The notes under the pieces were generated by a model. That model did not search any database and was not told the DNA's origin. It was given only the letters and a program-made list of their open reading frames with translations. A stretch of DNA of 64,000 nucleotides, taken from NCBI RefSeq assembly GCF_039503195.1, contig NZ_JBCJKP010000001.1:1488001-1552000 (forward strand), in the 5' to 3' direction. Source of the DNA: Streptomyces mirabilis. GTDB lineage: Bacteria > Actinomycetota > Actinomycetes > Streptomycetales > Streptomycetaceae. This document shows positions 1-64,000 of this stretch, piece after piece (positions within the stretch are counted from its first letter, which is position 1; each line of letters begins with the position of its first letter). Made by a program: the position numbers and the translations under genes.

Positions 1-1
1 C

Positions 2-232
2 GGGTTCGAGCACGAGACGGAAGCCGGCCTCGGGCTGTGGCTGAGCGGGCCCAATGGCTCGTACGGTCCCCACCCGAGGGCTTTCGGACACGACGGCTTC
101 GGCGGCTCCTGCGGTCTCGCCGACCCGGAGTCGGGCCTCTCCCTGGGGTACGTCATGAACCGGATGGGCCCGCACATCGCCGACGACCCAAGGAAGATGG
201 CGCTCGTGGACGCCCTGTACAGCGCGCTCTGA
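2..232 (+). CDS. Serine hydrolase (beta-lactamase/esterase family), C-terminal fragment cut by window edge
   Basis: Only the last 76 codons are present; the reading frame is open from the first complete codon of the window to a TGA at 230-232. The translated tail contains a FGHDGFGGSCGLADPESG stretch followed by LGYVMNRMG. This is the conserved C-terminal part of class C beta-lactamase-like serine hydrolases and esterases (the third, HxG-type active-site box plus the following beta strand). The catalytic SxxK motif would lie upstream, outside the window. Family assignment is good from this motif; substrate cannot be inferred. Confidence 0.7.
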   Translation, partial: GFEHETEAGLGLWLSGPNGSYGPHPRAFGHDGFGGSCGLADPESGLSLGYVMNRMGPHIADDPRKMALVDALYSAL

Positions 233-298
233 GCGCGCCCGCGACGCCCGGTGGGTGCGGACTGAAACCGGCCGAACCGTCCGACCGCTCTTCCCTCG

Positions 299-310
299 TG
301 GTTTAGACCA
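299..310. promoter_or_regulatory. DasR-like (dre-type) GntR operator TGGTTTAGACCA
   Basis: TGGTTTAGACCA matches the palindromic core of the Streptomyces DasR/HutC-type operator (TGGTCTAGACCA) at 11 of 12 positions. It lies 94 bp before the start of a HutC-type GntR regulator. A second ACCA...TGGT inverted pair overlaps it at about 307-324. Either the neighbouring regulator binds its own promoter or the gene belongs to the DasR (aminosugar) regulon. The call rests on motif and position only. Confidence 0.5.
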
Positions 311-403
311 ATGCTAGATCTGGTGGCGCACAGAGCCCGCACGGCTACGTCTTGTCACCACGATCAGCACGCTCACCACGGTCACCTCTCAGGAGGCGCG
401 GAC

Positions 404-1144
404 ATGGCCCGCACCACCAGTCCAACCAGCATCCACTCGTCCGACCAGGAGCCCCGCTACGCGCGGATCGCCGCACAACTGCTCGGCGAACTGCGCGACG
501 GGACGGTTCCGCCCGGTGAACGACTGCCGGGAGAAAGGGAGTTAGCCACGCGCTTCGGCGTCAGCCGCGAGACGGTGCGGCAGGCGCTGCAGCGGCTGCG
601 GCGCGACGGTCTCGTCTCCACCGACCGGCGCGGCAGCCACGCCACCCTGCCCGGCACCACCGCCGAGCACATCCCCTCGCTCGACTTCCCCGTCGGCGCG
701 CACACCGCCGAGCCGTGCGCCGTCCACCGCGCCAGTGTCACCTGGGAGACTCCCCCGCCCGAGCACGCCGAGGCACTGGGACTCGCGCCGGCCCGGCCGA
801 CCCTCGTGCATCGCTACGAGTCGGCCGCGGCGGACGGCAGCGGACTGCGTACGGCCGTCACCTCGTTCTCCGCCGTCGCCGTGACCGAGGTCGAGGAACT
901 CGCCCGCTACCGCGACCGTGCGGACGGCTGCGCGTCGGCGCAGCTGCGGCGGGCGTACGACTGGATGCGCAAGGCCGGGCTGACCCTGCACCACCGGGAC
1001 GCGATCACCCGGCTCCCGCAGTCCGTGCGGGTCACCCGGCGTGTGCACGACCAGTACGACCGGCCCCTGGAGATCACCGAACTGCTGGTGGAGGCCCAAC
1101 AGGACGCCCTCGTCTACGAGTTCACGCTGCCGGCGGCGGGGTGA
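404..1144 (+). CDS. GntR-family (HutC subfamily) transcriptional regulator
   Basis: Predicted 246-residue repressor. The N-terminal winged helix (about residues 15-80) carries the GntR signature PGERLPGERELATRFGVSRETVRQAL; the rest fits a UTRA ligand-binding domain of the HutC/DasR subfamily, ending in a VYEFTLP beta strand. The ATG at 404 is chosen because AGGAGGCG ends 5 bases upstream; the frame is open further upstream but without a comparable ribosome site. A DasR-like operator lies at 299-310, so autoregulation or DasR control is plausible. The ligand is unknown. The next gene (alpha/beta hydrolase) follows after 63 bp in the same direction and could be a target. Confidence 0.85.
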   Translation: MARTTSPTSIHSSDQEPRYARIAAQLLGELRDGTVPPGERLPGERELATRFGVSRETVRQALQRLRRDGLVSTDRRGSHATLPGTTAEHIPSLDFPVGAHTAEPCAVHRASVTWETPPPEHAEALGLAPARPTLVHRYESAAADGSGLRTAVTSFSAVAVTEVEELARYRDRADGCASAQLRRAYDWMRKAGLTLHHRDAITRLPQSVRVTRRVHDQYDRPLEITELLVEAQQDALVYEFTLPAAG

Positions 1145-1207
1145 CCGGTCCGGGGACGCAGTCACGTGACAGATCCCAGGAGCGCCGTGGGCGACTAGGT
1201 TCGAGAC

Positions 1208-2041
1208 ATGACCACCAACGACGCACAGCAGATCGAGCGAGCGAACGCCACGGGCCGCGTCCCGGTCGTCTTCGTTCACGGCCTGTGGCTCCTGCCGAGC
1301 AGCTGGGACCGGTGGACCGCACACTTCGAGCAGGCGGGCTACGCGCCGGTCTCCCTGTCCTGGCCCGACGACCCCGACACGGTCGAGGAGGCCAACGCCC
1401 ACCCGGAGGTCCTCGCCGGCAAGACGGTCGGGCAGGTCGCCGACCATCTGGAGTCACTGATCGGCGGCCTGGAGAAGAAGCCGGCGGTCATCGGCCACTC
1501 CTTCGGTGGACTGCTCACCCAGATCCTCGCCGGCCGGGGCCGGTCCGCCGTCTCGGTGGCGATCGACCCGGCACCGTTCCGCGGCGTGCTGCCGCTGCCG
1601 ATCTCGTCGCTGCGCTCCGCCGCGCCGGTCCTGGGCAACCCGGCCAACCGACACCGGGCCGTCCCGCTCACCTTCGACCAGTTCCGTTACGGCTTCGCCA
1701 ACGCGGTGAGCGAGGAGGAGGCCAAGGAGCTGTACGACACGTTCGCCGTACCCGCGCCGGGTGCCCCGCTCTTCCAGGCCGCCACGGCGAACTTCAACCC
1801 GTGGACCGAGGTCAAGGTCGACACCGAGAACCCCGACCGCGGCCCGCTGCTGATCATCTCGGGCGAGAAGGACCACACCGTGCCGTGGGCGATCGCGAAC
1901 GCCTCGTACAAGAAGCAGCAGCACAACCCGGGCGTCACCGAGATCACCGAGATCCCGGGCCGTGGACACGCGCTGACCATCGACCACGGCTGGCAGGAGG
2001 TCGCCGACACCGCGCTGGAGTTCGCCCGCCGCTTCGCCTGA
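1208..2041 (+). CDS. Alpha/beta-hydrolase
   Basis: A 277-residue single-domain alpha/beta hydrolase without signal peptide. The oxyanion segment VFVHGLWLLPSSW lies near the N terminus and the nucleophile elbow is GHSFGG with Ser98. The acid is likely in LLIISGEKDHTVP, and the catalytic His is in GRGHALTIDHGW near the C terminus. All three catalytic positions therefore appear intact. It resembles the short chloroperoxidase/esterase-like hydrolases common in Streptomyces; the substrate is not predictable. It lies 63 bp downstream of the GntR gene and convergent to the frameshifted methyltransferase. Confidence 0.85.
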   Translation: MTTNDAQQIERANATGRVPVVFVHGLWLLPSSWDRWTAHFEQAGYAPVSLSWPDDPDTVEEANAHPEVLAGKTVGQVADHLESLIGGLEKKPAVIGHSFGGLLTQILAGRGRSAVSVAIDPAPFRGVLPLPISSLRSAAPVLGNPANRHRAVPLTFDQFRYGFANAVSEEEAKELYDTFAVPAPGAPLFQAATANFNPWTEVKVDTENPDRGPLLIISGEKDHTVPWAIANASYKKQQHNPGVTEITEIPGRGHALTIDHGWQEVADTALEFARRFA

Positions 2042-2060
2042 CCTCCCGCGACAGCGCGGG

Positions 2061-2947
2061 TCAGCCGGAACCGGAAGCGGCATCCGAAGCGGCGGAGGCG
2101 CCGCCGCTTCGGGTGGCCACGACCATGCGGCATCGCGGGCCGCCGTCACGCCGCCACCCGAACTCGGGCAGCGCCAGGAGCTCCACCTCGAATCCCGCCC
2201 GCCTCAGCTCCCGTTGTACGTCGCCGAGCCGGAACGCCCGGTAGTACATGACGAACGGTGGCCGCCAGACCGCGTTGCGCACCCGCATCGCCGCGTCGAA
2301 ACCCCACAGGGCCCAGTACCAGGGCGAACTCGCGCGCGGCGGGGCCGTGACGGGGAACGCGAAGCGGCCGCCCGGCCGCAGGACGGAGTGGACCTGGGCG
2401 AACAGCCCCGGCAGCTCGCGCGGCAGGAAGTGCCCGAACGCGCCGAAGCTGACGACGAGGTCGAAGACGGGGCCGAAGGGCAGGGCCCGCGCGTCACCCC
2501 GTACCCACGTGAGGCGCGGCGACATCCCCTGGTCCATGCCCTCGTACGATCCGGGGCTCGCCCCCGCTCGCGCGCCGGGCCGCGGGCGCGTTCGGGCGCC
2601 GGGGGCGCGACCCCCGGCGCTTCCGCTTCCGTACGCTTCAGTCCCCCCGTACCCGTCCGCTCCCGTCCCACGGCCAGCATCCCCGCGCTGATGTCGACCC
2701 CGGTGACCCGCCCCCGGCACAGTCCGCTCAGCACCTCCATGCCCGCGCCCGTGCCGCAGCACAGGTCGAGACCGTGGTCGAACGGGCCGATGGGGCCCAG
2801 TGCGCGGGCCACGGCGTCGAGGATCGCGTCCGGAGTCCGGAACGGCGTGTGGTCGAACTTGGGTGGGAGCAGGTCATAGCCGTGCTCGACGGAGGACAGT
2901 GCCTGCGCGGCGAGTTCGCGGAGGGTGGGACCTTGCGGGGTGAACAT
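2061..2947 (-). pseudogene. Class I SAM-dependent methyltransferase, interrupted by a frameshift
   Basis: The N-terminal half reads from ATG at 2947: MFTPQGPTLRELAAQAL, the SAM motif HGLDLCCGTGAGMEVL, then VTGVDISAGMLAVGRE. The C-terminal half (RLTWVRGDARALPF, VSFGAFGHFLP, LRPGGRFAFP and FGWRRDGG) is in another frame ending at 2061. The switch lies between about 2540 and 2680, inside a GC-rich stretch encoding only low-complexity Pro/Arg/Gly/Ala. That stretch looks like an insertion of some 40 codons relative to the usual spacing. Length from start to stop is not a multiple of three, so one base is missing or two are extra. It could be a genuine pseudogene, a phase-variable run or a sequencing error; each half alone would be inactive. 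Confidence 0.75.
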
Positions 2948-3001
2948 CGCCCTCAGCTTAGGGGCAGCGCGCGCCCCGGGCGCCGGTCTAGGGTCCCGTT
3001 C

Positions 3002-4597
3002 ATGACTTCGTTCCGTCCCGCCCCCGCCTGGCTGGCCGACGCCGTCTTCTACCAGATCTATCCGCAGTCCTTCGCCGACTCGAACGGCGACGGCATCGGC
3101 GACTTCAACGGGATCGCCGAGCGCCTCGACCACCTCGCGTGGCTGGGCGTGAACACCGTGTGGCTGAACCCGTGCTTCGTCTCACCGTTCCGCGACGCCG
3201 GGTACGACGTCAGCGACTACCTGACCGTCGCACCGCGCTACGGCTCCCTCGACGACCTGGCCAAGCTGGTCGACGAGGCGGGCCGGCGCGGCATCCGGGT
3301 CCTGCTGGATCTCGTGGCAGGGCACACCTCCGACGAGCACCCGTGGTTCAAGGCCGCCGCGCACGATCCGACCGACGACCGGTACATCTGGGCGGCCGAG
3401 GGCCGTCCCGACGGCTTCGTTCCCTCCCCCGGCACCCGCCCGGGCACGTACCTGCCGAACTTCTTCGCCTTCCAGCCCGCACTCAACTTCGGCTACGCGC
3501 GGGCGAATCCGGCCGAGCCCTGGCGCCTGCCGGTCGACGCCGAGGGGCCGCGCGCCAACCGGGCCGCGCTGCGCACGATCATGGACCACTGGCTGGGTCT
3601 CGGCCTGTCCGGCTTCCGTGTCGACATGGCCGCCTCGCTCGTCAAGGACGATCCGGACAGGACGGAAACCGCCAAGGTCTGGGCCGAGTTGCGCCACTGG
3701 CTGGACGACGCGCATCCGGACGCGGTACTGCTCTCGGAGTGGGGCGAGCCGGAGGTGTCCGTCCCGGCGGGCTTCCACGCGGACTTCTTCCTCCAGTTCG
3801 GCGGCCCCACCGACGGCCTCGCCCTGCGCTCGCTGTGGAGCAACGGCGAGGGGACGGTCAACGAGAGCTGGGACCCGCTCGACTGCTTCTTCGACCGGAG
3901 TGGCCGGGGTTCGCCGCGCTCCTTCCTCGAAGCCTGGGAGAAGGCGTCCACCGCGCTCGGCGCGAGCGGTTTCATCTCCCTGCCCACCGCCAACCACGAC
4001 TTCTCCCGCCTCAACTGCGGCCCGCGCACACCCGAGCAACTGCCCGCCGCCTTCGCGTTCCAGCTCACCTGGCCGACGCTCCCGGCGATCTACTACGGCG
4101 ACGAGATCGGCATGCGCTACGTTCCGGGCCTGCCCGACCAGGAGGGCAGCGTCCTCGGCCCCCGCTACAACCGCGCGGGCTCCCGCACACCGATGCAGTG
4201 GGACGAGGGCCCGAACGCCGGTTTCTCCACGGCCGCGCCGGACCGCCTCTACCTCCCCCTCGACCCGTCGCCCACCCGCCCGACCGTCGCCACCCAGCGC
4301 GCCGACGAGACCTCGCTCCTCCACCTCGTACGCCGCCTCGTCACCCTGCGCACCCACACCCCGCAGCTCGGCTCCCGCGGCTCGGTGGAGGTGCTGCACG
4401 CCGGCCATCCGTTCGTGTACCTGCGCGGCGGACGCTACCTCGTGGTCATCAACCCACGGGAGCGGAGCGCGAGTTGTGCCTGCGACGGTGCCCGCGCCGG
4501 GGTGCCCCTGGAGGCCGACGGGGTCACGGTGAACGGCTCCACGATCACCGCCGAGGGCTTCGCGTACGGGATCTTCGACCTGGGCGCCGACCGCTAG
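3002..4597 (+). CDS. GH13 alpha-glucosidase/trehalose-type alpha-amylase family enzyme
   Basis: A 531-residue cytoplasmic GH13 enzyme; no signal peptide is seen. The N terminus has WLADAVFYQIYPQSFADSNG, typical of alpha-glucosidases and trehalose synthases. Catalytic residues are visible: nucleophile Asp208 in GFRVDMA, acid/base Glu246 in LLSEWGEP and Asp333 in TANHDFSRL. The C-terminal beta domain includes the LRGGRYLVVINP segment. It starts 54 bp from the divergent methyltransferase. The NHDFSR in place of the usual NHDxPR and the short domain B make exact specificity (alpha-1,4 glucosidase or other) uncertain. ATG at 3002 is chosen because it begins the family-conserved N terminus; upstream codons overlap the divergent gene. 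Confidence 0.85.
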   Translation: MTSFRPAPAWLADAVFYQIYPQSFADSNGDGIGDFNGIAERLDHLAWLGVNTVWLNPCFVSPFRDAGYDVSDYLTVAPRYGSLDDLAKLVDEAGRRGIRVLLDLVAGHTSDEHPWFKAAAHDPTDDRYIWAAEGRPDGFVPSPGTRPGTYLPNFFAFQPALNFGYARANPAEPWRLPVDAEGPRANRAALRTIMDHWLGLGLSGFRVDMAASLVKDDPDRTETAKVWAELRHWLDDAHPDAVLLSEWGEPEVSVPAGFHADFFLQFGGPTDGLALRSLWSNGEGTVNESWDPLDCFFDRSGRGSPRSFLEAWEKASTALGASGFISLPTANHDFSRLNCGPRTPEQLPAAFAFQLTWPTLPAIYYGDEIGMRYVPGLPDQEGSVLGPRYNRAGSRTPMQWDEGPNAGFSTAAPDRLYLPLDPSPTRPTVATQRADETSLLHLVRRLVTLRTHTPQLGSRGSVEVLHAGHPFVYLRGGRYLVVINPRERSASCACDGARAGVPLEADGVTVNGSTITAEGFAYGIFDLGADR

Positions 4598-4624
4598 TCG
4601 CCGTCCCTGCCCCGGTCCAGGAAC

Positions 4625-4795
4625 GCGCAGACTCCGCAGGGCCGCCCGGGCAGCTGCGAGGAGGCCGCTCCGCTGGTCGTGTATCTGCTCTCCGACGAGT
4701 CGTCCTACGTGAACGGCACGGAGATCACCGTGGACGGCGGCTACTGCGCACACGGCGGTGTGAAGGCGATCGCGAACGCGCTCGACTCGGTGTGA
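4625..4795 (+). pseudogene. Short-chain dehydrogenase/reductase, C-terminal remnant
   Basis: The stretch from 4631 reads TPQGRPGSCEEAAPLVVY, then LLSDESSYVNGTEITVDGG, then about 20 residues ending in NALDSV and TGA at 4793-4795. This is the C-terminal 50-odd residues of a classical SDR (substrate-loop end and the SDExSYxxGxxxxVDGG signature). No start codon, Rossmann motif or catalytic YxxxK is present in the 30 bp left after the GH13 gene. It is a 5'-deleted relic. An N-terminal SDR relic lies at 7836-8074 on the other strand, on the far side of the ECF42 operon. Confidence 0.75.
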
Positions 4796-4830
4796 CCACC
4801 CGGCCCGGGGACGGCCGCCCCGGACGGGTC

Positions 4831-6090
4831 CTACACCGATCGGCACTGCGCGAGCCGCTTCTCCAGAAAGCGCCGCTCGGCGGCGTTCTCCACGAGCTCC
4901 AGCGCCCGGGCGTACGCCTCGGCCGCCTCCACCGGGCGTCCCATGCGGCGCAGCAGATCCGCGCGGGTGGCGGGCAGCAGGTGGTAGCCGTCCAGCTCGC
5001 CCTCCCGCTCCAGCTCCGCGACGAGCGCCAGCCCCGCTTCCGGGCCCTCGGACATGCCCACCGCCACCGCATGGTTGAGCCGCACCACGGCGGAGGGCAC
5101 GAAGCGCGTCAGTTCCCCGTACAGCGCGGCGATGTCGGCCCAGTCCGTGTCCTCGGCCGTCGCGGCGGTGGTGTGACAGGCGGCGATGGCGGCCTGGATC
5201 TGGTAGGGCCCCGGGCGTCCGCGGCGCAGGGCGTTCTCCAGGAGGGCGGCGCCCTCGTCGACGGCGGCCTTGTCCCAGGCGGTACGGTCCTGGTCCTCCA
5301 GCGTCACCAGCTGGCCGGCCGCGTCCACCCGGGTGGCGCGCCGGGCGTCGTGCAGCAGCAGGAGGGCGAGCAGACCGAGGACCTCGGGTTCGTCGGGCAT
5401 CAGTCGGGCCAGGACCCGGGCGAGCCGGACGGCCTCCGCGCAGAGGTTCGTGCGCACGAGGTCGGCGCCGGCCGTGGCGGCGTACCCCTCGTTGAAGAGC
5501 AGGTAGACCACGCCGAGGACGCCGGTGGTGCGTTCGGGCAGCAGATGCGCGGGCGGTACGCGGTAGGGGATGCCGGCGTTGCGGATCTTCCGTTTGGCGC
5601 GCACCAGGCGCTGCGCCATGGTCGCCTCGGGCACCAGGAAGGCGCGGGCGATCTCGGGGGTGGTGAGCCCGGCGAGGGTGCGCAGGGTCAGTGCCACCCG
5701 GGCCTCGATGGGGAGCGCCGGGTGGCAGCAGGTGAAGATGAGGCGCAGCCGGTCGTCCCGGACGCCGCTGTCGTCGCCGTCGTACTCCGGGTCTCCGGGC
5801 CCCTCGTCCCGTGCCAGCACCGCCGCCTCCCGCAGTTTCTGGGCCCCCACCGCCTCGCGGCGCAGCACGTCCAGGGCCCGGTGGCGTGCGGTCGTGGTCA
5901 GCCAGGCGCCGGGGCGGCGCGGCACTCCGTCGCGCCGCCACCGGTCCAGGGCCTGGGCGAAGGCGTCCTGTGCGCACTCCTCGGCGAGGTCCCAGTCGCC
6001 GGTCACCCGGATCAGGGTGGCGACGACCTGGCCCCATTCCTCGCGGAAGGCGGCGGCGACCGCCGCCTCCACGTCGCGGATGTCGTTCAC
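4831..6090 (-). CDS. ECF-family RNA polymerase sigma factor, group ECF42
   Basis: A 419-residue sigma factor, about twice a minimal ECF because of a C-terminal extension. Sigma2 covers about residues 10-80 (AAFREEWGQVVATLIRVTGD, AQDAFAQALDRW). Sigma4 lies at about 125-180 (CCHPALPIEARVALTLRTLA, TTPEIARAFLVPEATMAQRL). The long helical C-terminal part (LLFNEGYAATAG, LNHAVAV, AAEAYARALEL) is the TPR-like extension that defines ECF42. The GTG start overlaps the stop of the DGPF gene as GTGA, so translation is coupled. No anti-sigma gene is present; in ECF42 the extension itself is thought to control activity. Expression is probably autoregulated from the promoter at 7201-7227. Confidence 0.92.
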   Translation of the reverse strand: MNDIRDVEAAVAAAFREEWGQVVATLIRVTGDWDLAEECAQDAFAQALDRWRRDGVPRRPGAWLTTTARHRALDVLRREAVGAQKLREAAVLARDEGPGDPEYDGDDSGVRDDRLRLIFTCCHPALPIEARVALTLRTLAGLTTPEIARAFLVPEATMAQRLVRAKRKIRNAGIPYRVPPAHLLPERTTGVLGVVYLLFNEGYAATAGADLVRTNLCAEAVRLARVLARLMPDEPEVLGLLALLLLHDARRATRVDAAGQLVTLEDQDRTAWDKAAVDEGAALLENALRRGRPGPYQIQAAIAACHTTAATAEDTDWADIAALYGELTRFVPSAVVRLNHAVAVGMSEGPEAGLALVAELEREGELDGYHLLPATRADLLRRMGRPVEAAEAYARALELVENAAERRFLEKRLAQCRSV

Positions 6091-6428
6091 TCCCAGACCG
6101 GCCGCACCTCGACCGAGCCGCCGCCCAGCGCCGCCGGATGCCGGGACGCGAGCGCGATGGCCTCGTCGAGGTCGGCGACCTCGATGAGGTCGAAGCCGGC
6201 CACGTACTCCTTGGACTCCACGAACGGCCCGTCGCTGAGCAGGACTTCGTCGCCCTGGACACGGACGGTGGTGGCGTCGGCGGACGGTCGCAGCCGCGCT
6301 CCGCCCTTGACGATGTCGCGGCTGCGGACCTCGTCGATGTACGAGGTGAAGCGGGGGTCGTCGGCGATCTGCGCGGGGCTCAGCTCCTCGCCGCCGACGG
6401 GGGTGCAGATGAACAGGACGTACTTCAT
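6087..6428 (-). CDS. YCII-related DGPF-domain protein
   Basis: A 113-residue protein of the YCII/DGPF family: KYVLFICTP at the N terminus, LLSDGPFVESKEYVAGFDLIE at the centre and a short alpha/beta tail with DEAIALASRHP. Such proteins form a dimeric alpha-beta barrel and are the standard genomic partners of ECF42 sigma factors; their biochemical role is not established. It is the second gene of a three-gene operon. Its ATG overlaps the upstream stop as ATGA, and its own TGA overlaps the sigma-factor GTG. Confidence 0.92.
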   Translation of the reverse strand: MKYVLFICTPVGGEELSPAQIADDPRFTSYIDEVRSRDIVKGGARLRPSADATTVRVQGDEVLLSDGPFVESKEYVAGFDLIEVADLDEAIALASRHPAALGGGSVEVRPVWE

Positions 6429-7162
6429 GACAGGCCCTCCGTGACACCGGTGTCGAACGGGATCGAGGTGTGCTGGTGGACGATCTGCCAGCGGTCGCCC
6501 GCGGCGCGGTAGCCGGTGGTCACCCGGGCGGTGGTGTCGAGCGGTTCACCGGTGGCGAGCGTGGCGCGGATCCGTACGAGCGCGTGGCTGAAGGCGACGC
6601 CCTCGTCGACCCGTACGCGGAAGTCGGACACCTCGCGGTGCACGGGCCCGCTCAGGGTGGAGAACCACAGCTCCTCCGCCTTGCGCAGGGCTTCGACGCC
6701 GCTCTGTTCCAGACCGCTCACGGGGTGGAACACCTCGACGTCGGGGGCGTAGCAGGCCATCGCCCGGTCGAAGTCCCGATCCCGGCCGGCGGCGGTGAGT
6801 TCCGCGTCGAGCCGACGGATCTGGGTCTCGGCGTCCTCGTCGTCCCAGAAGGCGCGCACCTCCATGGCGCCGATGGTCGCCACGGGGTGCTGCGCGGCCA
6901 CCTCGACGGCCTCCTCCAGGCTGTCGCAGTCGAGGATGTCGTATCCGGCGACGTACTCCTTCGTCTCGGCGAACGGCCCGTCGGTACGCAGCACCTCGCC
7001 GTCGCGCACCCGCACGGTGACCGCCTCGGCGGGGAGCCGGAGCCGGTGGCCGTGCAGCCGGACACCGCTGCGGGCGCCGTGCTCCTCGACCCAGGGCTCG
7101 ACGGGCGCCATGCCCGAGGCGTCGGCGGTGTCGTCGCCGCAGACCAGCAACATGTACTTCAC
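6425..7162 (-). CDS. YCII/DGPF domain fused to a SnoaL-like (NTF2-fold) domain
   Basis: A 245-residue two-domain protein. Residues 1-110 are a DGPF domain (KYMLLVCGDD, LRTDGPFAETKEYVAGYDIL, EEAVEVAAQHPVATIGAMEV). Residues 115-240 form a SnoaL/DUF4440-type cone fold (ELTAAGRDRDFDRAMACYAP, VFHPVSG, SHALVRIRATL, RWQIVHQHTSIPF). GTG at 7162 is preceded by GGAGGAACC, which decides the start. It heads the ECF42 operon, 38 bp downstream of a matching ECF42 promoter. The fusion joins two domain types that often occur as separate genes in such operons, suggesting a small-molecule binding or turnover role. That role is inference. Confidence 0.9.
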   Translation of the reverse strand: MKYMLLVCGDDTADASGMAPVEPWVEEHGARSGVRLHGHRLRLPAEAVTVRVRDGEVLRTDGPFAETKEYVAGYDILDCDSLEEAVEVAAQHPVATIGAMEVRAFWDDEDAETQIRRLDAELTAAGRDRDFDRAMACYAPDVEVFHPVSGLEQSGVEALRKAEELWFSTLSGPVHREVSDFRVRVDEGVAFSHALVRIRATLATGEPLDTTARVTTGYRAAGDRWQIVHQHTSIPFDTGVTEGLS

Positions 7163-7200
7163 GGTTCCTCCCGGTGCTCATGAACTTCCTACACCCCACC

Positions 7201-7227
7201 GACGAACGGGACCGCCCCGATTCGACA
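7201..7227 (-). promoter_or_regulatory. Predicted ECF42-type promoter (TGTCGA-N17-CGTC)
   Basis: On the minus strand TGTCGA (7227-7222) is followed after exactly 17 bases by CGTC (7204-7201). The described ECF42 consensus in Streptomyces is TGTCGA in the -35 region and CGA/TC in the -10 region, so both elements match. It sits upstream of the operon that encodes the ECF42 factor, implying positive autoregulation. Confidence 0.75.
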
Positions 7228-7238
7228 CCCTGGGCACG

Positions 7239-7272
7239 CGAAGGGGCCGGGACCCGGGTCCCGGCCCCTTCG
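7239..7272. terminator. Perfect 17-bp inverted repeat, probable terminator
   Basis: A 34-base perfect palindrome (17-bp arms beginning CGAAGGGGCC, no unpaired loop bases) lies 12 bp past the stop of the MFS relic and just before the ECF42 promoter. Its position between two minus-strand units suggests it insulates the ECF42 operon from transcription through the degraded genes. There is no U-tract, which is usual for Streptomyces. Confidence 0.7.
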
Positions 7273-7284
7273 TGACGTTCCGCG

Positions 7285-7820
7285 CTACGCGGTAGCCGTG
7301 CGCACCGACGGCTCACCGCCGACGCCGACCGCCGCTCGGGCGGTGTTCTTGCGCACCAGCAGCAGGGTGACCAGCGCGCCGAGCAGGGGGCCGCCGCGGC
7401 GAAGGAAGGGATCCTCAGCAGGTCCAGGTTGAACATGGGCGAGGCGGCGCGGGTCTCGGCGACGACGAAGCCGACGAGGGCCACCGCCGCGAGGGCCAGC
7501 GCGCCGACGATCGCCGCGCTGCCCCAGCCGCGGTCGCCGCCCTCGATGATGCCCCAGAGCAGGGCGGTGAGGCCGACGGCGATGGTGATCTGGCCCGGCC
7601 AGTCCAGGGCGCGGCCTTCGGGGGCCTTGGAGTCGGTGAGGTGACCAGTTTCCAGCAGGCGACCGCGACCGCCGGGCCGAGGACGACGGGCGGCACGAAC
7701 GCCCAGCGGAAGTCGGCGACGGTGGCGAGGACCCCGGAGGACAGCGGTCCGACCGCGGAGGCGAGGGAGATGCTGAGCGTCCGGGTGGAGACCGCCTTGG
7801 CGCGGTCCTTCCCGTCCGGG
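7285..7820 (-). pseudogene. MFS drug-efflux transporter (DHA2/14-TM type), decayed remnant
   Basis: Three adjacent pieces in different frames belong to one MFS transporter. The first is RAKAVSTRTLSISLASAVGP, LSSGVLATVADFRWAFVPP and VAVACWKLV (about 7815-7650). The second is GRALDWPGQITIAVGLTALL, WGIIEGGDRGWGSAAIVGAL and TRAASPMFNLDLLRIPSF (about 7640-7400). The third is LLGALVTLLLVRKNTARAA and a short tail ending at 7285. Frame breaks lie near 7645 and 7400, and most of the C-terminal transmembrane half is missing. The relic is non-functional. Upstream it runs directly into an SDR fragment, so the junction near 7820-7840 records a deletion or recombination. Confidence 0.8.
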
Positions 7821-7835
7821 GTGGCGGCAGGGGGC

Positions 7836-8074
7836 GCCCCGGACGGCGGCCACCGACCCCGCCTCGGTGGAGAGGTCCACCGGGGCGAGGGACCGCATGA
7901 CACCGCCGGCCTTCTCGACGCGTTCCACCGTTTCCGCGGTGGCGTCGGCATCGAGGTCGCAGCCGAATACGGTGGCGCCTTCCGCGGCGAATACCTGGGC
8001 CGCGGCCCGCCCTATTCCGGCCCCGTTCCGCTGATGAAAGCGATTTTTCCGGCCAGTCGACCCATGATGGCCAT
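7836..8074 (-). pseudogene. Short-chain dehydrogenase/reductase, N-terminal remnant with frameshift
   Basis: From ATG 8074 the product reads MAIMGRLAGKIAFISGT and then meets a TAG. Supplying one base near 8020-8025 restores the cofactor motif TGxGxxGIG and continues GAGIGRAAAQVFAAEGA, then TVFGCDLDADATAETVERV to DLSTEAGSVAAV. Similarity then stops at the MFS fragment. This is the first 75 or so residues of an SDR, broken in its nucleotide-binding loop and truncated. The missing catalytic part is not nearby, although a C-terminal SDR piece lies at 4625-4795. Confidence 0.8.
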
Positions 8075-8160
8075 GTCCCTTGTCCCGTACCGCCGGTGTG
8101 CGGTGCTGGCAGCGCGGGGACGGCCCTTGCCCAGAACAAGAAAAGGGTCGGCGCAGGGGC

Positions 8161-8234
8161 ATCGCGGTGTCGTATGGCTGGTATGCGGTGCGGTGTCGTA
8201 CGACGGTATGCGGCGCGGTGTCGTACGGCGGTAT
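8161..8234. repeat. Three tandem copies of a 24-25-bp repeat
   Basis: Units 8161-8184, 8185-8209 and 8210-8234 share the core CGGTGTCGTA(T/C)G followed by CGGTAT or TGGTAT; the second and third differ at only two positions. The array lies between the SDR relic and the P450 gene, beginning 8 bp beyond the P450 stop codon (8243). No function is evident. Confidence 0.75.
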
Positions 8235-8242
8235 GCGCGCGG

Positions 8243-9502
8243 TCAGCCGTGGGAGGTGCCCAGCCGTACCGGAAGCACCCGCACGCTGTTGCCGACGAAA
8301 CTGGAGTGCCGGGAGAGCTCCGCCTCCGTCACGGCGAGGTCGAGGTCGGGGAAGCGGGTGAACAGCCGTTCCAGGGCGATGGTCGCCTCCATGCGTGCCA
8401 GCGGGGCACCGAGGCAGTAGTGGGCGCCGTGTCCGAGGGAGAGGTGGCGGGCGGCGCCGGACCTGGCGGGCCGGGTGACGTCGAAGCGGTCGGCGTCCGG
8501 GCCGTGCACGGACGGGTCGCGCCCCGCCGCCGAGTAACCGGCCAGCACGGGCGTCCCCTTGGGGATCACCGTGCCGTCAACCGTCAGGTCCCGCACCGGA
8601 TAACGGAAGGGGAAGTAGCTGACGGGCGCGTCCCAGCGCAGGGTCTCCTCGACCACGTCCGCCCAGCCCACCCCGCCCTCGCCCTTCATGACCAGCTCCA
8701 GCTGGTCCCGATGGCCGCAGAGCGCCCGTACCGCGTTGGTGAGGAGGTTGAGGGTGGTCTCGTGCCCCGCGATGATCATCAGTACCAGGGTGCCGATCAG
8801 CTCCTCCTGGCTGAGCCGGTCGCCCTCCTCGTCCCGGGCGGCGATCAGCGCGCTGGTGAGGTCGTCGCCCGGCCGCTCGCCCCGCGCGACGGCCACGGCG
8901 GTGAGCACGGCGACGAGTTCACGGTTGGCCGCCAGGGCCTTCTCGGGGCCGATGTCGGTGGCGACCACCTGGTTCGACAGGTGGTGCAGCCGGTCGCGGT
9001 GCTCCGTGTCCACCCCGAGCAGTTCCCCGACGACCCCCATGGGCAGCGGCATCGCGAAGTGCCTCCGCAGATCGACGACTCCGCCGTCCCGCTCGGCCGC
9101 GGCCCGGAGGTCGTCGAGCAGTCCCGCCGTCAACTCCTCTATCCGGGGCCGCAGTTCCTCGACCCGGCGCGCGGTGAACGCCTTGCTCACGAGCGAGCGC
9201 AGCCGCCGGTGGTCCTCGCCGTCCGCGGTCGTCATCCCCCGTACGGTCGCGAAGGTCGTGAGCGGCCACCCCGGCGTTATCCGCCCCTCCCGCAGCGCGG
9301 TGAAGTGCTCGGCGCCCTTGGCGACTTCGGGATGCGCGAGGAACTCCTTCAACGCCTCGTGACCGAGCACCGCCATGCCCGCCACCTCGCCGGGCAGCAC
9401 CACCGCCGCGACGGCGCTCCGCTCGAGCAGCCGCGCGTTGTCGGCGTGCGGACAGCCACCGGCCGGGTCCATGCGGTGCGGCGTGACGGGAGAGGTGTCC
9501 AC
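8243..9502 (-). CDS. Cytochrome P450
   Basis: A 419-residue soluble class I bacterial P450. Motifs in order are the I-helix AGHETTL with the oxygen-activating Thr, the K-helix ExxR as EETLRW, and the heme ligand loop HLSLGHGAHYCLGAPLARME with Cys363. Leu replaces the usual Phe at the start of the heme loop (LGHGxHxC). GTG at 9502 is chosen because AAGGAG lies 7 bases upstream; an internal ATG ten codons later is possible. No ferredoxin or reductase gene adjoins it. It is divergent from a methyltransferase gene 160 bp away, which could share its regulation. The substrate is unknown; subfamily CYP105/107-like is a guess. Confidence 0.93.
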   Translation of the reverse strand: MDTSPVTPHRMDPAGGCPHADNARLLERSAVAAVVLPGEVAGMAVLGHEALKEFLAHPEVAKGAEHFTALREGRITPGWPLTTFATVRGMTTADGEDHRRLRSLVSKAFTARRVEELRPRIEELTAGLLDDLRAAAERDGGVVDLRRHFAMPLPMGVVGELLGVDTEHRDRLHHLSNQVVATDIGPEKALAANRELVAVLTAVAVARGERPGDDLTSALIAARDEEGDRLSQEELIGTLVLMIIAGHETTLNLLTNAVRALCGHRDQLELVMKGEGGVGWADVVEETLRWDAPVSYFPFRYPVRDLTVDGTVIPKGTPVLAGYSAAGRDPSVHGPDADRFDVTRPARSGAARHLSLGHGAHYCLGAPLARMEATIALERLFTRFPDLDLAVTEAELSRHSSFVGNSVRVLPVRLGTSHG

Positions 9503-9661
9503 CGGAGGTCTCCTTATGGGCGTGGGGAGTCGGGCGCGGGCGCTGCGAGCCGTTACGACGAAGGATTCTGCCCGCTCGGCCCCGTGACCGACAGCGAGGG
9601 CGTACGCGCCGATCCGCGGTTCTTCCCCCGGATGAGCCTGAGTCCACGGTTGGATGGTTCC

Positions 9662-10492
9662 ATGACCGACGAGCACGAGCGGATGATGCGGGCCAACCAG
9701 GCCAACTGGGACGCGCGGACCCCCGTCCATCTCGCCAGCCGGTTCTACGGGCTGGGCGAGAAGCTCGACCCGGCGCGCTGGTTCGCCGCCTTCGAGTGGG
9801 AGGACCTCGGGGACCTGGCCGGCCTCGACGTGCTCCATCTCCAGTGCCACCTCGGCACCGAGACGATCGCCTTCGCCGAGCGCGGCGCGCGGACCGTCGG
9901 CCTGGACATCTCCGAGGCGTCCGTGGCGGCCGCTGCCGACATCGCGGCACGGGCGGGCGCCGACGTGACGTACGTACGGGCCAATGTGTACGACGCCGTC
10001 GAAGCCCTGGACGGGCGGCGGTTCGACGTGATCTACACCGGCAAGGGCGCCCTGTGCTATCTGCCCGATCTGGACCGCTGGGCCAGCGTCATCGCTCAAC
10101 TGCTGCGCCTGGGAGGGAGGTTGTACATCGCCGAGTTCCATCCGCTGCTCAACGCGCTGGGCCCCAAGCCCGCCGAGGGCGAGGGCACCGAACTGCTGCT
10201 GCGCCACGACTACCTGGGCGGCCGGGACGCCGTGCACCGGAACGCGACCTACACGTACACCGACGGACCGGCCGTCGAGGGCGCGACCGACAGTTACGAG
10301 TGGATGCACGGAATGGACGAGGTCATCAACGCGTTGACGAGGGCGGGACTCGGTGTCCGCCGGCTCCGGGAGAGCGACGAGCTTCCCTGGCCGCGCTGGC
10401 CGCAGATGGTCCGTACGCCGTCCGGCTGGTGGCGCCTGCCGGAGGGGGAGCCGCGCATTCCGCTGCTGTACGGCCTCCTGGCGGGCCGTTGA
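9662..10492 (+). CDS. Class I SAM-dependent methyltransferase
   Basis: A 276-residue methyltransferase. SAM motif I is DVLHLQCHLGTETIAFAERG (post-I acidic residue in TVGLDISEASV). Motif II is FDVIYTGKGALCYLPDL, followed by LLRLGGRLYIAEFHPL and the characteristic tail DSYEWMHGMDEVINALTRAG then LPWPRWPQM. This pattern matches the Streptomyces UbiE/COQ5-like family of small-molecule methyltransferases with a WP-rich C terminus. ATG 9662 is favoured by family length; an in-frame ATG at 9632 is an alternative, and neither has a strong ribosome site. It is divergent from the P450 gene. Confidence 0.85.
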   Translation: MTDEHERMMRANQANWDARTPVHLASRFYGLGEKLDPARWFAAFEWEDLGDLAGLDVLHLQCHLGTETIAFAERGARTVGLDISEASVAAAADIAARAGADVTYVRANVYDAVEALDGRRFDVIYTGKGALCYLPDLDRWASVIAQLLRLGGRLYIAEFHPLLNALGPKPAEGEGTELLLRHDYLGGRDAVHRNATYTYTDGPAVEGATDSYEWMHGMDEVINALTRAGLGVRRLRESDELPWPRWPQMVRTPSGWWRLPEGEPRIPLLYGLLAGR

Positions 10493-10777
10493 GAGCTAGA
10501 TCACAGCCACTTCGCCACAGGCCGTGGTAGTCTGCACTCAGCACTTGTGTACGCCCCGTCTCGGGCGCCGGTGCTGAATCCCCTTCTTTCGCTGACATCC
10601 CCGTCGCGTTTCCGATCGGGCGACCAGCTTCTTCGCATCACCTTCCGAGCGCGGTCAGCCGTAGCTCCTTCAGGTGATCTTCCCCGCCGCACCGAGGCGT
10701 GAGCACGCCGCCTCCCCCCGGCACACCCCTCCCTTCTTCATGACCTCATGATTCCGTCCTCGAAAGGACCACCTCTC
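10493..10777 (+). promoter_or_regulatory. Long pyrimidine-rich leader before the Rho paralogue
   Basis: The 285 bp contain no gene. The last 100 bases before the start are strongly C-rich and G-poor, which is the composition of Rho-utilisation (rut) sites. Since the next gene is a Rho factor and rho genes are commonly autoregulated by attenuation in their leaders, self-termination is a reasonable hypothesis. I could not place convincing -35/-10 hexamers. Confidence 0.35.
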
Positions 10778-11920
10778 ATGACCACCACACTCGAACACCC
10801 TCCCGTACAGAAGCAGCTCCCGGCCCACGCCACCGGTGTCCTCGACATCGCGCACAACGGGCAGGGGTACCTGCGCGCCGCCGAGAGCTGCCTGCCCACG
10901 CCGACCGACGTCCAGGTCTCCGCCGCGCTGATCCGCCGTCACGGCCTGCGCAAGGGCGACACCGTCGAAGGCGTACGCGGCGGACCCCGCGCCCTCGCCG
11001 AGGTCGAGCGGATCAACGGCCGCACCCCCGAAGAGCTGCGCCGCCGCCCGCACTTCCACGACCTCACCCCGCTGCACCCGCGCGACCGGCTCCGCCTGGA
11101 GCACCCGGCGAGCGGCATGGCCGGACGCGTCGTCGACCTGGTCTCCCCCGTCGGCAAGGGCCAGCGCGGTCTGATCGTCGCCCCGCCCAAGACCGGCAAG
11201 ACGGTACTGCTCCAGCAGCTCGCCGCCGCCGTCGCGGGCAACCACCCCGAATGCCGTCTGATCGTGCTGCTCCTCGACGAGCGGCCCGAAGAGGTCACCG
11301 ACATGCGGCGCTCCGTCCGTGGCGAGGTCTACGCCTCGACCTTCGACAAGACGCCGAAGCAGCACATCGCCCTGGCCGAGCTCGTCGTCGAGCGCGCCAA
11401 GCGGCTCGTCGAACAGGGCGAGGACGTCGTCATCCTGATGGACTCGCTCACCCGGTTGTGCCGCGCGCACAACAACGCGGCCGCCTCCGGTGGCCGCACC
11501 CTCAGCGGCGGCGTCGACGCCGCCGCGGTGCACGGTCCCAAGCGGTTCTTCGGCGCCGCGCGCCTCGCCGAGGAGGGCGGCTCGCTCACCATCCTCGCCA
11601 CCGCCCTGGTGGAGACCGGCTCCCGCGCCGACGACTACTTCTTCGAGGAGCTCAAGAGCACCGGCAACATGGAGCTCCGCCTCGACCGTATCCTCGCCTC
11701 ACGGCGTGTGTTCCCGGCCGTGGACATCATCCCTTCCGGCACCCGCCGCGAGGAACTGCTCCTGCCCGGGGCCGAGTTGACGGCCGTACGCGGCCTGCGA
11801 CGCGCCCTGCAGAGCCGGGACGCCCAGGCCGCCCTGGAAACCCTGTTGGAGCGGCTGCGCGCCACGCCGGACAACGCGACCTTCCTGCGTCAGGTCCAGC
11901 CGACCCTGCCCACCGCCTGA
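10778..11920 (+). CDS. rho: Transcription termination factor Rho, short paralogue
   Basis: A 380-residue RNA-dependent ATPase. Residues 15-65 keep a shortened RNA-binding cold-shock-type domain (GVLDIAHNGQGYLRAAESCL). Residues 110-340 hold the hexameric motor: Walker A APPKTGKTVLLQQL, LLLDERPEEVTDM, Walker B DVVILMDSLTRLCRAHN, and the R-loop region LDRILASRRVFPAVDIIPSG. The main Streptomyces Rho is around 700 residues with a long insertion domain. This product lacks that domain and is even shorter than the 419-residue E. coli protein, so it is probably a second, accessory Rho. ATG 10778 follows AAAGGACC; ATG 10748 is a weaker alternative. Confidence 0.9.
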   Translation: MTTTLEHPPVQKQLPAHATGVLDIAHNGQGYLRAAESCLPTPTDVQVSAALIRRHGLRKGDTVEGVRGGPRALAEVERINGRTPEELRRRPHFHDLTPLHPRDRLRLEHPASGMAGRVVDLVSPVGKGQRGLIVAPPKTGKTVLLQQLAAAVAGNHPECRLIVLLLDERPEEVTDMRRSVRGEVYASTFDKTPKQHIALAELVVERAKRLVEQGEDVVILMDSLTRLCRAHNNAAASGGRTLSGGVDAAAVHGPKRFFGAARLAEEGGSLTILATALVETGSRADDYFFEELKSTGNMELRLDRILASRRVFPAVDIIPSGTRREELLLPGAELTAVRGLRRALQSRDAQAALETLLERLRATPDNATFLRQVQPTLPTA

Positions 11921-12043
11921 CCCCACCGCGAATCCGCCACGCCGGACCCCCGGACCTCTCCCGCGTGTGGCATCCGGGTACTGCATCCCCTCGCTCGGGC
12001 CTGGCACCCCGGCGCACGGCGACTCCGTTCCTACGTTGACAGT

Positions 12044-13213
12044 ATGACAATCGGATTCCCATCCCGGATGGTCGTCTCGTTGACCGCCTTCTCCTGCTCC
12101 GCCCTCTGTGTGGCCGGAGCACTGGCCCTCGCGCCGAGTCCGGCCCTCGCCCGCCTCGGTACGGGCCTGCCGAGACCCATGGCCGCCCAGACGCCCTACC
12201 TCCAGCGGGCCGGGACACAGGTACGCACACGGTCCGACGCCCCCGCACTGCCGAACGTCTCGGCGCTGTCGTGGGTGGTGGCCGACTCAGGCACCGGCGA
12301 GGTGCTCGCCGCGCACGACGCGCACCTCAAGCTGCCGCCCGCCAGCACCCTCAAGACCCTTTTCGCGCTCACCGTGCTCCCGGCGCTGCCCGCCGGCATC
12401 CAGCACACCGTCAAGGAGGAGGAACTGGAGGGCATCGGCGACGGCAGCAGCTTGGTGGGCGTGGCCGCGGGGCACACCTACCGCGTGGCCGACCTGTGGC
12501 GCGGCGTCTTTCTCAACTCCGGCAACGACGCCGTGCACGTACTGGCCGCGATGAACGGCGGCTGGCACCGGACGGCGGTCCGGATGCAGGCCAAGGCCCG
12601 CTCGCTGGGCGCCCTCGACACCCATGTCGAGTCGCCCGACGGCTACGACACCCCCGGCCAGGTCTCGTCGGCGTACGACCTCGCGGTCTTCGGACGGGCC
12701 GGCCTGCGCAACCCGGAGTTCGCGCGCTACTGCTCCACCGCCGAGGCCACCTTCCCCGGCGACGGCTACCCGTACCAGATCCAGAACACCAACCGGCTGC
12801 TGACCGGCGCCGACGGGGTGGCGCCCTACCCAGGCCTGATCGGCGTCAAGAACGGCTACACCACCAACGCGGGCAACACACTCGTCGCCGCCGCGCACCG
12901 GGGCGGACGCACCCTCCTCGTCACGGTGATGAACCCTCAGGCGGGTGGCGGCACCACGGTGTACGAGGAGGCCCGCTCGCTGCTCGACTGGGGCTTCGCG
13001 GCCGCCGGGCACGTCGAACCCGTCGGATCGCTCCCCGACAGCCGGTCCGTCCCGGCGGCGGGCGCCTCGCCCGTGCAGGCGAGAACCGGGTCCGCGGGCG
13101 GCCCCGACGGCGGCTGGCCGGAGGCGGCCGGAATCCTGGGCGCCGCGGGTCTGGGCGCGGGCGGAGTGGCCCTCGCTCTGCGTCTCAAGGGCGTGCGGGC
13201 CACCCGCGACTGA
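12044..13213 (+). CDS. D-alanyl-D-alanine carboxypeptidase (peptidase S11), membrane-anchored
   Basis: A 389-residue secreted penicillin-binding protein that trims the terminal D-Ala of peptidoglycan stem peptides. It has an N-terminal signal sequence (residues 1-36, ending SPALA). The active-site boxes are SxxK as S101-T-L-K104, SxN as S159-G-N and the KTG-like box as KNGYTT. After the catalytic domain come a low-complexity linker and a C-terminal transmembrane helix (ILGAAGLGAGGVALALRLKG) with a basic tail, the usual sortase-independent anchor. KNG in place of KTG is a known variant in actinobacteria. The last 277 bp lie opposite the 3' extension of the glycosyltransferase gene on the other strand. 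Confidence 0.9.
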   Translation: MTIGFPSRMVVSLTAFSCSALCVAGALALAPSPALARLGTGLPRPMAAQTPYLQRAGTQVRTRSDAPALPNVSALSWVVADSGTGEVLAAHDAHLKLPPASTLKTLFALTVLPALPAGIQHTVKEEELEGIGDGSSLVGVAAGHTYRVADLWRGVFLNSGNDAVHVLAAMNGGWHRTAVRMQAKARSLGALDTHVESPDGYDTPGQVSSAYDLAVFGRAGLRNPEFARYCSTAEATFPGDGYPYQIQNTNRLLTGADGVAPYPGLIGVKNGYTTNAGNTLVAAAHRGGRTLLVTVMNPQAGGGTTVYEEARSLLDWGFAAAGHVEPVGSLPDSRSVPAAGASPVQARTGSAGGPDGGWPEAAGILGAAGLGAGGVALALRLKGVRATRD

Positions 13214-14322
13214 CCCGCCGGCAGCCACAGCAACAGCCCCAGTGTGATCCACGTGTACGTGTTGCTGCCGAGGAATCCGTCGAGGCCGGAGGAGTCGTCG
13301 AACCAGAGCCACACCACGCTGCTGCACAGCACCGCGTACAGGGCCGCCGCGACCCGCGCCCGGTGCCGGTGCAGCAGTACGGCGAAGGACGGCAGCAGCC
13401 AGACGAGGTGGTGCACCCAGGTGATCGGGCTGAGGAGGCAGGCGGCGAGCCCGGTGAGGGCGAACGCGGCCGTCCAGTCCTCGTCGGCCAGCGCCCTCGA
13501 GGTCCGCCACGCCCAGACGCACAGGATCAGCAGGGCGGTCGCCGCCCACACGGCCCGACTCGGTTCGCCCGGTGCGGCGAGCCGGGCCAGGACGCCCTGC
13601 AGCGACTGGTTGGAGACATAGGCGAGACGTCCGATGCGAGTGGTGTCCCACAGTGCCTCGGACCAGTAGAAACGCGAGGCGTCCGGTGCCGCCCAGGCCG
13701 CGAGACCGGTGGCCGCCGCGGCGACGGCCGTCGCGACGCCGGCGGCGCGCCAGCGGCGGCCGAACAGCAGCAGACCGATGAAGAGCGCAGGGGTGAGCTT
13801 GATCGCGGCGGCCAGCCCGATGCCGACGCCCGCCCGGCGTCCCCGGCCGGTCGACAGCAGCCAGGCGTCGCTCAGGACGAGGGCCAGCAGCAGCAGGTTG
13901 ACCTGCCCGAAGCTGAAGGTGTCGCGGACCGGTTCGAGCAGGGTCAGCAGACAGGCCACGAGGGCGTAGCCGTACCAGCCGTAGCGGCGCAGCGCGGGCC
14001 CGACCAGGATCCACACCACGAGCGCCAGCGCCACGAGATTGAGCACCACGGAGACGGCGATCGCGATGCGCAGCCCGACAAGCGCCATCGGCAGCATGGC
14101 CACGGCCGCGAACGGCGGATAGGTGAATCCGTACGTGGTTCCCGGCACCCAGTAGTCGTAGATCCGGCCGCCGTGATGGACCCAGGCGTCGACGGTGCCG
14201 TAGTAGACGCGCAGATCGAACCAGCCGCGCAGCAGCGGCACGGTCGCGGTGAACACGCCCACCGAGACGGCGAGAGAGAGCAGGCCGAGCAGCCGTCGGC
14301 CGTCGGTGTCCAGATGTCTCAT
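12937..14322 (-). CDS. DUF2029/GT87-type polyprenol-phosphate-mannose glycosyltransferase
   Basis: A polytopic membrane protein with about 10 transmembrane helices. It carries FDLRVYYGTVDAWVHHGGR and YGFTYPPFAAVAMLP near the N terminus, the DxD-like loop and YPPF being typical of the GT-C/GT87 family of mycobacterial alpha-mannosyltransferases. Conserved SITWVHHLVWLLPS lies near the end. The ATG overlaps the upstream gene's stop (ATGA). The transmembrane part ends near residue 370, at 13215; the frame then runs another 90 codons, Arg/Pro/Ala-rich, antisense to the carboxypeptidase gene before its first stop at 12937. Either the tail is real or the gene ends in read-through over a neighbour after loss of its original stop. 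Confidence 0.8.
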   Translation of the reverse strand: MRHLDTDGRRLLGLLSLAVSVGVFTATVPLLRGWFDLRVYYGTVDAWVHHGGRIYDYWVPGTTYGFTYPPFAAVAMLPMALVGLRIAIAVSVVLNLVALALVVWILVGPALRRYGWYGYALVACLLTLLEPVRDTFSFGQVNLLLLALVLSDAWLLSTGRGRRAGVGIGLAAAIKLTPALFIGLLLFGRRWRAAGVATAVAAAATGLAAWAAPDASRFYWSEALWDTTRIGRLAYVSNQSLQGVLARLAAPGEPSRAVWAATALLILCVWAWRTSRALADEDWTAAFALTGLAACLLSPITWVHHLVWLLPSFAVLLHRHRARVAAALYAVLCSSVVWLWFDDSSGLDGFLGSNTYTWITLGLLLWLPAGQSRVARTPLRRRARATPPAPRPAAPRIPAASGQPPSGPPADPVLACTGEAPAAGTDRLSGSDPTGSTCPAAAKPQSSSERASSYTVVPPPA

Positions 14323-15731
14323 GCCGTCCGTCCCAGCACCGGCGGCTGCGCCGGCTCCTCGGCCCTGGCGGCCTGACGGGCCTGCCAGAGCACGACGAGG
14401 GCGAGCGCGCCGCCGGATACGGCCAGCACCACCTGATCCACGTCCGGCGGTCCGCCACTGGGCAGGACGGCGAGCGCGAGTACCGCACTGGCCGCCGCGA
14501 CCCGGTGGCGCACCGAGCCGTTGGGCGCCGCGGCGGCGATGAGGAACAGGCCCCACAGGGCGTACCAGGGCCGGATCGCGGGACCGAACACGGCGACCGC
14601 GCCCAGGCTCAGGCCCAGCGCGTAGATGGGGCCCGGCCGCAGGCGCAGCCATATGAACAGGACGACCAGGACGGTCACCACCAGCCCGGTCGCGTGCCAG
14701 ACGGGCATCGCCAGCGGGGCGAGACCGCTGCCGAGATCCTCCAACAGGGCGCCGGTGGCGCGGCCGAGGACGCTGGTGGGCGACCAGTTGTGCGGGGAGA
14801 CGGGGGTCTTCAGGGCCGCTATCCAGCCGTACCCCGTGCCCGCCACGGCGGTCACCGCGGCCGTGGTGGCGAGCGCGACCCCGGTCGTGGTCAGGACCGT
14901 GCGTACTGCTCCGCGACGCCCGCGCAGCGCCACCACCGCCAGCAGGCCGAGCACGGCCGGCGCCTTGACCAGTGCGGCGAGGGTGATGAGGACGACGCCC
15001 AGCAGGTGCCATCGGCCGCGCGCGGCGACCAGGCCGACGCCGAGCAGTCCCAGCATGATGGCGTCGTTGTGCGCACCGGCCACCAGGTGCAGCAGCACGA
15101 GCGGGTTGAGCGCGCCGAGCCACAGCGCGGCGGCCGGATCGGCACCGCTGTGCCGGGCGAGGCGGGGCAGCGCCGCCGCCATCAGGCCGACGCCGAGCAG
15201 CGCGACCAGGCGCATGCCGAGCAGGCCGGCCGGTATCTCCCCGCGGGTGAGGCCGGACAGCGCGGAGGCGACGGCGAGGAAGACCGGACCGTACGGCGTC
15301 GAGGTCTGCTGCCACACCGGTGCCACCTCGTCGGCGAGCGGCCCGCCGAGCTGCGCGGGCCCGTTGGCGTACACGTCGATGTGCGCGTCGACCATGGCGC
15401 CCTGCGCGAGATAGCTGTACACGTCCCTGCTGAACAGCGGCGGCGCGAGCAGCAGCGGCGCCGCCCACGCGGCGAGCACCAGGAGCAGTGCGCGTGGCGT
15501 CGGCGGCTCTGGACCGCGTACGACCTTGCCGAGCAGCACCCACGCGGCGATCAGCAGGACGACGCCGAAGTAGACCCCGACCACGCCGAGTACGGCACGC
15601 GCGGAGCCGGGGGCGAGGAAGTCCCGCGTGGGCAGGGCGCCGGCCGTCTCACCGCCGAGCGCGAGGAAGGCGGTACCGGTCAGGCCCAGGGCCTGACAGC
15701 GGTGGAGATCGAAGGGAGCCTTGGCCAACAC
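14319..15731 (-). CDS. MptB-like alpha-(1->6)-mannosyltransferase family membrane protein
   Basis: A 470-residue GT-C glycosyltransferase with about 12 membrane segments. The motif LFSRDVYSYLAQGAMVDAHI carries the conserved D-V-Y-S-Y after the first large loop; QQTSTPYGPVFLAVASALSG and LVAGAHNDAIMLGLLGVGL are further hallmarks of the MptB/DUF2029-related family. These use polyprenol-phosphate-mannose on the outer membrane face. It is coupled to the GT87 gene by an ATGA overlap; the two probably act on one cell-envelope glycan. GTG 15731 has no good ribosome site, so the start is uncertain. Confidence 0.82.
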   Translation of the reverse strand: MLAKAPFDLHRCQALGLTGTAFLALGGETAGALPTRDFLAPGSARAVLGVVGVYFGVVLLIAAWVLLGKVVRGPEPPTPRALLLVLAAWAAPLLLAPPLFSRDVYSYLAQGAMVDAHIDVYANGPAQLGGPLADEVAPVWQQTSTPYGPVFLAVASALSGLTRGEIPAGLLGMRLVALLGVGLMAAALPRLARHSGADPAAALWLGALNPLVLLHLVAGAHNDAIMLGLLGVGLVAARGRWHLLGVVLITLAALVKAPAVLGLLAVVALRGRRGAVRTVLTTTGVALATTAAVTAVAGTGYGWIAALKTPVSPHNWSPTSVLGRATGALLEDLGSGLAPLAMPVWHATGLVVTVLVVLFIWLRLRPGPIYALGLSLGAVAVFGPAIRPWYALWGLFLIAAAAPNGSVRHRVAAASAVLALAVLPSGGPPDVDQVVLAVSGGALALVVLWQARQAARAEEPAQPPVLGRTA

Positions 15732-15826
15732 TTGGCAAGCGTGTCAAGGGCGGGTGGCCGGACAGCGACGTCGTGCCTTCCCGGCGGCATCCGTGGAGTT
15801 ACCTCCGCGTGGCGCTCCGTCGGGTG

Positions 15827-15900
15827 CGGGTGCGTGGTGGCTTGTCGCGCCCACGCGGCGGAGCCGCATCGTGTCACAGCCCCGCGCCCCTGACGGGGGC
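15827..15900 (-). repeat. Streptomyces intergenic repeat element, copy 1
   Basis: On the minus strand the stretch runs AGGGGCGCGGGGCTGTG, then a GCGGCTCCGCCGC hairpin, then GTGGGCGCGAC and AAGCCACC. I recognise this from memory as a frequently repeated intergenic element of Streptomyces chromosomes. It lies between the mannosyltransferase and glutaminase genes. A related copy lies at 18429-18472. Confidence 0.6.
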
Positions 15901-15942
15901 GCTCCACCGAGCCGGGACGGGGTGAACCCCACCCGTACGGAC

Positions 15943-16890
15943 TCAGAACACCGACACGCCCGTCAGTGTCGTGAAGCGGTCCAGGGCCGCCACGCCCGCC
16001 ACCGAGTTGCCCCGCTCGTCCAGACCTGGGCTCCACACGCACAGGGTGCAGCGGCCTGGGACCACCGCGATGATGCCGCCGCCTACGCCACTCTTGCCGG
16101 GGAGGCCGACGCGGTAGGCGAATTCGCCCGCCGCGTCGTATGTGCCGCACGTCAGCATGACCGCGTTGACCTGCTTGGCCTGGCTCTGGGTGAGCAGTCG
16201 GGAGCCGTCGGCGCGGATGCCGTGCCGGGCCAGGAAGCTCGTGGCGAGGGCGAGGTCGGCGCAGGACGCCTCGATCGAGCACTGGCGGAAGTACTGGTCG
16301 AGGAGGACCGGCACCGGGTTGTCGATATTGCCGTACGAGGCCATGAAGTGGCCGAGGGCCGCGTTGCGGTCGCCGCGGGTGGCCTCGGAGGCGGCCACCT
16401 CCTTGTCGAAGGTGAGGTCGGCGTTGCCGCTCTCCGCACGGAGGAAGGCCAGCAGGGTGCCGGCCGCGTCGCCGGTACGGGTCTGGAGCCGGTCGGTGAC
16501 GACCAGGGCGCCCGCGTTGATGAAGGGATTGCGAGGGATGCCGTTCTCGTACTCCAGCTGCACCAGCGAGTTGAAGGGGTTGCCGGAGGGCTCGCGACCG
16601 ACGTGTTCCCACAGTTCGTCGCCCTCACGGGCGAGGTCGAGGGCGAGCGTGAAGACCTTGGTGATGGACTGCGTGGAGAACGGCTGCCGCCAGTCCCCCA
16701 CGCCGTACACCGTGCCGTCGAGCTCGGCCACGGCCATGCCGAAGCGCCGGGGGTCGCAGGCGGCCAGCGCCGGGATGTAGTCGGCGGGCCGCCCGCGGCC
16801 GGGTGTCTGCCCGATCTCGGTGGCGATGCGCTCCAGGACCGGCTGGAAGGTCGGGGACGACGGATACGACGAAGCAGCCATGATCACCAT
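15943..16890 (-). CDS. glsA: Glutaminase A
   Basis: A 315-residue serine-dependent glutaminase (beta-lactamase fold) hydrolysing L-Gln to L-Glu and ammonia. The catalytic SxxK is S75-I-T-K78 in PFSTQSITKVFTLA. Further conserved pieces are EPSGNPFNSLVQLEYENGIP, RNPFINAGALVVTD and YGNIDNPVPVLLDQYF, and the C-terminal KSGVGGGIIAV. The length is typical. Two in-frame ATGs (16890 and 16881) have no strong ribosome site. It is the most downstream of the minus-strand nitrogen genes, 33 bp after aspA, and plausibly co-transcribed with it. Confidence 0.95.
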   Translation of the reverse strand: MVIMAASSYPSSPTFQPVLERIATEIGQTPGRGRPADYIPALAACDPRRFGMAVAELDGTVYGVGDWRQPFSTQSITKVFTLALDLAREGDELWEHVGREPSGNPFNSLVQLEYENGIPRNPFINAGALVVTDRLQTRTGDAAGTLLAFLRAESGNADLTFDKEVAASEATRGDRNAALGHFMASYGNIDNPVPVLLDQYFRQCSIEASCADLALATSFLARHGIRADGSRLLTQSQAKQVNAVMLTCGTYDAAGEFAYRVGLPGKSGVGGGIIAVVPGRCTLCVWSPGLDERGNSVAGVAALDRFTTLTGVSVF

Positions 16891-16923
16891 TGTGCCGCCG
16901 GGCCGGTCCCGGTGCGCATCGGG

Positions 16924-18342
16924 TCACACCGCCTGCGGGCTGCCGCTGCCCGCGATCACCTCGGGCCGCAGCAGCGCCGCCAGCCGCTCAGCGGGCAACA
17001 GGCCCTTCTCCAGGACGAGTTCGGCGACGCCGCGCCCGGTGGCGAGGGCCTCCTTGGCGATGTCGGTGGCGGCCGTGTACCCGATGTGCGGGTTCAGGGC
17101 GGTCACCAGGCCGATGGAGTTCTCGACCGCGGCGCGCAGGACCTCCGTGTTGGCGGTGATCCCGGTGACGCAACGCTCTGCGAGGGTCAGGCAGGCGGTA
17201 CGCAGGTGGGTGAGGCTCTCGGACAGGGAGTGCAGGATGATCGGCTCGAAGGCGTTGAGCTGGAGCTGCCCCGCTTCCGCGGCCATGGTGATGGTGACGT
17301 CGTTGCCGATGACCTCGAAGGCGACCTGGTTGACGACCTCGGGGATCACCGGGTTGACCTTGCCGGGCATGATGCTCGAACCGGCCTGCACCGGCGGCAG
17401 GTTGATCTCGTTGAGGCCCGCGCGCGGCCCGGAGGACAGCAGCCGCAGGTCGTTGCAGCTCTTCGACAGCTTCACCGCGATCCGCTTGAGCACGCCGGAC
17501 ATCTGGACGAAGGCGCCGCAGTCCTGGGTGGCCTCGACCAGGTTGGCGGCGGTGACCAGGGGCAGCCCGGTGATCGCGGCGAGGTGGCGGCGGGCGGATT
17601 CCGCGTATCCGGCGGGGGCGTTGAGGCCGGTACCGATGGCCGTGGCGCCGAGGTTGATCTCGTGGATCAGCTCGACGGCCTCGGCGAGACGGCTGCGGTC
17701 CTCGTCGAGCATCACCGCGTACGCCGAGAACTCCTGCCCGAGGGTCATCGGCACCGCGTCCTGGAGCTGGGTACGCCCCATCTTCAACACGTCGCGGAAC
17801 TCGAAGGCCTTGGCGGCGAAGGCGTCCTGGAGCACGGCCATCGCCTTGAGCAGCTCGCGCACCGCGAAGACGGTGGCGACCTTGACGGCGGTGGGGTAGA
17901 CGTCGTTGGTCGACTGGCCGAGGTTGACGTCCTCGTTGGGGTGCAGGTACTGGTATTCGCCCTTGGCACGGCCGAGGAGCTCCAACGCCCGGTTGGCGAC
18001 GACCTCGTTGGCGTTCATGTTCGTCGAGGTGCCGGCGCCGCCCTGGATCACGTCGACGACGAACTGGTCGTGCAGCTTGCCGGCGCGGATCTCCCGGCAG
18101 GCCGCGACGATGGCCATGGCCTTCTCCGGTTCCAGCAGGCCGAGTTCCTCGTTGGCACGGGCGGCGGCCTCCTTGACGGCGGCCAGGGCCTCGATCAGAT
18201 GCGGGTAGGCGGAGATCGACGTTCCCGTGATGGGGAAGTTCTCGGTGGCGCGCAGGGAGTGGATGCCCCAGTACGCCTCGGCCGGGACGTCACGGTCCCC
18301 GAGCAGATCGTGTTCACTGCGGTGCGCTACGGCGACGGTCAT
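16924..18342 (-). CDS. aspA: Aspartate ammonia-lyase
   Basis: A 472-residue member of the fumarase/aspartase superfamily converting L-Asp to fumarate and ammonia. Evidence: YWGIHSLRATENFPITG near the N terminus, GGAGTSTNMNANEVVANRA, HPNEDVNLGQSTNDVYPTA and the lyase signature GSSIMPGKVNPV with the catalytic serine loop. The aspartase-type TGTSISAY and lack of fumarase-specific residues support aspartase over fumarase. ATG 18342 follows AGAGGACC. It lies 168 bp downstream of the asparaginase gene on the same strand, so asparagine could be converted to aspartate and then fumarate. An intergenic repeat sits between them. Confidence 0.92.
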   Translation of the reverse strand: MTVAVAHRSEHDLLGDRDVPAEAYWGIHSLRATENFPITGTSISAYPHLIEALAAVKEAAARANEELGLLEPEKAMAIVAACREIRAGKLHDQFVVDVIQGGAGTSTNMNANEVVANRALELLGRAKGEYQYLHPNEDVNLGQSTNDVYPTAVKVATVFAVRELLKAMAVLQDAFAAKAFEFRDVLKMGRTQLQDAVPMTLGQEFSAYAVMLDEDRSRLAEAVELIHEINLGATAIGTGLNAPAGYAESARRHLAAITGLPLVTAANLVEATQDCGAFVQMSGVLKRIAVKLSKSCNDLRLLSSGPRAGLNEINLPPVQAGSSIMPGKVNPVIPEVVNQVAFEVIGNDVTITMAAEAGQLQLNAFEPIILHSLSESLTHLRTACLTLAERCVTGITANTEVLRAAVENSIGLVTALNPHIGYTAATDIAKEALATGRGVAELVLEKGLLPAERLAALLRPEVIAGSGSPQAV

Positions 18343-18428
18343 GACTGAGCGGTCCTCTTTCGGAGGGGTGGGAGTGGGATGGGTGAGGCGGTCGGGGGCG
18401 AGCCGTTTCCGGGCCCGAGGTGCACGGG

Positions 18429-18472
18429 CCCAAGGGGCGCGGGGAACTGCGCGACCAGCCACAACGGCCCGC
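18429..18472 (+). repeat. Streptomyces intergenic repeat element, copy 2
   Basis: AAGGGGCGCGGGGAACTGCG, then CGACCAGCCACAACGGCCCGC, is the short form of the same recurring element as 15827-15900, without the central hairpin. It is on the opposite strand, in the gap between aspA and the asparaginase gene. The family assignment is from memory. Confidence 0.55.
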
Positions 18473-18510
18473 ACTCGGCGACGCACCCCCACGACCTGGT
18501 CGCACACCGC

Positions 18511-19530
18511 TCAGCCCGGGAGCGGATCGAGCGCCCGGGCGGGGCGAAGCCCGCCCACCACGGCACCGCCTCCGAGCAACGGCACGGCGCCGAACTCCGC
18601 AAGCAACGCCGGGGCGACCCCCGCGCGCGCCAGCGCCGCCGCGGCCACCGGCCCACGCGCCCGGTCCGCACCGTCGGCGATCTTCACGGCGACGGCCCGG
18701 CCGTCGGGCAGCGCGGCCATCTGGACGCCCTCGAAGCCGTCCTTGGTGAGCAGTCCCGGAACGGCCCGCATCAGCGCCGCGACATCGCGGCCGGAGCCGG
18801 ACGCCATCTCGGCGTGCTCGCGCATCGCGTCGGCGACCCGCGCCTCGGGGGTGCCGGCCGGTGCGGTGGTGATCCGGGCGGCGGCGCGGGCGAGCCCGTG
18901 CAGCGAGACGGAGAAGAGGGGCGCGCCACAACCGTCGACGGTGACCTGGGCGATCGCCTGCCCCGTGAGGTCCTCGACGATCTCCGCGACGGCCTGCTGG
19001 AGGGGGTGACCCGGGTCAAGGTAGTCGTCGAGGGACCAGCCGTTGAGCCGGGCGGTCATCAGCATGGCGGCGTGTTTGCCGGAACAGTTCTGCGCGAGCC
19101 GGGACGGCAGCCGCCCCTCGCGGATCCAGGCGTCCCGCACGACCGGGTCGTACGGCAGGTCGGGCACGTTGCGCAGGTCGTCCTCGGTGACTCCGGCCAG
19201 TTCCAGGATCCGCCGGGTCCCGGCCAGGTGCCGCTCCTCGCCCGAGTGACTGGCCGCGGCCAGCGCGAGCAGTTCGCCGTCCAGCGGCAGTCCCGCCCGC
19301 AGCATCGCCACCGCCTGGACGGGCTTGAGTGCCGAGCGCGGGTGGAACGCGGCCTCGATGTCGCCGATCTGGAGGTCGACGCCGCCGTCGGCGGCCAGTA
19401 CGACCACCGAGCCGTAGTGGATGCCTTCGACGACTCCACCGCGGACGAGGTGGGCGACGGGGGCGTGCAGGGGTTCGCGGATCACCGGGGCGGCGGCGAT
19501 CGAGGCGGCGTACGTCATGCTCGTGCTCAC
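18511..19530 (-). CDS. Asparaginase II-family L-asparaginase
   Basis: A 339-residue protein of the rhizobial-type asparaginase II family, unrelated to the bacterial type I/II enzymes. Diagnostic segments are [52 protein letters not shown] (Ser, His and Lys of this family), [14 protein letters not shown] and [15 protein letters not shown], and [20 protein letters not shown]. The conserved CSGKH cysteine and lysine are present. The GTG start overlaps the permease stop (GTGA), so it is translationally coupled to the transporter. The product, aspartate, is the substrate of AspA downstream. Confidence 0.9.
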
Positions 19531-20975
19531 GCGTCCACTCCGTCACGGATGCCGGAGACCCGGCGGCGCACCCCGTACCACCCGGCGACCAGCGCCACGG
19601 CGATCAGCGGCAGACACAGCACGGTGGTGCGCCCCGCTCCCCCGTCGGCGTACATCAGGACGAGGACGGACACGAGGAAGCCGATCGTCACGAGCTCGGT
19701 CCACGGCGAGCCGGGCAGGCGGTAGCTCGGCCGGGTCAGCTCGCCGCGCTGGGTCTTCCGCCAGAACAGCACATGGCAGAGCATGATCATGCCCCAGGTG
19801 GCGAGGATACCGATGGCGGCGAAGTTCAGGACGATCTCGAAGGCGTCGGCGGGGACCACGAAGTTGAGGCCGACACCGAGGACGCAGATCCCGCTGGTGA
19901 GCAGGATGCCGCCGTACGGGACCTGGCTGCGGCTCATCACGCCGGTGAACCTGGGAGCGGAGCCCGACATCGCCATGGAGCGCAGGATGCGGCCGGTGGA
20001 GTAGAGGCCGGAGTTGAGGGACGACATGGCCGCGGTGAGCACGACCAGGTTCATCACGCCGCCCGCCGCCGGGATTCCGATGTTCGACAGGACGGTCACG
20101 AAGGGGCTCTGGCCCGCGCTGTACTTGTTCCAGGGCAGCAGCATCGAGAGCAGGACGACCGAACCGACGTAGAACAGGCCGACACGCCACATGATCGAGT
20201 TGATCGCCTTCGGCATGATCTTCTCGGGGTTCTCCGTCTCGCCCGCCGCGACACCGACCAGCTCGACGGAGGCGTAGGCGAAGACGACGCCCTGGATGAT
20301 CAGCAGCATCGGCAGCAGGCCGTTGGGGAAGATTCCGCCGTTGTCGGTGATCAGGGACGGGCCGGGGGTGGTGCCGTCGACGGGGTGCTGGGTGACCAGC
20401 AGGAAGATGCCGATGAGCATGAAGACGACGAGCGCGCTCACCTTGATGATCGCGAACCAGAACTCCAGTTCGCCGAACATGCGTACGGATATCAGGTTCA
20501 CCGTGAGGACGACGGCGAGCGCGACGAGCGCGATCACCCACTGCGGGATGTCGGAGAACATGCCCCAGTAGTGGGTGTAGACGGCCACGGCGGTGATGTC
20601 GGCGATACCGGTGGTGGCCCAGTTCAGGAAGTACATCCAGCCGGCGACGTACGCGCCCTTCTCCCCCAGGAACTCCCGGGCGTACGACACGAAGGCGCCG
20701 GAGGACGGCCGGTACAGGACGAGTTCGCCGAGCGCGCGCACGACGAGGAAGGCGAAGACGCCGCACACCGCGTACGCCACGAAGAGGGAGGGGCCGGCGT
20801 CGGCCAGCCGGCCGCCCGCGCCGAGGAACAGGCCGGTGCCGATGGCACCGCCGATGGCGATCATGTTGACGTGCCGGGACTTCAGCGACTTGCTGTAACC
20901 CGCGTCTCCGGCGTCGACGTGCGCGGCCGGTTTGCCTGCCGATGTGGCCTCGTCTTTGAGGGACTGCTCGCTCAC
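19527..20975 (-). CDS. ansP: Amino-acid permease of the AAT family, probable L-asparagine permease
   Basis: A 482-residue APC-superfamily transporter with 12 predicted membrane helices. It has the AAT signature [20 protein letters not shown] and then [19 protein letters not shown] at helix 1, [19 protein letters not shown], and [18 protein letters not shown] in the later half. The context decides the substrate: it is coupled by GTGA overlaps to a FadR-type regulator upstream and an asparaginase downstream, pointing to asparagine uptake. GabP/AnsP-type paralogues cannot be separated by sequence alone, so the symbol is a contextual call. Confidence 0.8.
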
Positions 20976-21703
20976 GCCTCGGGTCCGCCTTCCGTGGGGA
21001 TGTCCGTACGCGCGGGGCGCACGATGTCGGTGAGGGTGGTCTCCACGCGGTCGAGGTGATGGGACATCGCCTCCACCGCGTCGTGTTCACTGCCGTCGAT
21101 CAGCGCTTCGACGATCGCCCGGTGCTCACGGTTGGACTGTTCGCGCCGCCCGCCGAGCTCGTTGAGGAAGGCGGACTGGCGGGCCAGAGCGTCCCGGATC
21201 TCTTCGATCACCCTGCGGAAGACCGGGTTCTGCGAGGCCTCGGCGACCGCGATGTGGAAGATCGTGTCCATCGCGACCCACGCCGTGGTGTCGGTCTCCC
21301 GCTCCATCCGGTCCAGCAGATGGGCCAGGTGGTCGAGGTTCTCCGGGGTGCGGCGCACCGCCGCGTAACCGGCGACCGGGATCTCGACGTGGCGGCGCAC
21401 CTCGAGCAGGTCGCTGGCCGCGTAGTCGCCGAAGGTGGGGTCCTCGACCGTGTTGGCGACCACAAAGGTGCCCTTGCCCGTACGGGACACGGTCAGGCCC
21501 ATCACCTGCAGGGCCCGCAGCGCCTCGCGGAGCACCGGCCGGCTGACCTCCAGGCGGCGGCACAGCTCGGCCTCGGAGGGGAGCTTGTCACCGATGGCGT
21601 ATTCGCCGCGCTCGATGGCGCTGCGAAGGTGGGTGAGCACCGCTTCCATGGCGCTGACGCGCCGCGGTACCGATCCACCTGTCTGGCTGTCTGACAGGTT
21701 CAC
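20972..21703 (-). CDS. GntR-family regulator, FadR subfamily (FCD domain)
   Basis: A 243-residue regulator. The N-terminal winged helix (about 18-85) reads [20 protein letters not shown] and [20 protein letters not shown]; the all-helical FCD domain follows ([49 protein letters not shown]). The metal/ligand pattern Asp...His...His typical of FCD proteins is visible (DTIFH, REHRAI, SHHLDR). It is first in the permease-asparaginase operon, with a GTGA overlap, and probably controls it in response to an amino acid or dicarboxylate. The palindrome at 21687-21697 lies in its own first codons and is a candidate operator. Confidence 0.9.
21678..21698. promoter_or_regulatory. Candidate operator CTGTCTGACAG for the FadR-type regulator
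   Basis: CTGTCTGACAG (21687-21697) is a perfect 5-1-5 palindrome with the GTC-N-GAC core seen in FadR-subfamily operators (such as TGGTCNGACCA). An extra half site CCTGTC lies at 21678, so the whole forms a CCTGTC...GACAGG inverted repeat. It overlaps the first codons of the regulator gene, which would suit autorepression. Confidence 0.5.
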
Positions 21704-21760
21704 GGGGGTGATCCTGCGGGTGACAAGAGGGGGCTGTCAAGGGGAGTGAAAAGAAACATT

Positions 21761-21800
21761 CAGGGGGCGCGAAGCCTGTAAACCGGCTTCGCACCCCCTG
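21761..21800 (-). terminator. Rho-independent-like terminator of uppP
   Basis: A 16-bp stem with a single mismatch and 8-base loop: arm CAGGGGGCGCGAAGCC pairs with GGCTTCGCACCCCCTG. It lies 20 bp after the uppP stop codon and separates that gene from the nitrogen operon. Confidence 0.75.
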
Positions 21801-21819
21801 TGAGCTGCTGTTTCCGCGA

Positions 21820-22656
21820 TCAGCTGGCGAGGGTCCCGCTCGCCAGCAGCCCGAACAGTGCCAGACCGATCACGATCCGGTAGATCACGAAGGCGTTGAA
21901 GGAGTGCTTGGCGACGAACTTCAGCAGCCAGGCGATCGACCCGTAGGCGACGACGAAGGAGACGATCGTGCCGACGGCGAGCGGCGCGGCGCCCACCCCC
22001 GTACCCAGGGCGTCCTTGAGCTCGTACAGACCGGCGCCGGTGAGGGCGGGGATGCCGAGGAAGAAGGAGAGCCGGGTGGCGGCGACCCGATCCAGGTCCA
22101 GGATCAGCGCGGTCGACATCGTGGCGCCGGAGCGCGAGAAGCCCGGGAAGAGCAGCGCGAGGATCTGCGAACAACCGACCAGCATCGCGTCCTTGAAGGA
22201 CGTGTCGTCCTCACCGCGCTTGTGGCGTCCCATCTGGTCCGCCGCCCACATCACACCACTGCCGACGATCAGCGAGCCCGCGACCACCCACAGGGAGCCG
22301 AGCGCCCCGTCGATGAGCGGCTTGGCGGCGAGGCCCACGATCACGATCGGGACGGTGGCGTAGATGACCCACCAGGCGAACTTGTAGTCGTGGTGCTGCC
22401 GCTCCTCGCGGTTGCGCAGCCCCCGGCCCCACGCGGAGACGATCCGCACGATGTCCTTGAAGAAGTACACCAGTACGGCGGCGATCGCGCCGACCTGGAT
22501 GACCGCCGAGAACCCGACGACGGCCTTGTCGTCGACCGGGATGTTCATCAGCCCCTCGGTGATCTTGAGGTGGCCGGTGGAGGAGACGGGGAGGAACTCG
22601 GTCACTCCCTCGACGACTCCGAGGACGACGGCCTGACCGACGTTGATGACGCTCAT
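21820..22656 (-). CDS. uppP: Undecaprenyl-diphosphatase
   Basis: A 278-residue BacA/UppP integral membrane phosphatase that recycles the cell-wall lipid carrier by dephosphorylating undecaprenyl diphosphate. The two active-site regions are intact: EGVTEFLPVSSTGHLKI (Glu-rich first motif) and LLFPGFSRSGATMSTAL (PGxSRSGxT motif with catalytic Ser/Arg). Eight hydrophobic segments fit the family. The ATG at 22656 follows a short A/T-poor leader; direct GACAGT repeats lie just upstream (22704-22722). It forms a single-gene unit closed by the hairpin at 21761-21800. Confidence 0.95.
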   Translation of the reverse strand: MSVINVGQAVVLGVVEGVTEFLPVSSTGHLKITEGLMNIPVDDKAVVGFSAVIQVGAIAAVLVYFFKDIVRIVSAWGRGLRNREERQHHDYKFAWWVIYATVPIVIVGLAAKPLIDGALGSLWVVAGSLIVGSGVMWAADQMGRHKRGEDDTSFKDAMLVGCSQILALLFPGFSRSGATMSTALILDLDRVAATRLSFFLGIPALTGAGLYELKDALGTGVGAAPLAVGTIVSFVVAYGSIAWLLKFVAKHSFNAFVIYRIVIGLALFGLLASGTLAS

Positions 22657-22703
22657 GGGATCCAGTTCTAGGTCTGAGGGGTTGATGATGAGGAAGGTTG
22701 GTC

Positions 22704-22722
22704 GACAGTGCTGTAGACAGTC
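22704..22722. promoter_or_regulatory. Direct GACAGT repeats upstream of uppP
   Basis: GACAGT occurs at 22704 and again at 22716 (12-bp period), with CTGT in between forming a CTGTaGACAG near-palindrome. It lies 48 bp upstream of the uppP start. The resemblance to the CTGTCTGACAG site at 21687 is noted but no factor can be named. Confidence 0.25.
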
Positions 22723-22749
22723 TTACTATGCGCGAGTGACGTCCGATGC

Positions 22750-23124
22750 CTAGGCCCACAACGCCTGGGCGAACGAGACACCCGCGAACGCCGCGCCGAG
22801 CCCGGCCGTCACGCTCACGAGCACGTTGGCCGCAGCGTAGAACCCCGCGCCGGTCTCGGTCAGCCGTAGTGTCTCGTACGAGAACGTCGAGTATGTGGTC
22901 AGCGCCCCGCACAGGCCGGTCCCGAGGAACAGCTGAAGGTGGGACCCCGCGGTCCCCGCGGCGACCGCGCCGGTCAGCAGGCCGAGAACCAGACAGCCGA
23001 CGACGTTGACCGCGAAGGTGCCCCAGGGGAAGACGGTGTCGTGCCTGGTCTGCACCGCACGGTCGGTCAGATAGCGCAGGGGCGCGCCGACCATTCCGCC
23101 GACGATCACCAGCAGCCAGTTCAC
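22750..23124 (-). CDS. crcB: Fluoride channel/exporter CrcB (Fluc), second subunit
   Basis: A 124-residue four-helix Fluc protein that exports fluoride as a dual-topology dimer or paired heterodimer. Typical motifs: GGMVGAPLRYLTDRAVQ (GGxxGAxxRY), FPWGTFAVNVVGCLVLGLL (PxGTxxVNxxG) and GLCGALTTYSTFSYET (GxxGxxTTFSTF with the Phe-box). The GTG start lies 2 bp after the DUF190 stop. Actinobacteria frequently encode two complementary CrcB subunits, here flanking DUF190. Confidence 0.95.
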   Translation of the reverse strand: MNWLLVIVGGMVGAPLRYLTDRAVQTRHDTVFPWGTFAVNVVGCLVLGLLTGAVAAGTAGSHLQLFLGTGLCGALTTYSTFSYETLRLTETGAGFYAAANVLVSVTAGLGAAFAGVSFAQALWA

Positions 23125-23126
23125 AA

Positions 23127-23501
23127 CTACCTCTTACCTTTCTTGCCCGTTTTGTCGGATTCGCCGTCACGTCCCGCATACCGGATGACTTCGCAGTCGT
23201 CGAGGATCACCAGCCCCTCGCCGACGAGTTCGTCGAGCTGGGGCAGGAAGGCACGGACGCGGTCCTCGGTGTCCACGATGACGATCGCCACCGGCAGGTC
23301 CTCGCTCAGCGACAACAGCCGCGAGGTGTGGATCAGCGAGGAGGCGCCGAAGCCCTCGATGCCACGGAAGACGCTCGCGCCGGCCAGTCCCGCCGCGTGG
23401 GCGCGGTGCACGATCTCCGTGTACAGCGGCTTGTGGTGCCAGACGTCGTTCTCGCCGATGAAGATCGTCACCCGTAGGGCGCTGCCCGTCAGCCGTGTCA
23501 T
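23127..23501 (-). CDS. DUF190-family protein of the fluoride operon
   Basis: A 124-residue DUF190 protein, with [35 protein letters not shown] and [19 protein letters not shown]. The family has a ferredoxin-like, PII-resembling fold and commonly sits beside crcB; a regulatory role is suspected but unproven. The ATG is preceded by AAGGAGG and overlaps the upstream crcB stop (ATGA). The last 12 residues are Lys-rich (DKTGKKGKR), which is unusual against the acidic surroundings. Confidence 0.9.
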
Positions 23502-23974
23502 CGCTGCCTCCTTACCAGGGCGCGGCGGGTCGCGGTCACCGCGAGCCACACCGCCGTGAGCGCCGCGCACAAGGTCGCGGCGAGATAGGCGAGGCCGGTT
23601 CCGGGGTGGCCCGAGTCGACCAGTTTCCGGATGTCCACGGCGTACGTCGAAAAGGTGGTGAACCCTCCCAGCACACCGGTGCCGAAGAAGGGCCGCACGA
23701 GTCGGTGGGCCGCCCACACATCCGTGATGACGACCATGAAGACGCCGATCACCGCACAGCCGATGACGTTGACCCAGAACGTGGTCCAGGGGAACCCGCC
23801 CGTCTCCACGGGCCACAGCCGCGCGGCCCCGTACCGGGCGGTGGCGCCGATGGCTCCGCCGAGCGAGACCATCGCCACGACCGGAGCCTGGCCGTGCCAG
23901 GGGGACGCGGGCCGCGGGGTCGGCCGTGCGGGGGCACCCGGCTCGTCGACGCGCTCGGGATGCGGGACTGTCAT
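23498..23974 (-). CDS. crcB: Fluoride channel/exporter CrcB (Fluc), first subunit
   Basis: A 158-residue Fluc protein: about 30 Pro-rich N-terminal residues, then four helices with [38 protein letters not shown] and [20 protein letters not shown]. The glycine and Phe-box residues are intact. ATG 23974 follows AGGAGAAG. It is first in a three-gene coupled operon (crcB, DUF190, crcB) and is preceded by a probable fluoride riboswitch, consistent with induction by fluoride. Confidence 0.95.
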
Positions 23975-23983
23975 GACGTACTT

Positions 23984-24090
23984 CTCCTACTCGCCGGGCC
24001 CGGGCCCCCGGGCACACCTCATCGCAAGTAGGGACCGTTGGCGGCATCAGCGCCGCGGTTCGGGTACGGCGGGCCCCACCGCCGCGCCGC
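23984..24090 (-). promoter_or_regulatory. Probable fluoride (crcB) riboswitch with RBS-sequestering helix
   Basis: On the minus strand the leader contains GGCGGUGGGGCCCGCC, then GAACCGC, then GCUGAUGCC, in the order of the crcB-motif consensus. GGCG(A/G)UGrGGCCCGCC closely resembles the Thermotoga fluoride riboswitch, and GGUGG can form the pseudoknot with the CCGCC after CUGAUG. The P3 stem is unusually short, the main departure. Downstream, CCUACUUGC (24032-24024) can pair with GCGAGUAGG (23994-23986), which includes part of the crcB ribosome site at 23988-23984, suggesting translational control. The position directly before crcB makes the call much stronger. Confidence 0.65.
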
Positions 24091-24200
24091 GACACATGAT
24101 CGCGGCCGCTGAACAGGGTAACGCCGACCCCATCGCCCTCGCACACTCGACCGGGGCACGCGGCGCCCCCGCCGCCCCTCCCACGCTTCCTCTCCCCGCC

Positions 24201-24485
24201 CTACCAGCCCTTCTCGAACAGGGAGCGGACCTCCGCGATGCGGTACTCGTCGCGGCGGTAGAGCGTGCGTCGCCCGATCTTCCTCGCGCGCAGCAGCCCG
24301 ACCCCGACGAGGAGATCGAGGTGGGTGCGGGCGACGGCGTGGCTCACGCCGAGCTTGGTGGCGAGGGTGGCCGCGTCGACGCCGTCGAGGAGAGAGCCGT
24401 GGCGCTCGGGCGGGAAGTGCGCGGCGGGGTCCCGCAGCCACTCCAGGATGTCCAGCCGTTGCCCGCCGACGGGAACCCTCAGCAT
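24201..24485 (-). CDS. Small winged-helix (ArsR-like) regulator
   Basis: A 94-residue single-domain DNA-binding protein. The helix-turn-helix is in ATLATKLGVSHAVARTHLDL and the wing in ARKIGRRTLYRRDEYRI. No metal-binding cysteines are present, unlike classical ArsR sensors. ATG 24485 follows a GGGGGG-A run. It is transcribed toward the fluoride operon but 226 bp and the riboswitch separate them, so it is probably independent. Target unknown. Confidence 0.75.
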   Translation of the reverse strand: MLRVPVGGQRLDILEWLRDPAAHFPPERHGSLLDGVDAATLATKLGVSHAVARTHLDLLVGVGLLRARKIGRRTLYRRDEYRIAEVRSLFEKGW

Positions 24486-24602
24486 CTCGTCCCCCCTGCT
24501 CTTCGTGATGGTGGCGCTGTGTCACCACTGTCCCGCAGCCCGGAGCGACCCGCACGGGACTTCCACGCCTGCGCGCGGCCCGAAAGTCCCTGGACGACCA
24601 CA

Positions 24603-24632
24603 AGGGCCCGGCCGCCGCGGCAGCCGGGCCCT
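24603..24632 (-). terminator. Perfect 10-bp stem hairpin after the galactanase gene
   Basis: AGGGCCCGGC and GCCGGGCCCT pair perfectly around a 10-base loop, about 45 bp beyond the GH53 stop codon on the minus strand. It is the likely end of the galactanase transcript. Confidence 0.65.
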
Positions 24633-24649
24633 CATGTCATCGACGGTGA

Positions 24650-24681
24650 CTGATCAGGCCGCTGATCAGGTGGCTGATCAG
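24650..24681 (-). repeat. Three CTGATCAG repeats at 12-bp spacing over the galactanase stop
   Basis: The 8-bp palindrome CTGATCAG occurs at 24650, 24662 and 24674, exactly 12 bp apart. The GH53 stop codon TGA (24680-24678) is inside the third copy. Because the unit is 12 bp, each copy presents a TGA in the same frame, giving three in-frame stops in tandem. Confidence 0.85.
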
Positions 24682-26240
24682 CGGTGGCCGAACTGCGACA
24701 TGGCGGGCAGCGCCTTGTCGTCGAAGCCGAACAGCGCCTGGTTCTCCCAGCCGTTGCCGGACGTGGCGTCGGCCGGGTCCCAGCCGTTGCCGGTGACGGC
24801 GGTCCAGGTGGCCTCCCAGTAGAAGACACCGAGGCCGCGGCCGTTCGGGACGGCCTCCACGACGTTCATCACGTCCCGCAGCCACGCGGACTGCCCGGCG
24901 GTGGTGGCCGGGTAGCCGGAAACCAGCTCACCGGTCGTGTCGATCTGGTTGACGAGCGAGTCGTCGCTGTCGAGACGGAAGGGGTAGGCCGTCTCGGCCA
25001 GGAACACCGGCTTGCCGTAGCGCGCGGCCGCGTCGTCCAGGGTCGTCTGGAAGTCGGAGAGCGGGCCGTGCCAGTAGCCGTAGTAGGACAGGCCGATGGC
25101 GTCGAACTTCACGCCGCTTGAGACCGCGTTGTCGAACCACCAGCGGGTGCCGGACAGGTCGCCGCCCTTGGCGAGGTGCAGCGCGACGGTCGTCGACGAG
25201 CTGACGGCCTTGACGGCGTCGTAGCCGGAGTTGAGGAGCCCGGCAAGCTGCGACCAGTTGTCGGTGGAGCCCTCGGACCACAGCATCCCGCCGTTGATCT
25301 CGTTGCCGACCTGGACCATGTCGGCGGTGGTGCCCTGCGCCTTCAGCGCGTTGAGGACGTCGTACGTGTGGTTGTAGACGTCCGTCTTCAGCTGGCTGTA
25401 GGAGTGGCCCGCCCAGGCGGCCGGCTTGGTCTGGGCGCCGGGATCGGCCCAGGTGTCCGAGTAGTGGAAGTCGACCAGGAGCTTCATGCCCTGCGCCTTG
25501 ATGCGCTTGGCCATCGCCAGGACGCGCGTCTTGTTGTTGTAACCGTCGGCGGGGTTCACCCAGACCTTCAGGCGCGCGTAGTTCATACCTGCGGACTTCA
25601 GGATGGCGAGCGCGTCACCGGTGGTGCCGGAGCTGGTCCTGTAGACGCCGCCGAGGGCCTCGCTCTTGGCGAGGGAGGAGATGTCGGAGCCCTTGACGGA
25701 GAGCCCGGTGGCGCTGCCGGAGGTGAACGTCAGGTCGTCGACGTTGATCCAGTTGCCCGCGTTGGCATCGGAGTCGATGCTGATCGTGCACTGGTTGCCG
25801 GTCACCACGACGGGGACGACGAGGTGTATCCATCCGCTGCTGGAGACCGGCAGGTCGGTGCGCTGCTCGGTGCCGCCGCAGTTCTTCAGCGCGAGGTAGG
25901 CGGAGTTCTGGCCGCCGCCCGAGCGCACCCAGGCGGTGAGCCGGTAGTTCCCGTTGGTCAGTCCGGAGAGGTACTGGTACGTCTCCACCTTGTAGGCGGC
26001 GGAGGAGTACTGCGTGAGGCGGTAACCACCGCTGTGGCCCCCGGCCTCCACGTAGGAGGCGCCGGTGTCGCCGTACTCCGACCAGCCGGCGGGCGTGGCC
26101 GTGCCGGCGCCGTCGGCCTCGAATCCGGCGTTGGTGAGGGTGCTCGCCGCCTGTGCCGTCTGCGCGGGCAGGGCGGTGAGGGCCAGCCCGGCCGCGAGCG
26201 GCAGCAGCAGGGTCCTGAGTGTGCGTCTGGGATGGAACAT
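24678..26240 (-). CDS. Secreted GH53 arabinogalactan endo-beta-1,4-galactanase with N-terminal carbohydrate-binding module
   Basis: A 520-residue extracellular enzyme that cuts beta-1,4-galactan. The signal peptide (about 1-32, cut after AQTAQA) is twin-arginine-like only weakly. Residues 33-175 form a beta-sandwich module (TLTNAGFEADGAGTATPAGW, NWINVDDLTF), similar to CBM61-type galactan binding. Residues 180-520 are the GH53 barrel with acid/base Glu314 in QVGNEINGGMLW and nucleophile Glu416 in FLAETAYP; GSDISSLAKSEALGGVY is also diagnostic. It is adjacent to GH42 and a sugar importer, forming a galactan-degradation locus like the Bacillus gan operon. The stop codon lies in a tandem repeat. 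Confidence 0.93.
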   Translation of the reverse strand: MFHPRRTLRTLLLPLAAGLALTALPAQTAQAASTLTNAGFEADGAGTATPAGWSEYGDTGASYVEAGGHSGGYRLTQYSSAAYKVETYQYLSGLTNGNYRLTAWVRSGGGQNSAYLALKNCGGTEQRTDLPVSSSGWIHLVVPVVVTGNQCTISIDSDANAGNWINVDDLTFTSGSATGLSVKGSDISSLAKSEALGGVYRTSSGTTGDALAILKSAGMNYARLKVWVNPADGYNNKTRVLAMAKRIKAQGMKLLVDFHYSDTWADPGAQTKPAAWAGHSYSQLKTDVYNHTYDVLNALKAQGTTADMVQVGNEINGGMLWSEGSTDNWSQLAGLLNSGYDAVKAVSSSTTVALHLAKGGDLSGTRWWFDNAVSSGVKFDAIGLSYYGYWHGPLSDFQTTLDDAAARYGKPVFLAETAYPFRLDSDDSLVNQIDTTGELVSGYPATTAGQSAWLRDVMNVVEAVPNGRGLGVFYWEATWTAVTGNGWDPADATSGNGWENQALFGFDDKALPAMSQFGHR

Positions 26241-26404
26241 CTTCGTCCGTCGTCCCTTCGACGTGATGGGAATGGGGGTGCCCCCGGAGTGGCTCTGGGG
26301 GCGCCCCCTCCGCCCGCGGCTCTCGTGGCACTCACGGGCGGAGGGGAGTTCGGCTCGGCCGCGGGGCCCTGCGACCCGGCGGCGGTCGGGTGAGGCGTGA
26401 AGTC

Positions 26405-26478
26405 GTACGGCGAGGACGGCGGTCGGCTCAGCCGTCAGGCCGTACGGCCGGGACGGCGGTCGGCTCAGCCGTCGAGCC
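26405..26478. repeat. Two tandem copies of a 37-bp repeat over the GH42 stop codon
   Basis: Units 26405-26441 and 26442-26478 share GACGGCGGTCGGCTCAGCCG and flanking bases with few differences. The GH42 stop codon (26467-26465) is inside the second copy, so the duplication extends just beyond the coding sequence. It looks like a recent tandem duplication of the gene's end. Confidence 0.8.
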
Positions 26479-28486
26479 GTACGACCCGGACGGCCCCCGC
26501 GGGCAGCACGAGGCGGCCCGTGGCGCGTTCGCCCGTCAGCAGCTCGGTGCCGGCCGCGTCCAGCGGCACCTTGGCGTCCGACGAGGTGTGGTTGATCGCG
26601 AACAGGAAGGTGCCCGACTCACCGCTGCGGCGCACCACTTCGACATCGCGGGGCAGGTCGGCCGGCGGCGCGATCCGCGCGTCGTCGGACGCCCAGCCGA
26701 TGAGGGCGTCCAGGCCCTGCGCGCCGAGGCGGGTGGAGACGTACCAGGCGGAGCCCTCGCCGAGCCGGTGACGGGTGACGGCCGGGTGGCCCGCGGTGAG
26801 TCCGTCGGCGTACGTCCACACGGTCTCGGCGCCGCGCGGCACCACGAACTCGGTCCAGACGTCGCCGGTGAGCTCGGAGCCGTCGGGGCCGGTGATCCGG
26901 ACCCGGTCGTCCTTCAGGAGCGGCGAGAACTCCTCGACGGTCAGGCCGAGCACGTCCCTCAGCGCACCGGGGTAGGCACCCTGGTGCACGGCGTCGTGCT
27001 CGTCGACGATGCCGGAGAAGTACGAGACGACGAGGGTGCCGCCGTGTCCGACGTACTCCCTGAGGTTGTTCCCGGCGGCCTCGGTCATCAGGTAGAGGGC
27101 GGGGACGACGACAAGGGGATAGGCCGACAAATCGGCTTCCGGGTGGGCGAAGTCGACCGTGAGGTGACGGTCGTAGAGCGCCTCGTAGAACGCGTCGGCG
27201 CGCTCGCGCGGGTCGTGGTCCTCGCTGGGGCGCCAGTCGAGGCTCTGCGCCCACCACGAGTGCCAGTCCCACAGCACGGCGGCGTCGGCGACGGTGCGGC
27301 TGCCCTTGACCGAGGTCAGCGACTCGACGGACGCGCCGAGTTCGACGACCTCGCGCCAGACCCGGGAGTCGGTGCCGGCGTGCGGCAGCATCGCCGAGTG
27401 GAACTTCTCGGCGCCGCGCCGGGACTGCCGCCACTGGAAGAACATGGCGCCCTCGGAGCCGCGCGCCACGTGCGCGAGGGAGTTGCGGGCCATCTGGCCC
27501 GGGGACTTCGCCGGGTTGCGGGGCTGCCAGTTGACGCCGGACGTGGAGTGTTCGAGCAGCAGCCAGGGGGCGCCGCCCGCGACGGAGCGGGTGAGGTCGG
27601 CGGCCATCGCGAGGTTGACGTGGGTGCGGCGGCCGTCGGTGATCAGGTAGTGGTCGTTGGTGACGAGGTCGACCTCACGGCCCCAGGCCCAGTAGTCGAC
27701 GGAGTCGCACTGGCTGAGGGCGGTCATGAAGTTCGTGGTGACCGGGATGCCGGGGGCGAGGCGGTGCAGGATGTCCCGCTCGGCGACGAAGTTCTCGCGC
27801 ATGGTCTCGTCGGCGAAGCGCTTGTAGTCCAGGGCCTGGGCCGGGTTGCCGACCGTGGGGGTCACGCGCGGCGGGTTGATCTGCTCGAAGTCCGCGTAGC
27901 GCTGGCCCCAGAAGGCGGTGCCCCAGGCCTCGTTGACCGCGTCCACGGTCCCGTACGTGCGAGCCAGCCAGCGGCGGAAGTGGGCGGCGCAGGACGCGCA
28001 GTAGCAGGCCGAGACGGGCACTCCGTACTCGTTGTGGACGTGCCAGAGGGCGAGCGCGGGATGGTCGGCGTACCGGGTGGCGAGTGCGGTGGTGATGCTC
28101 GCCGCGGCGGCGCGGTAGTCGCTGTTGCTGTGGCAGATGGCGCCGCGCGAGCCGAACTCGTAGCGGGTGCCGTCGGCGGCCACCGGCAGCGCCTCGGGGT
28201 GCTCGCGGTAGAACCAGGCGGGCGGCGCGACGGTCGGGGTGCCGAGGTCGGCACGGATGCCGTTCTCGTGCAGCAGGTCGAGCAGTCGGTCCAGCCAGCC
28301 GAAGTCGTGCGTCCCCCGGGCGGGTTCGAGCAGCGCCCAGGAGAAGATCCCGACGCTCACCATCGTGACACCCGCCTCGCGCATCAGCCGGACGTCCTCG
28401 TGCCAGACGTTTTCCGGCCACTGCTCGGGGTTGTAGTCCCCACCGAAGGCGAGCCCGGTGAGGCCCTTGGGTGTGGTCTCCGGCAT
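26465..28486 (-). CDS. GH42 beta-galactosidase
   Basis: A 673-residue cytoplasmic enzyme releasing galactose from beta-galactosides and galacto-oligosaccharides. The barrel starts with FGGDYNPEQWPENVWHEDV; the acid/base is Glu153 in HVHNEYG, the nucleophile Glu312 in LLLEHSTSGVNW, and a zinc-type cysteine cluster ACYCASCAAHF follows the acid/base. The trimerisation domain (LYLMTEAAGNNLREYVGHGG) and a small beta domain close the protein. ATG 28486 follows GGGAGAAG. It is divergent from the ABC importer operon and likely degrades oligosaccharides delivered by it after GH53 cleavage outside. The 3' end is in a 37-bp duplication. Confidence 0.94.
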   Translation of the reverse strand: MPETTPKGLTGLAFGGDYNPEQWPENVWHEDVRLMREAGVTMVSVGIFSWALLEPARGTHDFGWLDRLLDLLHENGIRADLGTPTVAPPAWFYREHPEALPVAADGTRYEFGSRGAICHSNSDYRAAAASITTALATRYADHPALALWHVHNEYGVPVSACYCASCAAHFRRWLARTYGTVDAVNEAWGTAFWGQRYADFEQINPPRVTPTVGNPAQALDYKRFADETMRENFVAERDILHRLAPGIPVTTNFMTALSQCDSVDYWAWGREVDLVTNDHYLITDGRRTHVNLAMAADLTRSVAGGAPWLLLEHSTSGVNWQPRNPAKSPGQMARNSLAHVARGSEGAMFFQWRQSRRGAEKFHSAMLPHAGTDSRVWREVVELGASVESLTSVKGSRTVADAAVLWDWHSWWAQSLDWRPSEDHDPRERADAFYEALYDRHLTVDFAHPEADLSAYPLVVVPALYLMTEAAGNNLREYVGHGGTLVVSYFSGIVDEHDAVHQGAYPGALRDVLGLTVEEFSPLLKDDRVRITGPDGSELTGDVWTEFVVPRGAETVWTYADGLTAGHPAVTRHRLGEGSAWYVSTRLGAQGLDALIGWASDDARIAPPADLPRDVEVVRRSGESGTFLFAINHTSSDAKVPLDAAGTELLTGERATGRLVLPAGAVRVVRLDG

Positions 28487-28499
28487 GGATCTTCTCCCG

Positions 28500-28514
28500 T
28501 TTAATCGATCATTT
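28500..28514. promoter_or_regulatory. Possible LacI-type operator (TTTAATCGATCATTT)
   Basis: TTTAATCGATCATTT is a near-palindrome around ATCGAT, 14 bp upstream of the GH42 start, resembling AATCGATT-type LacI-family sites. It differs from the operator at 28603, so a second regulator may act here. Weak evidence. Confidence 0.25.
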
Positions 28515-28574
28515 GGGAACGTGCACACACTCGATCAGCGGCGCGAGGCCAACATAACCGCACAGCAACAACCA

Positions 28575-28616
28575 TTGACAAGTGTCCGGGATGTTTCTCT
28601 ACTGTGAACGCTCACA
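28575..28616 (+). promoter_or_regulatory. Promoter with overlapping LacI-family operator (TGTGAACGCTCACA)
   Basis: TTGACA (28575-28580), a 17-bp spacer and TCTACT (28598-28603) form a housekeeping-type promoter. TGTGAACGCTCACA (28603-28616), a LacI-family palindrome with TGTGA/TCACA arms, begins at the last -10 base and would cover the start site. Binding would block transcription of the importer operon. The regulator is probably the LacI protein encoded at its end. The operator also lies 117 bp upstream of the divergent GH42 gene. Confidence 0.7.
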
Positions 28617-28672
28617 GAAGCATGGCACGGTCGCCGCAGCAGGCGGAGACCCAGGTCAGGGGAGAAAGATCC

Positions 28673-29992
28673 ATGCCAAACACGAAGCTGCGTCGCCTCG
28701 TGGCCACCTCCATCGCCGTCACGCTCGGCGGCACCGCACTCGCCGCCTGCGGCACGTCGGACGACAAGAGCTCGTCCGAGTCGGGCCCCGTGTCCCTGAC
28801 GTACTGGTCCTGGGCTCCGGGCATGGACAAGGTGACCGACCTCTGGAACAAGGGGCCGGGCAAGCAGCAGAAGATCACGGTCACGGTGAAGAAGCAGGCG
28901 TCGGGCGACACGCTGGTCACCAAGATCCTCACCGCGCACAAGGCGAAGAAGGCCCCGGACCTGGTCCAGGCCGAGTACCAGGCGCTGCCGACCCTGGTCA
29001 GCAATGACGCGCTCGCCGACATAGCGGGCGAGTCGAAGGACGCGAAGAGCAAGTTCGCCGACGGTGTCTGGCAGCAGACGACCCTGGGCTCGGACGCCGT
29101 GTACGCGATCCCGCAGGACATCGGCCCGATGATGTTCTACTACCGCCAGGACCTCTTCAAGAAGTACGGCCTGACGGTTCCCACGACCTGGGAGCAGTTC
29201 GCCGAGACGGCCCGCGCGCTGAAGAAGAAGGCTCCGGACAAGGACCTGACGACCTTCTCCGCCAACGACTCCGGCCTCTTCGCGGGTCTCGCCCAGCAGG
29301 CGGGCGCCAAGTGGTGGACCGCCTCGGGCGACAAGTGGAAGGTCGGCATCGACGACGCGGCGACGAAGAAGGTCGCCGACTTCTGGGGCGGCCTCGTCAA
29401 GGAGGGCGCGATCGACAACCAGCCGATGTACACGCCCTCCTGGAACAAGGCGCTGAACACCGGCAAGCAGATCGCCTGGGTCAGCGCGGTGTGGGCGCCG
29501 GGCACCCTCACCACCGCGGCCCCCGACACCAAGGGCAAGTGGGCGATGGCCCCGCTGCCTCAGTGGGACGGCAGCACGGACGTCACCGGCAGCTGGGGCG
29601 GCTCCTCGACGGCCGTCACCACGGACTCGCAGCACAAGGCGGCCGCCGCGAAGTTCGCGACCTGGCTGAACACGGACCCGCAGGCGGTGGCCGCGCTGGC
29701 GAAGGAGGGCGGCATCTACCCGGCCGCCACCACCGCGCAGACCAGTGACGCCTTCTCCCAGCCGCCGGCGTTCTTCTCCAACCAGGCGGACTTCTACCCG
29801 AAGGCCGCGGAGATCGCCAAGACCACCGCGCCCTCCGCCTGGGGCCCGAACGTGAACGTCGCCTACACGACCTTCAATGACGCCTTCGGCGCCGCCGCCA
29901 AGGACAAGTCGGACTTCGGTACCGCCCTGAAGAAGATGCAGGACAACACGGTGGCCGACCTCAAGAAGCATGGCTTCGGGGTCGCTCAGTGA
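28673..29992 (+). CDS. Sugar ABC transporter substrate-binding lipoprotein
   Basis: A 439-residue family 1 extracellular solute-binding protein. The lipoprotein signal peptide has lipobox LAAC at about residue 26, followed by a Ser/Asp-rich linker. The mature part shows SLTYWSWAPGMDKVTDLWN, QDIGPMMFYYRQDLFKKYGL and TGSWGGSSTAVTT, as in maltose/multiple-sugar binders. ATG 28673 follows GGGGAGAAAG. It is first in a four-gene operon with two permeases and LacI. The gene context (GH53, GH42) suggests galacto-oligosaccharides as ligand. Confidence 0.93.
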   Translation: MPNTKLRRLVATSIAVTLGGTALAACGTSDDKSSSESGPVSLTYWSWAPGMDKVTDLWNKGPGKQQKITVTVKKQASGDTLVTKILTAHKAKKAPDLVQAEYQALPTLVSNDALADIAGESKDAKSKFADGVWQQTTLGSDAVYAIPQDIGPMMFYYRQDLFKKYGLTVPTTWEQFAETARALKKKAPDKDLTTFSANDSGLFAGLAQQAGAKWWTASGDKWKVGIDDAATKKVADFWGGLVKEGAIDNQPMYTPSWNKALNTGKQIAWVSAVWAPGTLTTAAPDTKGKWAMAPLPQWDGSTDVTGSWGGSSTAVTTDSQHKAAAAKFATWLNTDPQAVAALAKEGGIYPAATTAQTSDAFSQPPAFFSNQADFYPKAAEIAKTTAPSAWGPNVNVAYTTFNDAFGAAAKDKSDFGTALKKMQDNTVADLKKHGFGVAQ

Positions 29993-30912
29993 CGACGGCA
30001 CGTCGGAAGTCGTACGGGGTCAAGGGGGCCCCGTACGCTTTCCTCCTCCCCGCGACGATCCTCTTCGCCCTCTTCTTCGCGCTGCCCATCGGCTACGCGC
30101 TCTGGCTGAGCCTGCACAAGGTGCAGGTCAAGGGCCTGGGCCTGGGCTCGGGCGCCCGCAAGGAGGTCTGGGCGGGGCTGGCGAACTACAAGGACGCCCT
30201 CTCCGACTCCGAGCTGCTGAGCGGCGCGGTGCGCGTGCTGGGCTACGGCGCCATCGTGATCCCGGTGATGCTGGGCCTCGCACTGCTGTTCGCGCTGATG
30301 CTCGACACGGACAAGGTGCGCCTGGCCCCCTTCACCCGGCTCGCGATCTTCCTGCCGTACGCCATTCCCGGCGTCGTCGCCGCGCTGCTGTGGGGCTTCC
30401 TGTACCTCCCCGACGTCAGCCCCTTCTACTTCGTCCTCGACAAGCTGGGGATGCCGCAGCCGAACCTTCTGGACGGCGGCCCGCTGTATCTCGCCCTGTC
30501 CAACATCGCGGTCTGGGGCGGCACCGGCTTCAACATGATCGTCATCTACACCTCGCTGCAGGCCATCCCGGCCGAGGTGTACGAGGCGGCGAAGCTGGAC
30601 GGCGCCACGCCCCTGCAGATCGCGCTGAAGATCAAGATCCCGATGGTGGCGCCCTCGCTGGTGCTCACCTTCTTCTTCTCGATCATCGCGACGCTCCAGG
30701 TGTTCAGCGAGCCGACCACCCTCAAACCCCTCACCAACTCCGTCTCCACGACCTGGAGTCCGCTGATGAAGGTGTACCAGGACGCCTTCGGCAAGGGCGA
30801 CATCTACTCGGCCGCCGCGGAGGCGGCGATCATCGCCGTCGTCACCCTCGTCCTGTCCTTCGGCTTCCTGCGGGCCGCGAATTCCCGTAACAAGCAGGAG
30901 GCAGCACGATGA
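29989..30912 (+). CDS. Sugar ABC transporter permease (MalF type)
   Basis: A 307-residue inner-membrane permease with about six helices. The cytoplasmic EAA loop is YEAAKLDGATPLQIALKIKI, the docking site for the shared ATPase. GTG 29989 overlaps the stop of the binding-protein gene (GTGA), and the stop overlaps the next ATG (ATGA). No ATPase gene is in the operon; in Streptomyces such importers are energised by the multiple-sugar ATPase MsiK encoded elsewhere. Confidence 0.94.
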   Translation: MTTARRKSYGVKGAPYAFLLPATILFALFFALPIGYALWLSLHKVQVKGLGLGSGARKEVWAGLANYKDALSDSELLSGAVRVLGYGAIVIPVMLGLALLFALMLDTDKVRLAPFTRLAIFLPYAIPGVVAALLWGFLYLPDVSPFYFVLDKLGMPQPNLLDGGPLYLALSNIAVWGGTGFNMIVIYTSLQAIPAEVYEAAKLDGATPLQIALKIKIPMVAPSLVLTFFFSIIATLQVFSEPTTLKPLTNSVSTTWSPLMKVYQDAFGKGDIYSAAAEAAIIAVVTLVLSFGFLRAANSRNKQEAAR

Positions 30913-31814
30913 GTTCTCTTGCCGTACGCAAGGCCGCACCGGCCGCGGGTACCACCCCCGGCACCGCCCAGGGCCCGCCCCTGCGCCGCCGTATCGCCCT
31001 CGTGCCCACCCTGACGCTGCTGCTCGGCGCGCTCTACTGCCTGCTGCCCGTCGCGTGGGTGCTGATCGCGGCGACCAAGTCGGGCCGTGAGCTGTTCTCG
31101 ACCTTCACGTTCCTGCCGGGCTCCGGCTTCACGCAGAACGTCAAGGACCTCAACGCCTACCGCGACGGGATCTACTGGAAGTGGATGGGCAACTCCGCCC
31201 TCTACGCGGGCCTCGGCGCCCTCCTGTCGACGGCCGTCTCGGCGCTCAGCGGCTACGCCCTCGCGATCTACCGCTTCCGCGGCCGCGAAACCGTCTTCGG
31301 CGTCCTGATGGCGGGCGTGCTCATGCCGCCCGTGATCCTGGCGATCCCGCAGTACCTGCTGCTGGCGAAGGCGGACCTCACGGACTCGTACGCGTCCGTG
31401 CTGCTCCCCCTCATCCTCTCCCCGTACGGCGTCTACCTCGCCCGGATCTACTCCTCCGCGGCCGTGCCCGGTGACGTGGTCGAGGCCGGGCGGATGGACG
31501 GGGCGAGCGAGTGGCGGATCTTCACCCGGATCGCGCTGCCGATGATGGTGCCCGGACTGGTGACGGTGTTCCTCTTCCAGTTCGTCGCCGTGTGGAACAA
31601 CTTCCTGCTGCCGTACATCATGCTCAGCGACGACGAGAAGTTCCCGATCACGCTGGGTCTGTTCACGCTGCTCGAACAGGGCTCCAACACCCCGGCGCTG
31701 TACACGCTGGTGATCACCGGCGCGCTGCTCGCGATCGTTCCGCTCATCGCTCTCTTCCTGGTCATCCAGCGATTCTGGAGCCTCGATCTCCTCTCGGGAG
31801 CCGTAAAGTCGTGA
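30909..31814 (+). CDS. Sugar ABC transporter permease (MalG type)
   Basis: A 301-residue permease. An Ala/Pro-rich N-terminal tail precedes six helices; the EAA loop reads VVEAGRMDGASEWRIFTRIA. ATG overlaps the MalF-type stop, and the stop overlaps the LacI gene's GTG. It completes the heterodimeric channel for the locus. Confidence 0.94.
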   Translation: MSSLAVRKAAPAAGTTPGTAQGPPLRRRIALVPTLTLLLGALYCLLPVAWVLIAATKSGRELFSTFTFLPGSGFTQNVKDLNAYRDGIYWKWMGNSALYAGLGALLSTAVSALSGYALAIYRFRGRETVFGVLMAGVLMPPVILAIPQYLLLAKADLTDSYASVLLPLILSPYGVYLARIYSSAAVPGDVVEAGRMDGASEWRIFTRIALPMMVPGLVTVFLFQFVAVWNNFLLPYIMLSDDEKFPITLGLFTLLEQGSNTPALYTLVITGALLAIVPLIALFLVIQRFWSLDLLSGAVKS

Positions 31815-32842
31815 CCATGACCAACGCGGGCGGCAGGCGCAGACCGCCGACGATCCATGATGTCGCGCGCGAGGCCGGCGTGTCCCGGGGCACGGTGTCG
31901 CGGGTGCTCAACGGCGGGCACTACGTGAGCCCGGCGGCACAGGAGGCGGTCAACGCCGCCATCCGCAGAACGGGCTACGTCGTGAACCGGCACGCCCGTT
32001 CGCTGATCACCGGCCGCTCCGACTCGATCGGCTTCCTGCTCACCGAACCGCAGGAGAGGTTCTTCGAGGACCCGAACTTCAACGTCCTGCTGCGCGGCTG
32101 CACCCAGGCGCTGGCCGGGCACGACATTCCGCTCCTGCTGATGCTCGCGGGCACCGAGGACGAACGGCGGCGCATAACGCGGTACATCACGGCGGGCCAC
32201 GTCGACGGAGTGCTGCTGGTCTCCAGCCACTCGGGCGACCCGGTCGCCGAGCAGCTGCGTGAGGCGGGCGTGCCGCTGGTCGCCTGCGGCAAGCCCATCG
32301 GGCTCGGCTCCAAGGTGAGTTACGTCGCGGCCGACGACCGCGACGGCGCCCGGGACATGGTCAAGCACCTGGTCTCCCTGGGCCGTCGCCGCATCGGGAT
32401 GGTCACGGGCCCGCTCGACACCCCGGGCGGTGTCGAGCGGCTCGCGGGCTACCGGGAGGTGCTCGCCGAGGCGGGCATCGAGGCCGACGACCGCCTCGTC
32501 GCCTCCGGCGACTACAGCCGGGCCAGCGGTGAGGCGGCCGCCGAACAGCTCCTCGACCGCGCCGCGGACATGGACGCGGTGTTCGTCGCCTCCGACCTGA
32601 TGGCCCAGGGCGTGCTGGCCGCGCTGCACAAGGCCGGCCGCCGGGTCCCGGAGGACGTCGCCGTCGGCGGCTTCGACGACTCCCCCGCCGCCACCGCGGT
32701 CACCCCCGCCCTCACCACCATCCGCCAGCCCTGGGACCGCATCAGCAACGAGATGGTGCGGGTGCTGCTCGCCCAGATAGGGGGCGATGACCCGGCGGCG
32801 GTGATCCTGCCGACGGAACTGGTACGACGCGACTCGACCTGA
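31811..32842 (+). CDS. LacI-family transcriptional regulator of the galactan locus
   Basis: A 343-residue repressor. The N-terminal helix-turn-helix and hinge read PTIHDVAREAGVSRGTVSRV, LNGGHYVSPAAQEAV and NRHARSLITGRSDSIGFLL. The periplasmic-binding-like sensor domain follows, with FVASDLMAQGVLAALHKAG and DVAVGGFDDSPAA. GTG 31811 overlaps the permease stop (GTGA) and has GGGAG at a good distance; ATG 31817 is the alternative. It probably binds TGTGAACGCTCACA at 28603-28616 and is relieved by a galactoside. Confidence 0.93.
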   Translation: MTMTNAGGRRRPPTIHDVAREAGVSRGTVSRVLNGGHYVSPAAQEAVNAAIRRTGYVVNRHARSLITGRSDSIGFLLTEPQERFFEDPNFNVLLRGCTQALAGHDIPLLLMLAGTEDERRRITRYITAGHVDGVLLVSSHSGDPVAEQLREAGVPLVACGKPIGLGSKVSYVAADDRDGARDMVKHLVSLGRRRIGMVTGPLDTPGGVERLAGYREVLAEAGIEADDRLVASGDYSRASGEAAAEQLLDRAADMDAVFVASDLMAQGVLAALHKAGRRVPEDVAVGGFDDSPAATAVTPALTTIRQPWDRISNEMVRVLLAQIGGDDPAAVILPTELVRRDST

Positions 32843-32949
32843 TCCGCCGGACAGGCCCTGGGGGCCGGGACCGGTCAGGATTCGAGAAGCCTCCCGGCCC
32901 TCCCCCGCTCTACCGTGAAAGCACCGGAACACACCACGGAGGAGTCACC

Positions 32950-33303
32950 ATGACCGCAGGGCTGAAGACCATCGTCTACCCCGTCAAGGACCTCGCACGG
33001 GCGAAGGCCCTGTTCGGCGCGTTGCTCGGCACGGAGCCCTACGCGGACACCGCGTACTACGTCGGATTCAAGGACTCCGGGCAGGACGTCGGCCTCGACC
33101 CCAACGGTCACGCCAAGGGGATGACCGGACCGGTCCCGTACTGGCACGTCGACGACATCCGGGCGACGTTGGCGGCCCTGCTGGGAGCCGGGGCCGAGAC
33201 GCTCCAGGACGTCCAGGACGTGGGCGGCGGCAGGCTGATCGCCTCGGTCAAGGACACGGACGGGAACCTCGTCGGGCTCCTCCAGGACGGCTCCGGCGCG
33301 TAG
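32950..33303 (+). CDS. VOC-family (glyoxalase/bleomycin-resistance-like) protein
   Basis: A 117-residue single VOC unit: TIVYPVKDLARAKALFGALL, then PVPYWHVDDIRATLAALLGA and ASVKDTDGNLVGLLQD. The usual first metal His is not obvious at the N terminus (YPVKD), whereas the WHVDD His and late Glu-like position are partly kept, so metal dependence is doubtful. GGAGGAGT precedes the ATG. The MarR gene 71 bp downstream may share its control. Confidence 0.85.
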   Translation: MTAGLKTIVYPVKDLARAKALFGALLGTEPYADTAYYVGFKDSGQDVGLDPNGHAKGMTGPVPYWHVDDIRATLAALLGAGAETLQDVQDVGGGRLIASVKDTDGNLVGLLQDGSGA

Positions 33304-33317
33304 CCCCGCCGGGTTGT

Positions 33318-33336
33318 TGCAACCGCACTAGTTGCA
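33318..33336. promoter_or_regulatory. Inverted repeat TGCAAC-N7-GTTGCA, candidate MarR operator
   Basis: Perfect 6-bp arms separated by 7 bp, 38 bp upstream of the MarR-family gene. The left arm is itself part of the palindrome GTTGCAAC. MarR proteins typically bind such sites in their own promoter. Confidence 0.6.
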
Positions 33337-33374
33337 CACTCAATAAAACCCTGGACCTCTGTTACCGTTCACAT

Positions 33375-33770
33375 ATGGCAGCGAACGTGGTGGGCGAGGC
33401 CCGGCTCGAGGACCGGTGGCGGGACATCCTGTCGGTGCACGCGCGCACGATGTGTGAGATCGACCGCGCGCTGCACCCGCACGGTCTCGGCGCCAGCGAC
33501 TTCGAGGTGCTGGACATCCTCGTCTCGAGCGAGCTCGCGCACGAGGGCGAGCACTGCCGGGTGCAGAACATCGCCGACCGTGTCCATCTGAGCCAGAGCG
33601 CCCTGTCCCGCCTGATCGGGCGGCTGGAGAAGGACGGCCTGGTGGAACGCACCGTGTGTCTGGAGGACCGGCGCGGTGTGTGGGTCGCGCTCACCCGCAA
33701 GGGACGCGACCTGCACGCCGAGGTACGCCCCCTGCAACGCGCCGTGCTGGCCCGCATGCTGAACGTCTAG
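33375..33770 (+). CDS. MarR-family transcriptional regulator
   Basis: A 131-residue winged-helix dimer: VHARTMCEIDRALHPHGLGA, SDFEVLDILVSSE, then recognition helix VHLSQSALSRLIGRLEKDGL and wing DRRGVWVALTRKGRD. A Cys in CRVQNIADRV and another at VCLEDRR could allow redox sensing, as in OhrR-like members, but this is speculation. The palindrome at 33318-33336 supports autoregulation. Confidence 0.9.
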   Translation: MAANVVGEARLEDRWRDILSVHARTMCEIDRALHPHGLGASDFEVLDILVSSELAHEGEHCRVQNIADRVHLSQSALSRLIGRLEKDGLVERTVCLEDRRGVWVALTRKGRDLHAEVRPLQRAVLARMLNV

Positions 33771-33810
33771 CGTCCCCCCGCCGCACCTCGCCCCTCCCCA
33801 CACGAACGCG

Positions 33811-34698
33811 TCACACCACGAACTCGGCCCCGTCCGGCAGCACTTCGACCCCCGCCGCGCTCACCCGCGCCCGGGCGTCCGAGTCCGGGTCGAGCAGCGG
33901 GTTCGTGTTGTTGAGGTGCGTGTAGATCCGTCGGGGGCCGGAATGACGGGCGAGGGCCGCGAGGCTGCCGCGCACGCCCGCCACCGGAAGGTGCCCCATC
34001 GCCGCCTGCCGCCCGCCCCGCGAGCGCACGGCCGTGCCCATCTCGTCGGGCGCGAAGAACGTGCCGTCGAGCAGTGCGCAGTCCGCCGAGGCGAGCAGGT
34101 CGTCCAGCTCCGGGGTCCAGGCGCCCAGACAGGGCGCGTACAGGAGCACTCCGCCGCCTGCCAGGTCCTCGATCCGGTACGCGGTCACCCAGCGGTCGTC
34201 CGGGTCGGGGCCGGCGACGTACTTCGGGGCCTTGGGACCGAGGGGGTGCGCGGTGACGACCAGACCGCCGGACAGCACGAATCCGCCCTCGGTCAGGCTG
34301 TCCGCCCACTCCCAGGGGGCGTAGCGGTCGAGCAGGTCACGCAGGGGGGCCAGGGTGGCGAGGACGGGCGGTGCGGCGTAGACCTTGAGCCCGGCTCCGC
34401 CGCGCAAGACGGTCAGCCCGGCGACGTGGTCGGCTTCCGCGTCGGTCAGGAGCACGCCCCGTACGGGGGTGTCCCGAGGCCCCGGTCCGGGCGCGAGAGC
34501 CGGGGTGGTGGTCAGCTGCGTACGGATGTCGGGCGAGGCGTTGAGCAGCCACCAGTCGCGGGAGTTGCCGCTCAGGGCGACGGACTCCTGGGTCCGCGCG
34601 GGCAGTTTTCCGTCGCGGGCGGCCGCGCAGAGCGCGCACGCGCAGTTCCACTGTGGGAAGCCGCCACCGGCGGCCGTGCCCAGCAGGACGACTTTCAA
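33811..34698 (-). CDS. pqqB: PqqB-like metallo-beta-lactamase-fold hydrolase
   Basis: A 295-residue PqqB-type protein. The N terminus VVLLGTAAGGGFPQWNCACA, with NCACALC, is the family's structural zinc loop. TDAEADHVAGL is the modified HxHxDH site, RGGRQAAMGHLPVAGVRGSL and IYTHLNNTNPLLDPDS complete it. PqqB hydroxylates a Tyr-Glu-derived intermediate of the cofactor PQQ. No pqqA, C, D or E is in the window, so this is an isolated copy and may act on another substrate. The start is TTG at 34698 with GGGGAG six bases before; no ATG or GTG fits the conserved N terminus. Confidence 0.8.
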   Translation of the reverse strand: MKVVLLGTAAGGGFPQWNCACALCAAARDGKLPARTQESVALSGNSRDWWLLNASPDIRTQLTTTPALAPGPGPRDTPVRGVLLTDAEADHVAGLTVLRGGAGLKVYAAPPVLATLAPLRDLLDRYAPWEWADSLTEGGFVLSGGLVVTAHPLGPKAPKYVAGPDPDDRWVTAYRIEDLAGGGVLLYAPCLGAWTPELDDLLASADCALLDGTFFAPDEMGTAVRSRGGRQAAMGHLPVAGVRGSLAALARHSGPRRIYTHLNNTNPLLDPDSDARARVSAAGVEVLPDGAEFVV

Positions 34699-34761
34699 GG
34701 GGGCTCCCCTCCCTGCGCATGAAACCGTACCCGGAGGATCTTCCCCACTCGGCGGCCAGAA

Positions 34762-35874
34762 CTACGCGGCGGCCGGGGGCAGTTCGGGACGATCTTCGCC
34801 GGGGCGCCGGTCCGCGGGGCGCGCGGGCGGGATCGGTGTCGAGGGGAAGTCCCGCGGTCCGGTCCACAGCGCCGGGACCGCGTCGCCGCGGCGGCACAAC
34901 TCGAAGGCGATCGTCTCGTAGTTGACCCGCCAGCCGTGGAAGTGCGGCCACGCCTGTTCGGCCGTCCGCTCGGCGGGGAACCCGGCCGCCTCCAGCATCG
35001 CGACGGCCGCGTCGAACTCCAGGTAGGTGAGCTGGATCGGGGTCTCGGGTGCGGGGTCGGTGTCGTAGGGGAAACGCAGGGAGCGGGCGATGTCGCGCAG
35101 TGCGGTGAATCCGGCGCGCAGCATCAGGCGGGCCTCGGGCGGGGCGCTGCTCGGGGTCAGGGCGAGCTGCATGGCGGCCGCGTCCATGACGGCGACGAGG
35201 GCGACGATCCAGCTGCGGTAGGGCCGCGGTGAGCGGAACGCGAGCAGGACGGGGTACGTGGAGTGGCTCTCGCCGATGTCGGAGGCGAGCCGTTCCCAGG
35301 AGCGGTAGAGCTCGGGCAGCGCGGTCTCGGTGTCGACCAGCCACTGCCGGGCGAGGATCTCCGGTCCCCAGGCGGGTTCGCCCGCGCGCGACTGGAGCAG
35401 GGTCACCTCCAGCTCGCGGCGGTTGTAGGCGGCGTACAGGGTGGGCAGGTAGGCGATCTGGAGGGCGATCACGACCGGTCCGGTGACGGCCGCGATGAAG
35501 TCCACCACGGACAGGTGCAGTCGGTCGCCGCTGGCGAAGCCGAGCGTGAACAGGCTGGAGCCCGCCTCCCGGACCGATTGGGTCCAGGTCAGCGAGGAGA
35601 TGGCGTGCAGCAGCAGTCCGAAGCCGATCAGGGCGCCGCCGAGCCAGCTCACGAGTGTGCCCATCAACATGAGCGGGGCGAGCCAGGTCTGTGCGCGGTC
35701 GATGGCACGGTAGCTGCCGCCGGGGGCGGCGAGGCGCAGCAGGAAGCGCAGGGAGCGCCACCAGCGGATCACCATCGAGGAGTACAGCCCGCGGGGCACG
35801 ACGAGGGTGCGCAGGATGCTGGCGAACACCAGCAGCAGGAGCAGGCCACCGGCCACGCCCGAGATCCATTTCAT
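34762..35874 (-). CDS. Membrane protein with potassium-channel-like pore segment
   Basis: A 370-residue protein of unknown function. Helices lie at about residues 4-26, 64-92 and 121-147; a pore-loop-like segment at 103-118 reads SSLFTLGFASGD, where TLGFASGD resembles the K+ selectivity filter TxGYGD with a two-residue insertion. The remaining 220 residues are soluble and mainly helical (ELYRSWERLASDIGESHSTY, MLRAGFTALRDIARSLRFP). The order outer helix, pore loop, inner helix, cytosolic domain fits a 2TM-type channel. No standard regulator domain is recognised. The stop is 64 bp from the pqqB start, same strand. Confidence 0.6.
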   Translation of the reverse strand: MKWISGVAGGLLLLLVFASILRTLVVPRGLYSSMVIRWWRSLRFLLRLAAPGGSYRAIDRAQTWLAPLMLMGTLVSWLGGALIGFGLLLHAISSLTWTQSVREAGSSLFTLGFASGDRLHLSVVDFIAAVTGPVVIALQIAYLPTLYAAYNRRELEVTLLQSRAGEPAWGPEILARQWLVDTETALPELYRSWERLASDIGESHSTYPVLLAFRSPRPYRSWIVALVAVMDAAAMQLALTPSSAPPEARLMLRAGFTALRDIARSLRFPYDTDPAPETPIQLTYLEFDAAVAMLEAAGFPAERTAEQAWPHFHGWRVNYETIAFELCRRGDAVPALWTGPRDFPSTPIPPARPADRRPGEDRPELPPAAA

Positions 35875-35962
35875 GCGGTCATTCTCACGTCCGACGCGGA
35901 CGTCTTCAGCGCAACGGATCTCGTACGGCGCGAACGGGGCCCGCGACCCGCATGTCGAACGG

Positions 35963-36385
35963 TCAGGCCCGCGGCCGGACCAACAGGGTACGAACGCCCT
36001 CGGAGGTGAGGGTCAGGCCGTTCGGTGAACTCGGGTCGATGGTGAGCGACAGATCACCGGTCGGCCATTGGGAGGCGAGCGCGCCCAGCGGAACCAGACG
36101 GTAGCGGGAGACGGACGGCAGCATTTCGGCCATCGCCGGCTCCGAGGTGAACACCGGCACCACCTGCTCCCCGCCCGGCTGCTCCAGCACGGGCAGTGCC
36201 ACGGCCGCGGGGTCGCGTACGTCCTCCTCGCTCGCGTCGTCCGGCACCGGGACCAGCACCTCGCTGCCGGCCAGGGTGTCCAGCGCCAGCGGGTTCTCGG
36301 TGTTCTCCGCGAGTGCGTTCAGTGCCTCCTGGGCCGGTGTGGTGGCCGTCGGCAGGTAGTGATGGTTGTTCGAGGGTGTGTCCAT
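35963..36385 (-). CDS. SseB-domain protein
   Basis: A 140-residue small soluble protein. PAQEALNALAENTENPLALD leads into a domain with SEVLVPVPDD, GEQVVPVFTSEPAMAEMLP and LSLTIDPSSPNGLTLTSEGV, the pattern of the SseB N-terminal domain found in actinobacterial ESX/T7SS-associated and unrelated proteins. No membrane segment. No secretion gene lies nearby except the AAA+ protein 17 kb away. Function unknown. Confidence 0.75.
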   Translation of the reverse strand: MDTPSNNHHYLPTATTPAQEALNALAENTENPLALDTLAGSEVLVPVPDDASEEDVRDPAAVALPVLEQPGGEQVVPVFTSEPAMAEMLPSVSRYRLVPLGALASQWPTGDLSLTIDPSSPNGLTLTSEGVRTLLVRPRA

Positions 36386-36506
36386 TGGCAGATCCCAGGT
36401 AGTGACGGACAGGCCGCCCGGGGCGGGACTCGCCCCGGGCGCGGCTCCTGTCGCGCGTACCCACTCGCGGCCGGGGCATTCCCCGCCCCCGCCCGCCGGT
36501 GCTCAC

Positions 36507-36554
36507 GAGGTCGAGAGACCGAGAGGTCAGGAGGTCAGGAGATCAGGAGATCAG
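36507..36554. repeat. Six tandem 8-bp units over the stop codon of the oxygenase gene
   Basis: Units GAGGTCGA, GAGACCGA, GAGGTCAG, GAGGTCAG, GAGATCAG and GAGATCAG occupy 36507-36554. The stop codon of the minus-strand gene (36545-36543) lies in the fifth unit. The period is not a multiple of three, so added or lost copies would move the stop by changing frame. Confidence 0.85.
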
Positions 36555-37784
36555 CGGGATGTCGTCCGAGGGCAGGCCGAGGCGGTCGCGGCCGACGCGG
36601 CGGGCCAGCGGTTCGGCCATCGTGGGGCCGAGGTGCGACCAGATCGTGGCGGCGTCCCGGAAGTAGCGCTGCATCCGTGCGCCGTCGCGGGCGTGCCGGG
36701 AGCCCGCCGTGCGGAAGAGGATGCCCTGGAGCGCGTCCCAGGCCAGGCGCCCGGCGGTGACGAAGACCAGCGCGAGCCGGTTGTCGACGGCGGTCGTGAA
36801 GAGAGCCCGGCCCGACACGTTGTCGCAGCAGGCCTCCATCCAGTCGTCGGCGGTCGCCCGCAGCGCCGCGTCCGCCGTACGGATCGCGGCCAGCGCCTCC
36901 CCCAGGTGGCGCTGGTAGTCGTGGAGGTCCGCGCGGGTGCGGCCGGGGTCCAGGACGAGCGGCCGTTCGGCGATGATCCGGGCGTACTCGTCGGCGGCCG
37001 CGTACGCGGTGCCGATCATGAGGGCGGCCAGCTCGCCGTGGAAGAAGCTCGCCGCGCGCCCCGCGTACATGGGATGGCCGTGCAGCTTCGAGCCGACGGA
37101 GCCGCCCTCGACGGGCAGGTCGAGCAGGCTCGCCTCCCGGGTGAAGTGCGCGGGGATGCGGGCCTCGTCGAGGCGGATGCTGTGGGAACCACTGCCGCGC
37201 AGGCCGAGGACGCCCTGCCAGTCGTCGAGCAGGGTCCAGGCGGAGCGCGGCGCGACGAACAGCACGAGCGGCCCCGGCGGGTCCTCCGGCTTCTCGGGGG
37301 CGCGCAGGGTCTGACCGACGTAGTGGGTGGAGTACGGGGAGCCGGAGGAATAGGACCAGGTGCCGTCGAGGACCACATGACCCTCGCCGTCGGGCCGCGC
37401 CACCCCGACGGGGGTCGCGGTGGAAGCGGCCCGGAAGTCGCCCTCGTCGCCGAAGAGTTCGTCCTGTGTCTTCTCCTCGAAGACCGAGGCGACCTGGAGG
37501 ACATGGGCGGCGGTGAGAGACAGGGCCCAGCCGGTGGAGGGGCAACCGCGCGCGACCTCGGTCACGACGCGGTAGAAGGTCGGCAGGCCGAAGGCGTAGC
37601 CGCCGTACCTGCGCGGCTGCAGCATCCGGTAGAAACCGGCGCGCAGGAACTCCTCGTGGGTGTCCTTGGGGTAGATCGTCAGCCGCTCGGTCTCCGGCTG
37701 ACGTTCGAGCAGCGCGGGCCGCATCGCCACGGCCCGCTCGATCACTTCGCGTTCGGTGAGTTCCGGTTCGGGAACGGCGATCAC
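36543..37784 (-). CDS. Acyl-CoA-dehydrogenase-fold flavin monooxygenase/dehydrogenase (HsaA-like)
   Basis: A 413-residue protein of the acyl-CoA dehydrogenase superfamily, closest in pattern to two-component flavin-dependent hydroxylases of the HsaA/naphthocyclinone type: YPKDTHEEFLRAGFYRMLQP, RRYGGYAFGLPTFYRVVTEV, GCPSTGWALSLTAAHVLQVA and SYSSGSPYSTHYVGQTLR. The acyl-CoA dehydrogenase catalytic Glu position is not evident, consistent with an oxygenase using reduced flavin from a partner reductase. GTG 37784 follows AGGAGG at four bases. No reductase gene is adjacent. Substrate unknown. Confidence 0.82.
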   Translation of the reverse strand: MIAVPEPELTEREVIERAVAMRPALLERQPETERLTIYPKDTHEEFLRAGFYRMLQPRRYGGYAFGLPTFYRVVTEVARGCPSTGWALSLTAAHVLQVASVFEEKTQDELFGDEGDFRAASTATPVGVARPDGEGHVVLDGTWSYSSGSPYSTHYVGQTLRAPEKPEDPPGPLVLFVAPRSAWTLLDDWQGVLGLRGSGSHSIRLDEARIPAHFTREASLLDLPVEGGSVGSKLHGHPMYAGRAASFFHGELAALMIGTAYAAADEYARIIAERPLVLDPGRTRADLHDYQRHLGEALAAIRTADAALRATADDWMEACCDNVSGRALFTTAVDNRLALVFVTAGRLAWDALQGILFRTAGSRHARDGARMQRYFRDAATIWSHLGPTMAEPLARRVGRDRLGLPSDDIPLIS

Positions 37785-38050
37785 GGGGCCTCCTGACAGG
37801 CGGGACTGTCCGTACGTGCGGCGACACCAGTGATTGAACACGCAGACCCGCCACGGTGTACCACCGGATAACGCCAAGTACGAGGATCTGTACAGCGGTT
37901 GAAGTGTCGGCCGGCCCGCCCGGGAGCGCGGGGGGAGCGCTTTTCCCACCCGTCGGCCAGGGCTTCGAGGCGATGGCCTTGGTGAAAACGAACCAGCGAT
38001 GGTGACCGGGGCCCACGCGCCTCGCAGGCCCCGCCGCCTACCGTGGGCGC

Positions 38051-39313
38051 ATGCCGATGCAACCCTGGTTTCCCGACGCCAAGCTGGGCGTCTTCATCCA
38101 CTACGGTGTCTACGCCGTGGGCGGCGCGGCCGAGTCCTGGTCGTTCTACACGGGCGAGATGACCCACGAGCAGTACATGAAACAGCTCGAAGGCTTCACC
38201 GCGTCGAAGTACGATCCGGACGCCTGGGCCGAGCTGTTCGCCCGCATCGGCGCCCGGTACGCGGTCCTCACCACCAAGCACCACGACGGCGTCGCCCTCT
38301 GGGACACCGGCCACCGCAGTCTCGACGTCGTCCGGGACACCCCGGCCGGCCGGGACCTCGTCACGGGTTTCGTCGACGCGCTGCGCGAGCGGGGGCTGAA
38401 GGTCGGGCTCTACTACTCGCACTCCGACTGGAACCACCCCGACTACCCCAGCGTCCGGCACGTCAGGCCGGGCGAACCGCCGAGTCCCTACTCGCACGCC
38501 GAGCCCGGCAAGGAGGACCCGGCCGCCTGGGAGCGCTACCTCGCCTACCGCGACGGCCAGGTCCGCGAGTTGATGGACCGCTTCCGCCCCGACCTGCTCT
38601 GGTTCGACGGCGAGTGGGAGCGCACCGAGGAGCAGTGGCGGACGGACGAGCTCGCCGAGCTGATCCTCGCGGGCAACCCCGACGCCGTCCTCAACGCGCG
38701 GATGCTCAGCCACGGCGACTACGCCACCCCTGAGCAGGGCACCCCGCTGCAGGCCCCGGAGGGCCCGTGGGAGCTGTGCCTGACGATCAACGACTCGTGG
38801 AGCCACCGGCCGCAGGACCGCGACTTCAAGTCGGTGCGTCAGCTGGTGCGCTACTTCACCGAGACGATCGGTATGGGCGGCAATCTGCTGCTCGGCGCCG
38901 GGCCCCGCGAGGACGGGACCATCCCCGAGGAGCAGATCGAACGCCTGGAGGGGCTCGGCGCGTGGATCGGGCGGCACACGGACGCGGTGTACGGGACGGT
39001 CGCCGGGCTGCCCGCGGGGCACCACTACGGTCCCAGCACCCTCTCCGCCGACCGGCGCACGCTGTACCTGGTCTGCTTCGACGCCCCCCGTGACAACGTC
39101 TCGTTGCGCGGCCTGCGCAACGAGGTCAAGCGCGTCACGGTCCTGGGCACCGGCACCGAACTGGCCCACCACGTCACCGGCGGCCTCGACACCGTCCCGG
39201 GCGTGACGTGGATCGACGCGCCCGCCGCGGCCGACCTCGACGAGTACGCCACCGTCCTCGCCGTCGAGCTGGAGGGCGAACTGGACCTCTACCGGGGCAC
39301 CGGCCGCGACTGA
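38051..39313 (+). CDS. GH29 alpha-L-fucosidase
   Basis: A 420-residue enzyme without signal peptide, so probably intracellular. The GH29 barrel has AKLGVFIHYGVYAVGGAAES, YAVLTTKHHDGVALWD, VGLYYSHSDWNHPDYP and the nucleophile Asp186 in LLWFDGEW. The acid/base is not fixed in position in this family and is not assigned. NDSWSHRPQDRDFKSVRQLV and GGNLLLGAGPREDGTIPEEQ close the barrel. It ends 14 bp from the convergent glycosyltransferase. It adds to the sugar-processing genes of this segment but has no dedicated transporter. Confidence 0.93.
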   Translation: MPMQPWFPDAKLGVFIHYGVYAVGGAAESWSFYTGEMTHEQYMKQLEGFTASKYDPDAWAELFARIGARYAVLTTKHHDGVALWDTGHRSLDVVRDTPAGRDLVTGFVDALRERGLKVGLYYSHSDWNHPDYPSVRHVRPGEPPSPYSHAEPGKEDPAAWERYLAYRDGQVRELMDRFRPDLLWFDGEWERTEEQWRTDELAELILAGNPDAVLNARMLSHGDYATPEQGTPLQAPEGPWELCLTINDSWSHRPQDRDFKSVRQLVRYFTETIGMGGNLLLGAGPREDGTIPEEQIERLEGLGAWIGRHTDAVYGTVAGLPAGHHYGPSTLSADRRTLYLVCFDAPRDNVSLRGLRNEVKRVTVLGTGTELAHHVTGGLDTVPGVTWIDAPAAADLDEYATVLAVELEGELDLYRGTGRD

Positions 39314-39326
39314 CGGGGGAACCATG

Positions 39327-41324
39327 TCAAGGAAGTGCGGCGGCAGAACGGGGCGAGCAGCGGTAGAGGCGTGACATCGGGAGCGGTGCGCGTATGCAAT
39401 GGGCGCGCACCCATTCGGCGTTGGTCCGGCCCGGGACGGTCACCACGCCGCCGAGGACGACGTAGCGCAGCCGGCCGGTGGCGACGAGGTGACGGAACTG
39501 GGCGTCGGTGGGCGTGGGCGCGGCCCCGGTGAATCCGCCCATGGGAAGCACCTTGGCGCCCGCGTAGAGGATGTACGCGGCGGCGGACCGCCAACTGGTC
39601 GTCGCGAAGAGGTAGGTGGCTCCGTCCTGGTGGGCCCGGGTGTAGGCCAGGAGCCGCTGCTGGTCCTCGTCGAGTCCGTCGGTGGACTTCGGGACCTTAC
39701 CGCCCGCGGTCCCGGCGGCGGGCGGTGCGGAGAGGGTCCATTGCCGCGCGTTGTGGTGGTGCCACGCGGACACCGGCCCGGTGGAGCCCATGCCGGAGTG
39801 CCCGTAGGCGGGGTCGAGGACCGAGGCGGCCCAGGCCGCGGAGGGCCCCAGCATCGCCACGACGGCCAGACCGAGGCCCAGCACCGCGATGCGCCGTCGC
39901 GCCCCTACGGCGCCGTCGGTACGGGACAGGGCCAACAGCGCCAGCGCGCCCGCTCCAAGGATGATCGCGGCCGGGGCCAGCCACGGCAGGAACGTCGGGT
40001 ACTGCCCCGCGACCACCGCCGACCAGACCACCGTGGTCACCACGGCGACGGGCAGCGCCCACGTCCGTGCCCCGCTCCCGTTGCGCCAGGCACGCCAGAA
40101 CTGCACCGTCCCGGCGCCGAAGAGCGCCGCCAGCGGTACGGCCACGACACCCATGTAGTACGTATGGCCGCCGACCGCTCCGGCGCTGAACACCAGGAAG
40201 TACGTGGCCAGCCAGACCGCCCAGAGCAGGAAGCCCGCCCGCAGCGGGTCCGTACGCGGCCTGCCGCGCAGCCACACCAGACCGCACACCGCGGCGAGCG
40301 CGGCCGCCGGGTACAGCCAGCCGACCTGCGAGGCCAGCGACGGGCCGACCATCTTGGCCCACTGCGTGGCGGCGTGTCCGGCCCCGGGCTCTTTGGGGAC
40401 GGTGCCCGCCATGGTCTGTGCCGCCACGCTTCCGGTGTCCTTGGCGTCGATGCCGAGGCTGGAGAAACGGGTGAGGAAGTTGTATCCGACGACCTGGCTG
40501 ATGGCCGAGTTGTTCGTCGTACCGTCCACGTACGGACGGTCCTTGGCCGGGGTCAGTGTCACCAGCAGCACCCACGAGGCCGAGACCGCCAGACACACCG
40601 TGCCTGCGGCGGCCAGGTGGGCCAGGCGGCGGCGCAGCACCGCCGGTGCCGAGACCACGTACAGCAGGCCGAGCGCCGGGAGGACCGCCCAGGCCTCCAG
40701 CATCTTGGCCTGGAAACCGAGGCCGACCCATATGCCGGCCGCGAGCAGCGGGCGCAGCCGGGCCTCGCGGGCCGCGCCCAGCGTGGCGTCGGCGGCCAAC
40801 AGGACGAGCAGGGTGAACGCGGGGTCCTCGGCCTGCGTGCGGAAGAGCCCCGCGACCGCCGGGGTGAGCGCGAACGCGCCCGCCGCGAGCAGGCCCGCGC
40901 TCTCCCCCGCCCAGCGGCGCACCGCGCGGTACAGGACGGCGACGCTGAGCACGCCCTCGATGACCTGGGGCAGGGTGAGCGCCCACGGATGGAATCCGAG
41001 GATCCGCGCGGACAGCGCCTGGGGCCACAGGAAGCCGGGCAGTTTGTCGATCGTGATCGAGTTGCCGGGGTCGAAGGAGCCGAACAGGAAGCCCTTCCAG
41101 CTCTCGGACATGCTGCGCGCGGTCTGCGCGTAGAACGCGTGGTAGCCACTGTGCTGGATGTCCCAGGTGAACAGCAGGGCCGCCATCGCGAGGATCGCCA
41201 GCAGCGCGGGTCTGGCGTGGGCCGGTCCTCCCACCGGGCTGCGGCCGGACGTCCCGGGACGGGCTAGCAGCCGCCCGCCCGTCCGCTGGGCCGACGCGAT
41301 GATCGCTGCGGTGGTGCTGACCAT
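39327..41324 (-). CDS. ArnT/PMT-type GT39/GT83 membrane glycosyltransferase
   Basis: A 665-residue GT-C enzyme with about 12 transmembrane helices. The family features are HSGYHAFYAQTARSMSESWK, FLFGSFDPGNSITIDKLPGF (acidic DKxP loop) and FRTQAEDPAFTLLVLLAADA, with QAKMLEAWAVLPALGLLYVV. The C-terminal extracellular domain contains GMGSTGPVSAWHHHNARQW and LLAYTRAHQDGATYLFATTS. Such actinobacterial proteins transfer sugars from polyprenyl-phosphate donors outside the membrane. ATG 41324 follows GGGAAGG. No donor-synthesis gene adjoins it. Confidence 0.88.
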   Translation of the reverse strand: MVSTTAAIIASAQRTGGRLLARPGTSGRSPVGGPAHARPALLAILAMAALLFTWDIQHSGYHAFYAQTARSMSESWKGFLFGSFDPGNSITIDKLPGFLWPQALSARILGFHPWALTLPQVIEGVLSVAVLYRAVRRWAGESAGLLAAGAFALTPAVAGLFRTQAEDPAFTLLVLLAADATLGAAREARLRPLLAAGIWVGLGFQAKMLEAWAVLPALGLLYVVSAPAVLRRRLAHLAAAGTVCLAVSASWVLLVTLTPAKDRPYVDGTTNNSAISQVVGYNFLTRFSSLGIDAKDTGSVAAQTMAGTVPKEPGAGHAATQWAKMVGPSLASQVGWLYPAAALAAVCGLVWLRGRPRTDPLRAGFLLWAVWLATYFLVFSAGAVGGHTYYMGVVAVPLAALFGAGTVQFWRAWRNGSGARTWALPVAVVTTVVWSAVVAGQYPTFLPWLAPAAIILGAGALALLALSRTDGAVGARRRIAVLGLGLAVVAMLGPSAAWAASVLDPAYGHSGMGSTGPVSAWHHHNARQWTLSAPPAAGTAGGKVPKSTDGLDEDQQRLLAYTRAHQDGATYLFATTSWRSAAAYILYAGAKVLPMGGFTGAAPTPTDAQFRHLVATGRLRYVVLGGVVTVPGRTNAEWVRAHCIRAPLPMSRLYRCSPRSAAALP

Positions 41325-41478
41325 GGACGTACCTTCCCGGTGTACTCGCCGTTCGCTCGGAGAGAGGGCGGAACGGCCCACCGGGATGCCTGGGGGCGGT
41401 GGCTGTTCAGGTGACGTTCAGGTCGAGGGAGGAACGCCGCGGCTCACACCGTGGGTCGCGGCCGGTGCGCTGCCGGAC

Positions 41479-41676
41479 TCAGCTCGTCTCCGCCGCGCGG
41501 CAGGAGCCGCAGGTGATGTGGCGGGCCGGCTTCTCGTGGGTGGCCCGGCCGGTTCCGGCGATGTCCTGGGTCGGCGGGTGGCTTTCGTGCACATGCGTGC
41601 GACAGAGCGCCGCGCCGCAGCGGATGCATACGGCGACCGCGGGACCGGGGGTACCGAGGCAGTCGTAACAGTTCAT
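41479..41676 (-). CDS. Small zinc-ribbon protein, DUF2180 family
   Basis: A 65-residue cysteine/histidine-rich protein: MNCYDCLGTPG, VCIRCGAALCRTHVHE and HITCGSCRAAE. Cys pairs (CxxC three times) and interspersed His residues suggest two zinc sites. GAGGTGAGGAC precedes the ATG. The gene is monocistronic between the glycosyltransferase and phosphatase genes. Function unknown. Confidence 0.85.
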   Translation of the reverse strand: MNCYDCLGTPGPAVAVCIRCGAALCRTHVHESHPPTQDIAGTGRATHEKPARHITCGSCRAAETS

Positions 41677-41848
41677 GTCCTCACCTCGTTCTTTGGTGAG
41701 CACGGCCCTGTTGGGGGCTCTGCGATCCATCCTCCATCATCCTCACGAACATCGCCTGGCAGAGAACGCGGCCACGAGCCGTGCGCTCGGGCGGGCCGGA
41801 ATCGGTCACCGTGTCGCATCGGACCAGGGGGCGGAGTAGACAGGGGAC

Positions 41849-43132
41849 ATGAGTGACAGTGATGCGCCGGCCGAAAGAGGCGGCCGGGGCATCGGCATCC
41901 ACTACGCGGAGGTCTTCCGGGCCCTGCCCAGTCCCGTGCTGCTGCTCACGCCCGACATGGTGGCGGTCGACGCCAATCGGGCCTACGAAAGGGTCTCCGG
42001 ACGGAGCCTCGCGCAGCTGCTCGGTCGGTGCATCTTCGACGTGTTTCCCGACAACCCCTCCGATCCCCGGGCCAATGGTCCCCAGGCGCTGCGCGCCTCG
42101 CTGGAGCGGGTGCTCGCCACCGGCGGCCCCGACACCATGGCCGTGCAGAAGTACTCCGTGGACGTGCCCGACCGGCCCGGCGTGTTCGAGGAGCGTTACT
42201 GGAGCACCGTCAACATCCCTCTTCTCGACGCCGACGGCCAGGTGACACTCATCGTCCACCGCGTCGAGGAGGTCACCGCGCTGATACGCGCCCGGCGGGC
42301 ACTCGGCGCCGCACCGGAGGTGCCCCTCACCGCCGAGGACGCGATGACCGCCGATCTGTTGAACCGCTCCCTGGAACTGGAGGCACTCAACGAGGAGTTG
42401 CGCAAGGCCCACGCCCGCGCGCACGAGGTCGCCGTCACGCTGCAGCGAGCCATGCTGCCGAGTACGACGCTGCCCGACCGGCCCGGGGTGGCCGTGCGCT
42501 ACCGGCCCGCGACCAGCTTCCTCAACGTGTGCGGCGACTGGTACGACCTGATCGACCTCGACGCGCGACGGCTGGCCGTGGCGGTCGGTGACGTGGTGGG
42601 GCACGGTCTGGAGGCGGCCGGGACCATGGGGCAGCTGCGCAGCGCCCTGAGCGCGGCGATCCGCGCCACCGGGCGGCCCGCCACCGCTCTCACCACCCTC
42701 GCGGCGCATGCCCACACCGTCGAAGGCGCGCTCGCGACGACCGCCGTCCAGGTCGTCATCGACCAGGCCGCCCTCACCGTCACCTACAGTCGCGCCGGCC
42801 ACCCGCCGCCTCTGCTCGCCCATGGCGACGGCGCGGTCGAGGTGCTGGACTCGGCCACCGACCCGCCCCTGGGAGCGGGTGACGACTCCCTTCCCCGCTG
42901 CGAGGCGACGGTGGGCTACGATCCCGGCAGCACCCTCGTCCTCTACACCGACGGTCTCATCGAGCGCCGGGGCGAGGACATCTACGCCGGCCTGGACCGC
43001 CTCGCCCACAGCGTCGAACATCATCATCTGCTCGGGCCCGAGGCCCTCGCCGACGCCGTGCTCGCCGATCTCGTCCCCGCACCTCAGCGCGGCCCCGACG
43101 ACGACACCGCGCTCGTCGTCATCCGGCTGTGA
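41849..43132 (+). CDS. PAS domain-SpoIIE (PPM) serine phosphatase
   Basis: A 427-residue signalling phosphatase. Residues 20-135 form a PAS sensor (EVFRALPSPVLLLTPDMVAV, DVFPDNPSDPRANGPQALRA). A helical linker (NRSLELEALNEELRKAHARA) leads into the RsbU/SpoIIE phosphatase at 190-427: VCGDWYDLIDLDARRLAVAV, GDVVGHGLEAAGTMGQLRSA, SRAGHPPPLLA, LYTDGLIERRGEDIY and DDDTALVVIRL. The metal-binding Asp residues (GDWYD, GDVVGHG, DDDTA) are present. Such proteins dephosphorylate anti-anti-sigma factors. The RsbW-like kinase at 63110 could be in the same type of network but is remote. Confidence 0.93.
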   Translation: MSDSDAPAERGGRGIGIHYAEVFRALPSPVLLLTPDMVAVDANRAYERVSGRSLAQLLGRCIFDVFPDNPSDPRANGPQALRASLERVLATGGPDTMAVQKYSVDVPDRPGVFEERYWSTVNIPLLDADGQVTLIVHRVEEVTALIRARRALGAAPEVPLTAEDAMTADLLNRSLELEALNEELRKAHARAHEVAVTLQRAMLPSTTLPDRPGVAVRYRPATSFLNVCGDWYDLIDLDARRLAVAVGDVVGHGLEAAGTMGQLRSALSAAIRATGRPATALTTLAAHAHTVEGALATTAVQVVIDQAALTVTYSRAGHPPPLLAHGDGAVEVLDSATDPPLGAGDDSLPRCEATVGYDPGSTLVLYTDGLIERRGEDIYAGLDRLAHSVEHHHLLGPEALADAVLADLVPAPQRGPDDDTALVVIRL

Positions 43133-43634
43133 GCCGTCCGGTCCCCAGTGCGCCCTTGGTCAGGTCGTGGGGGTCGAACCACGTGGGCGCGTCCGACAGG
43201 GCCTGCTTGATCCGGAACATCCCGAACTCGTTCAGCTCGGGCAACGCGTCGACCGCGAACCAGCCGACGTCCAGCGACTCGTCGTCGTTGACCCTCGCCT
43301 CGCCGCCGACAGCCCGGCAACGGAACGTGGTGTCCATGTACTGGCAGGTGTCGCCGTTCTCGTACGTGACCGGCTCCAGGGCCTGCACCAGCACCACGCG
43401 CTCGACGACGCAGCGCACGTTGGTCTCCTCGAACACCTCCCGCACGGCGCAGGCCGCGGGCTGCTCGCCCGGGTCCGGAATGCCGCCGATGATCGACCAC
43501 TTCCGGGTGTCGGTGCGCCGGCCCAGCAGCACTCTGCCCTCGTCGTCGAAGACGATGGCGGTGACTCCGGGGAGCCACAGCAGTTGGTGGCCGGCCGAGG
43601 CCCGGAGGGTGCGGATGAAGTCAGGAGTAGCCAT
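43119..43634 (-). CDS. Nudix hydrolase
   Basis: A 171-residue Nudix protein. The Nudix box runs from GGIPDPGEQPAACAVREVFE to EETNV and fits GX5EX7REUXEEXGU except that Asn replaces the last Gly. Surroundings GVTAIVFDDEGRVLLGRRTD and KWSIIGG match ADP-ribose/NTP pyrophosphatases. The 3' end overlaps the convergent phosphatase gene by 14 bp. Substrate not predictable. Confidence 0.92.
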   Translation of the reverse strand: MATPDFIRTLRASAGHQLLWLPGVTAIVFDDEGRVLLGRRTDTRKWSIIGGIPDPGEQPAACAVREVFEETNVRCVVERVVLVQALEPVTYENGDTCQYMDTTFRCRAVGGEARVNDDESLDVGWFAVDALPELNEFGMFRIKQALSDAPTWFDPHDLTKGALGTGRLTAG

Positions 43635-43674
43635 GGACCGACCCTAACGGCCGGATTCCGTCATCCGGCCGGGG

Positions 43675-45303
43675 TCAGGCGAGATCGCCCGGAACGGCGC
43701 CGTTCCGGCGCCCCCGGACCACCGTCGTACCCGCCCAGCCGAGACCGCCCACCGCGACCGCCACCAGCAGCATCTCCGGCAGGATGCCGAGCCGCGTGGC
43801 GGGGGTCTCGGAGGAGCGCAGCGGCACCTTCTGGACCAGCGAGTCCGCCACGAACATCCCGGTCCGCTGGGTGATCCTCCCGTCCGGCATGATCACGGCG
43901 CTGACGCCGCTGGTCACCGGCACCGTGACGGTACGGCTGTGCTCGACGGCGCGGACGCGGGACATGGCGAGCTGCTGATAGGTCATCTCGCTGCGGTCGA
44001 AGGTCGCGTTGTTGCTCGGCACCGAGATCAGCTGCGCGCCGTCGGTCACGGTGCTGCGCACGGCCCAGTCGAAGGCGGCCTCGTAGCAGGTGACCAGTCC
44101 GACCCTGGAGCCGTCCATGGTGAACACGCCCGCCTTGTGGCCCCGGCTGAAGTCCTGGCGGACCATCGAGGTCCAGTTCTTGTTGATCGCGCCGAGCAGC
44201 GAGCGCAGCGGAAGGTACTCGCCGAAGGGCTGGACCTGTCGCTTGTCGTACGTGTCGAGGGGGCCTTTGACCGGGTCCCACAGGATCTGCTCGTTGTAGA
44301 GCTTGCCGTCGCGCTCGACGACGCCACCGACCGAGATGGGCGCGCCGATGGCCTTGGCGGCGTCGTCGATCACGAGGCGGGCGTCGGCGTTGGTGAAGGG
44401 GTCGACGTCGGAGGAGTTCTCCGGCCACAGCACGAAGTCGGGCCGGGCGACCTTGCCCGCCTTGACCTCGGCGGCCAGCCGCTCGGTCTCCCGTGCGTGG
44501 TAGTCGAGCACGGCGCGCCGCTGGGCGTTGAAGTCGAGCCCCGCGCGCGGCACATTGCCCTGGATGACGGCGACGGTCGCCGTGCCGTTCTCGGCCTTGT
44601 CGCTCACCAGCGACCGCGCCGCGAGCGCCCCGACGACGGGGACGGCCACGCCGAGCAGCGCCGCCGCGGCGGCCCCTCGGCGTACGACGCCGGTGCGCCG
44701 GCCCTCGACGACCTGGCGCACGACCTCGTACAGCCCGAAGCCGCAGAGCACGACCGCGAAGCCGAGCACCGGGGTGCCGCCCACCGCGGCCAGGGGAAGG
44801 AAGATGCCGTCCGCCTGGCCGAAGGCGATCTTGCCCCAGGGGAAGCCGCCGAACGGCGCACGCGCGCGTGCCGCCTCGCCCGCGATCCAGACCGCCGCCG
44901 CCCAGAGCGGCCAGCCGGGCAGCCGGGAGACGAGGGTGATGCCCGCGCCGACGAGCGCCACGTACACCGCTTCCACGGCGACGAGGGCCAGCCACGGGCC
45001 GGGACCGACCTCGACACCGGTCCACACGAGCAGCGGCAGCAGGAAGCCGAGGCCGAACAGATAGCCGAGCCCGAGGCCCGCCCTCCAGGAGCGACCGCGC
45101 AGAAGCCAGCCGAAGACCGCGAAGGCCGGCAGGGCCAGCCAGGAGACGGTGCGCGGCGGGAAACTGACGTAGAGCAGTACTCCGGAGAGCGCCGCGGCGG
45201 CGGCCGGAGCGTATCGCCGAGCCAGTCTGGCCCCGCGGGATGCGGGCGCGGCCTGGGGTTCGAGCTGATCCGGCTCGTCTACGGAAGTTGCGGTGGCGGT
45301 CAC
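43675..45303 (-). CDS. lnt: Apolipoprotein N-acyltransferase
   Basis: A 542-residue membrane enzyme adding the third acyl chain to lipoproteins. Seven or eight N-terminal helices (VSFPPRTVSWLALPAFAVFG, FGGFPWGKIAFGQADG) precede the extracellular nitrilase domain. The Glu-Lys-Cys triad is visible in order: Glu in FVLWPENSSDVDP, Lys in YDKRQVQPFGEYLPLRS and Cys in VGLVTCYEAAFDW. GTG 45303 starts VTATATSVDEPDQ; there is no strong ribosome site but the length suits the family. Streptomyces usually carries two lnt genes; this is one of them. Confidence 0.93.
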   Translation of the reverse strand: MTATATSVDEPDQLEPQAAPASRGARLARRYAPAAAAALSGVLLYVSFPPRTVSWLALPAFAVFGWLLRGRSWRAGLGLGYLFGLGFLLPLLVWTGVEVGPGPWLALVAVEAVYVALVGAGITLVSRLPGWPLWAAAVWIAGEAARARAPFGGFPWGKIAFGQADGIFLPLAAVGGTPVLGFAVVLCGFGLYEVVRQVVEGRRTGVVRRGAAAAALLGVAVPVVGALAARSLVSDKAENGTATVAVIQGNVPRAGLDFNAQRRAVLDYHARETERLAAEVKAGKVARPDFVLWPENSSDVDPFTNADARLVIDDAAKAIGAPISVGGVVERDGKLYNEQILWDPVKGPLDTYDKRQVQPFGEYLPLRSLLGAINKNWTSMVRQDFSRGHKAGVFTMDGSRVGLVTCYEAAFDWAVRSTVTDGAQLISVPSNNATFDRSEMTYQQLAMSRVRAVEHSRTVTVPVTSGVSAVIMPDGRITQRTGMFVADSLVQKVPLRSSETPATRLGILPEMLLVAVAVGGLGWAGTTVVRGRRNGAVPGDLA

Positions 45304-45556
45304 TCGGGGAGTGTACGGCGCGTGAGCTGGGCTCCGACAGCACGGTCCGCACCATGAACCTCGCGGCGCCGGGGGGTGGTCCGTCCGCTCCGCAGACCCT
45401 CGCATGGCCGCCTGATGCACCGTTCCTGCGCAACTCATCCACAAACCGGCGCATCAGCCGTTACGGTGTGCCCGAGCCTCTGACGTGCGGCCGGATGCGG
45501 GCGTGTCGGTCGGGGTCCGGCACAGGTCGGGGGGCGACGGGGTGGGATCCACGGGG

Positions 45557-46630
45557 ATGAGGTCCGCGGCCGGTTCGGCGGCCGAAGGCGAGAGACGAAA
45601 CGTTTCGGACGCCATGGGTGTGATCGTGCTCGGGGCCTGCGCGGTGTGGGCCCTGATCACGGCGACCGCGCACGACGGGCGGCCCGAGGGCGTGCTCCTG
45701 GCCGTGCTCGCCGTGGCCGCCGGGTACGCCTCGGGCCGGATCCTCGGGGCTCTCCTGCCGGTCGCGGCGCCGGGTGCCGGGGCCCTCGCCGGACTGGGCC
45801 TCGCACTCACCGCCGCGCACACCACCCCGGGCCCGCAGCTCACGACGCCCCTCGGGCACGGCGGCGCCACGGCCGCGCTGCTGGCCCTGTCCACCGGTGC
45901 GGCGTGCTGCGCGGCCTGGGCGGCACGCAGCCCTGCGCAGCGGCTCGCGCTGAGTCTGCTCGCCGTCGGAATCGTGGTGAGCGCGGCGGTGCTCGGCTCG
46001 ACCACGGGATCCGCCGCCGGCGCCGGAGTGCTGCTGTGCTCGCTCGCCGCCGACCGCATGCGCCGGCGCGCCCTCGGACTCGGGGGTCTCGCGCTCGCCG
46101 CGGCGCTGGTGACGGGCGCGACCTGGGCGGTCGCGGAGAACGTGCTGCCCGACGGTCTGACCGCGTCCCTGGAGGGGCCGCTCACCGAGCACCGGGTCCT
46201 GCTCTGGCGCGACGCGCTCCACCTGGCGGGACACCATCCCGCCCTGGGTGTGGGGCCCGGGCGGTACGGGGAACTCGGTCCGACGGTCACACAGTCGCTG
46301 CTGCCCGACGGCAAGCCCCACTCGGCACCGTGGCAGCAGGCGGCCGAGCAGGGTCTGGTCGGCGTCGCCCTGCTCGCCGCGGTCTTCTGCTGGGTCCTCT
46401 ATTCGCTGTGGCGTTCGCCGCGGGCCACGACGATCGCGCTGACGGCGGGCGCGGCCCTCACGGCGCTGGCCGTGATCGCCTCGCTGGGCAACGCGCTGAG
46501 CTTCACCACGGTGACGGCGGGTGCGGGGCTGCTCGCGGGGCTCGCGACGGCACGTCCCCTGGCCGACGAGGACCTGGAGCGCGTCCTGAACGCGGGAGAC
46601 CAGACCCCGAGGAACCAGTTGGAGCCGTGA
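45557..46630 (+). CDS. O-antigen-ligase-like membrane protein
   Basis: A 357-residue protein with about nine hydrophobic segments. The diagnostic part is ASLEGPLTEHRVLLWRDALH and LAGHHPALGVGPGRYGELGP, followed by KPHSAPWQQAAEQGLVGVAL. This R-xx-W-xx-A...HPxxGxGPGxF/Y pattern plus an extracytoplasmic loop is that of Wzy_C/WaaL ligases. The protein is shorter than typical family members. ATG 45557 is a compromise; ATG 45485 and ATG 45614 are in frame and none has a convincing ribosome site. Possible role in cell-surface glycan attachment or export. Confidence 0.7.
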   Translation: MRSAAGSAAEGERRNVSDAMGVIVLGACAVWALITATAHDGRPEGVLLAVLAVAAGYASGRILGALLPVAAPGAGALAGLGLALTAAHTTPGPQLTTPLGHGGATAALLALSTGAACCAAWAARSPAQRLALSLLAVGIVVSAAVLGSTTGSAAGAGVLLCSLAADRMRRRALGLGGLALAAALVTGATWAVAENVLPDGLTASLEGPLTEHRVLLWRDALHLAGHHPALGVGPGRYGELGPTVTQSLLPDGKPHSAPWQQAAEQGLVGVALLAAVFCWVLYSLWRSPRATTIALTAGAALTALAVIASLGNALSFTTVTAGAGLLAGLATARPLADEDLERVLNAGDQTPRNQLEP

Positions 46631-46642
46631 ACTGCGCGACGG

Positions 46643-47188
46643 TCAGATGACCGCGCCGGGCGTGGCCGGCCGCAGCCGGTCCCGGATGATCCGGACCATC
46701 GCCTCCGCGTTGTCCACCGTGATGGTGAACGTGTGTCCGTCACCGAGCCGGAGCACCACACCCTCGCCGCGCCGGACGATGACCGCGGTGCCCTTGTCGG
46801 GACGCCAGCGGTAGCCCCAGCCGCCCCACTGCCGCGGGGTGACCCGGGGGGCGAAGTCGGCGCCGACGACGCTCGAGAGCGGAATACGCCGGCGGGGCAG
46901 ACCGATGTGGCCGCACCGCACTTCGAGGCAGTCCTTGTCGACCTTCACGGCGACATGCACGAAGGCGAGCGTGCCGAACATGATGAGCAGTCCCGCCGCG
47001 ATGCAGCCGACGACGGACATGGCCAGTGCCGCGACACCCGACGTCCACGTCGAGTCGACGGCCAGTTCGACACCCAGCGCGATGCAGGCGGCCCCGCCTA
47101 TGGCGGGCAGCCACTGGACGCGATTGGTCGCACGCCCGGTCCAGACATCGGGGTGCGAGAAGTTTTCGCGGTGGAGGTGGTCCCTCAT
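46643..47188 (-). CDS. PH-domain membrane protein
   Basis: A 181-residue protein with two N-terminal hydrophobic helices (LPAIGGAACIALGVELAVD, VVGCIAAGLLIMFGTLAFVH) followed by a bacterial PH-like domain: DKDCLEVRCGHIGLPRRRIP, GWGYRWRPDKGTAVIVRRGE, RLGDGHTFTITVDNAEAMV. This is the common DUF3093/PH-like architecture of actinobacteria. ATG 47188 starts MRDHLHRENFSHPDVW; the frame is open for 24 further upstream codons. It converges with the O-antigen-ligase-like gene, 12 bp away. Function unknown. Confidence 0.75.
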   Translation of the reverse strand: MRDHLHRENFSHPDVWTGRATNRVQWLPAIGGAACIALGVELAVDSTWTSGVAALAMSVVGCIAAGLLIMFGTLAFVHVAVKVDKDCLEVRCGHIGLPRRRIPLSSVVGADFAPRVTPRQWGGWGYRWRPDKGTAVIVRRGEGVVLRLGDGHTFTITVDNAEAMVRIIRDRLRPATPGAVI

Positions 47189-47326
47189 GTTTAAAAGACT
47201 ACTCAGGTTCCGCACCGCGGGCACCGGGTCGCGGAGGGCCACTGCTCCGGGTGGGCGCACCGCGCACGCGGGGCGTTCGAGCCGTGACGGACGGTCGTCG
47301 GGCGGAGCCTCCGCCCGGAGGCAGAG

Positions 47327-48112
47327 TCAGCGGGCGGGGCTGACCGCCTGGAGATGGCGGCCTTCCTCGTACGCCAGCGCGGTCGCCGACAGGCCGCCCT
47401 CGCTGCCGCTGAGGAGCACGGTGAGGGAGCCCTCGGCGGGGGCCTCCGGGTCCGGGAGCTCGCCGATCCTGCGCAGTGCCTGCGCGGCGACCGCCCCGGC
47501 GGAGCCATGCAGCACGAGCGGCGCGAGGCCGGGCTGCCGCACGGCCGTGCGGATGCGTTCGGCGACCAGCTCGTAATGGGTGCAGCCCAGGACGACGGCC
47601 CTCACATCGCCGGGGGTGCGCTCGGCCGCCGCGGCGATCGCGGCGTCGATGCCCTCCTGGTCACCGTGCTCCACGGCGTCGGCGAGCCCGGGGCAGGCCA
47701 CTTCGGTCACGGACACTCCCTCGGCGAACGCGCCGATGAGCCCGCGCTGATAGGGGCTGCCGGTGGTGGCGGGCGTGGCCCAGATCGCGACGGGTCCCCC
47801 ACCGGCCGCGGCCGGCTTGATCGCCGGGACGGTGCCGATGACGGGCACCTCCGGCTCCAGGCGGGCCCGCAGCGCCGGAAGGGCGCGGACGGAGGCGGTG
47901 TTGCAGGCGACGATCAGGGCGTCGGGACGGTGTCGCGCGGCGGCCTCGGCGACGGCTAGCGCGCGGGCGGTCACGTCCTCGGGCGTACGTGGTCCCCAGG
48001 GCATGCTGCCGGGGTCCGAGGAGAGCACGAGATCGGCGTCCGGCCGCAGTCGACGTACCGCGGCGGCGGCAGCGAGCAGTCCGATTCCGGAGTCCATGAG
48101 CGCGATCTTCAC
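47327..48112 (-). CDS. Aspartate/glutamate racemase-family protein
   Basis: A 261-residue PLP-independent racemase fold. Both catalytic cysteines are present, in IVACNTASVRALPAL and VVLGCTHYELVAERI, with IALMDSGIGLLAAAAAVRRL at the N terminus in place of the murI FDSGxGG. The conserved SGSEGGL occurs near the C terminus. GTG 48112 is the start. It may be glutamate racemase-like but is more divergent than MurI (Streptomyces has a separate essential murI), so substrate is left open. Divergent from the glycosyltransferase gene 58 bp away. Confidence 0.82.
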   Translation of the reverse strand: MKIALMDSGIGLLAAAAAVRRLRPDADLVLSSDPGSMPWGPRTPEDVTARALAVAEAAARHRPDALIVACNTASVRALPALRARLEPEVPVIGTVPAIKPAAAGGGPVAIWATPATTGSPYQRGLIGAFAEGVSVTEVACPGLADAVEHGDQEGIDAAIAAAAERTPGDVRAVVLGCTHYELVAERIRTAVRQPGLAPLVLHGSAGAVAAQALRRIGELPDPEAPAEGSLTVLLSGSEGGLSATALAYEEGRHLQAVSPAR

Positions 48113-48170
48113 CCGGTCACCATAGACGATCCGCCCCGGCGGACCCCCGGGGTGGGGCAGACTGCGGCGG

Positions 48171-49346
48171 GTGAGTGCCGTCGCGTGGACCGCCGTGGGA
48201 TCACTGGCCGCCTGGCTGTGGCTGCTGCTCGGCCAGGGCTTCTTCTGGCGTACGGATCTGCGGCTGCCGCCGCGTCGGGAACCGGACGACTGGCCGTCCG
48301 TCTGCGTCGTCGTACCGGCGCGCGACGAGGCCGCCGTACTGCCCGAGAGCCTGCCCTCGCTGCTCGCCCAGGACTATCCGGGGCGCGCCGAGATCTTCCT
48401 CGTCGACGACGGCAGCTCGGACGGCACCGGGGAGCTGGCCCGTGCGCTCGCCCGCACGCACGGCGGGCTGCCGCTCACCGTCGACTCGCCCGGGGAGCCG
48501 CCCGCGGGCTGGACCGGCAAGCTCTGGGCCGTGCGTCACGGTATCGGCCTGGCACGCGCGCGTGGCCCCGAGTACCTGCTGCTGACGGACGCGGACATCG
48601 CGCACGCGCCGGACAGCCTGCGGACGCTGGTCGCCGCGGCGCGCGCCGGCGGCTTCGACCTGGTCTCGCAGATGGCCCGGCTGCGGGTGGAGAGCGTGTG
48701 GGAGCGGCTCGTCGTCCCCGCCTTCGTCTACTTCTTCGCACAGCTCTATCCCTTCCGGTGGATCGCGGTGAAGGACTCACGGACGGCGGCCGCGGCGGGC
48801 GGCTGCGTACTGCTGCGCGCGGACGCCGCCGAGCGGGCGCGGATTCCGGACGCCATCCGGCACGCCGTCATCGACGACGTGGCGCTCGCGAGGGCGGTCA
48901 AGGGGAGCGGGGGCCACATCTGGCTGGGGCTGGCCGAGCGGGTCGACAGCGTGCGTCCCTATCCCCGGCTGCACGACCTGTGGCGCATGGTCTCGCGCAG
49001 CGCGTACGCCCAGCTGCGGCACAACCCGCTGCTGCTCCTCGGTACGGTCCTCGGCCTCGCCGTGGTGTACCTGGTGCCCCCGGTCGCCGTCTTCACGGGT
49101 CTCTTCTCCGGGCATACGGGGGTCGCGGCGGCCGGCGGGCTCGCGTGGCTGCTGATGACGGCGACGTATCTGCCGATGCTGCGCTACTACCGGCAGCCCG
49201 TGTGGCTCGCCGCGTCGCTGCCCGTGACCGCGTTCCTGTACCTCCTCATGACGGTCGATTCCGCGGTGCAGCACTACAGGGGGCGCGGCGCGGCCTGGAA
49301 GGGCCGCACCTACGCGCGCCCGGACACGGCGCTCGACGAGCGCTGA
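48171..49346 (+). CDS. Family 2 glycosyltransferase, HpnB-like
   Basis: A 391-residue protein with an N-terminal membrane helix, a GT-A domain (WPSVCVVVPARDEAAVLPES, IFLVDDGSSDGTGELARALA, LLTDADIAHAPDSL with the DxD) and three to four C-terminal helices. The order and the insertion GWTGKLWAVRHGIGLA match HpnB, the hopanoid-associated glycosyltransferase. No hopanoid genes (shc, hpnC/D) are in the window, so a general lipid glycosyltransferase is equally possible. GTG 48171 gives the family N terminus. Confidence 0.85.
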   Translation: MSAVAWTAVGSLAAWLWLLLGQGFFWRTDLRLPPRREPDDWPSVCVVVPARDEAAVLPESLPSLLAQDYPGRAEIFLVDDGSSDGTGELARALARTHGGLPLTVDSPGEPPAGWTGKLWAVRHGIGLARARGPEYLLLTDADIAHAPDSLRTLVAAARAGGFDLVSQMARLRVESVWERLVVPAFVYFFAQLYPFRWIAVKDSRTAAAAGGCVLLRADAAERARIPDAIRHAVIDDVALARAVKGSGGHIWLGLAERVDSVRPYPRLHDLWRMVSRSAYAQLRHNPLLLLGTVLGLAVVYLVPPVAVFTGLFSGHTGVAAAGGLAWLLMTATYLPMLRYYRQPVWLAASLPVTAFLYLLMTVDSAVQHYRGRGAAWKGRTYARPDTALDER

Positions 49347-49362
49347 CCGGTCACTGCCCGCG

Positions 49363-49453
49363 AGTCATTTCCTGCGGGTCACTTCCTGGGTCACTTCCGT
49401 GGGTCACTTCCGTGGGTCACTTCCGTGGGCCACTTCCGTGGGTCACTTCCTGC
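49363..49453. repeat. About seven tandem copies of a 13-bp unit (GGTCACTTCCGTG)
   Basis: Near-identical 13-bp units run from about 49377 to 49453 (GGTCACTTCCGTG three times, GGCCACTTCCGTG, GGTCACTTCCTGC, plus a 12-bp and a degenerate first copy from 49363). They fill most of the gap between two convergent genes. The TerD stop codon (49445-49443) is inside the last copy. Confidence 0.9.
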
Positions 49454-50855
49454 CGGGGGTCCAGTTCATGCCCCACCCGTAGACGCGGTCCACCGTGCGC
49501 TGCGGGCTCACGCCGCGCTCGGGGACGAGGTAGCGGGCTTCACGCTGGACGATCAGGTCGCCGCCATTGTTGGTGATGAGGGCGAGGGCGCAGACCGTCG
49601 AGGGCACCGTGCACTCGTCGAGCGAGAAGTCGACGGGGGCGCCGTTCAGCGGTTGCAGGGTGACCGTGGCATGCAGGTCGGCGAACGAACGCGCCCCTTC
49701 GTAGATGGTGACGAAGATGAGGATGCGCCGGAAACTCTGCTTGTGGTCGAGGTTGACGGTGAGGTTCTCGCCGCTCGCCACGGCACCGGTGCGGTCGTCG
49801 CCGTCGAGATGGATGTACGGCGGCTGGTGCAGCGCCCCGAAGGCGTTGCCGAGCGCCTGGACGACTCCCTTGCGGCCGTCGGACAGCTCGTACAGGGCGC
49901 AGAGGTCGAGGTCGAGGTCCCTGTGCGCCGCGACGGCCCGGCCCCGCTTGCTGCCCCACCCCGAGAACTGCTTGCGCACCTGCCAGTTGAGGTTGACACG
50001 CATGGCCCCGGACGTGCCGCCCTGCTTGGTCAGCGAGACCGAGGGCGCCTCCTTGGTGAGCGTGACCTTGGAGAGGCGGACCGGGGCCGCCCCGGGCCGG
50101 GCGGGCGGCGGAGCGATGGCGGGGGGCGAGACGGTGACCGGCGGTGCGGTGACGGGCGGGGGCATGTTCACCGGCGGCCCGACCGGCGGCGGACCGGCCA
50201 CACGTGTGCCGGGCGCCGGCGGCACGGCGGCGGAGGGTGTGGGGCCGGGCGGTGCGGGCGCCGACGGTACGGGGGCGATCGGCGCGGCGGCGGTCGGTGC
50301 GGGGGCCGGTGGGGGCGGTGCCGCGTGCTGCGGCTCGTCCACCGTGATTCCGTAGTCCTTCGCCAGCCCTTCCAGTCCGCTGCTGTAGCCCTGTCCGACC
50401 GCGCGGAACTTCCAGGCACCCTGGCGCCGGTAGAACTCGCCGAGCACGAAGGCGGTCTCGACGGTCGCGTCCTTGCTGTCGAAGCGCGCGATCTCCGTCC
50501 CCTGTCCCGCGTCGAGCACGCGGATGTACAGACCGGGCACCTGCCCGAAGGTGCCGCCGTCCGCGGAGGCGGCCAGCACCACGGTCTCGATCGCGCCCTC
50601 CACACGCGCGAGGTCGACGAACAGTGTGTCGGTCACCTGACCGCCGTCGCCCCGCTTGCCCTCGTGCCGCACGGCGCCGGAGGGGTGTGCCGGCTGGTTG
50701 TAGAACACGAAGTCGCCGTCCGAGCGGACCTTTCCGGAGACCAGCGACAGCGCGGAAGCATCCGCGTCGGGGACCCCGGGCCCCGAACGCCACCCCATTT
50801 CGACGCGCAACGCACGCGTCGGCACAGGAACATTCGAACCTTTAGGCATTGTCAT
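49443..50855 (-). CDS. Tellurium-resistance TerD-type protein with two TerD domains and a Pro/Ala linker
   Basis: A 470-residue protein. Residues 1-175 are a TerD domain ([86 protein letters not shown]). Residues about 176-275 are a Pro/Ala-rich linker. Residues 280-470 are a second, more divergent TerD-like domain ([57 protein letters not shown]). The Asp-rich loops are calcium-binding sites. TerD proteins act in stress and membrane surveillance; tellurite resistance is a historical label. ATG 50855 follows GGGGGCGG. Confidence 0.9.
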
Positions 50856-51169
50856 GTCCGCCCCCATCACGTGTCACCGCGCCAGGCCGCGCCTCGGGCC
50901 GTCCCTCGGGCCCTTTCCCGACCAACCTATTCCCCGAAGGCGGAGAACTCCTGTGAGGTGCCGCGGAAGATCGCACGAGGGGCTTCGAAGACTGCTGGCC
51001 AACCACCGGTAACCCCCTCGGAACTCGGCCTTTACACGATCTGAACCCGGTTCGGCGCCCTTTTTTGCCGAGTTCGCTCGCATTGGGGATCCCGCGTCAC
51101 TGCCGACACGGAAAACAACCCTCTTATCGGTCTCCCCAACCAGCACATCGTGGGCTTAACTTATGTGCC
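50856..51169. other. Intergenic region between divergent TerD and small-protein genes
   Basis: 314 bp without a gene. It holds the 5' ends of two divergent transcripts. A short GAACC-C-GGTTC inverted repeat lies at 51043-51053 and a T-run at 51061-51066; neither can be tied to a factor. Confidence 0.5.
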
Positions 51170-51610
51170 ATGACCTCCCCCCGCTCCACCTATGGCGGCG
51201 GTTACTACTCCGCGCCGTCCTTCCCGGACACCCCGATCTACGACTCCCTGGTCGCCGAGCGGGGCACTCCCCAGATCGCCCCGATCCGGGTTCCCGCCGC
51301 CTACGACACGGGCAGCAGCTACCTTCCCGCGCTCCCCTCGGCACTTCCCGCCCTGCCCGCCGGCCCCTCGCAGCAGGCCCCCATGTACGGCGGCTACCCG
51401 CAGGCCCAACAGCCCGCACCGCTGCAGCAGGCCCCGGCGCCCTACATCCCGCAGCAGGCCGGCCCCCCGCGTGGCTACCCGGGACCCCAGCAGCCGCAGC
51501 GCCCGATGGCGGCCGGCACCGGCTACGAGGCCATGCGCCCCGCGGCTCCCCGTCCCGCCCCGGCTCCGTACCAGGACCCGTACAACAACCAGCAGTACCG
51601 CGGGTACTGA
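51170..51610 (+). CDS. Pro/Gln/Tyr-rich small protein (DUF6643-like)
   Basis: A 146-residue low-complexity protein: TYGGGYYSAPSFPDTPIYDS at the N terminus, then Pro/Ala/Gln repeats (QAPMYGGYPQAQQPAPLQQA, YNNQQYRGY at the end). No signal peptide, membrane helix or catalytic motif. This is a conserved Streptomyces family of unknown role; the phase-separating composition (Tyr, Gln, Pro) is notable. It is divergent from the TerD gene and may be co-controlled. Confidence 0.8.
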   Translation: MTSPRSTYGGGYYSAPSFPDTPIYDSLVAERGTPQIAPIRVPAAYDTGSSYLPALPSALPALPAGPSQQAPMYGGYPQAQQPAPLQQAPAPYIPQQAGPPRGYPGPQQPQRPMAAGTGYEAMRPAAPRPAPAPYQDPYNNQQYRGY

Positions 51611-51678
51611 GGAGCTGAGGTACGCGGGCACCACGGCATTCGGACCGGATTGTCGGTGCCCGCTGGCACGATGGAGTC

Positions 51679-52502
51679 ATGGGGAATGCGGAGCTGCACT
51701 CGATCCATGTCCACCCGGTCAAGGCCTTCCGGGCTCTCTCGCCCCGGGAGGCCGTCGTGGAGCCCTGGGGGCTGGCCGGAGACCGACGCTGGGTACTGAT
51801 CGACGACGGGGAAAGGTCGTCACCCAGCGTCAGCAACCACGGCTGGCACTGGCCGCCGCGGAGCTGCTGCCCGACGGCGGCATACGCCTGTCCGCGCCCG
51901 GCCGTGAGCCGCTGACCGTCCGCGTGCCCCAGCCGGCCGGCACGACGCCGCTGGATCTCTTCGGCGACAAGCTGGAGGCGGTCCTCGCCGACGCGGACGC
52001 GCACGCCTGGTGCAGTGACTATCTGGGGACCGAGGTCCGTCTCCTGCACATGGACGACCCCGCCACGCGCAGGCCGGTGGACCCGGACTACGCGCGTCCG
52101 GGCGAGACCGTCAGCTTCGCCGACGGCTATCCCCTGCTGGTCACCACGCTCGCCTCGCTGGACGCGCTCAACTCCTTGATCGCGCAGGGCGACCGCGCCG
52201 ACGAGGGCCCGCTCCCGATGAACCGTTTCCGACCGAACGTGGTGGTGGCGGGCACGACGGCATGGGCCGAGGACGGCTGGCGGCGGATCGCCATCGGCGA
52301 GGTCTGCTTCCGGGTGCCCAAGATGTGCGGCCGCTGCGTCGTGACCACCACCGACCAGGACACCGCCCGGCGCGGCAAGGAGCCACTGCGCACGCTCGGA
52401 CGCCACCGCCGCTTCGGCTCCCAGCTCGTCTTCGGACAGAACCTGGTGCCGGAGTCCCGCGGCACGGTGCGGATCGGCGATCCGGTCACCGTCCTTGAAT
52501 GA
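51679..52502 (+). pseudogene. MOSC-domain protein with a single-base frameshift
   Basis: The N terminus MGNAELHSIHVHPVKAFRAL and GDRRWVLIDDG (from ATG 51679) is MOSC N-terminal beta-barrel sequence. At about 51808-51812 a G-run puts the frame off by one. Downstream KVVTQRQQPRLALAAAELLP, PMNRFRPNVVV and VPKMCGRCVVTTTDQDT are the MOSC sulfur-carrier domain in the next frame to 52502. The conserved Cys of the CxRC motif is present. The gene length (824 bp) is one short of a multiple of three. If real, the enzyme (molybdenum-cofactor or sulfur transfer) is lost; a sequencing error is equally likely. Confidence 0.8.
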
Positions 52503-52658
52503 CGCCCCCGGGAACCCGGGCCCCGGGCACGGTCGTTGAGCGTGTGAGAAGTTCATGAAAGACCCGTGGGAAGGGTGATTTCGCTCTCTCTTTCCCGGGG
52601 CTCGCAGAGGAACGGCTTCGCCGGGGGTTATCACGGAGGCGAAAGGGGGTGCGGGACG

Positions 52659-53264
52659 GTGCGAGCTATCGGCGGACTCTGGCGTTGGCGGCACAATCCG
52701 CTGCGCCGCACGACCGATCTGGTCGAGGCGTGGCTGGCCCTGCTGGCCGTCCTGCTGATCCTCGCCCTCGCGCCCCTGCTCGGCGCCCTCACCGGAGCGA
52801 CGGCCGAGGACGCCCTCCAACAGGCCGTTCGGGACCAGCACCTGGGCCGCCACGAAGTGACGGCCACCGTGGTCGGCAAGGCGGCCCGGGCCCCGCTGGA
52901 CCCCGATCCCGAGGCCTCGTCGGCGCAGGATCCGCACAGCCGTGTGCTCGCCGACTGGATCGCTCCGGACGGCACGGCGCATCACGGCAAGGTGATAGCC
53001 GCCCTCAAGTCACCGCACAAGGGCGAGCACTTCACGCTCTGGACCGACGCGCACGGTGACCTGGTCGCCCGCCCGCTGGATTCGGCCACCGCGACGACGC
53101 ACGCCGTGCTGGCGGGCATCGGCGCGGCCCTGCTCACCGCCGGGCTCCTCGACAGCGGCAGACGTCTGATCGTGTGGCGCATGACCCTTCGCCGGTACGC
53201 CCGTTGGGATCAGGCATGGGACAGGGCGGGGCCGGACTGGGGCAGGACGGGCACCGGCAGCTGA
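52659..53264 (+). CDS. Rv1733c-family membrane protein
   Basis: A 201-residue protein with two transmembrane helices at about 22-45 (LVEAWLALLAVLLILALAPL) and 150-172 (HAVLAGIGAALLTAGLLDS) bracketing an extracytoplasmic domain with DWIAPDGTAHHGKVI and FTLWTDAHGDLV. The N-terminal WRWRHNPLRRTTDLVEAWLA is the family signature. Homologues are conserved in Mycobacterium and Streptomyces; the function is unknown. GTG 52659 is chosen because it begins the signature; there is no strong ribosome site. Confidence 0.78.
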   Translation: MRAIGGLWRWRHNPLRRTTDLVEAWLALLAVLLILALAPLLGALTGATAEDALQQAVRDQHLGRHEVTATVVGKAARAPLDPDPEASSAQDPHSRVLADWIAPDGTAHHGKVIAALKSPHKGEHFTLWTDAHGDLVARPLDSATATTHAVLAGIGAALLTAGLLDSGRRLIVWRMTLRRYARWDQAWDRAGPDWGRTGTGS

Positions 53265-53422
53265 CCGCCTTCCGGCTCCGGTCAACCCACCGTGCCCGCG
53301 CACGCTACGGTGGACCGACCGAATCGTTCGGCACCGTCGTGAGAAGCTGTTCTTGATCGCGACGGGGTTTCAGCACGGCCTCGCAGGACCCGCGTACGAC
53401 GAGGTGGGGGCACAACAGCGCC

Positions 53423-55858
53423 ATGGCACAGGGCACGGTCCAGGTGACGCACACCGGCACCTCGCGGTGGCGGCGCCGCACAGGAGAGTACGCATCGCTG
53501 GCCGCCGCCCTGGAGGCCGCGGCCGACGGGGACGTGCTCACCGTCGCACCCGGCACCTACCGGGAGAATCTCGTGGTCCAGCGCGCGGTGACGCTGCGCG
53601 GCCCGGAGGGCTCCCCCGGCTCCGTGCGCATCGCGCCGGTGGACGGCGTGCCGCTGACCGTGCGCGCCTCGGCCGTGGTCCAGGACCTGCACGTGGAGGG
53701 CCAGGACTCGGCGGCGCCCGCGCTGCTCGTCGAGGAGGGCACCCCGGAGCTCCTCGACGTGCGGATCGTCACGCGCTCCGCGGCCGGCATCGAGGTGCGC
53801 GGCGGCGCCCGTCCGACCGTGCGGCGCTGCACGGTCGACAATCCGGCCGGCGTCGGCATCGCCGTACTCGACGGCGGCGGTGGCGTGTTCGAGGAGTGCG
53901 AGGTCGTCGCGGCCGGACAGTCCGGCATCGCGGTCCGCGGCGGCGCGCATCCCCGCCTGGAGCGCTGCCGGGTGCACCACGCCTCCGGCGCGGGCCTGTC
54001 GGTGACCGGCGAGAACTCCTCGCTGGAGGCGGTCGGTTGCGAGGTGTACGAGGTCAAGGGCTCCGGTGTGCAGATCACCGGGCGCGCCGCCGCCCATCTC
54101 ACCGACTGCGATGTGCACCGCACGACGTCGGACGGCGTCACCCTGGACACGGACGCCGTGCTCACCCTCGCCGACTGCCGCATCCACGACATCCCGGAGA
54201 ACGCGGTGGACCTGCGTTCCCGCTCGGTCCTCACCCTGACCCGCACCACCGTCCGGCAGTTCGGGCGCAACGGCCTGTCGGTCTGGGACCCGGGCACGCG
54301 CGTGGACGCCAACCAGTGCGAGATCTTCGACAGCACGGGCGACTACCCCGCGGTGTGGGTCAGCGACGGCGCGACCGCGGTGCTCGAGTCCTGCCGGGTG
54401 CACGACGTGCCCGACGCCCTGTTCGTCCTCGACCGCGGTTCACGCGTGGACGTCGTCGACAGCGACCTCTCCCAAGTGCGCAACACCGCCGTGTCGGTGA
54501 GCGACGGCGCGACGGCGCAGCTCGACGACTGCCGTATCCGCGACGCCGCTACGGGCGCCTGGTTCCGTGACCACGGAAGCGGCGGGACCCTGTCCGGCTG
54601 CACCGTGGACGGCACCCAGACCGGCGTGATCGTCACCAAGGGCGCCGACCCCACCATCGAGCGCTGCACGGTCGACTCCCCCGCGGAGGCCGGTTTCTAC
54701 GTGTCGGCGGGTGGCCGCGGCACCTTCCACAACTGCCGGGTGACGGGCAGCGGGGGCTACGGCTTCCATGTCATCGACGGCTGCCGGGCGACGCTGAAGA
54801 AGTGCCGTACGGAACGCTGCGCACGCGGGGGTTACGAGTTCGCCGACGGCGGCAACGCACCGGGCGGCGGCCCGGTCGTCGAGGACTGCACGAGCGACGA
54901 GAGCGGCGGAGTGCGCCCCCCGGCGCACGAGACGGCCGTACAGACGTCCAACCCGTCCACGGGCCTGCTCGGCGCGATCCCGGGCCAGCGCACCACCGAG
55001 CAGGAACCGCTCGTCACCGCCTCGGAGCCCGAACCCGCGCAGCCGGCCCGTACCCCGAAGGTCGTCCTCGGCGAACTCGACGGGCTGGTGGGCCTGGACA
55101 GCGTCAAGCGCGAGGTGCGCGCCCTCACCGACATGATCGAGGTGGGCCGCCGCAGACAGCAGGCGGGCCTCAAGGCGGCCTCCGCCCGCCGCCATCTGGT
55201 CTTCACCGGCTCCCCCGGCACCGGCAAGACGACGGTCGCCCGCCTGTACGGCGAGATCCTGGCCTCGCTCGGTGTCCTGGAGAAGGGGCACCTGGTCGAG
55301 GTGTCCCGCGTCGACCTGGTGGGCGAGCACATCGGCTCCACGGCGATCCGCACCCAGGAGGCGTTCGACCGGGCGCGCGGCGGTGTCCTGTTCATCGACG
55401 AGGCGTACGCGCTGTCGCCGGAGGACTCGGGCCGCGACTTCGGCCGCGAGGCCATCGACACGCTCGTGAAGCTGATGGAGGACCACCGGGACGCGGTCGT
55501 CGTGATCGTCGCGGGTTACACGGCCGAGATGGAGCGCTTCCTCACCGCCAACCCCGGTGTGGCGTCCCGCTTCTCGCGGACCATCACCTTCAGCGACTAC
55601 GTCCCCGAGGAGCTGCTGCGGATCGTGGAGCAGCAGGCCGAGGAGCACGAGTACAGCCTGGCGCCCGGCGCGCCCGAGGCGCTGCTGAAGTACTTCACGG
55701 CCATCCCCAAGGGCCCGGCGTTCGGCAACGGCCGCACCGCGCGGCAGACCTTCGAGGCGATGGTCGAGCGGCACGCGGGGCGGGTCGCCCAGCTCGACGA
55801 GCCGAGCACGGACGACCTCACGCTGCTCTACCCCGAGGACCTGCCGGAGCTGCCCTGA
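53423..55858 (+). CDS. Right-handed beta-helix domain fused to CbxX/CfxQ-type AAA+ ATPase
   Basis: An 811-residue fusion. Residues about 20-500 are at least a dozen parallel beta-helix coils (repeats such as [74 protein letters not shown]). A Pro/Thr linker (500-545) leads to an AAA+ domain at 550-811 with Walker [10 protein letters not shown] (Lys602), Walker B VLFIDEAY (Asp659-Glu660), [11 protein letters not shown] and [20 protein letters not shown]. The ATPase is of the CbxX/CfxQ family that includes rubisco activase and EccA of type VII secretion. A Rv1733c-like gene precedes it. Function unknown; a remodelling ATPase with a binding platform is inferred. Confidence 0.88.
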
Positions 55859-55886
55859 GCCTCGCCGCCTGGACGGGCGGTCGCCC

Positions 55887-58229
55887 TCAGGCCGTGGCGT
55901 CGCCGTCGGCACGGGGGCCCGGTACCGCCTCCGGCCGCAGCCGCGCCAGCAGCCGTTCGCGTTCCTCGGCGAAGGCCGGGTCCGCCTGGTAGTCCCCGTG
56001 TCCGAGGATCGGCGCGGGCAGCGGATGCTCCTGGGTGCGTCCGTAGGCGAGCGGGTCCTTCAGGGGCGCGCGGTCGACCTGGGGGCCGCAGTCGCCGGGC
56101 AGCCGAACGGGGCCGCCGATGGGATCGGTGAGCCGGTACAGGTTGCGCCAGCAGTCGACCTCCCGGTGCAGCGAGGTGAGGGCGGCCGGGCCGAAGTGGG
56201 CCGGGAACCAGCGCCCGTAGAGCCGTTCCAGGGGAGAGCCGTAGGTGAGCAGCGCGACCCGCCTGCGTACGGAGGGCTTCAGCTGCCAGGCCGCGGCGGC
56301 GGCCAGCACACTGCCCTGGGAGTGCCCGGAGAGCACCAGGCGCCCGCCGGTGGCCCGGGTCCAGGTGACCATGCGCCACGTCAGGTCGGGCACGGCACGC
56401 TCGGCGTAGCAGGGCGGTGCGAAGGGGTGGGCGGCGCGCGGCCAGAAGGTGCCGACGTCCCAGAGGATGCCGATGGTGCGGCGGGCCGCCTGGTCCTTGT
56501 AGGCGCGTCGCCCCGAAGTGACGAGAAGGATGAAGCCGAGGCCGATCAGCCAGGACCCGAGCGCCTGCGCGGCTTCGGCTGCGCCTCGGACGAAGGCGTA
56601 CGACCCTCGCGCGGCCTGTGCCGGAGCGTCGCCGGTGGTCAGGACGCCCACCAGGGCTCCGGCGCCGAGGAGCAGGGTCACGAACGAGATCACGCCGATC
56701 ATGAGGGGCGCCCGGTCGGTGAGGGCGGCCATCGCGCGCGTGCTCGCGATACGGCGGGTACGGGTGGTGTCCTTGGCCTCGCCGAGGTAGTCGAGTTCCA
56801 CGGCGCGCGTCTCGACGGCGCGCAGCCGCCAGGTGCGCAGGGCCAGCCTGCCGCACAGGCCGAGGAGCACGAGGAGCGTCGGCGGGATCACGGACGCCTG
56901 CCAGGTCAGCAGGACGGGCGGGCCGGGCAGCGAGCCGCGCGTGCCGTCCAGCCAGTCGGCGACGCGCTGCGCGACTCCGCCGGACATCACGCCGCCCAGG
57001 GCGCAGGCCAGCATCGCGACGGCGGGTCCGGCCAGACCACGCAGGGCGGTGCGCGGTTCGGGCCTGGTGCGGTACAGAACGCGGGCCACCACGCCGAGTG
57101 TGATGACGAGCAGCCCCTGGGCGAGGGCGAGGCCTCCGAAGGTCGTGTCGCCCGGCAGCCGCCCCGTCGAGTGCCAGCCGGGCCGTGACCATCCGGCGTA
57201 CAGCAGGGTCAGCGCGAACAGGACGATCGAGCCCAGGGGCAGCAGGCGCACGAGCGTGGCGTCCAGTTCCTGGTCCAGCCGGTGTTCGCTGCGCCCGCGC
57301 CGACAGACCACCCACAGCACCACGACCGCGCCCACGACGAGCACTGCGTAGAGCAGCAGGCCGAGGATCCCGAGCACGGCGGGTCCCCCGGCCTCCCGGT
57401 CGAAGCGGGCCGCGGGGCCGCCGACGGCGGCGGTGACGGTGAGGAGTCCCGCCGCGGTGTGCGCGGCGCGCAGCCGGGCGACCAGACGGCGCCCGTACCA
57501 GAAGCCGGGCCTGCCGAGTCCGGTGCGGCCGGTCTCCTCGGCGGGCTCGGGCCTGCGGGACACGGGTTGCTGGGACTCGTACGCGCTCCAGGTGCGGTGC
57601 GAGAGGTACCAGAGCAGGCAGGTGAGACCCGCGGGCACCGGGGCGGCCAGGGCGAGGCGGCGGCCGGGTCGGCTCCACCAGCCGTTGTCGGACAGGTCCG
57701 GGGAGAGGAAGCCGAGCCACGCGTGCGCCTCGGCGCACGCGCGGGTGCCCGCGCACTGCCAGGCGGTCAGGTCGAGCGCGACCTCGCAGGCCGCGGCGAC
57801 CAGCAGCACGGTGAGGGTGAGCCCGGCCAGCCGGACGAGCAGGCCGTACAGGCGGACCGTCCGGGTGCGGCCGCGGGTGGCGGGACGCATCCAGTGCGCG
57901 AGGTTGACGACCATGAAGGGCAGCAGCAACAGCCACAGGGCCCGGGTGCCGTTGCCGGAGGTGAGGTTGCACCACACATAGGCCTCGGGGACCGGTTTGC
58001 CCCGGTAGTCGTCGGGGCGCCGCTCCGCGTCGGCGTCGTCGACGCGCCGGTAGACGGCCGCGGTGTCGTCTCCGCTGATCCGGACCGTCCGCGGATCGTC
58101 CAGCATCTCCTCGGGTGTGGTGCCCCCGACTCCGTGGACCAGGAGTTCGAGGGCGGTATCGGCCGCTTCGGGCCGCTGTGCGGGGCCTCTGAGCTCTCCC
58201 GCCGAGGCGTGTTCCCGTGCACGTTCCAC
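55887..58229 (-). CDS. Large multi-helix membrane protein with alpha/beta-hydrolase domain (GHSQG)
   Basis: A 780-residue protein. N-terminal LLVHGVGGTTPEEMLDDP is an alpha/beta-hydrolase oxyanion segment, followed by about eight transmembrane helices across residues 90-560. The catalytic nucleophile elbow is LVLSGHSQGSVLAAAAAWQL in the last third, and RLTDPIGGPVRLPGDCG and LPAPILGHGDYQADPAF provide the Asp and His. The hydrolase is thus split by membrane segments. GTG 58229 follows GGGGGAAG at nine bases. It converges with the beta-helix/AAA+ gene, 28 bp apart. It is a lipase/esterase-like membrane protein of unknown substrate. Confidence 0.82.
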   Translation of the reverse strand: MERAREHASAGELRGPAQRPEAADTALELLVHGVGGTTPEEMLDDPRTVRISGDDTAAVYRRVDDADAERRPDDYRGKPVPEAYVWCNLTSGNGTRALWLLLLPFMVVNLAHWMRPATRGRTRTVRLYGLLVRLAGLTLTVLLVAAACEVALDLTAWQCAGTRACAEAHAWLGFLSPDLSDNGWWSRPGRRLALAAPVPAGLTCLLWYLSHRTWSAYESQQPVSRRPEPAEETGRTGLGRPGFWYGRRLVARLRAAHTAAGLLTVTAAVGGPAARFDREAGGPAVLGILGLLLYAVLVVGAVVVLWVVCRRGRSEHRLDQELDATLVRLLPLGSIVLFALTLLYAGWSRPGWHSTGRLPGDTTFGGLALAQGLLVITLGVVARVLYRTRPEPRTALRGLAGPAVAMLACALGGVMSGGVAQRVADWLDGTRGSLPGPPVLLTWQASVIPPTLLVLLGLCGRLALRTWRLRAVETRAVELDYLGEAKDTTRTRRIASTRAMAALTDRAPLMIGVISFVTLLLGAGALVGVLTTGDAPAQAARGSYAFVRGAAEAAQALGSWLIGLGFILLVTSGRRAYKDQAARRTIGILWDVGTFWPRAAHPFAPPCYAERAVPDLTWRMVTWTRATGGRLVLSGHSQGSVLAAAAAWQLKPSVRRRVALLTYGSPLERLYGRWFPAHFGPAALTSLHREVDCWRNLYRLTDPIGGPVRLPGDCGPQVDRAPLKDPLAYGRTQEHPLPAPILGHGDYQADPAFAEERERLLARLRPEAVPGPRADGDATA

Positions 58230-58510
58230 TTTTCTGCACTTCCCCCGTGCGCGCGTCTGGCATGTGTCATGTGCAGGCACAAGGATCTCCGCTCAGGGGT
58301 GCGCGCGCACCTGTGGTCACGGAATCTCCCCGATACGTGTGACAGTGACGCGACGAGCGGGACGCGGTGTCCTTGCGGGGAGTGGCGCACGTGTCGGTGG
58401 CCCGTGCGAGGATGGGTCGTCCTCCAGGCCTAGGACAAGGAGAATGTCCACGTGGGAGTGGGTTCGGACCGGAGTGTCGGGCAGCTTGTGGCGCAAGGAT
58501 CGGAGCGGAC

Positions 58511-59341
58511 GTGAGTGAGAATCAGAACCTTCTCGCGGAGCAGCGTCGGGCCCTGATTCTCGACGAGGTACGGCGCCGGGGCGGCGTCCGCGTGAACGAG
58601 CTGACCCGCAAGCTGGGCGTCTCCGACATGACGGTCCGTCGTGACCTCGACGCGCTCGCCCGCCAGGGCGTGGTGGAGAAGGTGCACGGCGGCGCGGTGC
58701 CGCTGGTGGAAGCGAGTACGCACGAGCCCGGTTTCGAGGCCAAGTCGGGCCTGGAGCTGACCGCCAAGGAGGACATCGCGCGGGTCGCCGCCGAGCTGGT
58801 CGCGCCGGGCACGGCGATCGCGCTCTCGGGCGGTACGACGACGTACGCGCTGGCGCATCAGCTCCTTGACGTGCCGGACCTGACCGTGGTCACCAACTCG
58901 GTGCGGGTCGCCGATGTCTTCCACTCCGCGCAGCGCCTCTCCGGCCAGCGGCAGGGCGCGGCCACGGTCGTGCTGACGGGCGGGGTGCGCACCCCGTCGG
59001 ACTCGCTGGTCGGCCCCGTGGCCGACCAGGCCATCGCGGCGCTCCACTTCGACGTGCTGTTCCTCGGGGTGCACGGGATATCGGTCGAGGCGGGCCTGTC
59101 GACGCCGAACCTGGCGGAGGCCGAGACCAACCGGCGGCTGGTGCAGTCCGCACGGCGGGTCGTCGTGGTCGCCGACCACACCAAGTGGGGCACGGTGGGT
59201 CTGAGTTCGTTCGCCGCACTGGACCAGGTCGACACGCTGGTCACCGACGCCGGGCTGCCGGCGGAGGCGCGGGCGGAGGTCTCCGAACACCTGCGGCGCC
59301 TGGTGGTTGCCGGAGAGCCCGAGGACGGTACAGACATCTGA
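58511..59341 (+). CDS. DeoR-family transcriptional regulator
   Basis: A 276-residue repressor. The N-terminal helix-turn-helix reads RRALILDEVRRRGGVRVNEL, TRKLGVSDMTVRRDLDALAR and VVEKVHGGAVPL. The sugar-phosphate-sensing domain includes IALSGGTTTYALAHQL (phosphate-binding loop), DVLFLGVHGISVEAGLSTPN and VVVVADHTKWGTVGLSS. The inducer is probably a phosphorylated sugar, but no operon for one is adjacent. GTG 58511 lies downstream of AAGGAT/GGAG. It starts 282 bp from the divergent membrane hydrolase. Confidence 0.93.
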   Translation: MSENQNLLAEQRRALILDEVRRRGGVRVNELTRKLGVSDMTVRRDLDALARQGVVEKVHGGAVPLVEASTHEPGFEAKSGLELTAKEDIARVAAELVAPGTAIALSGGTTTYALAHQLLDVPDLTVVTNSVRVADVFHSAQRLSGQRQGAATVVLTGGVRTPSDSLVGPVADQAIAALHFDVLFLGVHGISVEAGLSTPNLAEAETNRRLVQSARRVVVVADHTKWGTVGLSSFAALDQVDTLVTDAGLPAEARAEVSEHLRRLVVAGEPEDGTDI

Positions 59342-59421
59342 CGGTCCGCCAGCTAAGGTGACGCTGCCCGCGGCTCTCTACGCGGGACCGGAGACTCCGT
59401 TCCCAGGTGGGGGTTTCGTCC

Positions 59422-59901
59422 ATGGCACGCCGTCTTCGCCCGGTGGGGCTCGACTTCACCGAGACCGCTCCCCTGCGTCTGGTGTTCGCCCGCGAGGTGG
59501 CGGCCCCTCCCGAGGTGGTCTTCCGCGCGCTGGCCGAGGACGTGCCCGGCTGGAGCGAGTGGTTCTCGGCGGTGACACTCGCCCGGCCGACCGGGGACGG
59601 CGCCGGGCGGGAGATCCGGCTCCGGGGCGGTACGCGCTTCCAGGAAACGGTCCTCGTGGCCGAGGCCCCCGAGGTGTACGCGTACCGGGTGGACGTCTCG
59701 AACGCGCCCGGCCCCCGGGCTCTGGTCGAGGAGTGGCGGCTGGCTCCGGCCGGGAAGGGCACCCGGGTCCAGTGGACCTTCGCCGTCGACGGCGCGGCCC
59801 CGTTCCGGCTGGCCCTGAGGCTGGGCCGGGCGGGTCTGGGCCGCGCGTTCCGCCAGGCGGTGACGGCGCTGGACCGACGGCTGGCGTCCACACACGCGTG
59901 A
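59422..59901 (+). CDS. SRPBCC (START/polyketide-cyclase-like) family protein
   Basis: A 159-residue helix-grip protein: LRLVFAREVAAPPEVVFRAL, VPGWSEWFSAVTLARP, GGTRFQETVLVAEAPEVYAY and RVQWTFAVDGAAPF, then a C-terminal helix FRQAVTALDRRL. A hydrophobic cavity for a lipid or polyketide is implied by the fold. GGTGGGGG precedes the ATG. It lies 80 bp after the DeoR gene on the same strand. Ligand unknown. Confidence 0.88.
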   Translation: MARRLRPVGLDFTETAPLRLVFAREVAAPPEVVFRALAEDVPGWSEWFSAVTLARPTGDGAGREIRLRGGTRFQETVLVAEAPEVYAYRVDVSNAPGPRALVEEWRLAPAGKGTRVQWTFAVDGAAPFRLALRLGRAGLGRAFRQAVTALDRRLASTHA

Positions 59902-59933
59902 CGAGGAGGTCCGCCTGAGGGCGTGCCCCGAGG

Positions 59934-61058
59934 TCAGTCCGGCCAGACGCCCGTCTGGAGCAGGGCCGTGATCGCAGCGGTGTAGGGGGCGATGTCCAGC
60001 CCCTGTTCGGCCAGCCACGCGTCCGAGTAGTACTTGTCGAGATAGCGGTCCCCGGGGTCGCAGAGCAGCGTCACCACGCTCCCCTTGCGCCCCTCGGTCA
60101 CCATCTCGGCGACGATCTTCAGCGCGCTCCACAGCCCGGTGCCGGTCGAGCCGCCCGCCTTGCGGCCGATGGCCTGTTCCAGTGCCCGTACGGCCGCCAC
60201 GCTCGCGGCGTCCGGCACCTTCATCATCCGGTCGATCGCGCCCGGCACGAAGCTCGGCTCCATACGGGGCCTGCCGATGCCCTCGATACGCGAGCCGCAG
60301 TCGCAGGTGACGTCCGGATCGCCGGTGGTCCAGCCCTCGAAGAAACACGAGTTCTCCGGGTCGGCGACGCAGATTCGGGTGTCGGCCTGCATGTAGTGCA
60401 CGTAGCGCGCGAGGGTCGCCGAGGTACCGCCGGTGCCGGCCGTGGCGACGATCCACGCGGGCTCCGGGAAACGCTCCAACTCCAACTGGCGGAAGATGGA
60501 TTCGGCGATGTTGTTGTTGCCGCGCCAGTCCGTGGCCCGTTCCGCGTAGGTGAACTGGTCCATGTAGTGGCCGCCGGTCTCGACCGCGAGGGCGGCGGAC
60601 TCCTCGTACATCCTGCGGGAGTCGTCCACGAAGTGGCACTGGCCGCCGTGGAACTCGATCAGACGGCACTTCTCGGCGCTCGTGGTGCGCGGCATGACCG
60701 CGATGAAGGGCACGCCGATCAGCTTCGCGAAGTACGCCTCGGAGACCGCGGTCGAGCCGCTGGACGCCTCGATCACCGGGCGGCCCGGCCTGATCCAGCC
60801 GTTGCAGAGCCCGTACAGGAAGAGCGAGCGGGCCAGGCGGTGCTTGAGGCTGCCGGTGGGGTGGGTCGACTCGTCCTTCAGGTAGAGGTCGATACCCCAC
60901 GCCTCGGGCAGCGGGAAGCGCAGCAGGTGGGTGTCCGCCGAGCGGTTCGCGTCGGCCTGGACTTTGCGGACGGCTTCTTTGAGCCAGGTCCGGTACCGCG
61001 CGTCGCTGTGGTCGACGTCGAGGGTTTCGCCGGTCCGGATCTGCTGAGGGGTGCTCAC
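59934..61058 (-). CDS. PLP-dependent cysteine synthase-fold enzyme, Cds1 (L-cysteine desulfhydrase)-like
   Basis: A 374-residue fold-type II PLP enzyme. The Schiff-base Lys is K72 in [16 protein letters not shown]; the substrate loop [17 protein letters not shown], the phosphate loop [14 protein letters not shown] and [20 protein letters not shown] follow. It matches actinobacterial Cds1 rather than CysK/CysM, which lack this N-terminal stretch. Cds1-type enzymes split cysteine to pyruvate, sulfide and ammonia. GTG 61058 overlaps the stop of a 32-codon reading frame (GTGA), and two tandem hairpins lie upstream, suggesting regulated translation. Confidence 0.82.
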
Positions 61059-61153
61059 GGCGGGGCTCCTAACGCATCGCGCCGACGCCGGTTCAGATGG
61101 TCGGACGCCTCGATCATAAACACCTTGCGCACGCTTCTCACCTGCATAAACAT
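61055..61153 (-). CDS. Small upstream reading frame coupled to the Cds1-like gene
   Basis: A 32-codon frame starting at ATG 61153: [20 protein letters not shown] and then [12 protein letters not shown], ending TGA (61057-61055) that overlaps the GTG of the Cds1-like gene. The ribosome-site-like AAAGG just before the ATG is inside the second hairpin (61155-61173). No cysteine codons are present, so it is not a classical Cys attenuator. It could be a leader peptide, or an alternative N-terminal extension in a different frame. Coding status is uncertain. Confidence 0.35.
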
Positions 61154-61154
61154 A

Positions 61155-61192
61155 CCTTTGAGCACCTCAAAGGCACCCCTGGAGCAGGGGTG
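61155..61192. promoter_or_regulatory. Two abutting perfect inverted repeats (8-3-8 each) before the Cds1-like gene
   Basis: CCTTTGAG-CAC-CTCAAAGG (61155-61173) is directly followed by CACCCCTG-GAG-CAGGGGTG (61174-61192), with no bases between. Each is a perfect 8-bp stem with a 3-base loop. On the minus strand the second hairpin ends one base before the ATG of the upstream frame and covers its likely ribosome site. They could be RNA hairpins controlling translation or twin operator sites. Confidence 0.8.
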
Positions 61193-61450
61193 TCCGAAGC
61201 GACGGGGGCGCACCCGGGCGAGTGCTCCCGTCCCCGCCGTCACCTCGTCTTGCGCACTGGTGCTCGCCGCTGCCTGCGGGCAGACTGCACCGCAGGGCAC
61301 GCGGCCCGCGTCCGACCGCGCCGCGCGGGGTGACACTCCCGGAGCGGTCGCGCACACCGGAGCACGACCCGCGCGACATCCGGGCCCGGGACGCGGGACA
61401 GAGCGACGCGGGACAGAGCACGGCCGACGCGCACAAGGGGGCGGAGCATC

Positions 61451-61774
61451 ATGGCGGAGCCGGAGTTCACGGCCACGGGCGTGCGGATCGGGAAGAGGCT
61501 GCGGTCGCTCACCCGGGCCGGACAGGTCCGGATCAGCGACGGCAGGCTGGAGTTGCTGACGAGTTACGGCAGCGAGATCGACAGTGCGCCGGTGCAGGCG
61601 GTGCGGGCGTCGAAGCCGTGGTTCGCGCCCGAGGACCGGGCGTTGGCCGACGTCAACGGCACCCGCTATTCGCTCACGCTCGGCGAGCACGATCCCGCGC
61701 CGGGCAGGCCGGGGCCGCCGTCGGCGCGCCGGTTCATAGAGGCGGTTCGCAGGGCGGCGGGGCGCAACGGCTGA
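61451..61774 (+). CDS. Conserved hypothetical protein
   Basis: A 107-residue protein: EFTATGVRIGKRLRSLTRAG, QVRISDGRLELLTSYGSEID, SAPVQAVRASKPWFAPEDRA and YSLTLGEHD. The predicted beta-rich core with basic N terminus resembles small PH-like or scaffold domains but no family is recognised with confidence. Reading starts at ATG 61451 after AGGGGGCGGAGC. It precedes the 36-bp repeat array, and its last codons approach it. Confidence 0.65.
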   Translation: MAEPEFTATGVRIGKRLRSLTRAGQVRISDGRLELLTSYGSEIDSAPVQAVRASKPWFAPEDRALADVNGTRYSLTLGEHDPAPGRPGPPSARRFIEAVRRAAGRNG

Positions 61775-63109
61775 GTCGGCCGCGCGGCAACCGACACGGG
61801 AGCCTTCGGTTCGCCACCGGCAAGGGCCGACACAGGCACCCACGACTCGCGACCGGCGACGCCCTGCGCGCAGGACTTCGGCCTCCGGCCGACGGCCGCC
61901 CACCGGGCACCCCCGAGCGCGCTACCAGCGACGCTCGCGACCCGCGGCGGTCGGCACGCGGGCCCCGGGCCCGCACCCCCAGGTCGTCGGCCCGGGCAGC
62001 CCCGGCCCGCAACCGGCGACGGCGACCGGGCGAGCCTCGGACGTCCCACCGTCGACGTCCGGCACGAACGCGCTCACCACAGCCGCCCACAGCCGACCGG
62101 CAACGCCCGGGCTCGGGCCCGCAGCCGACGATCCCCGGACCGGGGAGTCCCGATGCCGGGCCTCTCGGTCGACGAGAACCGACGGCACGCCCCGAACGCG
62201 CGCCCGGCGAAACCCGACGCGGGACCCGGCGCGACAGCCGCCCGCGCACGACCACCAACGGCCCACGGGAAGGCAGTCGGCCCACGACCACCGACGGCCC
62301 ACGACAAAGCCCTGGGCCCGAAGTCGGCGCCGCCCGGCGCGCAAGCCCTGGGCCGACAACCACCCGCGCCCGATCCGGAACCCTCCGGCCCACGCCCGGC
62401 GAAACCCGAGGCGAGAACCACCCGCGCGCAACCGGCGACCGTCGACGGGGCAGCCCCGGGCCGACGGTCGGCGACGGCCGGCGACGAACCCCTGGACCCC
62501 CCGCCGACGAAGCCCGGCTACGGATCCTCCGGCCCCCGCACGGCGAAGCCCGGGCTGGGGGCCACCCGCCGACGGTCGGCCACGGGCGGCCGAAAAGCCT
62601 CAGGCTCCCCACCGGCCCACCCCGGACCGCGAGCCTCCGGCTCCCGCACGGCCAAGCCCGGGGTGGGAGCCACCGGACCGCGGGCGGAGGGCTTCGGGGC
62701 CCGGGGGGCGAGGGGTGGCGCCCGGGGACTCGGTCGGCCGCGGCCGAGGCGAACCCGGTCCGGGATCAGCGCCCTCGGCGTGGCAGCCCCCGTTCGTGGT
62801 GGGTGACGTGCGGTGCGTGAGCGATCAATTCCCGGCCCGCGGCGGTGAACGATGAACCCGGGACCGCCGGACGCCGCCGCTCAGGCGAGGCCCCCGCCCC
62901 GCGACGGCTCGGGCCGGAGCGGACCGCACCGCGAGTTGCAGGACCGCACCCCCTGAGTCACGCTGTTCTCACATCATCACTCTGGGTTCACCGGCGATAA
63001 CGCTACGAATCAGTCCGCCGGTCACTACAGCAGGCGGCCGTTCCACTCAGCCACTCTGCTGGATCCGATCTCCGTCTTCTTCCGGACCTCAATTCGGGGA
63101 GTCGCAGCC
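61775..63109. repeat. Long region without a clear gene, containing a degenerate 36-bp tandem array (about 61812-62715)
   Basis: About 25 imperfect 36-bp units can be laid end to end, for example from 62248 and 62284 (ACGACCACCAACGGCCCACG and ACGACCACCGACGGCCCACG) and the pair at 62537 and 62645 (CGCACGGC.AAGCCCGGG, 108 bp = three units apart). Each unit tends to end in CCTsGGCC(C/G). Register slips by partial units near 62000 and 62200. All six frames are largely open but none shows normal Streptomyces third-position bias (about 70-85 percent GC by hand count in the plus frames I tried), so I do not call a gene. 62860-63109 is the promoter region of the kinase gene. Confidence 0.75.
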
Positions 63110-63643
63110 GTGATCAGCCAGCCAAGCAGGCATTGCACGGTGGAGCTCCAAGCCCTGCCGTCGCGGATCGGCCAGGTCCGCAGAATCCTTTCTGCGCAGT
63201 TGCGCTACTGGCATCAGGACCCCTTGATAGACCGGGCCGCGCTCGGAGTGACCGAGCTGCTGACCAACGTGCACCGGCACGCCCAGCCGGACAAGGTGTG
63301 CACCGTGGAGATCGAGCTGCTGCTCGACCGGCTCACGGTCTCGGTGCACGACCACGACCCCCGCCTGCCCGAGGTACAGGACGTGGACCCCACGGCCACC
63401 TGCGGACGCGGTCTCGCGATGATCGCCGCGGTGAGCGAGAGCTGGGGCGTGCGCCCGGACGGCGAGTCGGGCAAGGTCGTGTGGTTCTCCCTGCCGGCGA
63501 CCTCGCCCGCGGTGGCGGAGCCCGTGCTCCCGTCGTACGAACAGGCTCGCGAGACCACGCGCCGACACGCCGTCGCCCCGCTCGACCCCCTCGACGAACG
63601 CCGGCCCGGACACGCTCCCGCCCGGTCCGCCGTTGCCGGCTGA
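63110..63643 (+). CDS. RsbW-like anti-sigma factor/serine kinase (HATPase_c_2)
   Basis: A 177-residue ATP-binding regulator of the GHKL type. VELQALPSRIGQVRRILSAQ leads to the N box AALGVTELLTNVHRHAQPDK and the G1 box VHDHDPRLPEV, then G2-like GRGLAMIAAVSESWGVRP and GKVVWFSLP. Such proteins bind sigma factors or phosphorylate anti-anti-sigma factors. A ~35-residue tail follows the domain. GTG 63110 is preceded by GGGGAG. No sigma or STAS-domain gene adjoins it. It would be antagonised by SpoIIE-type phosphatases such as that at 41849 in principle. Confidence 0.92.
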   Translation: MISQPSRHCTVELQALPSRIGQVRRILSAQLRYWHQDPLIDRAALGVTELLTNVHRHAQPDKVCTVEIELLLDRLTVSVHDHDPRLPEVQDVDPTATCGRGLAMIAAVSESWGVRPDGESGKVVWFSLPATSPAVAEPVLPSYEQARETTRRHAVAPLDPLDERRPGHAPARSAVAG

Positions 63644-63669
63644 CCGGGCGGTGACCCCCGTCTCGTACG

Positions 63670-64000
63670 TCACTCGGTGGCGATGGCGCGCAGCACGTCC
63701 AGGCGTGCTGCCCGCCGGGCCGGGCGCAGCCCCGCGAGGGCTCCCGCCGACAGGCCCACGAGCGCCACCACGCCGAGCCGCACGGGCGGGATCGCGAAGG
63801 CGAAGGCACTGTCCGACGCGCCGTCGGAGGCCTCGACGAGCACCCAGCCCAGGAAGGCACCGAGGGCTAGTCCGCCCGCCGTTCCGAAGGCGGCGACGAG
63901 GACCGACTCCCAGCGGACCATGGCGCGCAGCTGCGCCCGGGTCTGCCCGACCGCCCGCAGCAGACCGAGTTCACGGGTGCGCTCGTGGATCGCGAGGGTG
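63670..64000 (-). CDS. FtsX/MacB-type ABC transporter permease, C-terminal part (runs out of window)
   Basis: The minus-strand frame is open to the window end and reads TLAIHERTRELGLLRAVGQT, RAQLRAMVRWESVLVAAFG, two hydrophobic segments, GLSAGALAGLRPARRAARLD, then VLRAIATE and stop at 63672-63670. These are the last transmembrane segments and the PxxRAARxxxxxAI end of FtsX-like permeases that export lipoproteins or peptides. The N-terminal portion and partner ATPase lie outside. Confidence 0.9.
   Translation of the reverse strand, partial: TLAIHERTRELGLLRAVGQTRAQLRAMVRWESVLVAAFGTAGGLALGAFLGWVLVEASDGASDSAFAFAIPPVRLGVVALVGLSAGALAGLRPARRAARLDVLRAIATE

Follow-up and report, generated by a model that had tools for sequence, protein, structure and literature searches.

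Tandem arrays at stop codons in a Streptomyces mirabilis genome as probable products of tolerated duplication

The five arrays of the window

The window is a stretch of 64,000 nucleotides from a Streptomyces mirabilis genome (the source genome, in two contigs), in which five minus-strand genes end within or directly against a short tandem array. The question that this locus raises is whether stop codons have a repeat-forming mechanism of their own or whether these are ordinary duplications that selection permits at such sites. The arrays, detected with Tandem Repeats Finder and by inspection of the raw sequence, and their genes are as follows.

8163..8243, minus strand, P450 array: 25 bp × 3.2, directly past the P450 stop and touching its last base
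8243..9502, minus strand, cytochrome P450 gene: stop 8243-8245; Pfam PF00067 on ORF 8243-10309; start from a home-made gene caller
24645..24681, minus strand, GH53 array: 12 bp × 3.1, unit TGATCAGCCACC in the sense direction, starting one base before the GH53 stop
24678..26240, minus strand, GH53 family gene: stop 24678-24680; Pfam PF07745, E-value 2e-132
26380..26494, minus strand, GH42 array: 37 bp × 3.1, third copy degenerate; GH42 stop within copy 1
26465..28486, minus strand, GH42 beta-galactosidase gene: stop 26465-26467; Pfam PF02449/PF08532/PF08533; start from the same caller
36523..36554, minus strand, HsaA-like array: 8 bp × 4.0, TGATCTCC in the sense direction, decaying downstream
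36543..37784, minus strand, HsaA-like gene with acyl-CoA dehydrogenase fold: stop 36543-36545; start from the same caller
49364..49450, minus strand, TerD array: 13 bp × 6.7, GGAAGTGACCCAC in the sense direction; TerD stop within copy 1
49443..50798, minus strand, TerD-domain gene: stop 49443-49445; Pfam PF02342, E-value 5e-52, on ORF 49443-50870; start from the same caller

A first-pass annotation had placed the GH53, GH42, HsaA-like and TerD stops inside unrelated tandem repeats and a fifth, 25 bp repeat at the P450 stop, and all five are present as described, the last lying outside the segment 24650..49453 to which that annotation referred. Its two 37 bp copies at GH42 are correct as clean copies, the degenerate third bringing the array to 3.1, and its 8 bp unit at the HsaA-like stop is likewise correct, with 4.0 copies found where six had been given, a number that must include degenerate copies. 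The name HsaA is the annotation's own; Pfam (PF08028 and PF02771 match ORF 36543-37949) supports an acyl-CoA-dehydrogenase-like protein. The coding tail (cTGATCTCC, out of frame) makes up copy 1 of the HsaA-like array and copy 2 opens with the stop, while the TerD array occupies most of a convergent gap, the facing plus-strand gene ending at 49346. A strong terminator-like hairpin lies 3′ of the GH53 array and starts 41 nt past the GH53 stop.

The five units look unrelated to one another by eye, and a genome-wide search with 24 bases of the TerD array, the TerD unit being the only one so searched, found an exact match only in its own array. The arrays fit the minisatellite or VNTR type in that their copies run head to tail, measure about 6-100 bp and exceed what chance would give. 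Since 5 of the 55 stops in the window lie in arrays, compared with 46 of 1351 in the sampled stretches described below (binomial P=0.039), the window is a mildly rich patch within a genome-wide pattern. A check for strand bias, which the first-pass annotation had suggested, gave 23 of 717 plus-strand and 23 of 634 minus-strand stops in arrays in the same sample, so that the position of all five window arrays on the minus strand is probably a coincidence.

Stops, starts and gene interiors

The source genome was sampled in 80 stretches of 20 kb (1351 stops, 1341 starts), all from contig 1, spaced at 105 kb to about 6.4 Mb and at 210 kb from there up to 10.45 Mb; genes were called with the home-made caller and no annotation, and its stop positions are surer than its starts. 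Arrays cover 46 of the 1351 stops (43 arrays) versus 15 of the 1341 starts (Fisher P=7e-5), and this comparison, also proposed in the first-pass annotation, has the same direction in two other genomes (G007 and G014) and in 80 GH42 loci, which are the best 80 of 574 and, as mutual orthologues, statistically non-independent. Chance and base composition as the source of the arrays are ruled out by dinucleotide shuffling of 807 3′ flanks, which gave a mean of 1.3 arrays versus 79 in the real flanks. A small control from E. coli K-12 (4 × 50 kb) had no array at any of 162 stops or 164 starts, which suggests that such arrays are rarer there. Within the source genome, 13 of 566 stops in the chromosome arms and 33 of 785 in the core lie in arrays (P=0.07).

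Across the four data sets (source genome, G007, G014 and GH42 loci), arrays centred in the gaps between genes cross a 3′ gene edge 69 times, versus 66.1 expected under uniform placement, so no stop-specific excess is seen over the four together, and they cross a 5′ edge only 6 times versus 35.2 expected. Individually, the 3′ crossings seen and expected are 40 and 30.2 in the source genome, 5 and 4.0 in G007, 6 and 7.6 in G014 and 18 and 24.3 in the GH42 loci, and the 5′ crossings are 2 and 15.3, 1 and 1.7, 1 and 3.9, and 2 and 14.3, respectively. The stop itself is therefore no hotspot, and the asymmetry between stops and starts stems from avoidance of starts: arrays extend freely across the former but hardly ever across the latter. 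Only 2 of the 15 source-genome starts in arrays are crossed by gap-centred arrays, so most come from gene-centred arrays or mis-called starts. Upstream of the stop the array extends for less than one unit in 44 of 51 source-genome pairs of stop and array (window included), 6 of 10 in G007, 7 of 8 in G014 and 18 of 23 in the GH42 loci.

The frame rule is looser at stops. Periods divisible by three make up 204 of 220 in genes and 21 of 43 at stops in the source genome (Fisher P=9e-11), with corresponding figures of 56/65 and 5/8 in G007, 58/67 and 2/8 in G014, and 135/162 and 7/22 in the GH42 loci. Such periods are still above one third in the source genome both at stops (21/43) and between genes (77/133), and the intergenic excess perhaps reflects missed genes in some gaps.

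Gene ends in relatives and the origin of the arrays

Seven TerD loci from six relatives (L168 and L182 are the same gene; L164, whose alignment ends early, was left out) share the terminal Lys, and none has an array over the stop. The HsaA-like gene has the same end codon in 12 of 13 loci (L108 and L229 have identical tails), 11 of these 12 being without an array of score at least 50 over the stop, and in L230 its end comes three codons sooner, in frame. These alignments show the protein ends of both genes unchanged among relatives. Similar 8 bp arrays at the HsaA-like stop in the source strain and S. bicolor hint at a predisposed sequence. The P450 array is absent in 8 of 8 relatives, whose C-termini all differ, so that a constant protein end is not demonstrable there. 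Among 73 GH53 loci (one, L117, aligned short of the end), the stop is covered by arrays of other units in three (L103, 9 bp × 4.8; L121; L147) and directly followed by one in two more (L118, 8 bp × 5.8; L162), and an array lies over the GH42 stop in 1 of 64 loci (L135, in the series L083-L146); in other species, the GH53 and GH42 stops have different arrays over or next to them. Over 51 loci, the 40 sites past the GH42 stop vary (mean majority-base share 0.59) and the 40 preceding the GH53 start are conserved (0.79). Between species, the only comparison made, array presence and copy number differ.

We consider it probable, at about three chances in four, that the arrays are ordinary products of slippage and duplication filtered by selection and do not reflect a special stop-codon mechanism. 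They would be young, locus-private minisatellites that short tandem duplications and slippage create and that persist where selection permits; we infer that slippage is the step that makes the copies and that purifying selection does the filtering. A duplication spanning a stop would leave the protein unchanged, the first stop still ending translation, and the coding tail would become copy 1 while later copies accumulate as 3′ untranslated DNA, where frame is irrelevant and a unit of any length would be allowed. Inside a gene the duplication would have to be a multiple of three, and across a start it would create a second start or disturb the ribosome-binding site. Stops would be transparent and starts nearly opaque because stop-spanning copies are protein-neutral and start-spanning ones are not. 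The shared mechanism suggested in the first-pass annotation survives in the recurrence of unrelated units and in duplication or slippage as the likely source; a mechanism special to stops does not, crossings being close to random placement. We note that the stop crossings of the source genome, taken alone, exceed expectation (40 versus 30.2), which runs counter to tolerance, and that tolerance alone does not demand the modest excess of arrays just past stops, which is beyond this explanation.

That excess takes the form of a coverage maximum 21-50 bp downstream of stops; at 25-49 bp there are 1.76 arrays per kb in the source genome (32 arrays), 0.89 in G007 (4), 1.97 in G014 (8) and 1.38 in the GH42 loci (23), versus 0.40, 0.29, 1.08 and 0.75 beyond 100 bp. 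In tandem gaps, coverage 20-49 bp from the gene edge is 7.8 % at 3′ ends versus 1.95 % at 5′ ends. These peaks, and the presence in several species of arrays over or next to the GH53 stop, favour a mutational hotspot with more slippage at 3′ ends, through polymerase pausing at terminator hairpins, replication-transcription conflicts or R-loops, although we regard this as unlikely. Strong hairpins are not enriched in array flanks (27/115 versus 195/707 others) and folding is no stronger (median z −0.37 in 42 array genes versus −0.45 in 150 sampled others, P=0.43), on which grounds a hairpin-driven hotspot is not supported and the arrays do not stand out from other 3′ flanks as carriers of intrinsic terminators or hairpins. 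Replication direction, placed relative to dnaA, has no significant effect (29/720 co-oriented versus 17/631 head-on stops, P=0.23), in-gene coverage barely climbs toward the stop (1.02 % at −300 to −101, 1.32 % at −100 to −51, 1.14 % at −50 to −21 and 1.44 % at −20 to −11), and in G014 coverage is greater at 200 bp or more from 3′ ends (17.0 %) than near them (9.0 %). With stop crossings near the uniform expectation and flanks no richer in hairpins, the duplication hotspot at gene ends raised in the first-pass annotation is not borne out.

Arrays could alternatively be contingency loci whose length sets the distance from the terminating ribosome to the hairpin and so tunes read-through, a reading that we find quite improbable. 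In E. coli, a terminator several bp past a gene is reported to be repressed almost in full, its efficiency growing with distance (PMC4824070). In the 72 GH53 loci used for spacing (alignment to residue 515 or beyond), the hairpin lies at a median of 13 nt past the stop in 61 array-free loci (5-95 %: 6-47) and, in array-bearing ones, at 41 nt (window), 45 nt (L103), 50 nt (L118) and 49 nt (L147); in the genome-wide comparison, the median start of the strongest hairpin is 50 nt in array flanks versus 24 nt in others. Any insertion there, however, lengthens this distance, L121 and L148 have arrays yet hairpins at 12 and 21 nt, L162 has an array and no hairpin, and of the 115 array flanks only the 27 noted above have a strong hairpin, preceded by the array in only 10; an effect or selection is not indicated by any result here. 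The broader proposal that 3′ ends in Streptomyces hold fast-turnover spacers of variable length, each private to its locus and placed between stop and terminator, which serve as contingency loci for read-through at termination, their copy number tuning antisense or downstream transcription, is very doubtful. It is extremely unlikely that copies are retained for back-up stop codons: one period past the stop there is another stop triplet in 22 of 46 source-genome cases, and a further in-frame stop follows within 30 nt for 31 % of the 42 array genes versus 13 % of 786 others, which lends weak support to the stop-tuning envisaged in the first-pass annotation, but a stop-containing repeat produces extra stops by itself, the period is not divisible by three in 29 of the 51 source-genome pairs, which puts the following copy out of frame, and the next in-frame stop is not significantly closer (median distance 97.5 versus 126, P=0.09). 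A published survey likewise reports that selection for additional stops was not found in eubacteria (PMC6764699). Assemblers can mis-count short arrays, yet an assembly artefact is barely conceivable, since copies within arrays differ from one another, the source genome was assembled into just two contigs and independent assemblies of other species hold comparable arrays.

Parallels and implications

The first-pass annotation knew of no described feature of this kind, which is too strong, as Borg tandem repeats and mycobacterial VNTRs are known parallels; none of the matches listed in a literature search, which did not cover most subscription journals, dealt with tandem repeats at stops in Streptomyces. 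The arrays of Borgs, giant archaeal extrachromosomal elements, are described as formed recently and independently, with about half of them intergenic or with the first unit at least partly within a gene end, and with units all divisible by three in ORFs and only 14-38 % so between genes (PMC9879509). They resemble the Streptomyces arrays in the three-divisible units inside genes, the looser rule outside and the first unit in the gene end, but Borg repeats are perfect and A-enriched, whereas the Streptomyces copies are imperfect and lie in a GC-rich chromosome. The mycobacterial ETR-F (MIRU/VNTR, between rnc and fpg1) is similarly an intergenic actinobacterial array downstream of a stop, beginning 40 bp past it and widening a gap that, in species not belonging to the complex, spans a few bp; MIRUs, however, are according to the same account a dispersed family found in 41 places (PMC2734929), whereas the TerD unit, the sole unit searched genome-wide, is locus-private. 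Additional or tandem stop codons (PMC6764699) likewise place further stop triplets past the gene's own, although in the Streptomyces arrays such triplets come about through repetition of a unit that contains the stop and are often out of frame. As to spacing between ribosome and terminator, arrays can shift the distance from stop to terminator within the range effective in E. coli; the spacers there are designed ones (PMC4824070), whereas the repeats described here are known from sequence alone.

Were the peak at 25-49 bp mutational, it would mark a duplication hotspot at transcript ends. Sites of stop-crossing arrays are candidate strain-typing markers, and the arrays show how coding tails can enlarge 3′ untranslated regions and convergent gaps. 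For bacterial minisatellites, tolerance would amount to a simple, countable rule in which stops are transparent, starts are nearly opaque and gene interiors mostly admit steps of three.

The five arrays of the window

The first-pass annotation had described five tandem repeats (arrays) at or just after gene stops, and TRF together with the raw sequence confirmed all five. Gene identities are from Pfam. The genome assembly has two contigs, and the one that includes the window is 10.97 Mb long. The sequences below are in the sense orientation.

GH53 gene, minus strand: 12 bp x 3.1; gene end ...CGC TGA, then TCAGCCACC TGATCAGCGGCC TGATCAG; stop inside copy 1
GH42 gene, minus strand: 37 bp x 3.1; the repeated unit contains GACGGCTGAGCCGACC; stop inside copy 1
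HsaA-like gene, minus strand: 8 bp x 4 at 36523-36554; CTG ATC TCC TGA TCTCC TGACCTCC; copy 1 is the coding tail and copy 2 is opened by the stop
TerD gene, minus strand: 13 bp x 6.7; gene end ...AGG AAG TGA, then repeats of GGAAGTGACCCAC; stop inside copy 1
P450 gene, minus strand: 25 bp x 3.2; first base of the array is the last base of the stop

The TerD array occupies most of a 96 bp convergent gap (49347-49442); in relatives this gap seems by eye to be much shorter, with the end of the neighbouring gene close to the TerD stop. Imperfect 36 bp repeats also cluster at 62247-62676, where no gene is called.

Arrays at stops, starts and gene edges

We sampled 80 stretches of 20 kb from the same chromosome, with genes called by script and arrays by TRF with the settings used for the window, keeping those with a score of at least 50 and a period of at least 5. 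A comparison with start codons had been proposed in the first-pass annotation, and stops do lie in arrays more often than starts, both in this sample (p 7e-5) and in the other three pooled (p 2e-5). A small E. coli K-12 control (200 kb) had 0 of 162 stops in arrays.

Arrays at gene ends in the source strain (own), two other genomes (G007 and G014, the latter of another family) and the best 80 of 574 GH42 loci (79 titled Streptomyces, one Actinobacteria bacterium). Columns: stops in arrays; starts in arrays; 3′ edge crossings, observed vs expected at random; 5′ edge crossings, likewise; arrays per kb 25-49 bp after stops vs >100 bp (number of arrays); periods divisible by three, in genes vs at stops
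Own: 46/1351; 15/1341; 40 vs 30.2; 2 vs 15.3; 1.76 vs 0.40 (32); 204/220 vs 21/43
G007: 10/353; 4/351; 5 vs 4.0; 1 vs 1.7; 0.89 vs 0.29 (4); 56/65 vs 5/8
G014: 8/312; 2/313; 6 vs 7.6; 1 vs 3.9; 1.97 vs 1.08 (8); 58/67 vs 2/8
GH42 loci: 23/1520; 5/1576; 18 vs 24.3; 2 vs 14.3; 1.38 vs 0.75 (23); 135/162 vs 7/22

Arrays are far more frequent than chance on both sides of genes, since shuffled sequence yields 1.3 where the real 3′ flanks have 79 (n=807) and 1.7 where the real 5′ flanks have 48 (n=954); per flank, the 3′ side holds them about twice as often (p 1e-4). The stop codon itself is hardly a special site: array coverage is 1.0 % in genes, 3.2 % at the stop and highest (5.9 %) at 21-50 bp downstream, and in gaps between tandem genes it is 7.8 % at 20-49 bp from the 3′ end versus 1.95 % at the same distance from the 5′ end. 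The decisive count is that of edge crossings, in which every gap-centred array was re-placed at random in its own gap and gene-centred arrays, which account for most of the 15 own-genome starts in arrays, were excluded. To gap-centred arrays stops are transparent and starts nearly opaque. All four sets show a peak at 25-49 bp after stops. Tolerance alone does not demand it; it could mark the least constrained part of the Streptomyces gap, from stop to terminator, or could reflect a mild mutational bias; by coverage G014 differs, with its top value (17.0 %) at 200 bp or more from 3′ ends.

Probable tolerance at stops, and the same stops in relatives

Periods divisible by three predominate in genes and not at stops (own genome, p 9e-11), G007 following only weakly. 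A 45/15 bp GC-rich in-frame repeat within the TerD gene, past the TerD domain (50210-50309), exemplifies the rule inside genes. Among the own intergenic arrays the share of such periods exceeds one-third (77/133), perhaps through missed genes in some gaps. Of the 51 pairs of stop and array in the own genome, counting those of the window, 44 have under one repeat unit within the coding sequence (G007 is weaker, 6/10). For in-frame units so short a reach is nearly automatic, but pairs whose period is no multiple of three show it too (25 of 29). In each of the seven TerD loci listed, from six genomes, the protein terminates with the same lysine and no array covers the stop, and HsaA terminates at the same codon position in 12 of 13 loci; in both genes the array came in behind an unaltered protein end. 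The eight P450 relatives read have no array and their C-termini all differ, which precludes the same reasoning there.

In three of 73 GH53 loci the stop lies within an array of TRF score at least 45 (L103, 9 bp x 4.8; L121, 11 bp x 2.1; L147, 21 bp x 2.0), and others have one just downstream (L118, 8 bp x 5.8; L162, 40 bp x 2.6; L148, 18 bp x 2.5). One of 64 GH42 loci among the matches listed, L135, has 17 bp x 3.4 at its stop. At the HsaA-like stop S. bicolor (L131) carries 8.6 copies of TGATCCCC and the source strain TGATCTCC, near-identical 8 bp units that each fit their own coding tail (LIP* and LIS*); 11 of the other 12 loci have no array over the stop. A weak array in L093 (2.7 copies, score 39) likewise fits its own tail, and the site is repeat-prone in these three. 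The coding tail has TGATC eight bases upstream of the stop, which would be a natural seed for slippage.

Alternative explanations and known parallels

A hairpin-driven origin was not supported: strong hairpins are not enriched in array flanks (27/115 vs 195/707 other flanks), which are no more structured than others (150 of 786 sampled). Replication direction made no significant difference to stops in arrays (co-oriented 29/720, head-on 17/631, p 0.23). The GH53 array is predicted to fold on itself, copies 1 and 2 pairing over CTGATCAG upstream of a terminator-like hairpin; the stop codon would lie in the 5′ arm of the predicted 10 bp stem (24660-24683). Shuffled sequences fold as well as, or only slightly worse than, the arrays of GH42 (z -1.76), TerD (z -0.60) and HsaA (z -0.37).

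That arrays set the spacing from stop to hairpin is improbable. The hairpin does lie 41-50 nt after the GH53 stop in the window, L103, L118 and L147, against a median of 13 nt in array-free loci (n=61), and distances of this size matter in E. coli (PMC4824070); but any insertion there lengthens the distance, in L121 and L148 the hairpin is still at 12 and 21 nt despite arrays, and L162 has none. Back-up stops in the repeat copies are a weak reason for arrays and are accounted for by repetition of the stop-bearing unit itself, and a survey finds no selection for additional stops in bacteria (PMC6764699).

The first-pass annotation knew of no described feature of this kind, but Borg elements likewise have the first unit within gene ends (PMC9879509), and a mycobacterial VNTR likewise widens the gap following a stop (PMC2734929). 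Because these layouts are already described, we class the arrays as minisatellites of the ordinary kind, occupying a well-defined niche in which they are tolerated, rather than as a new feature.
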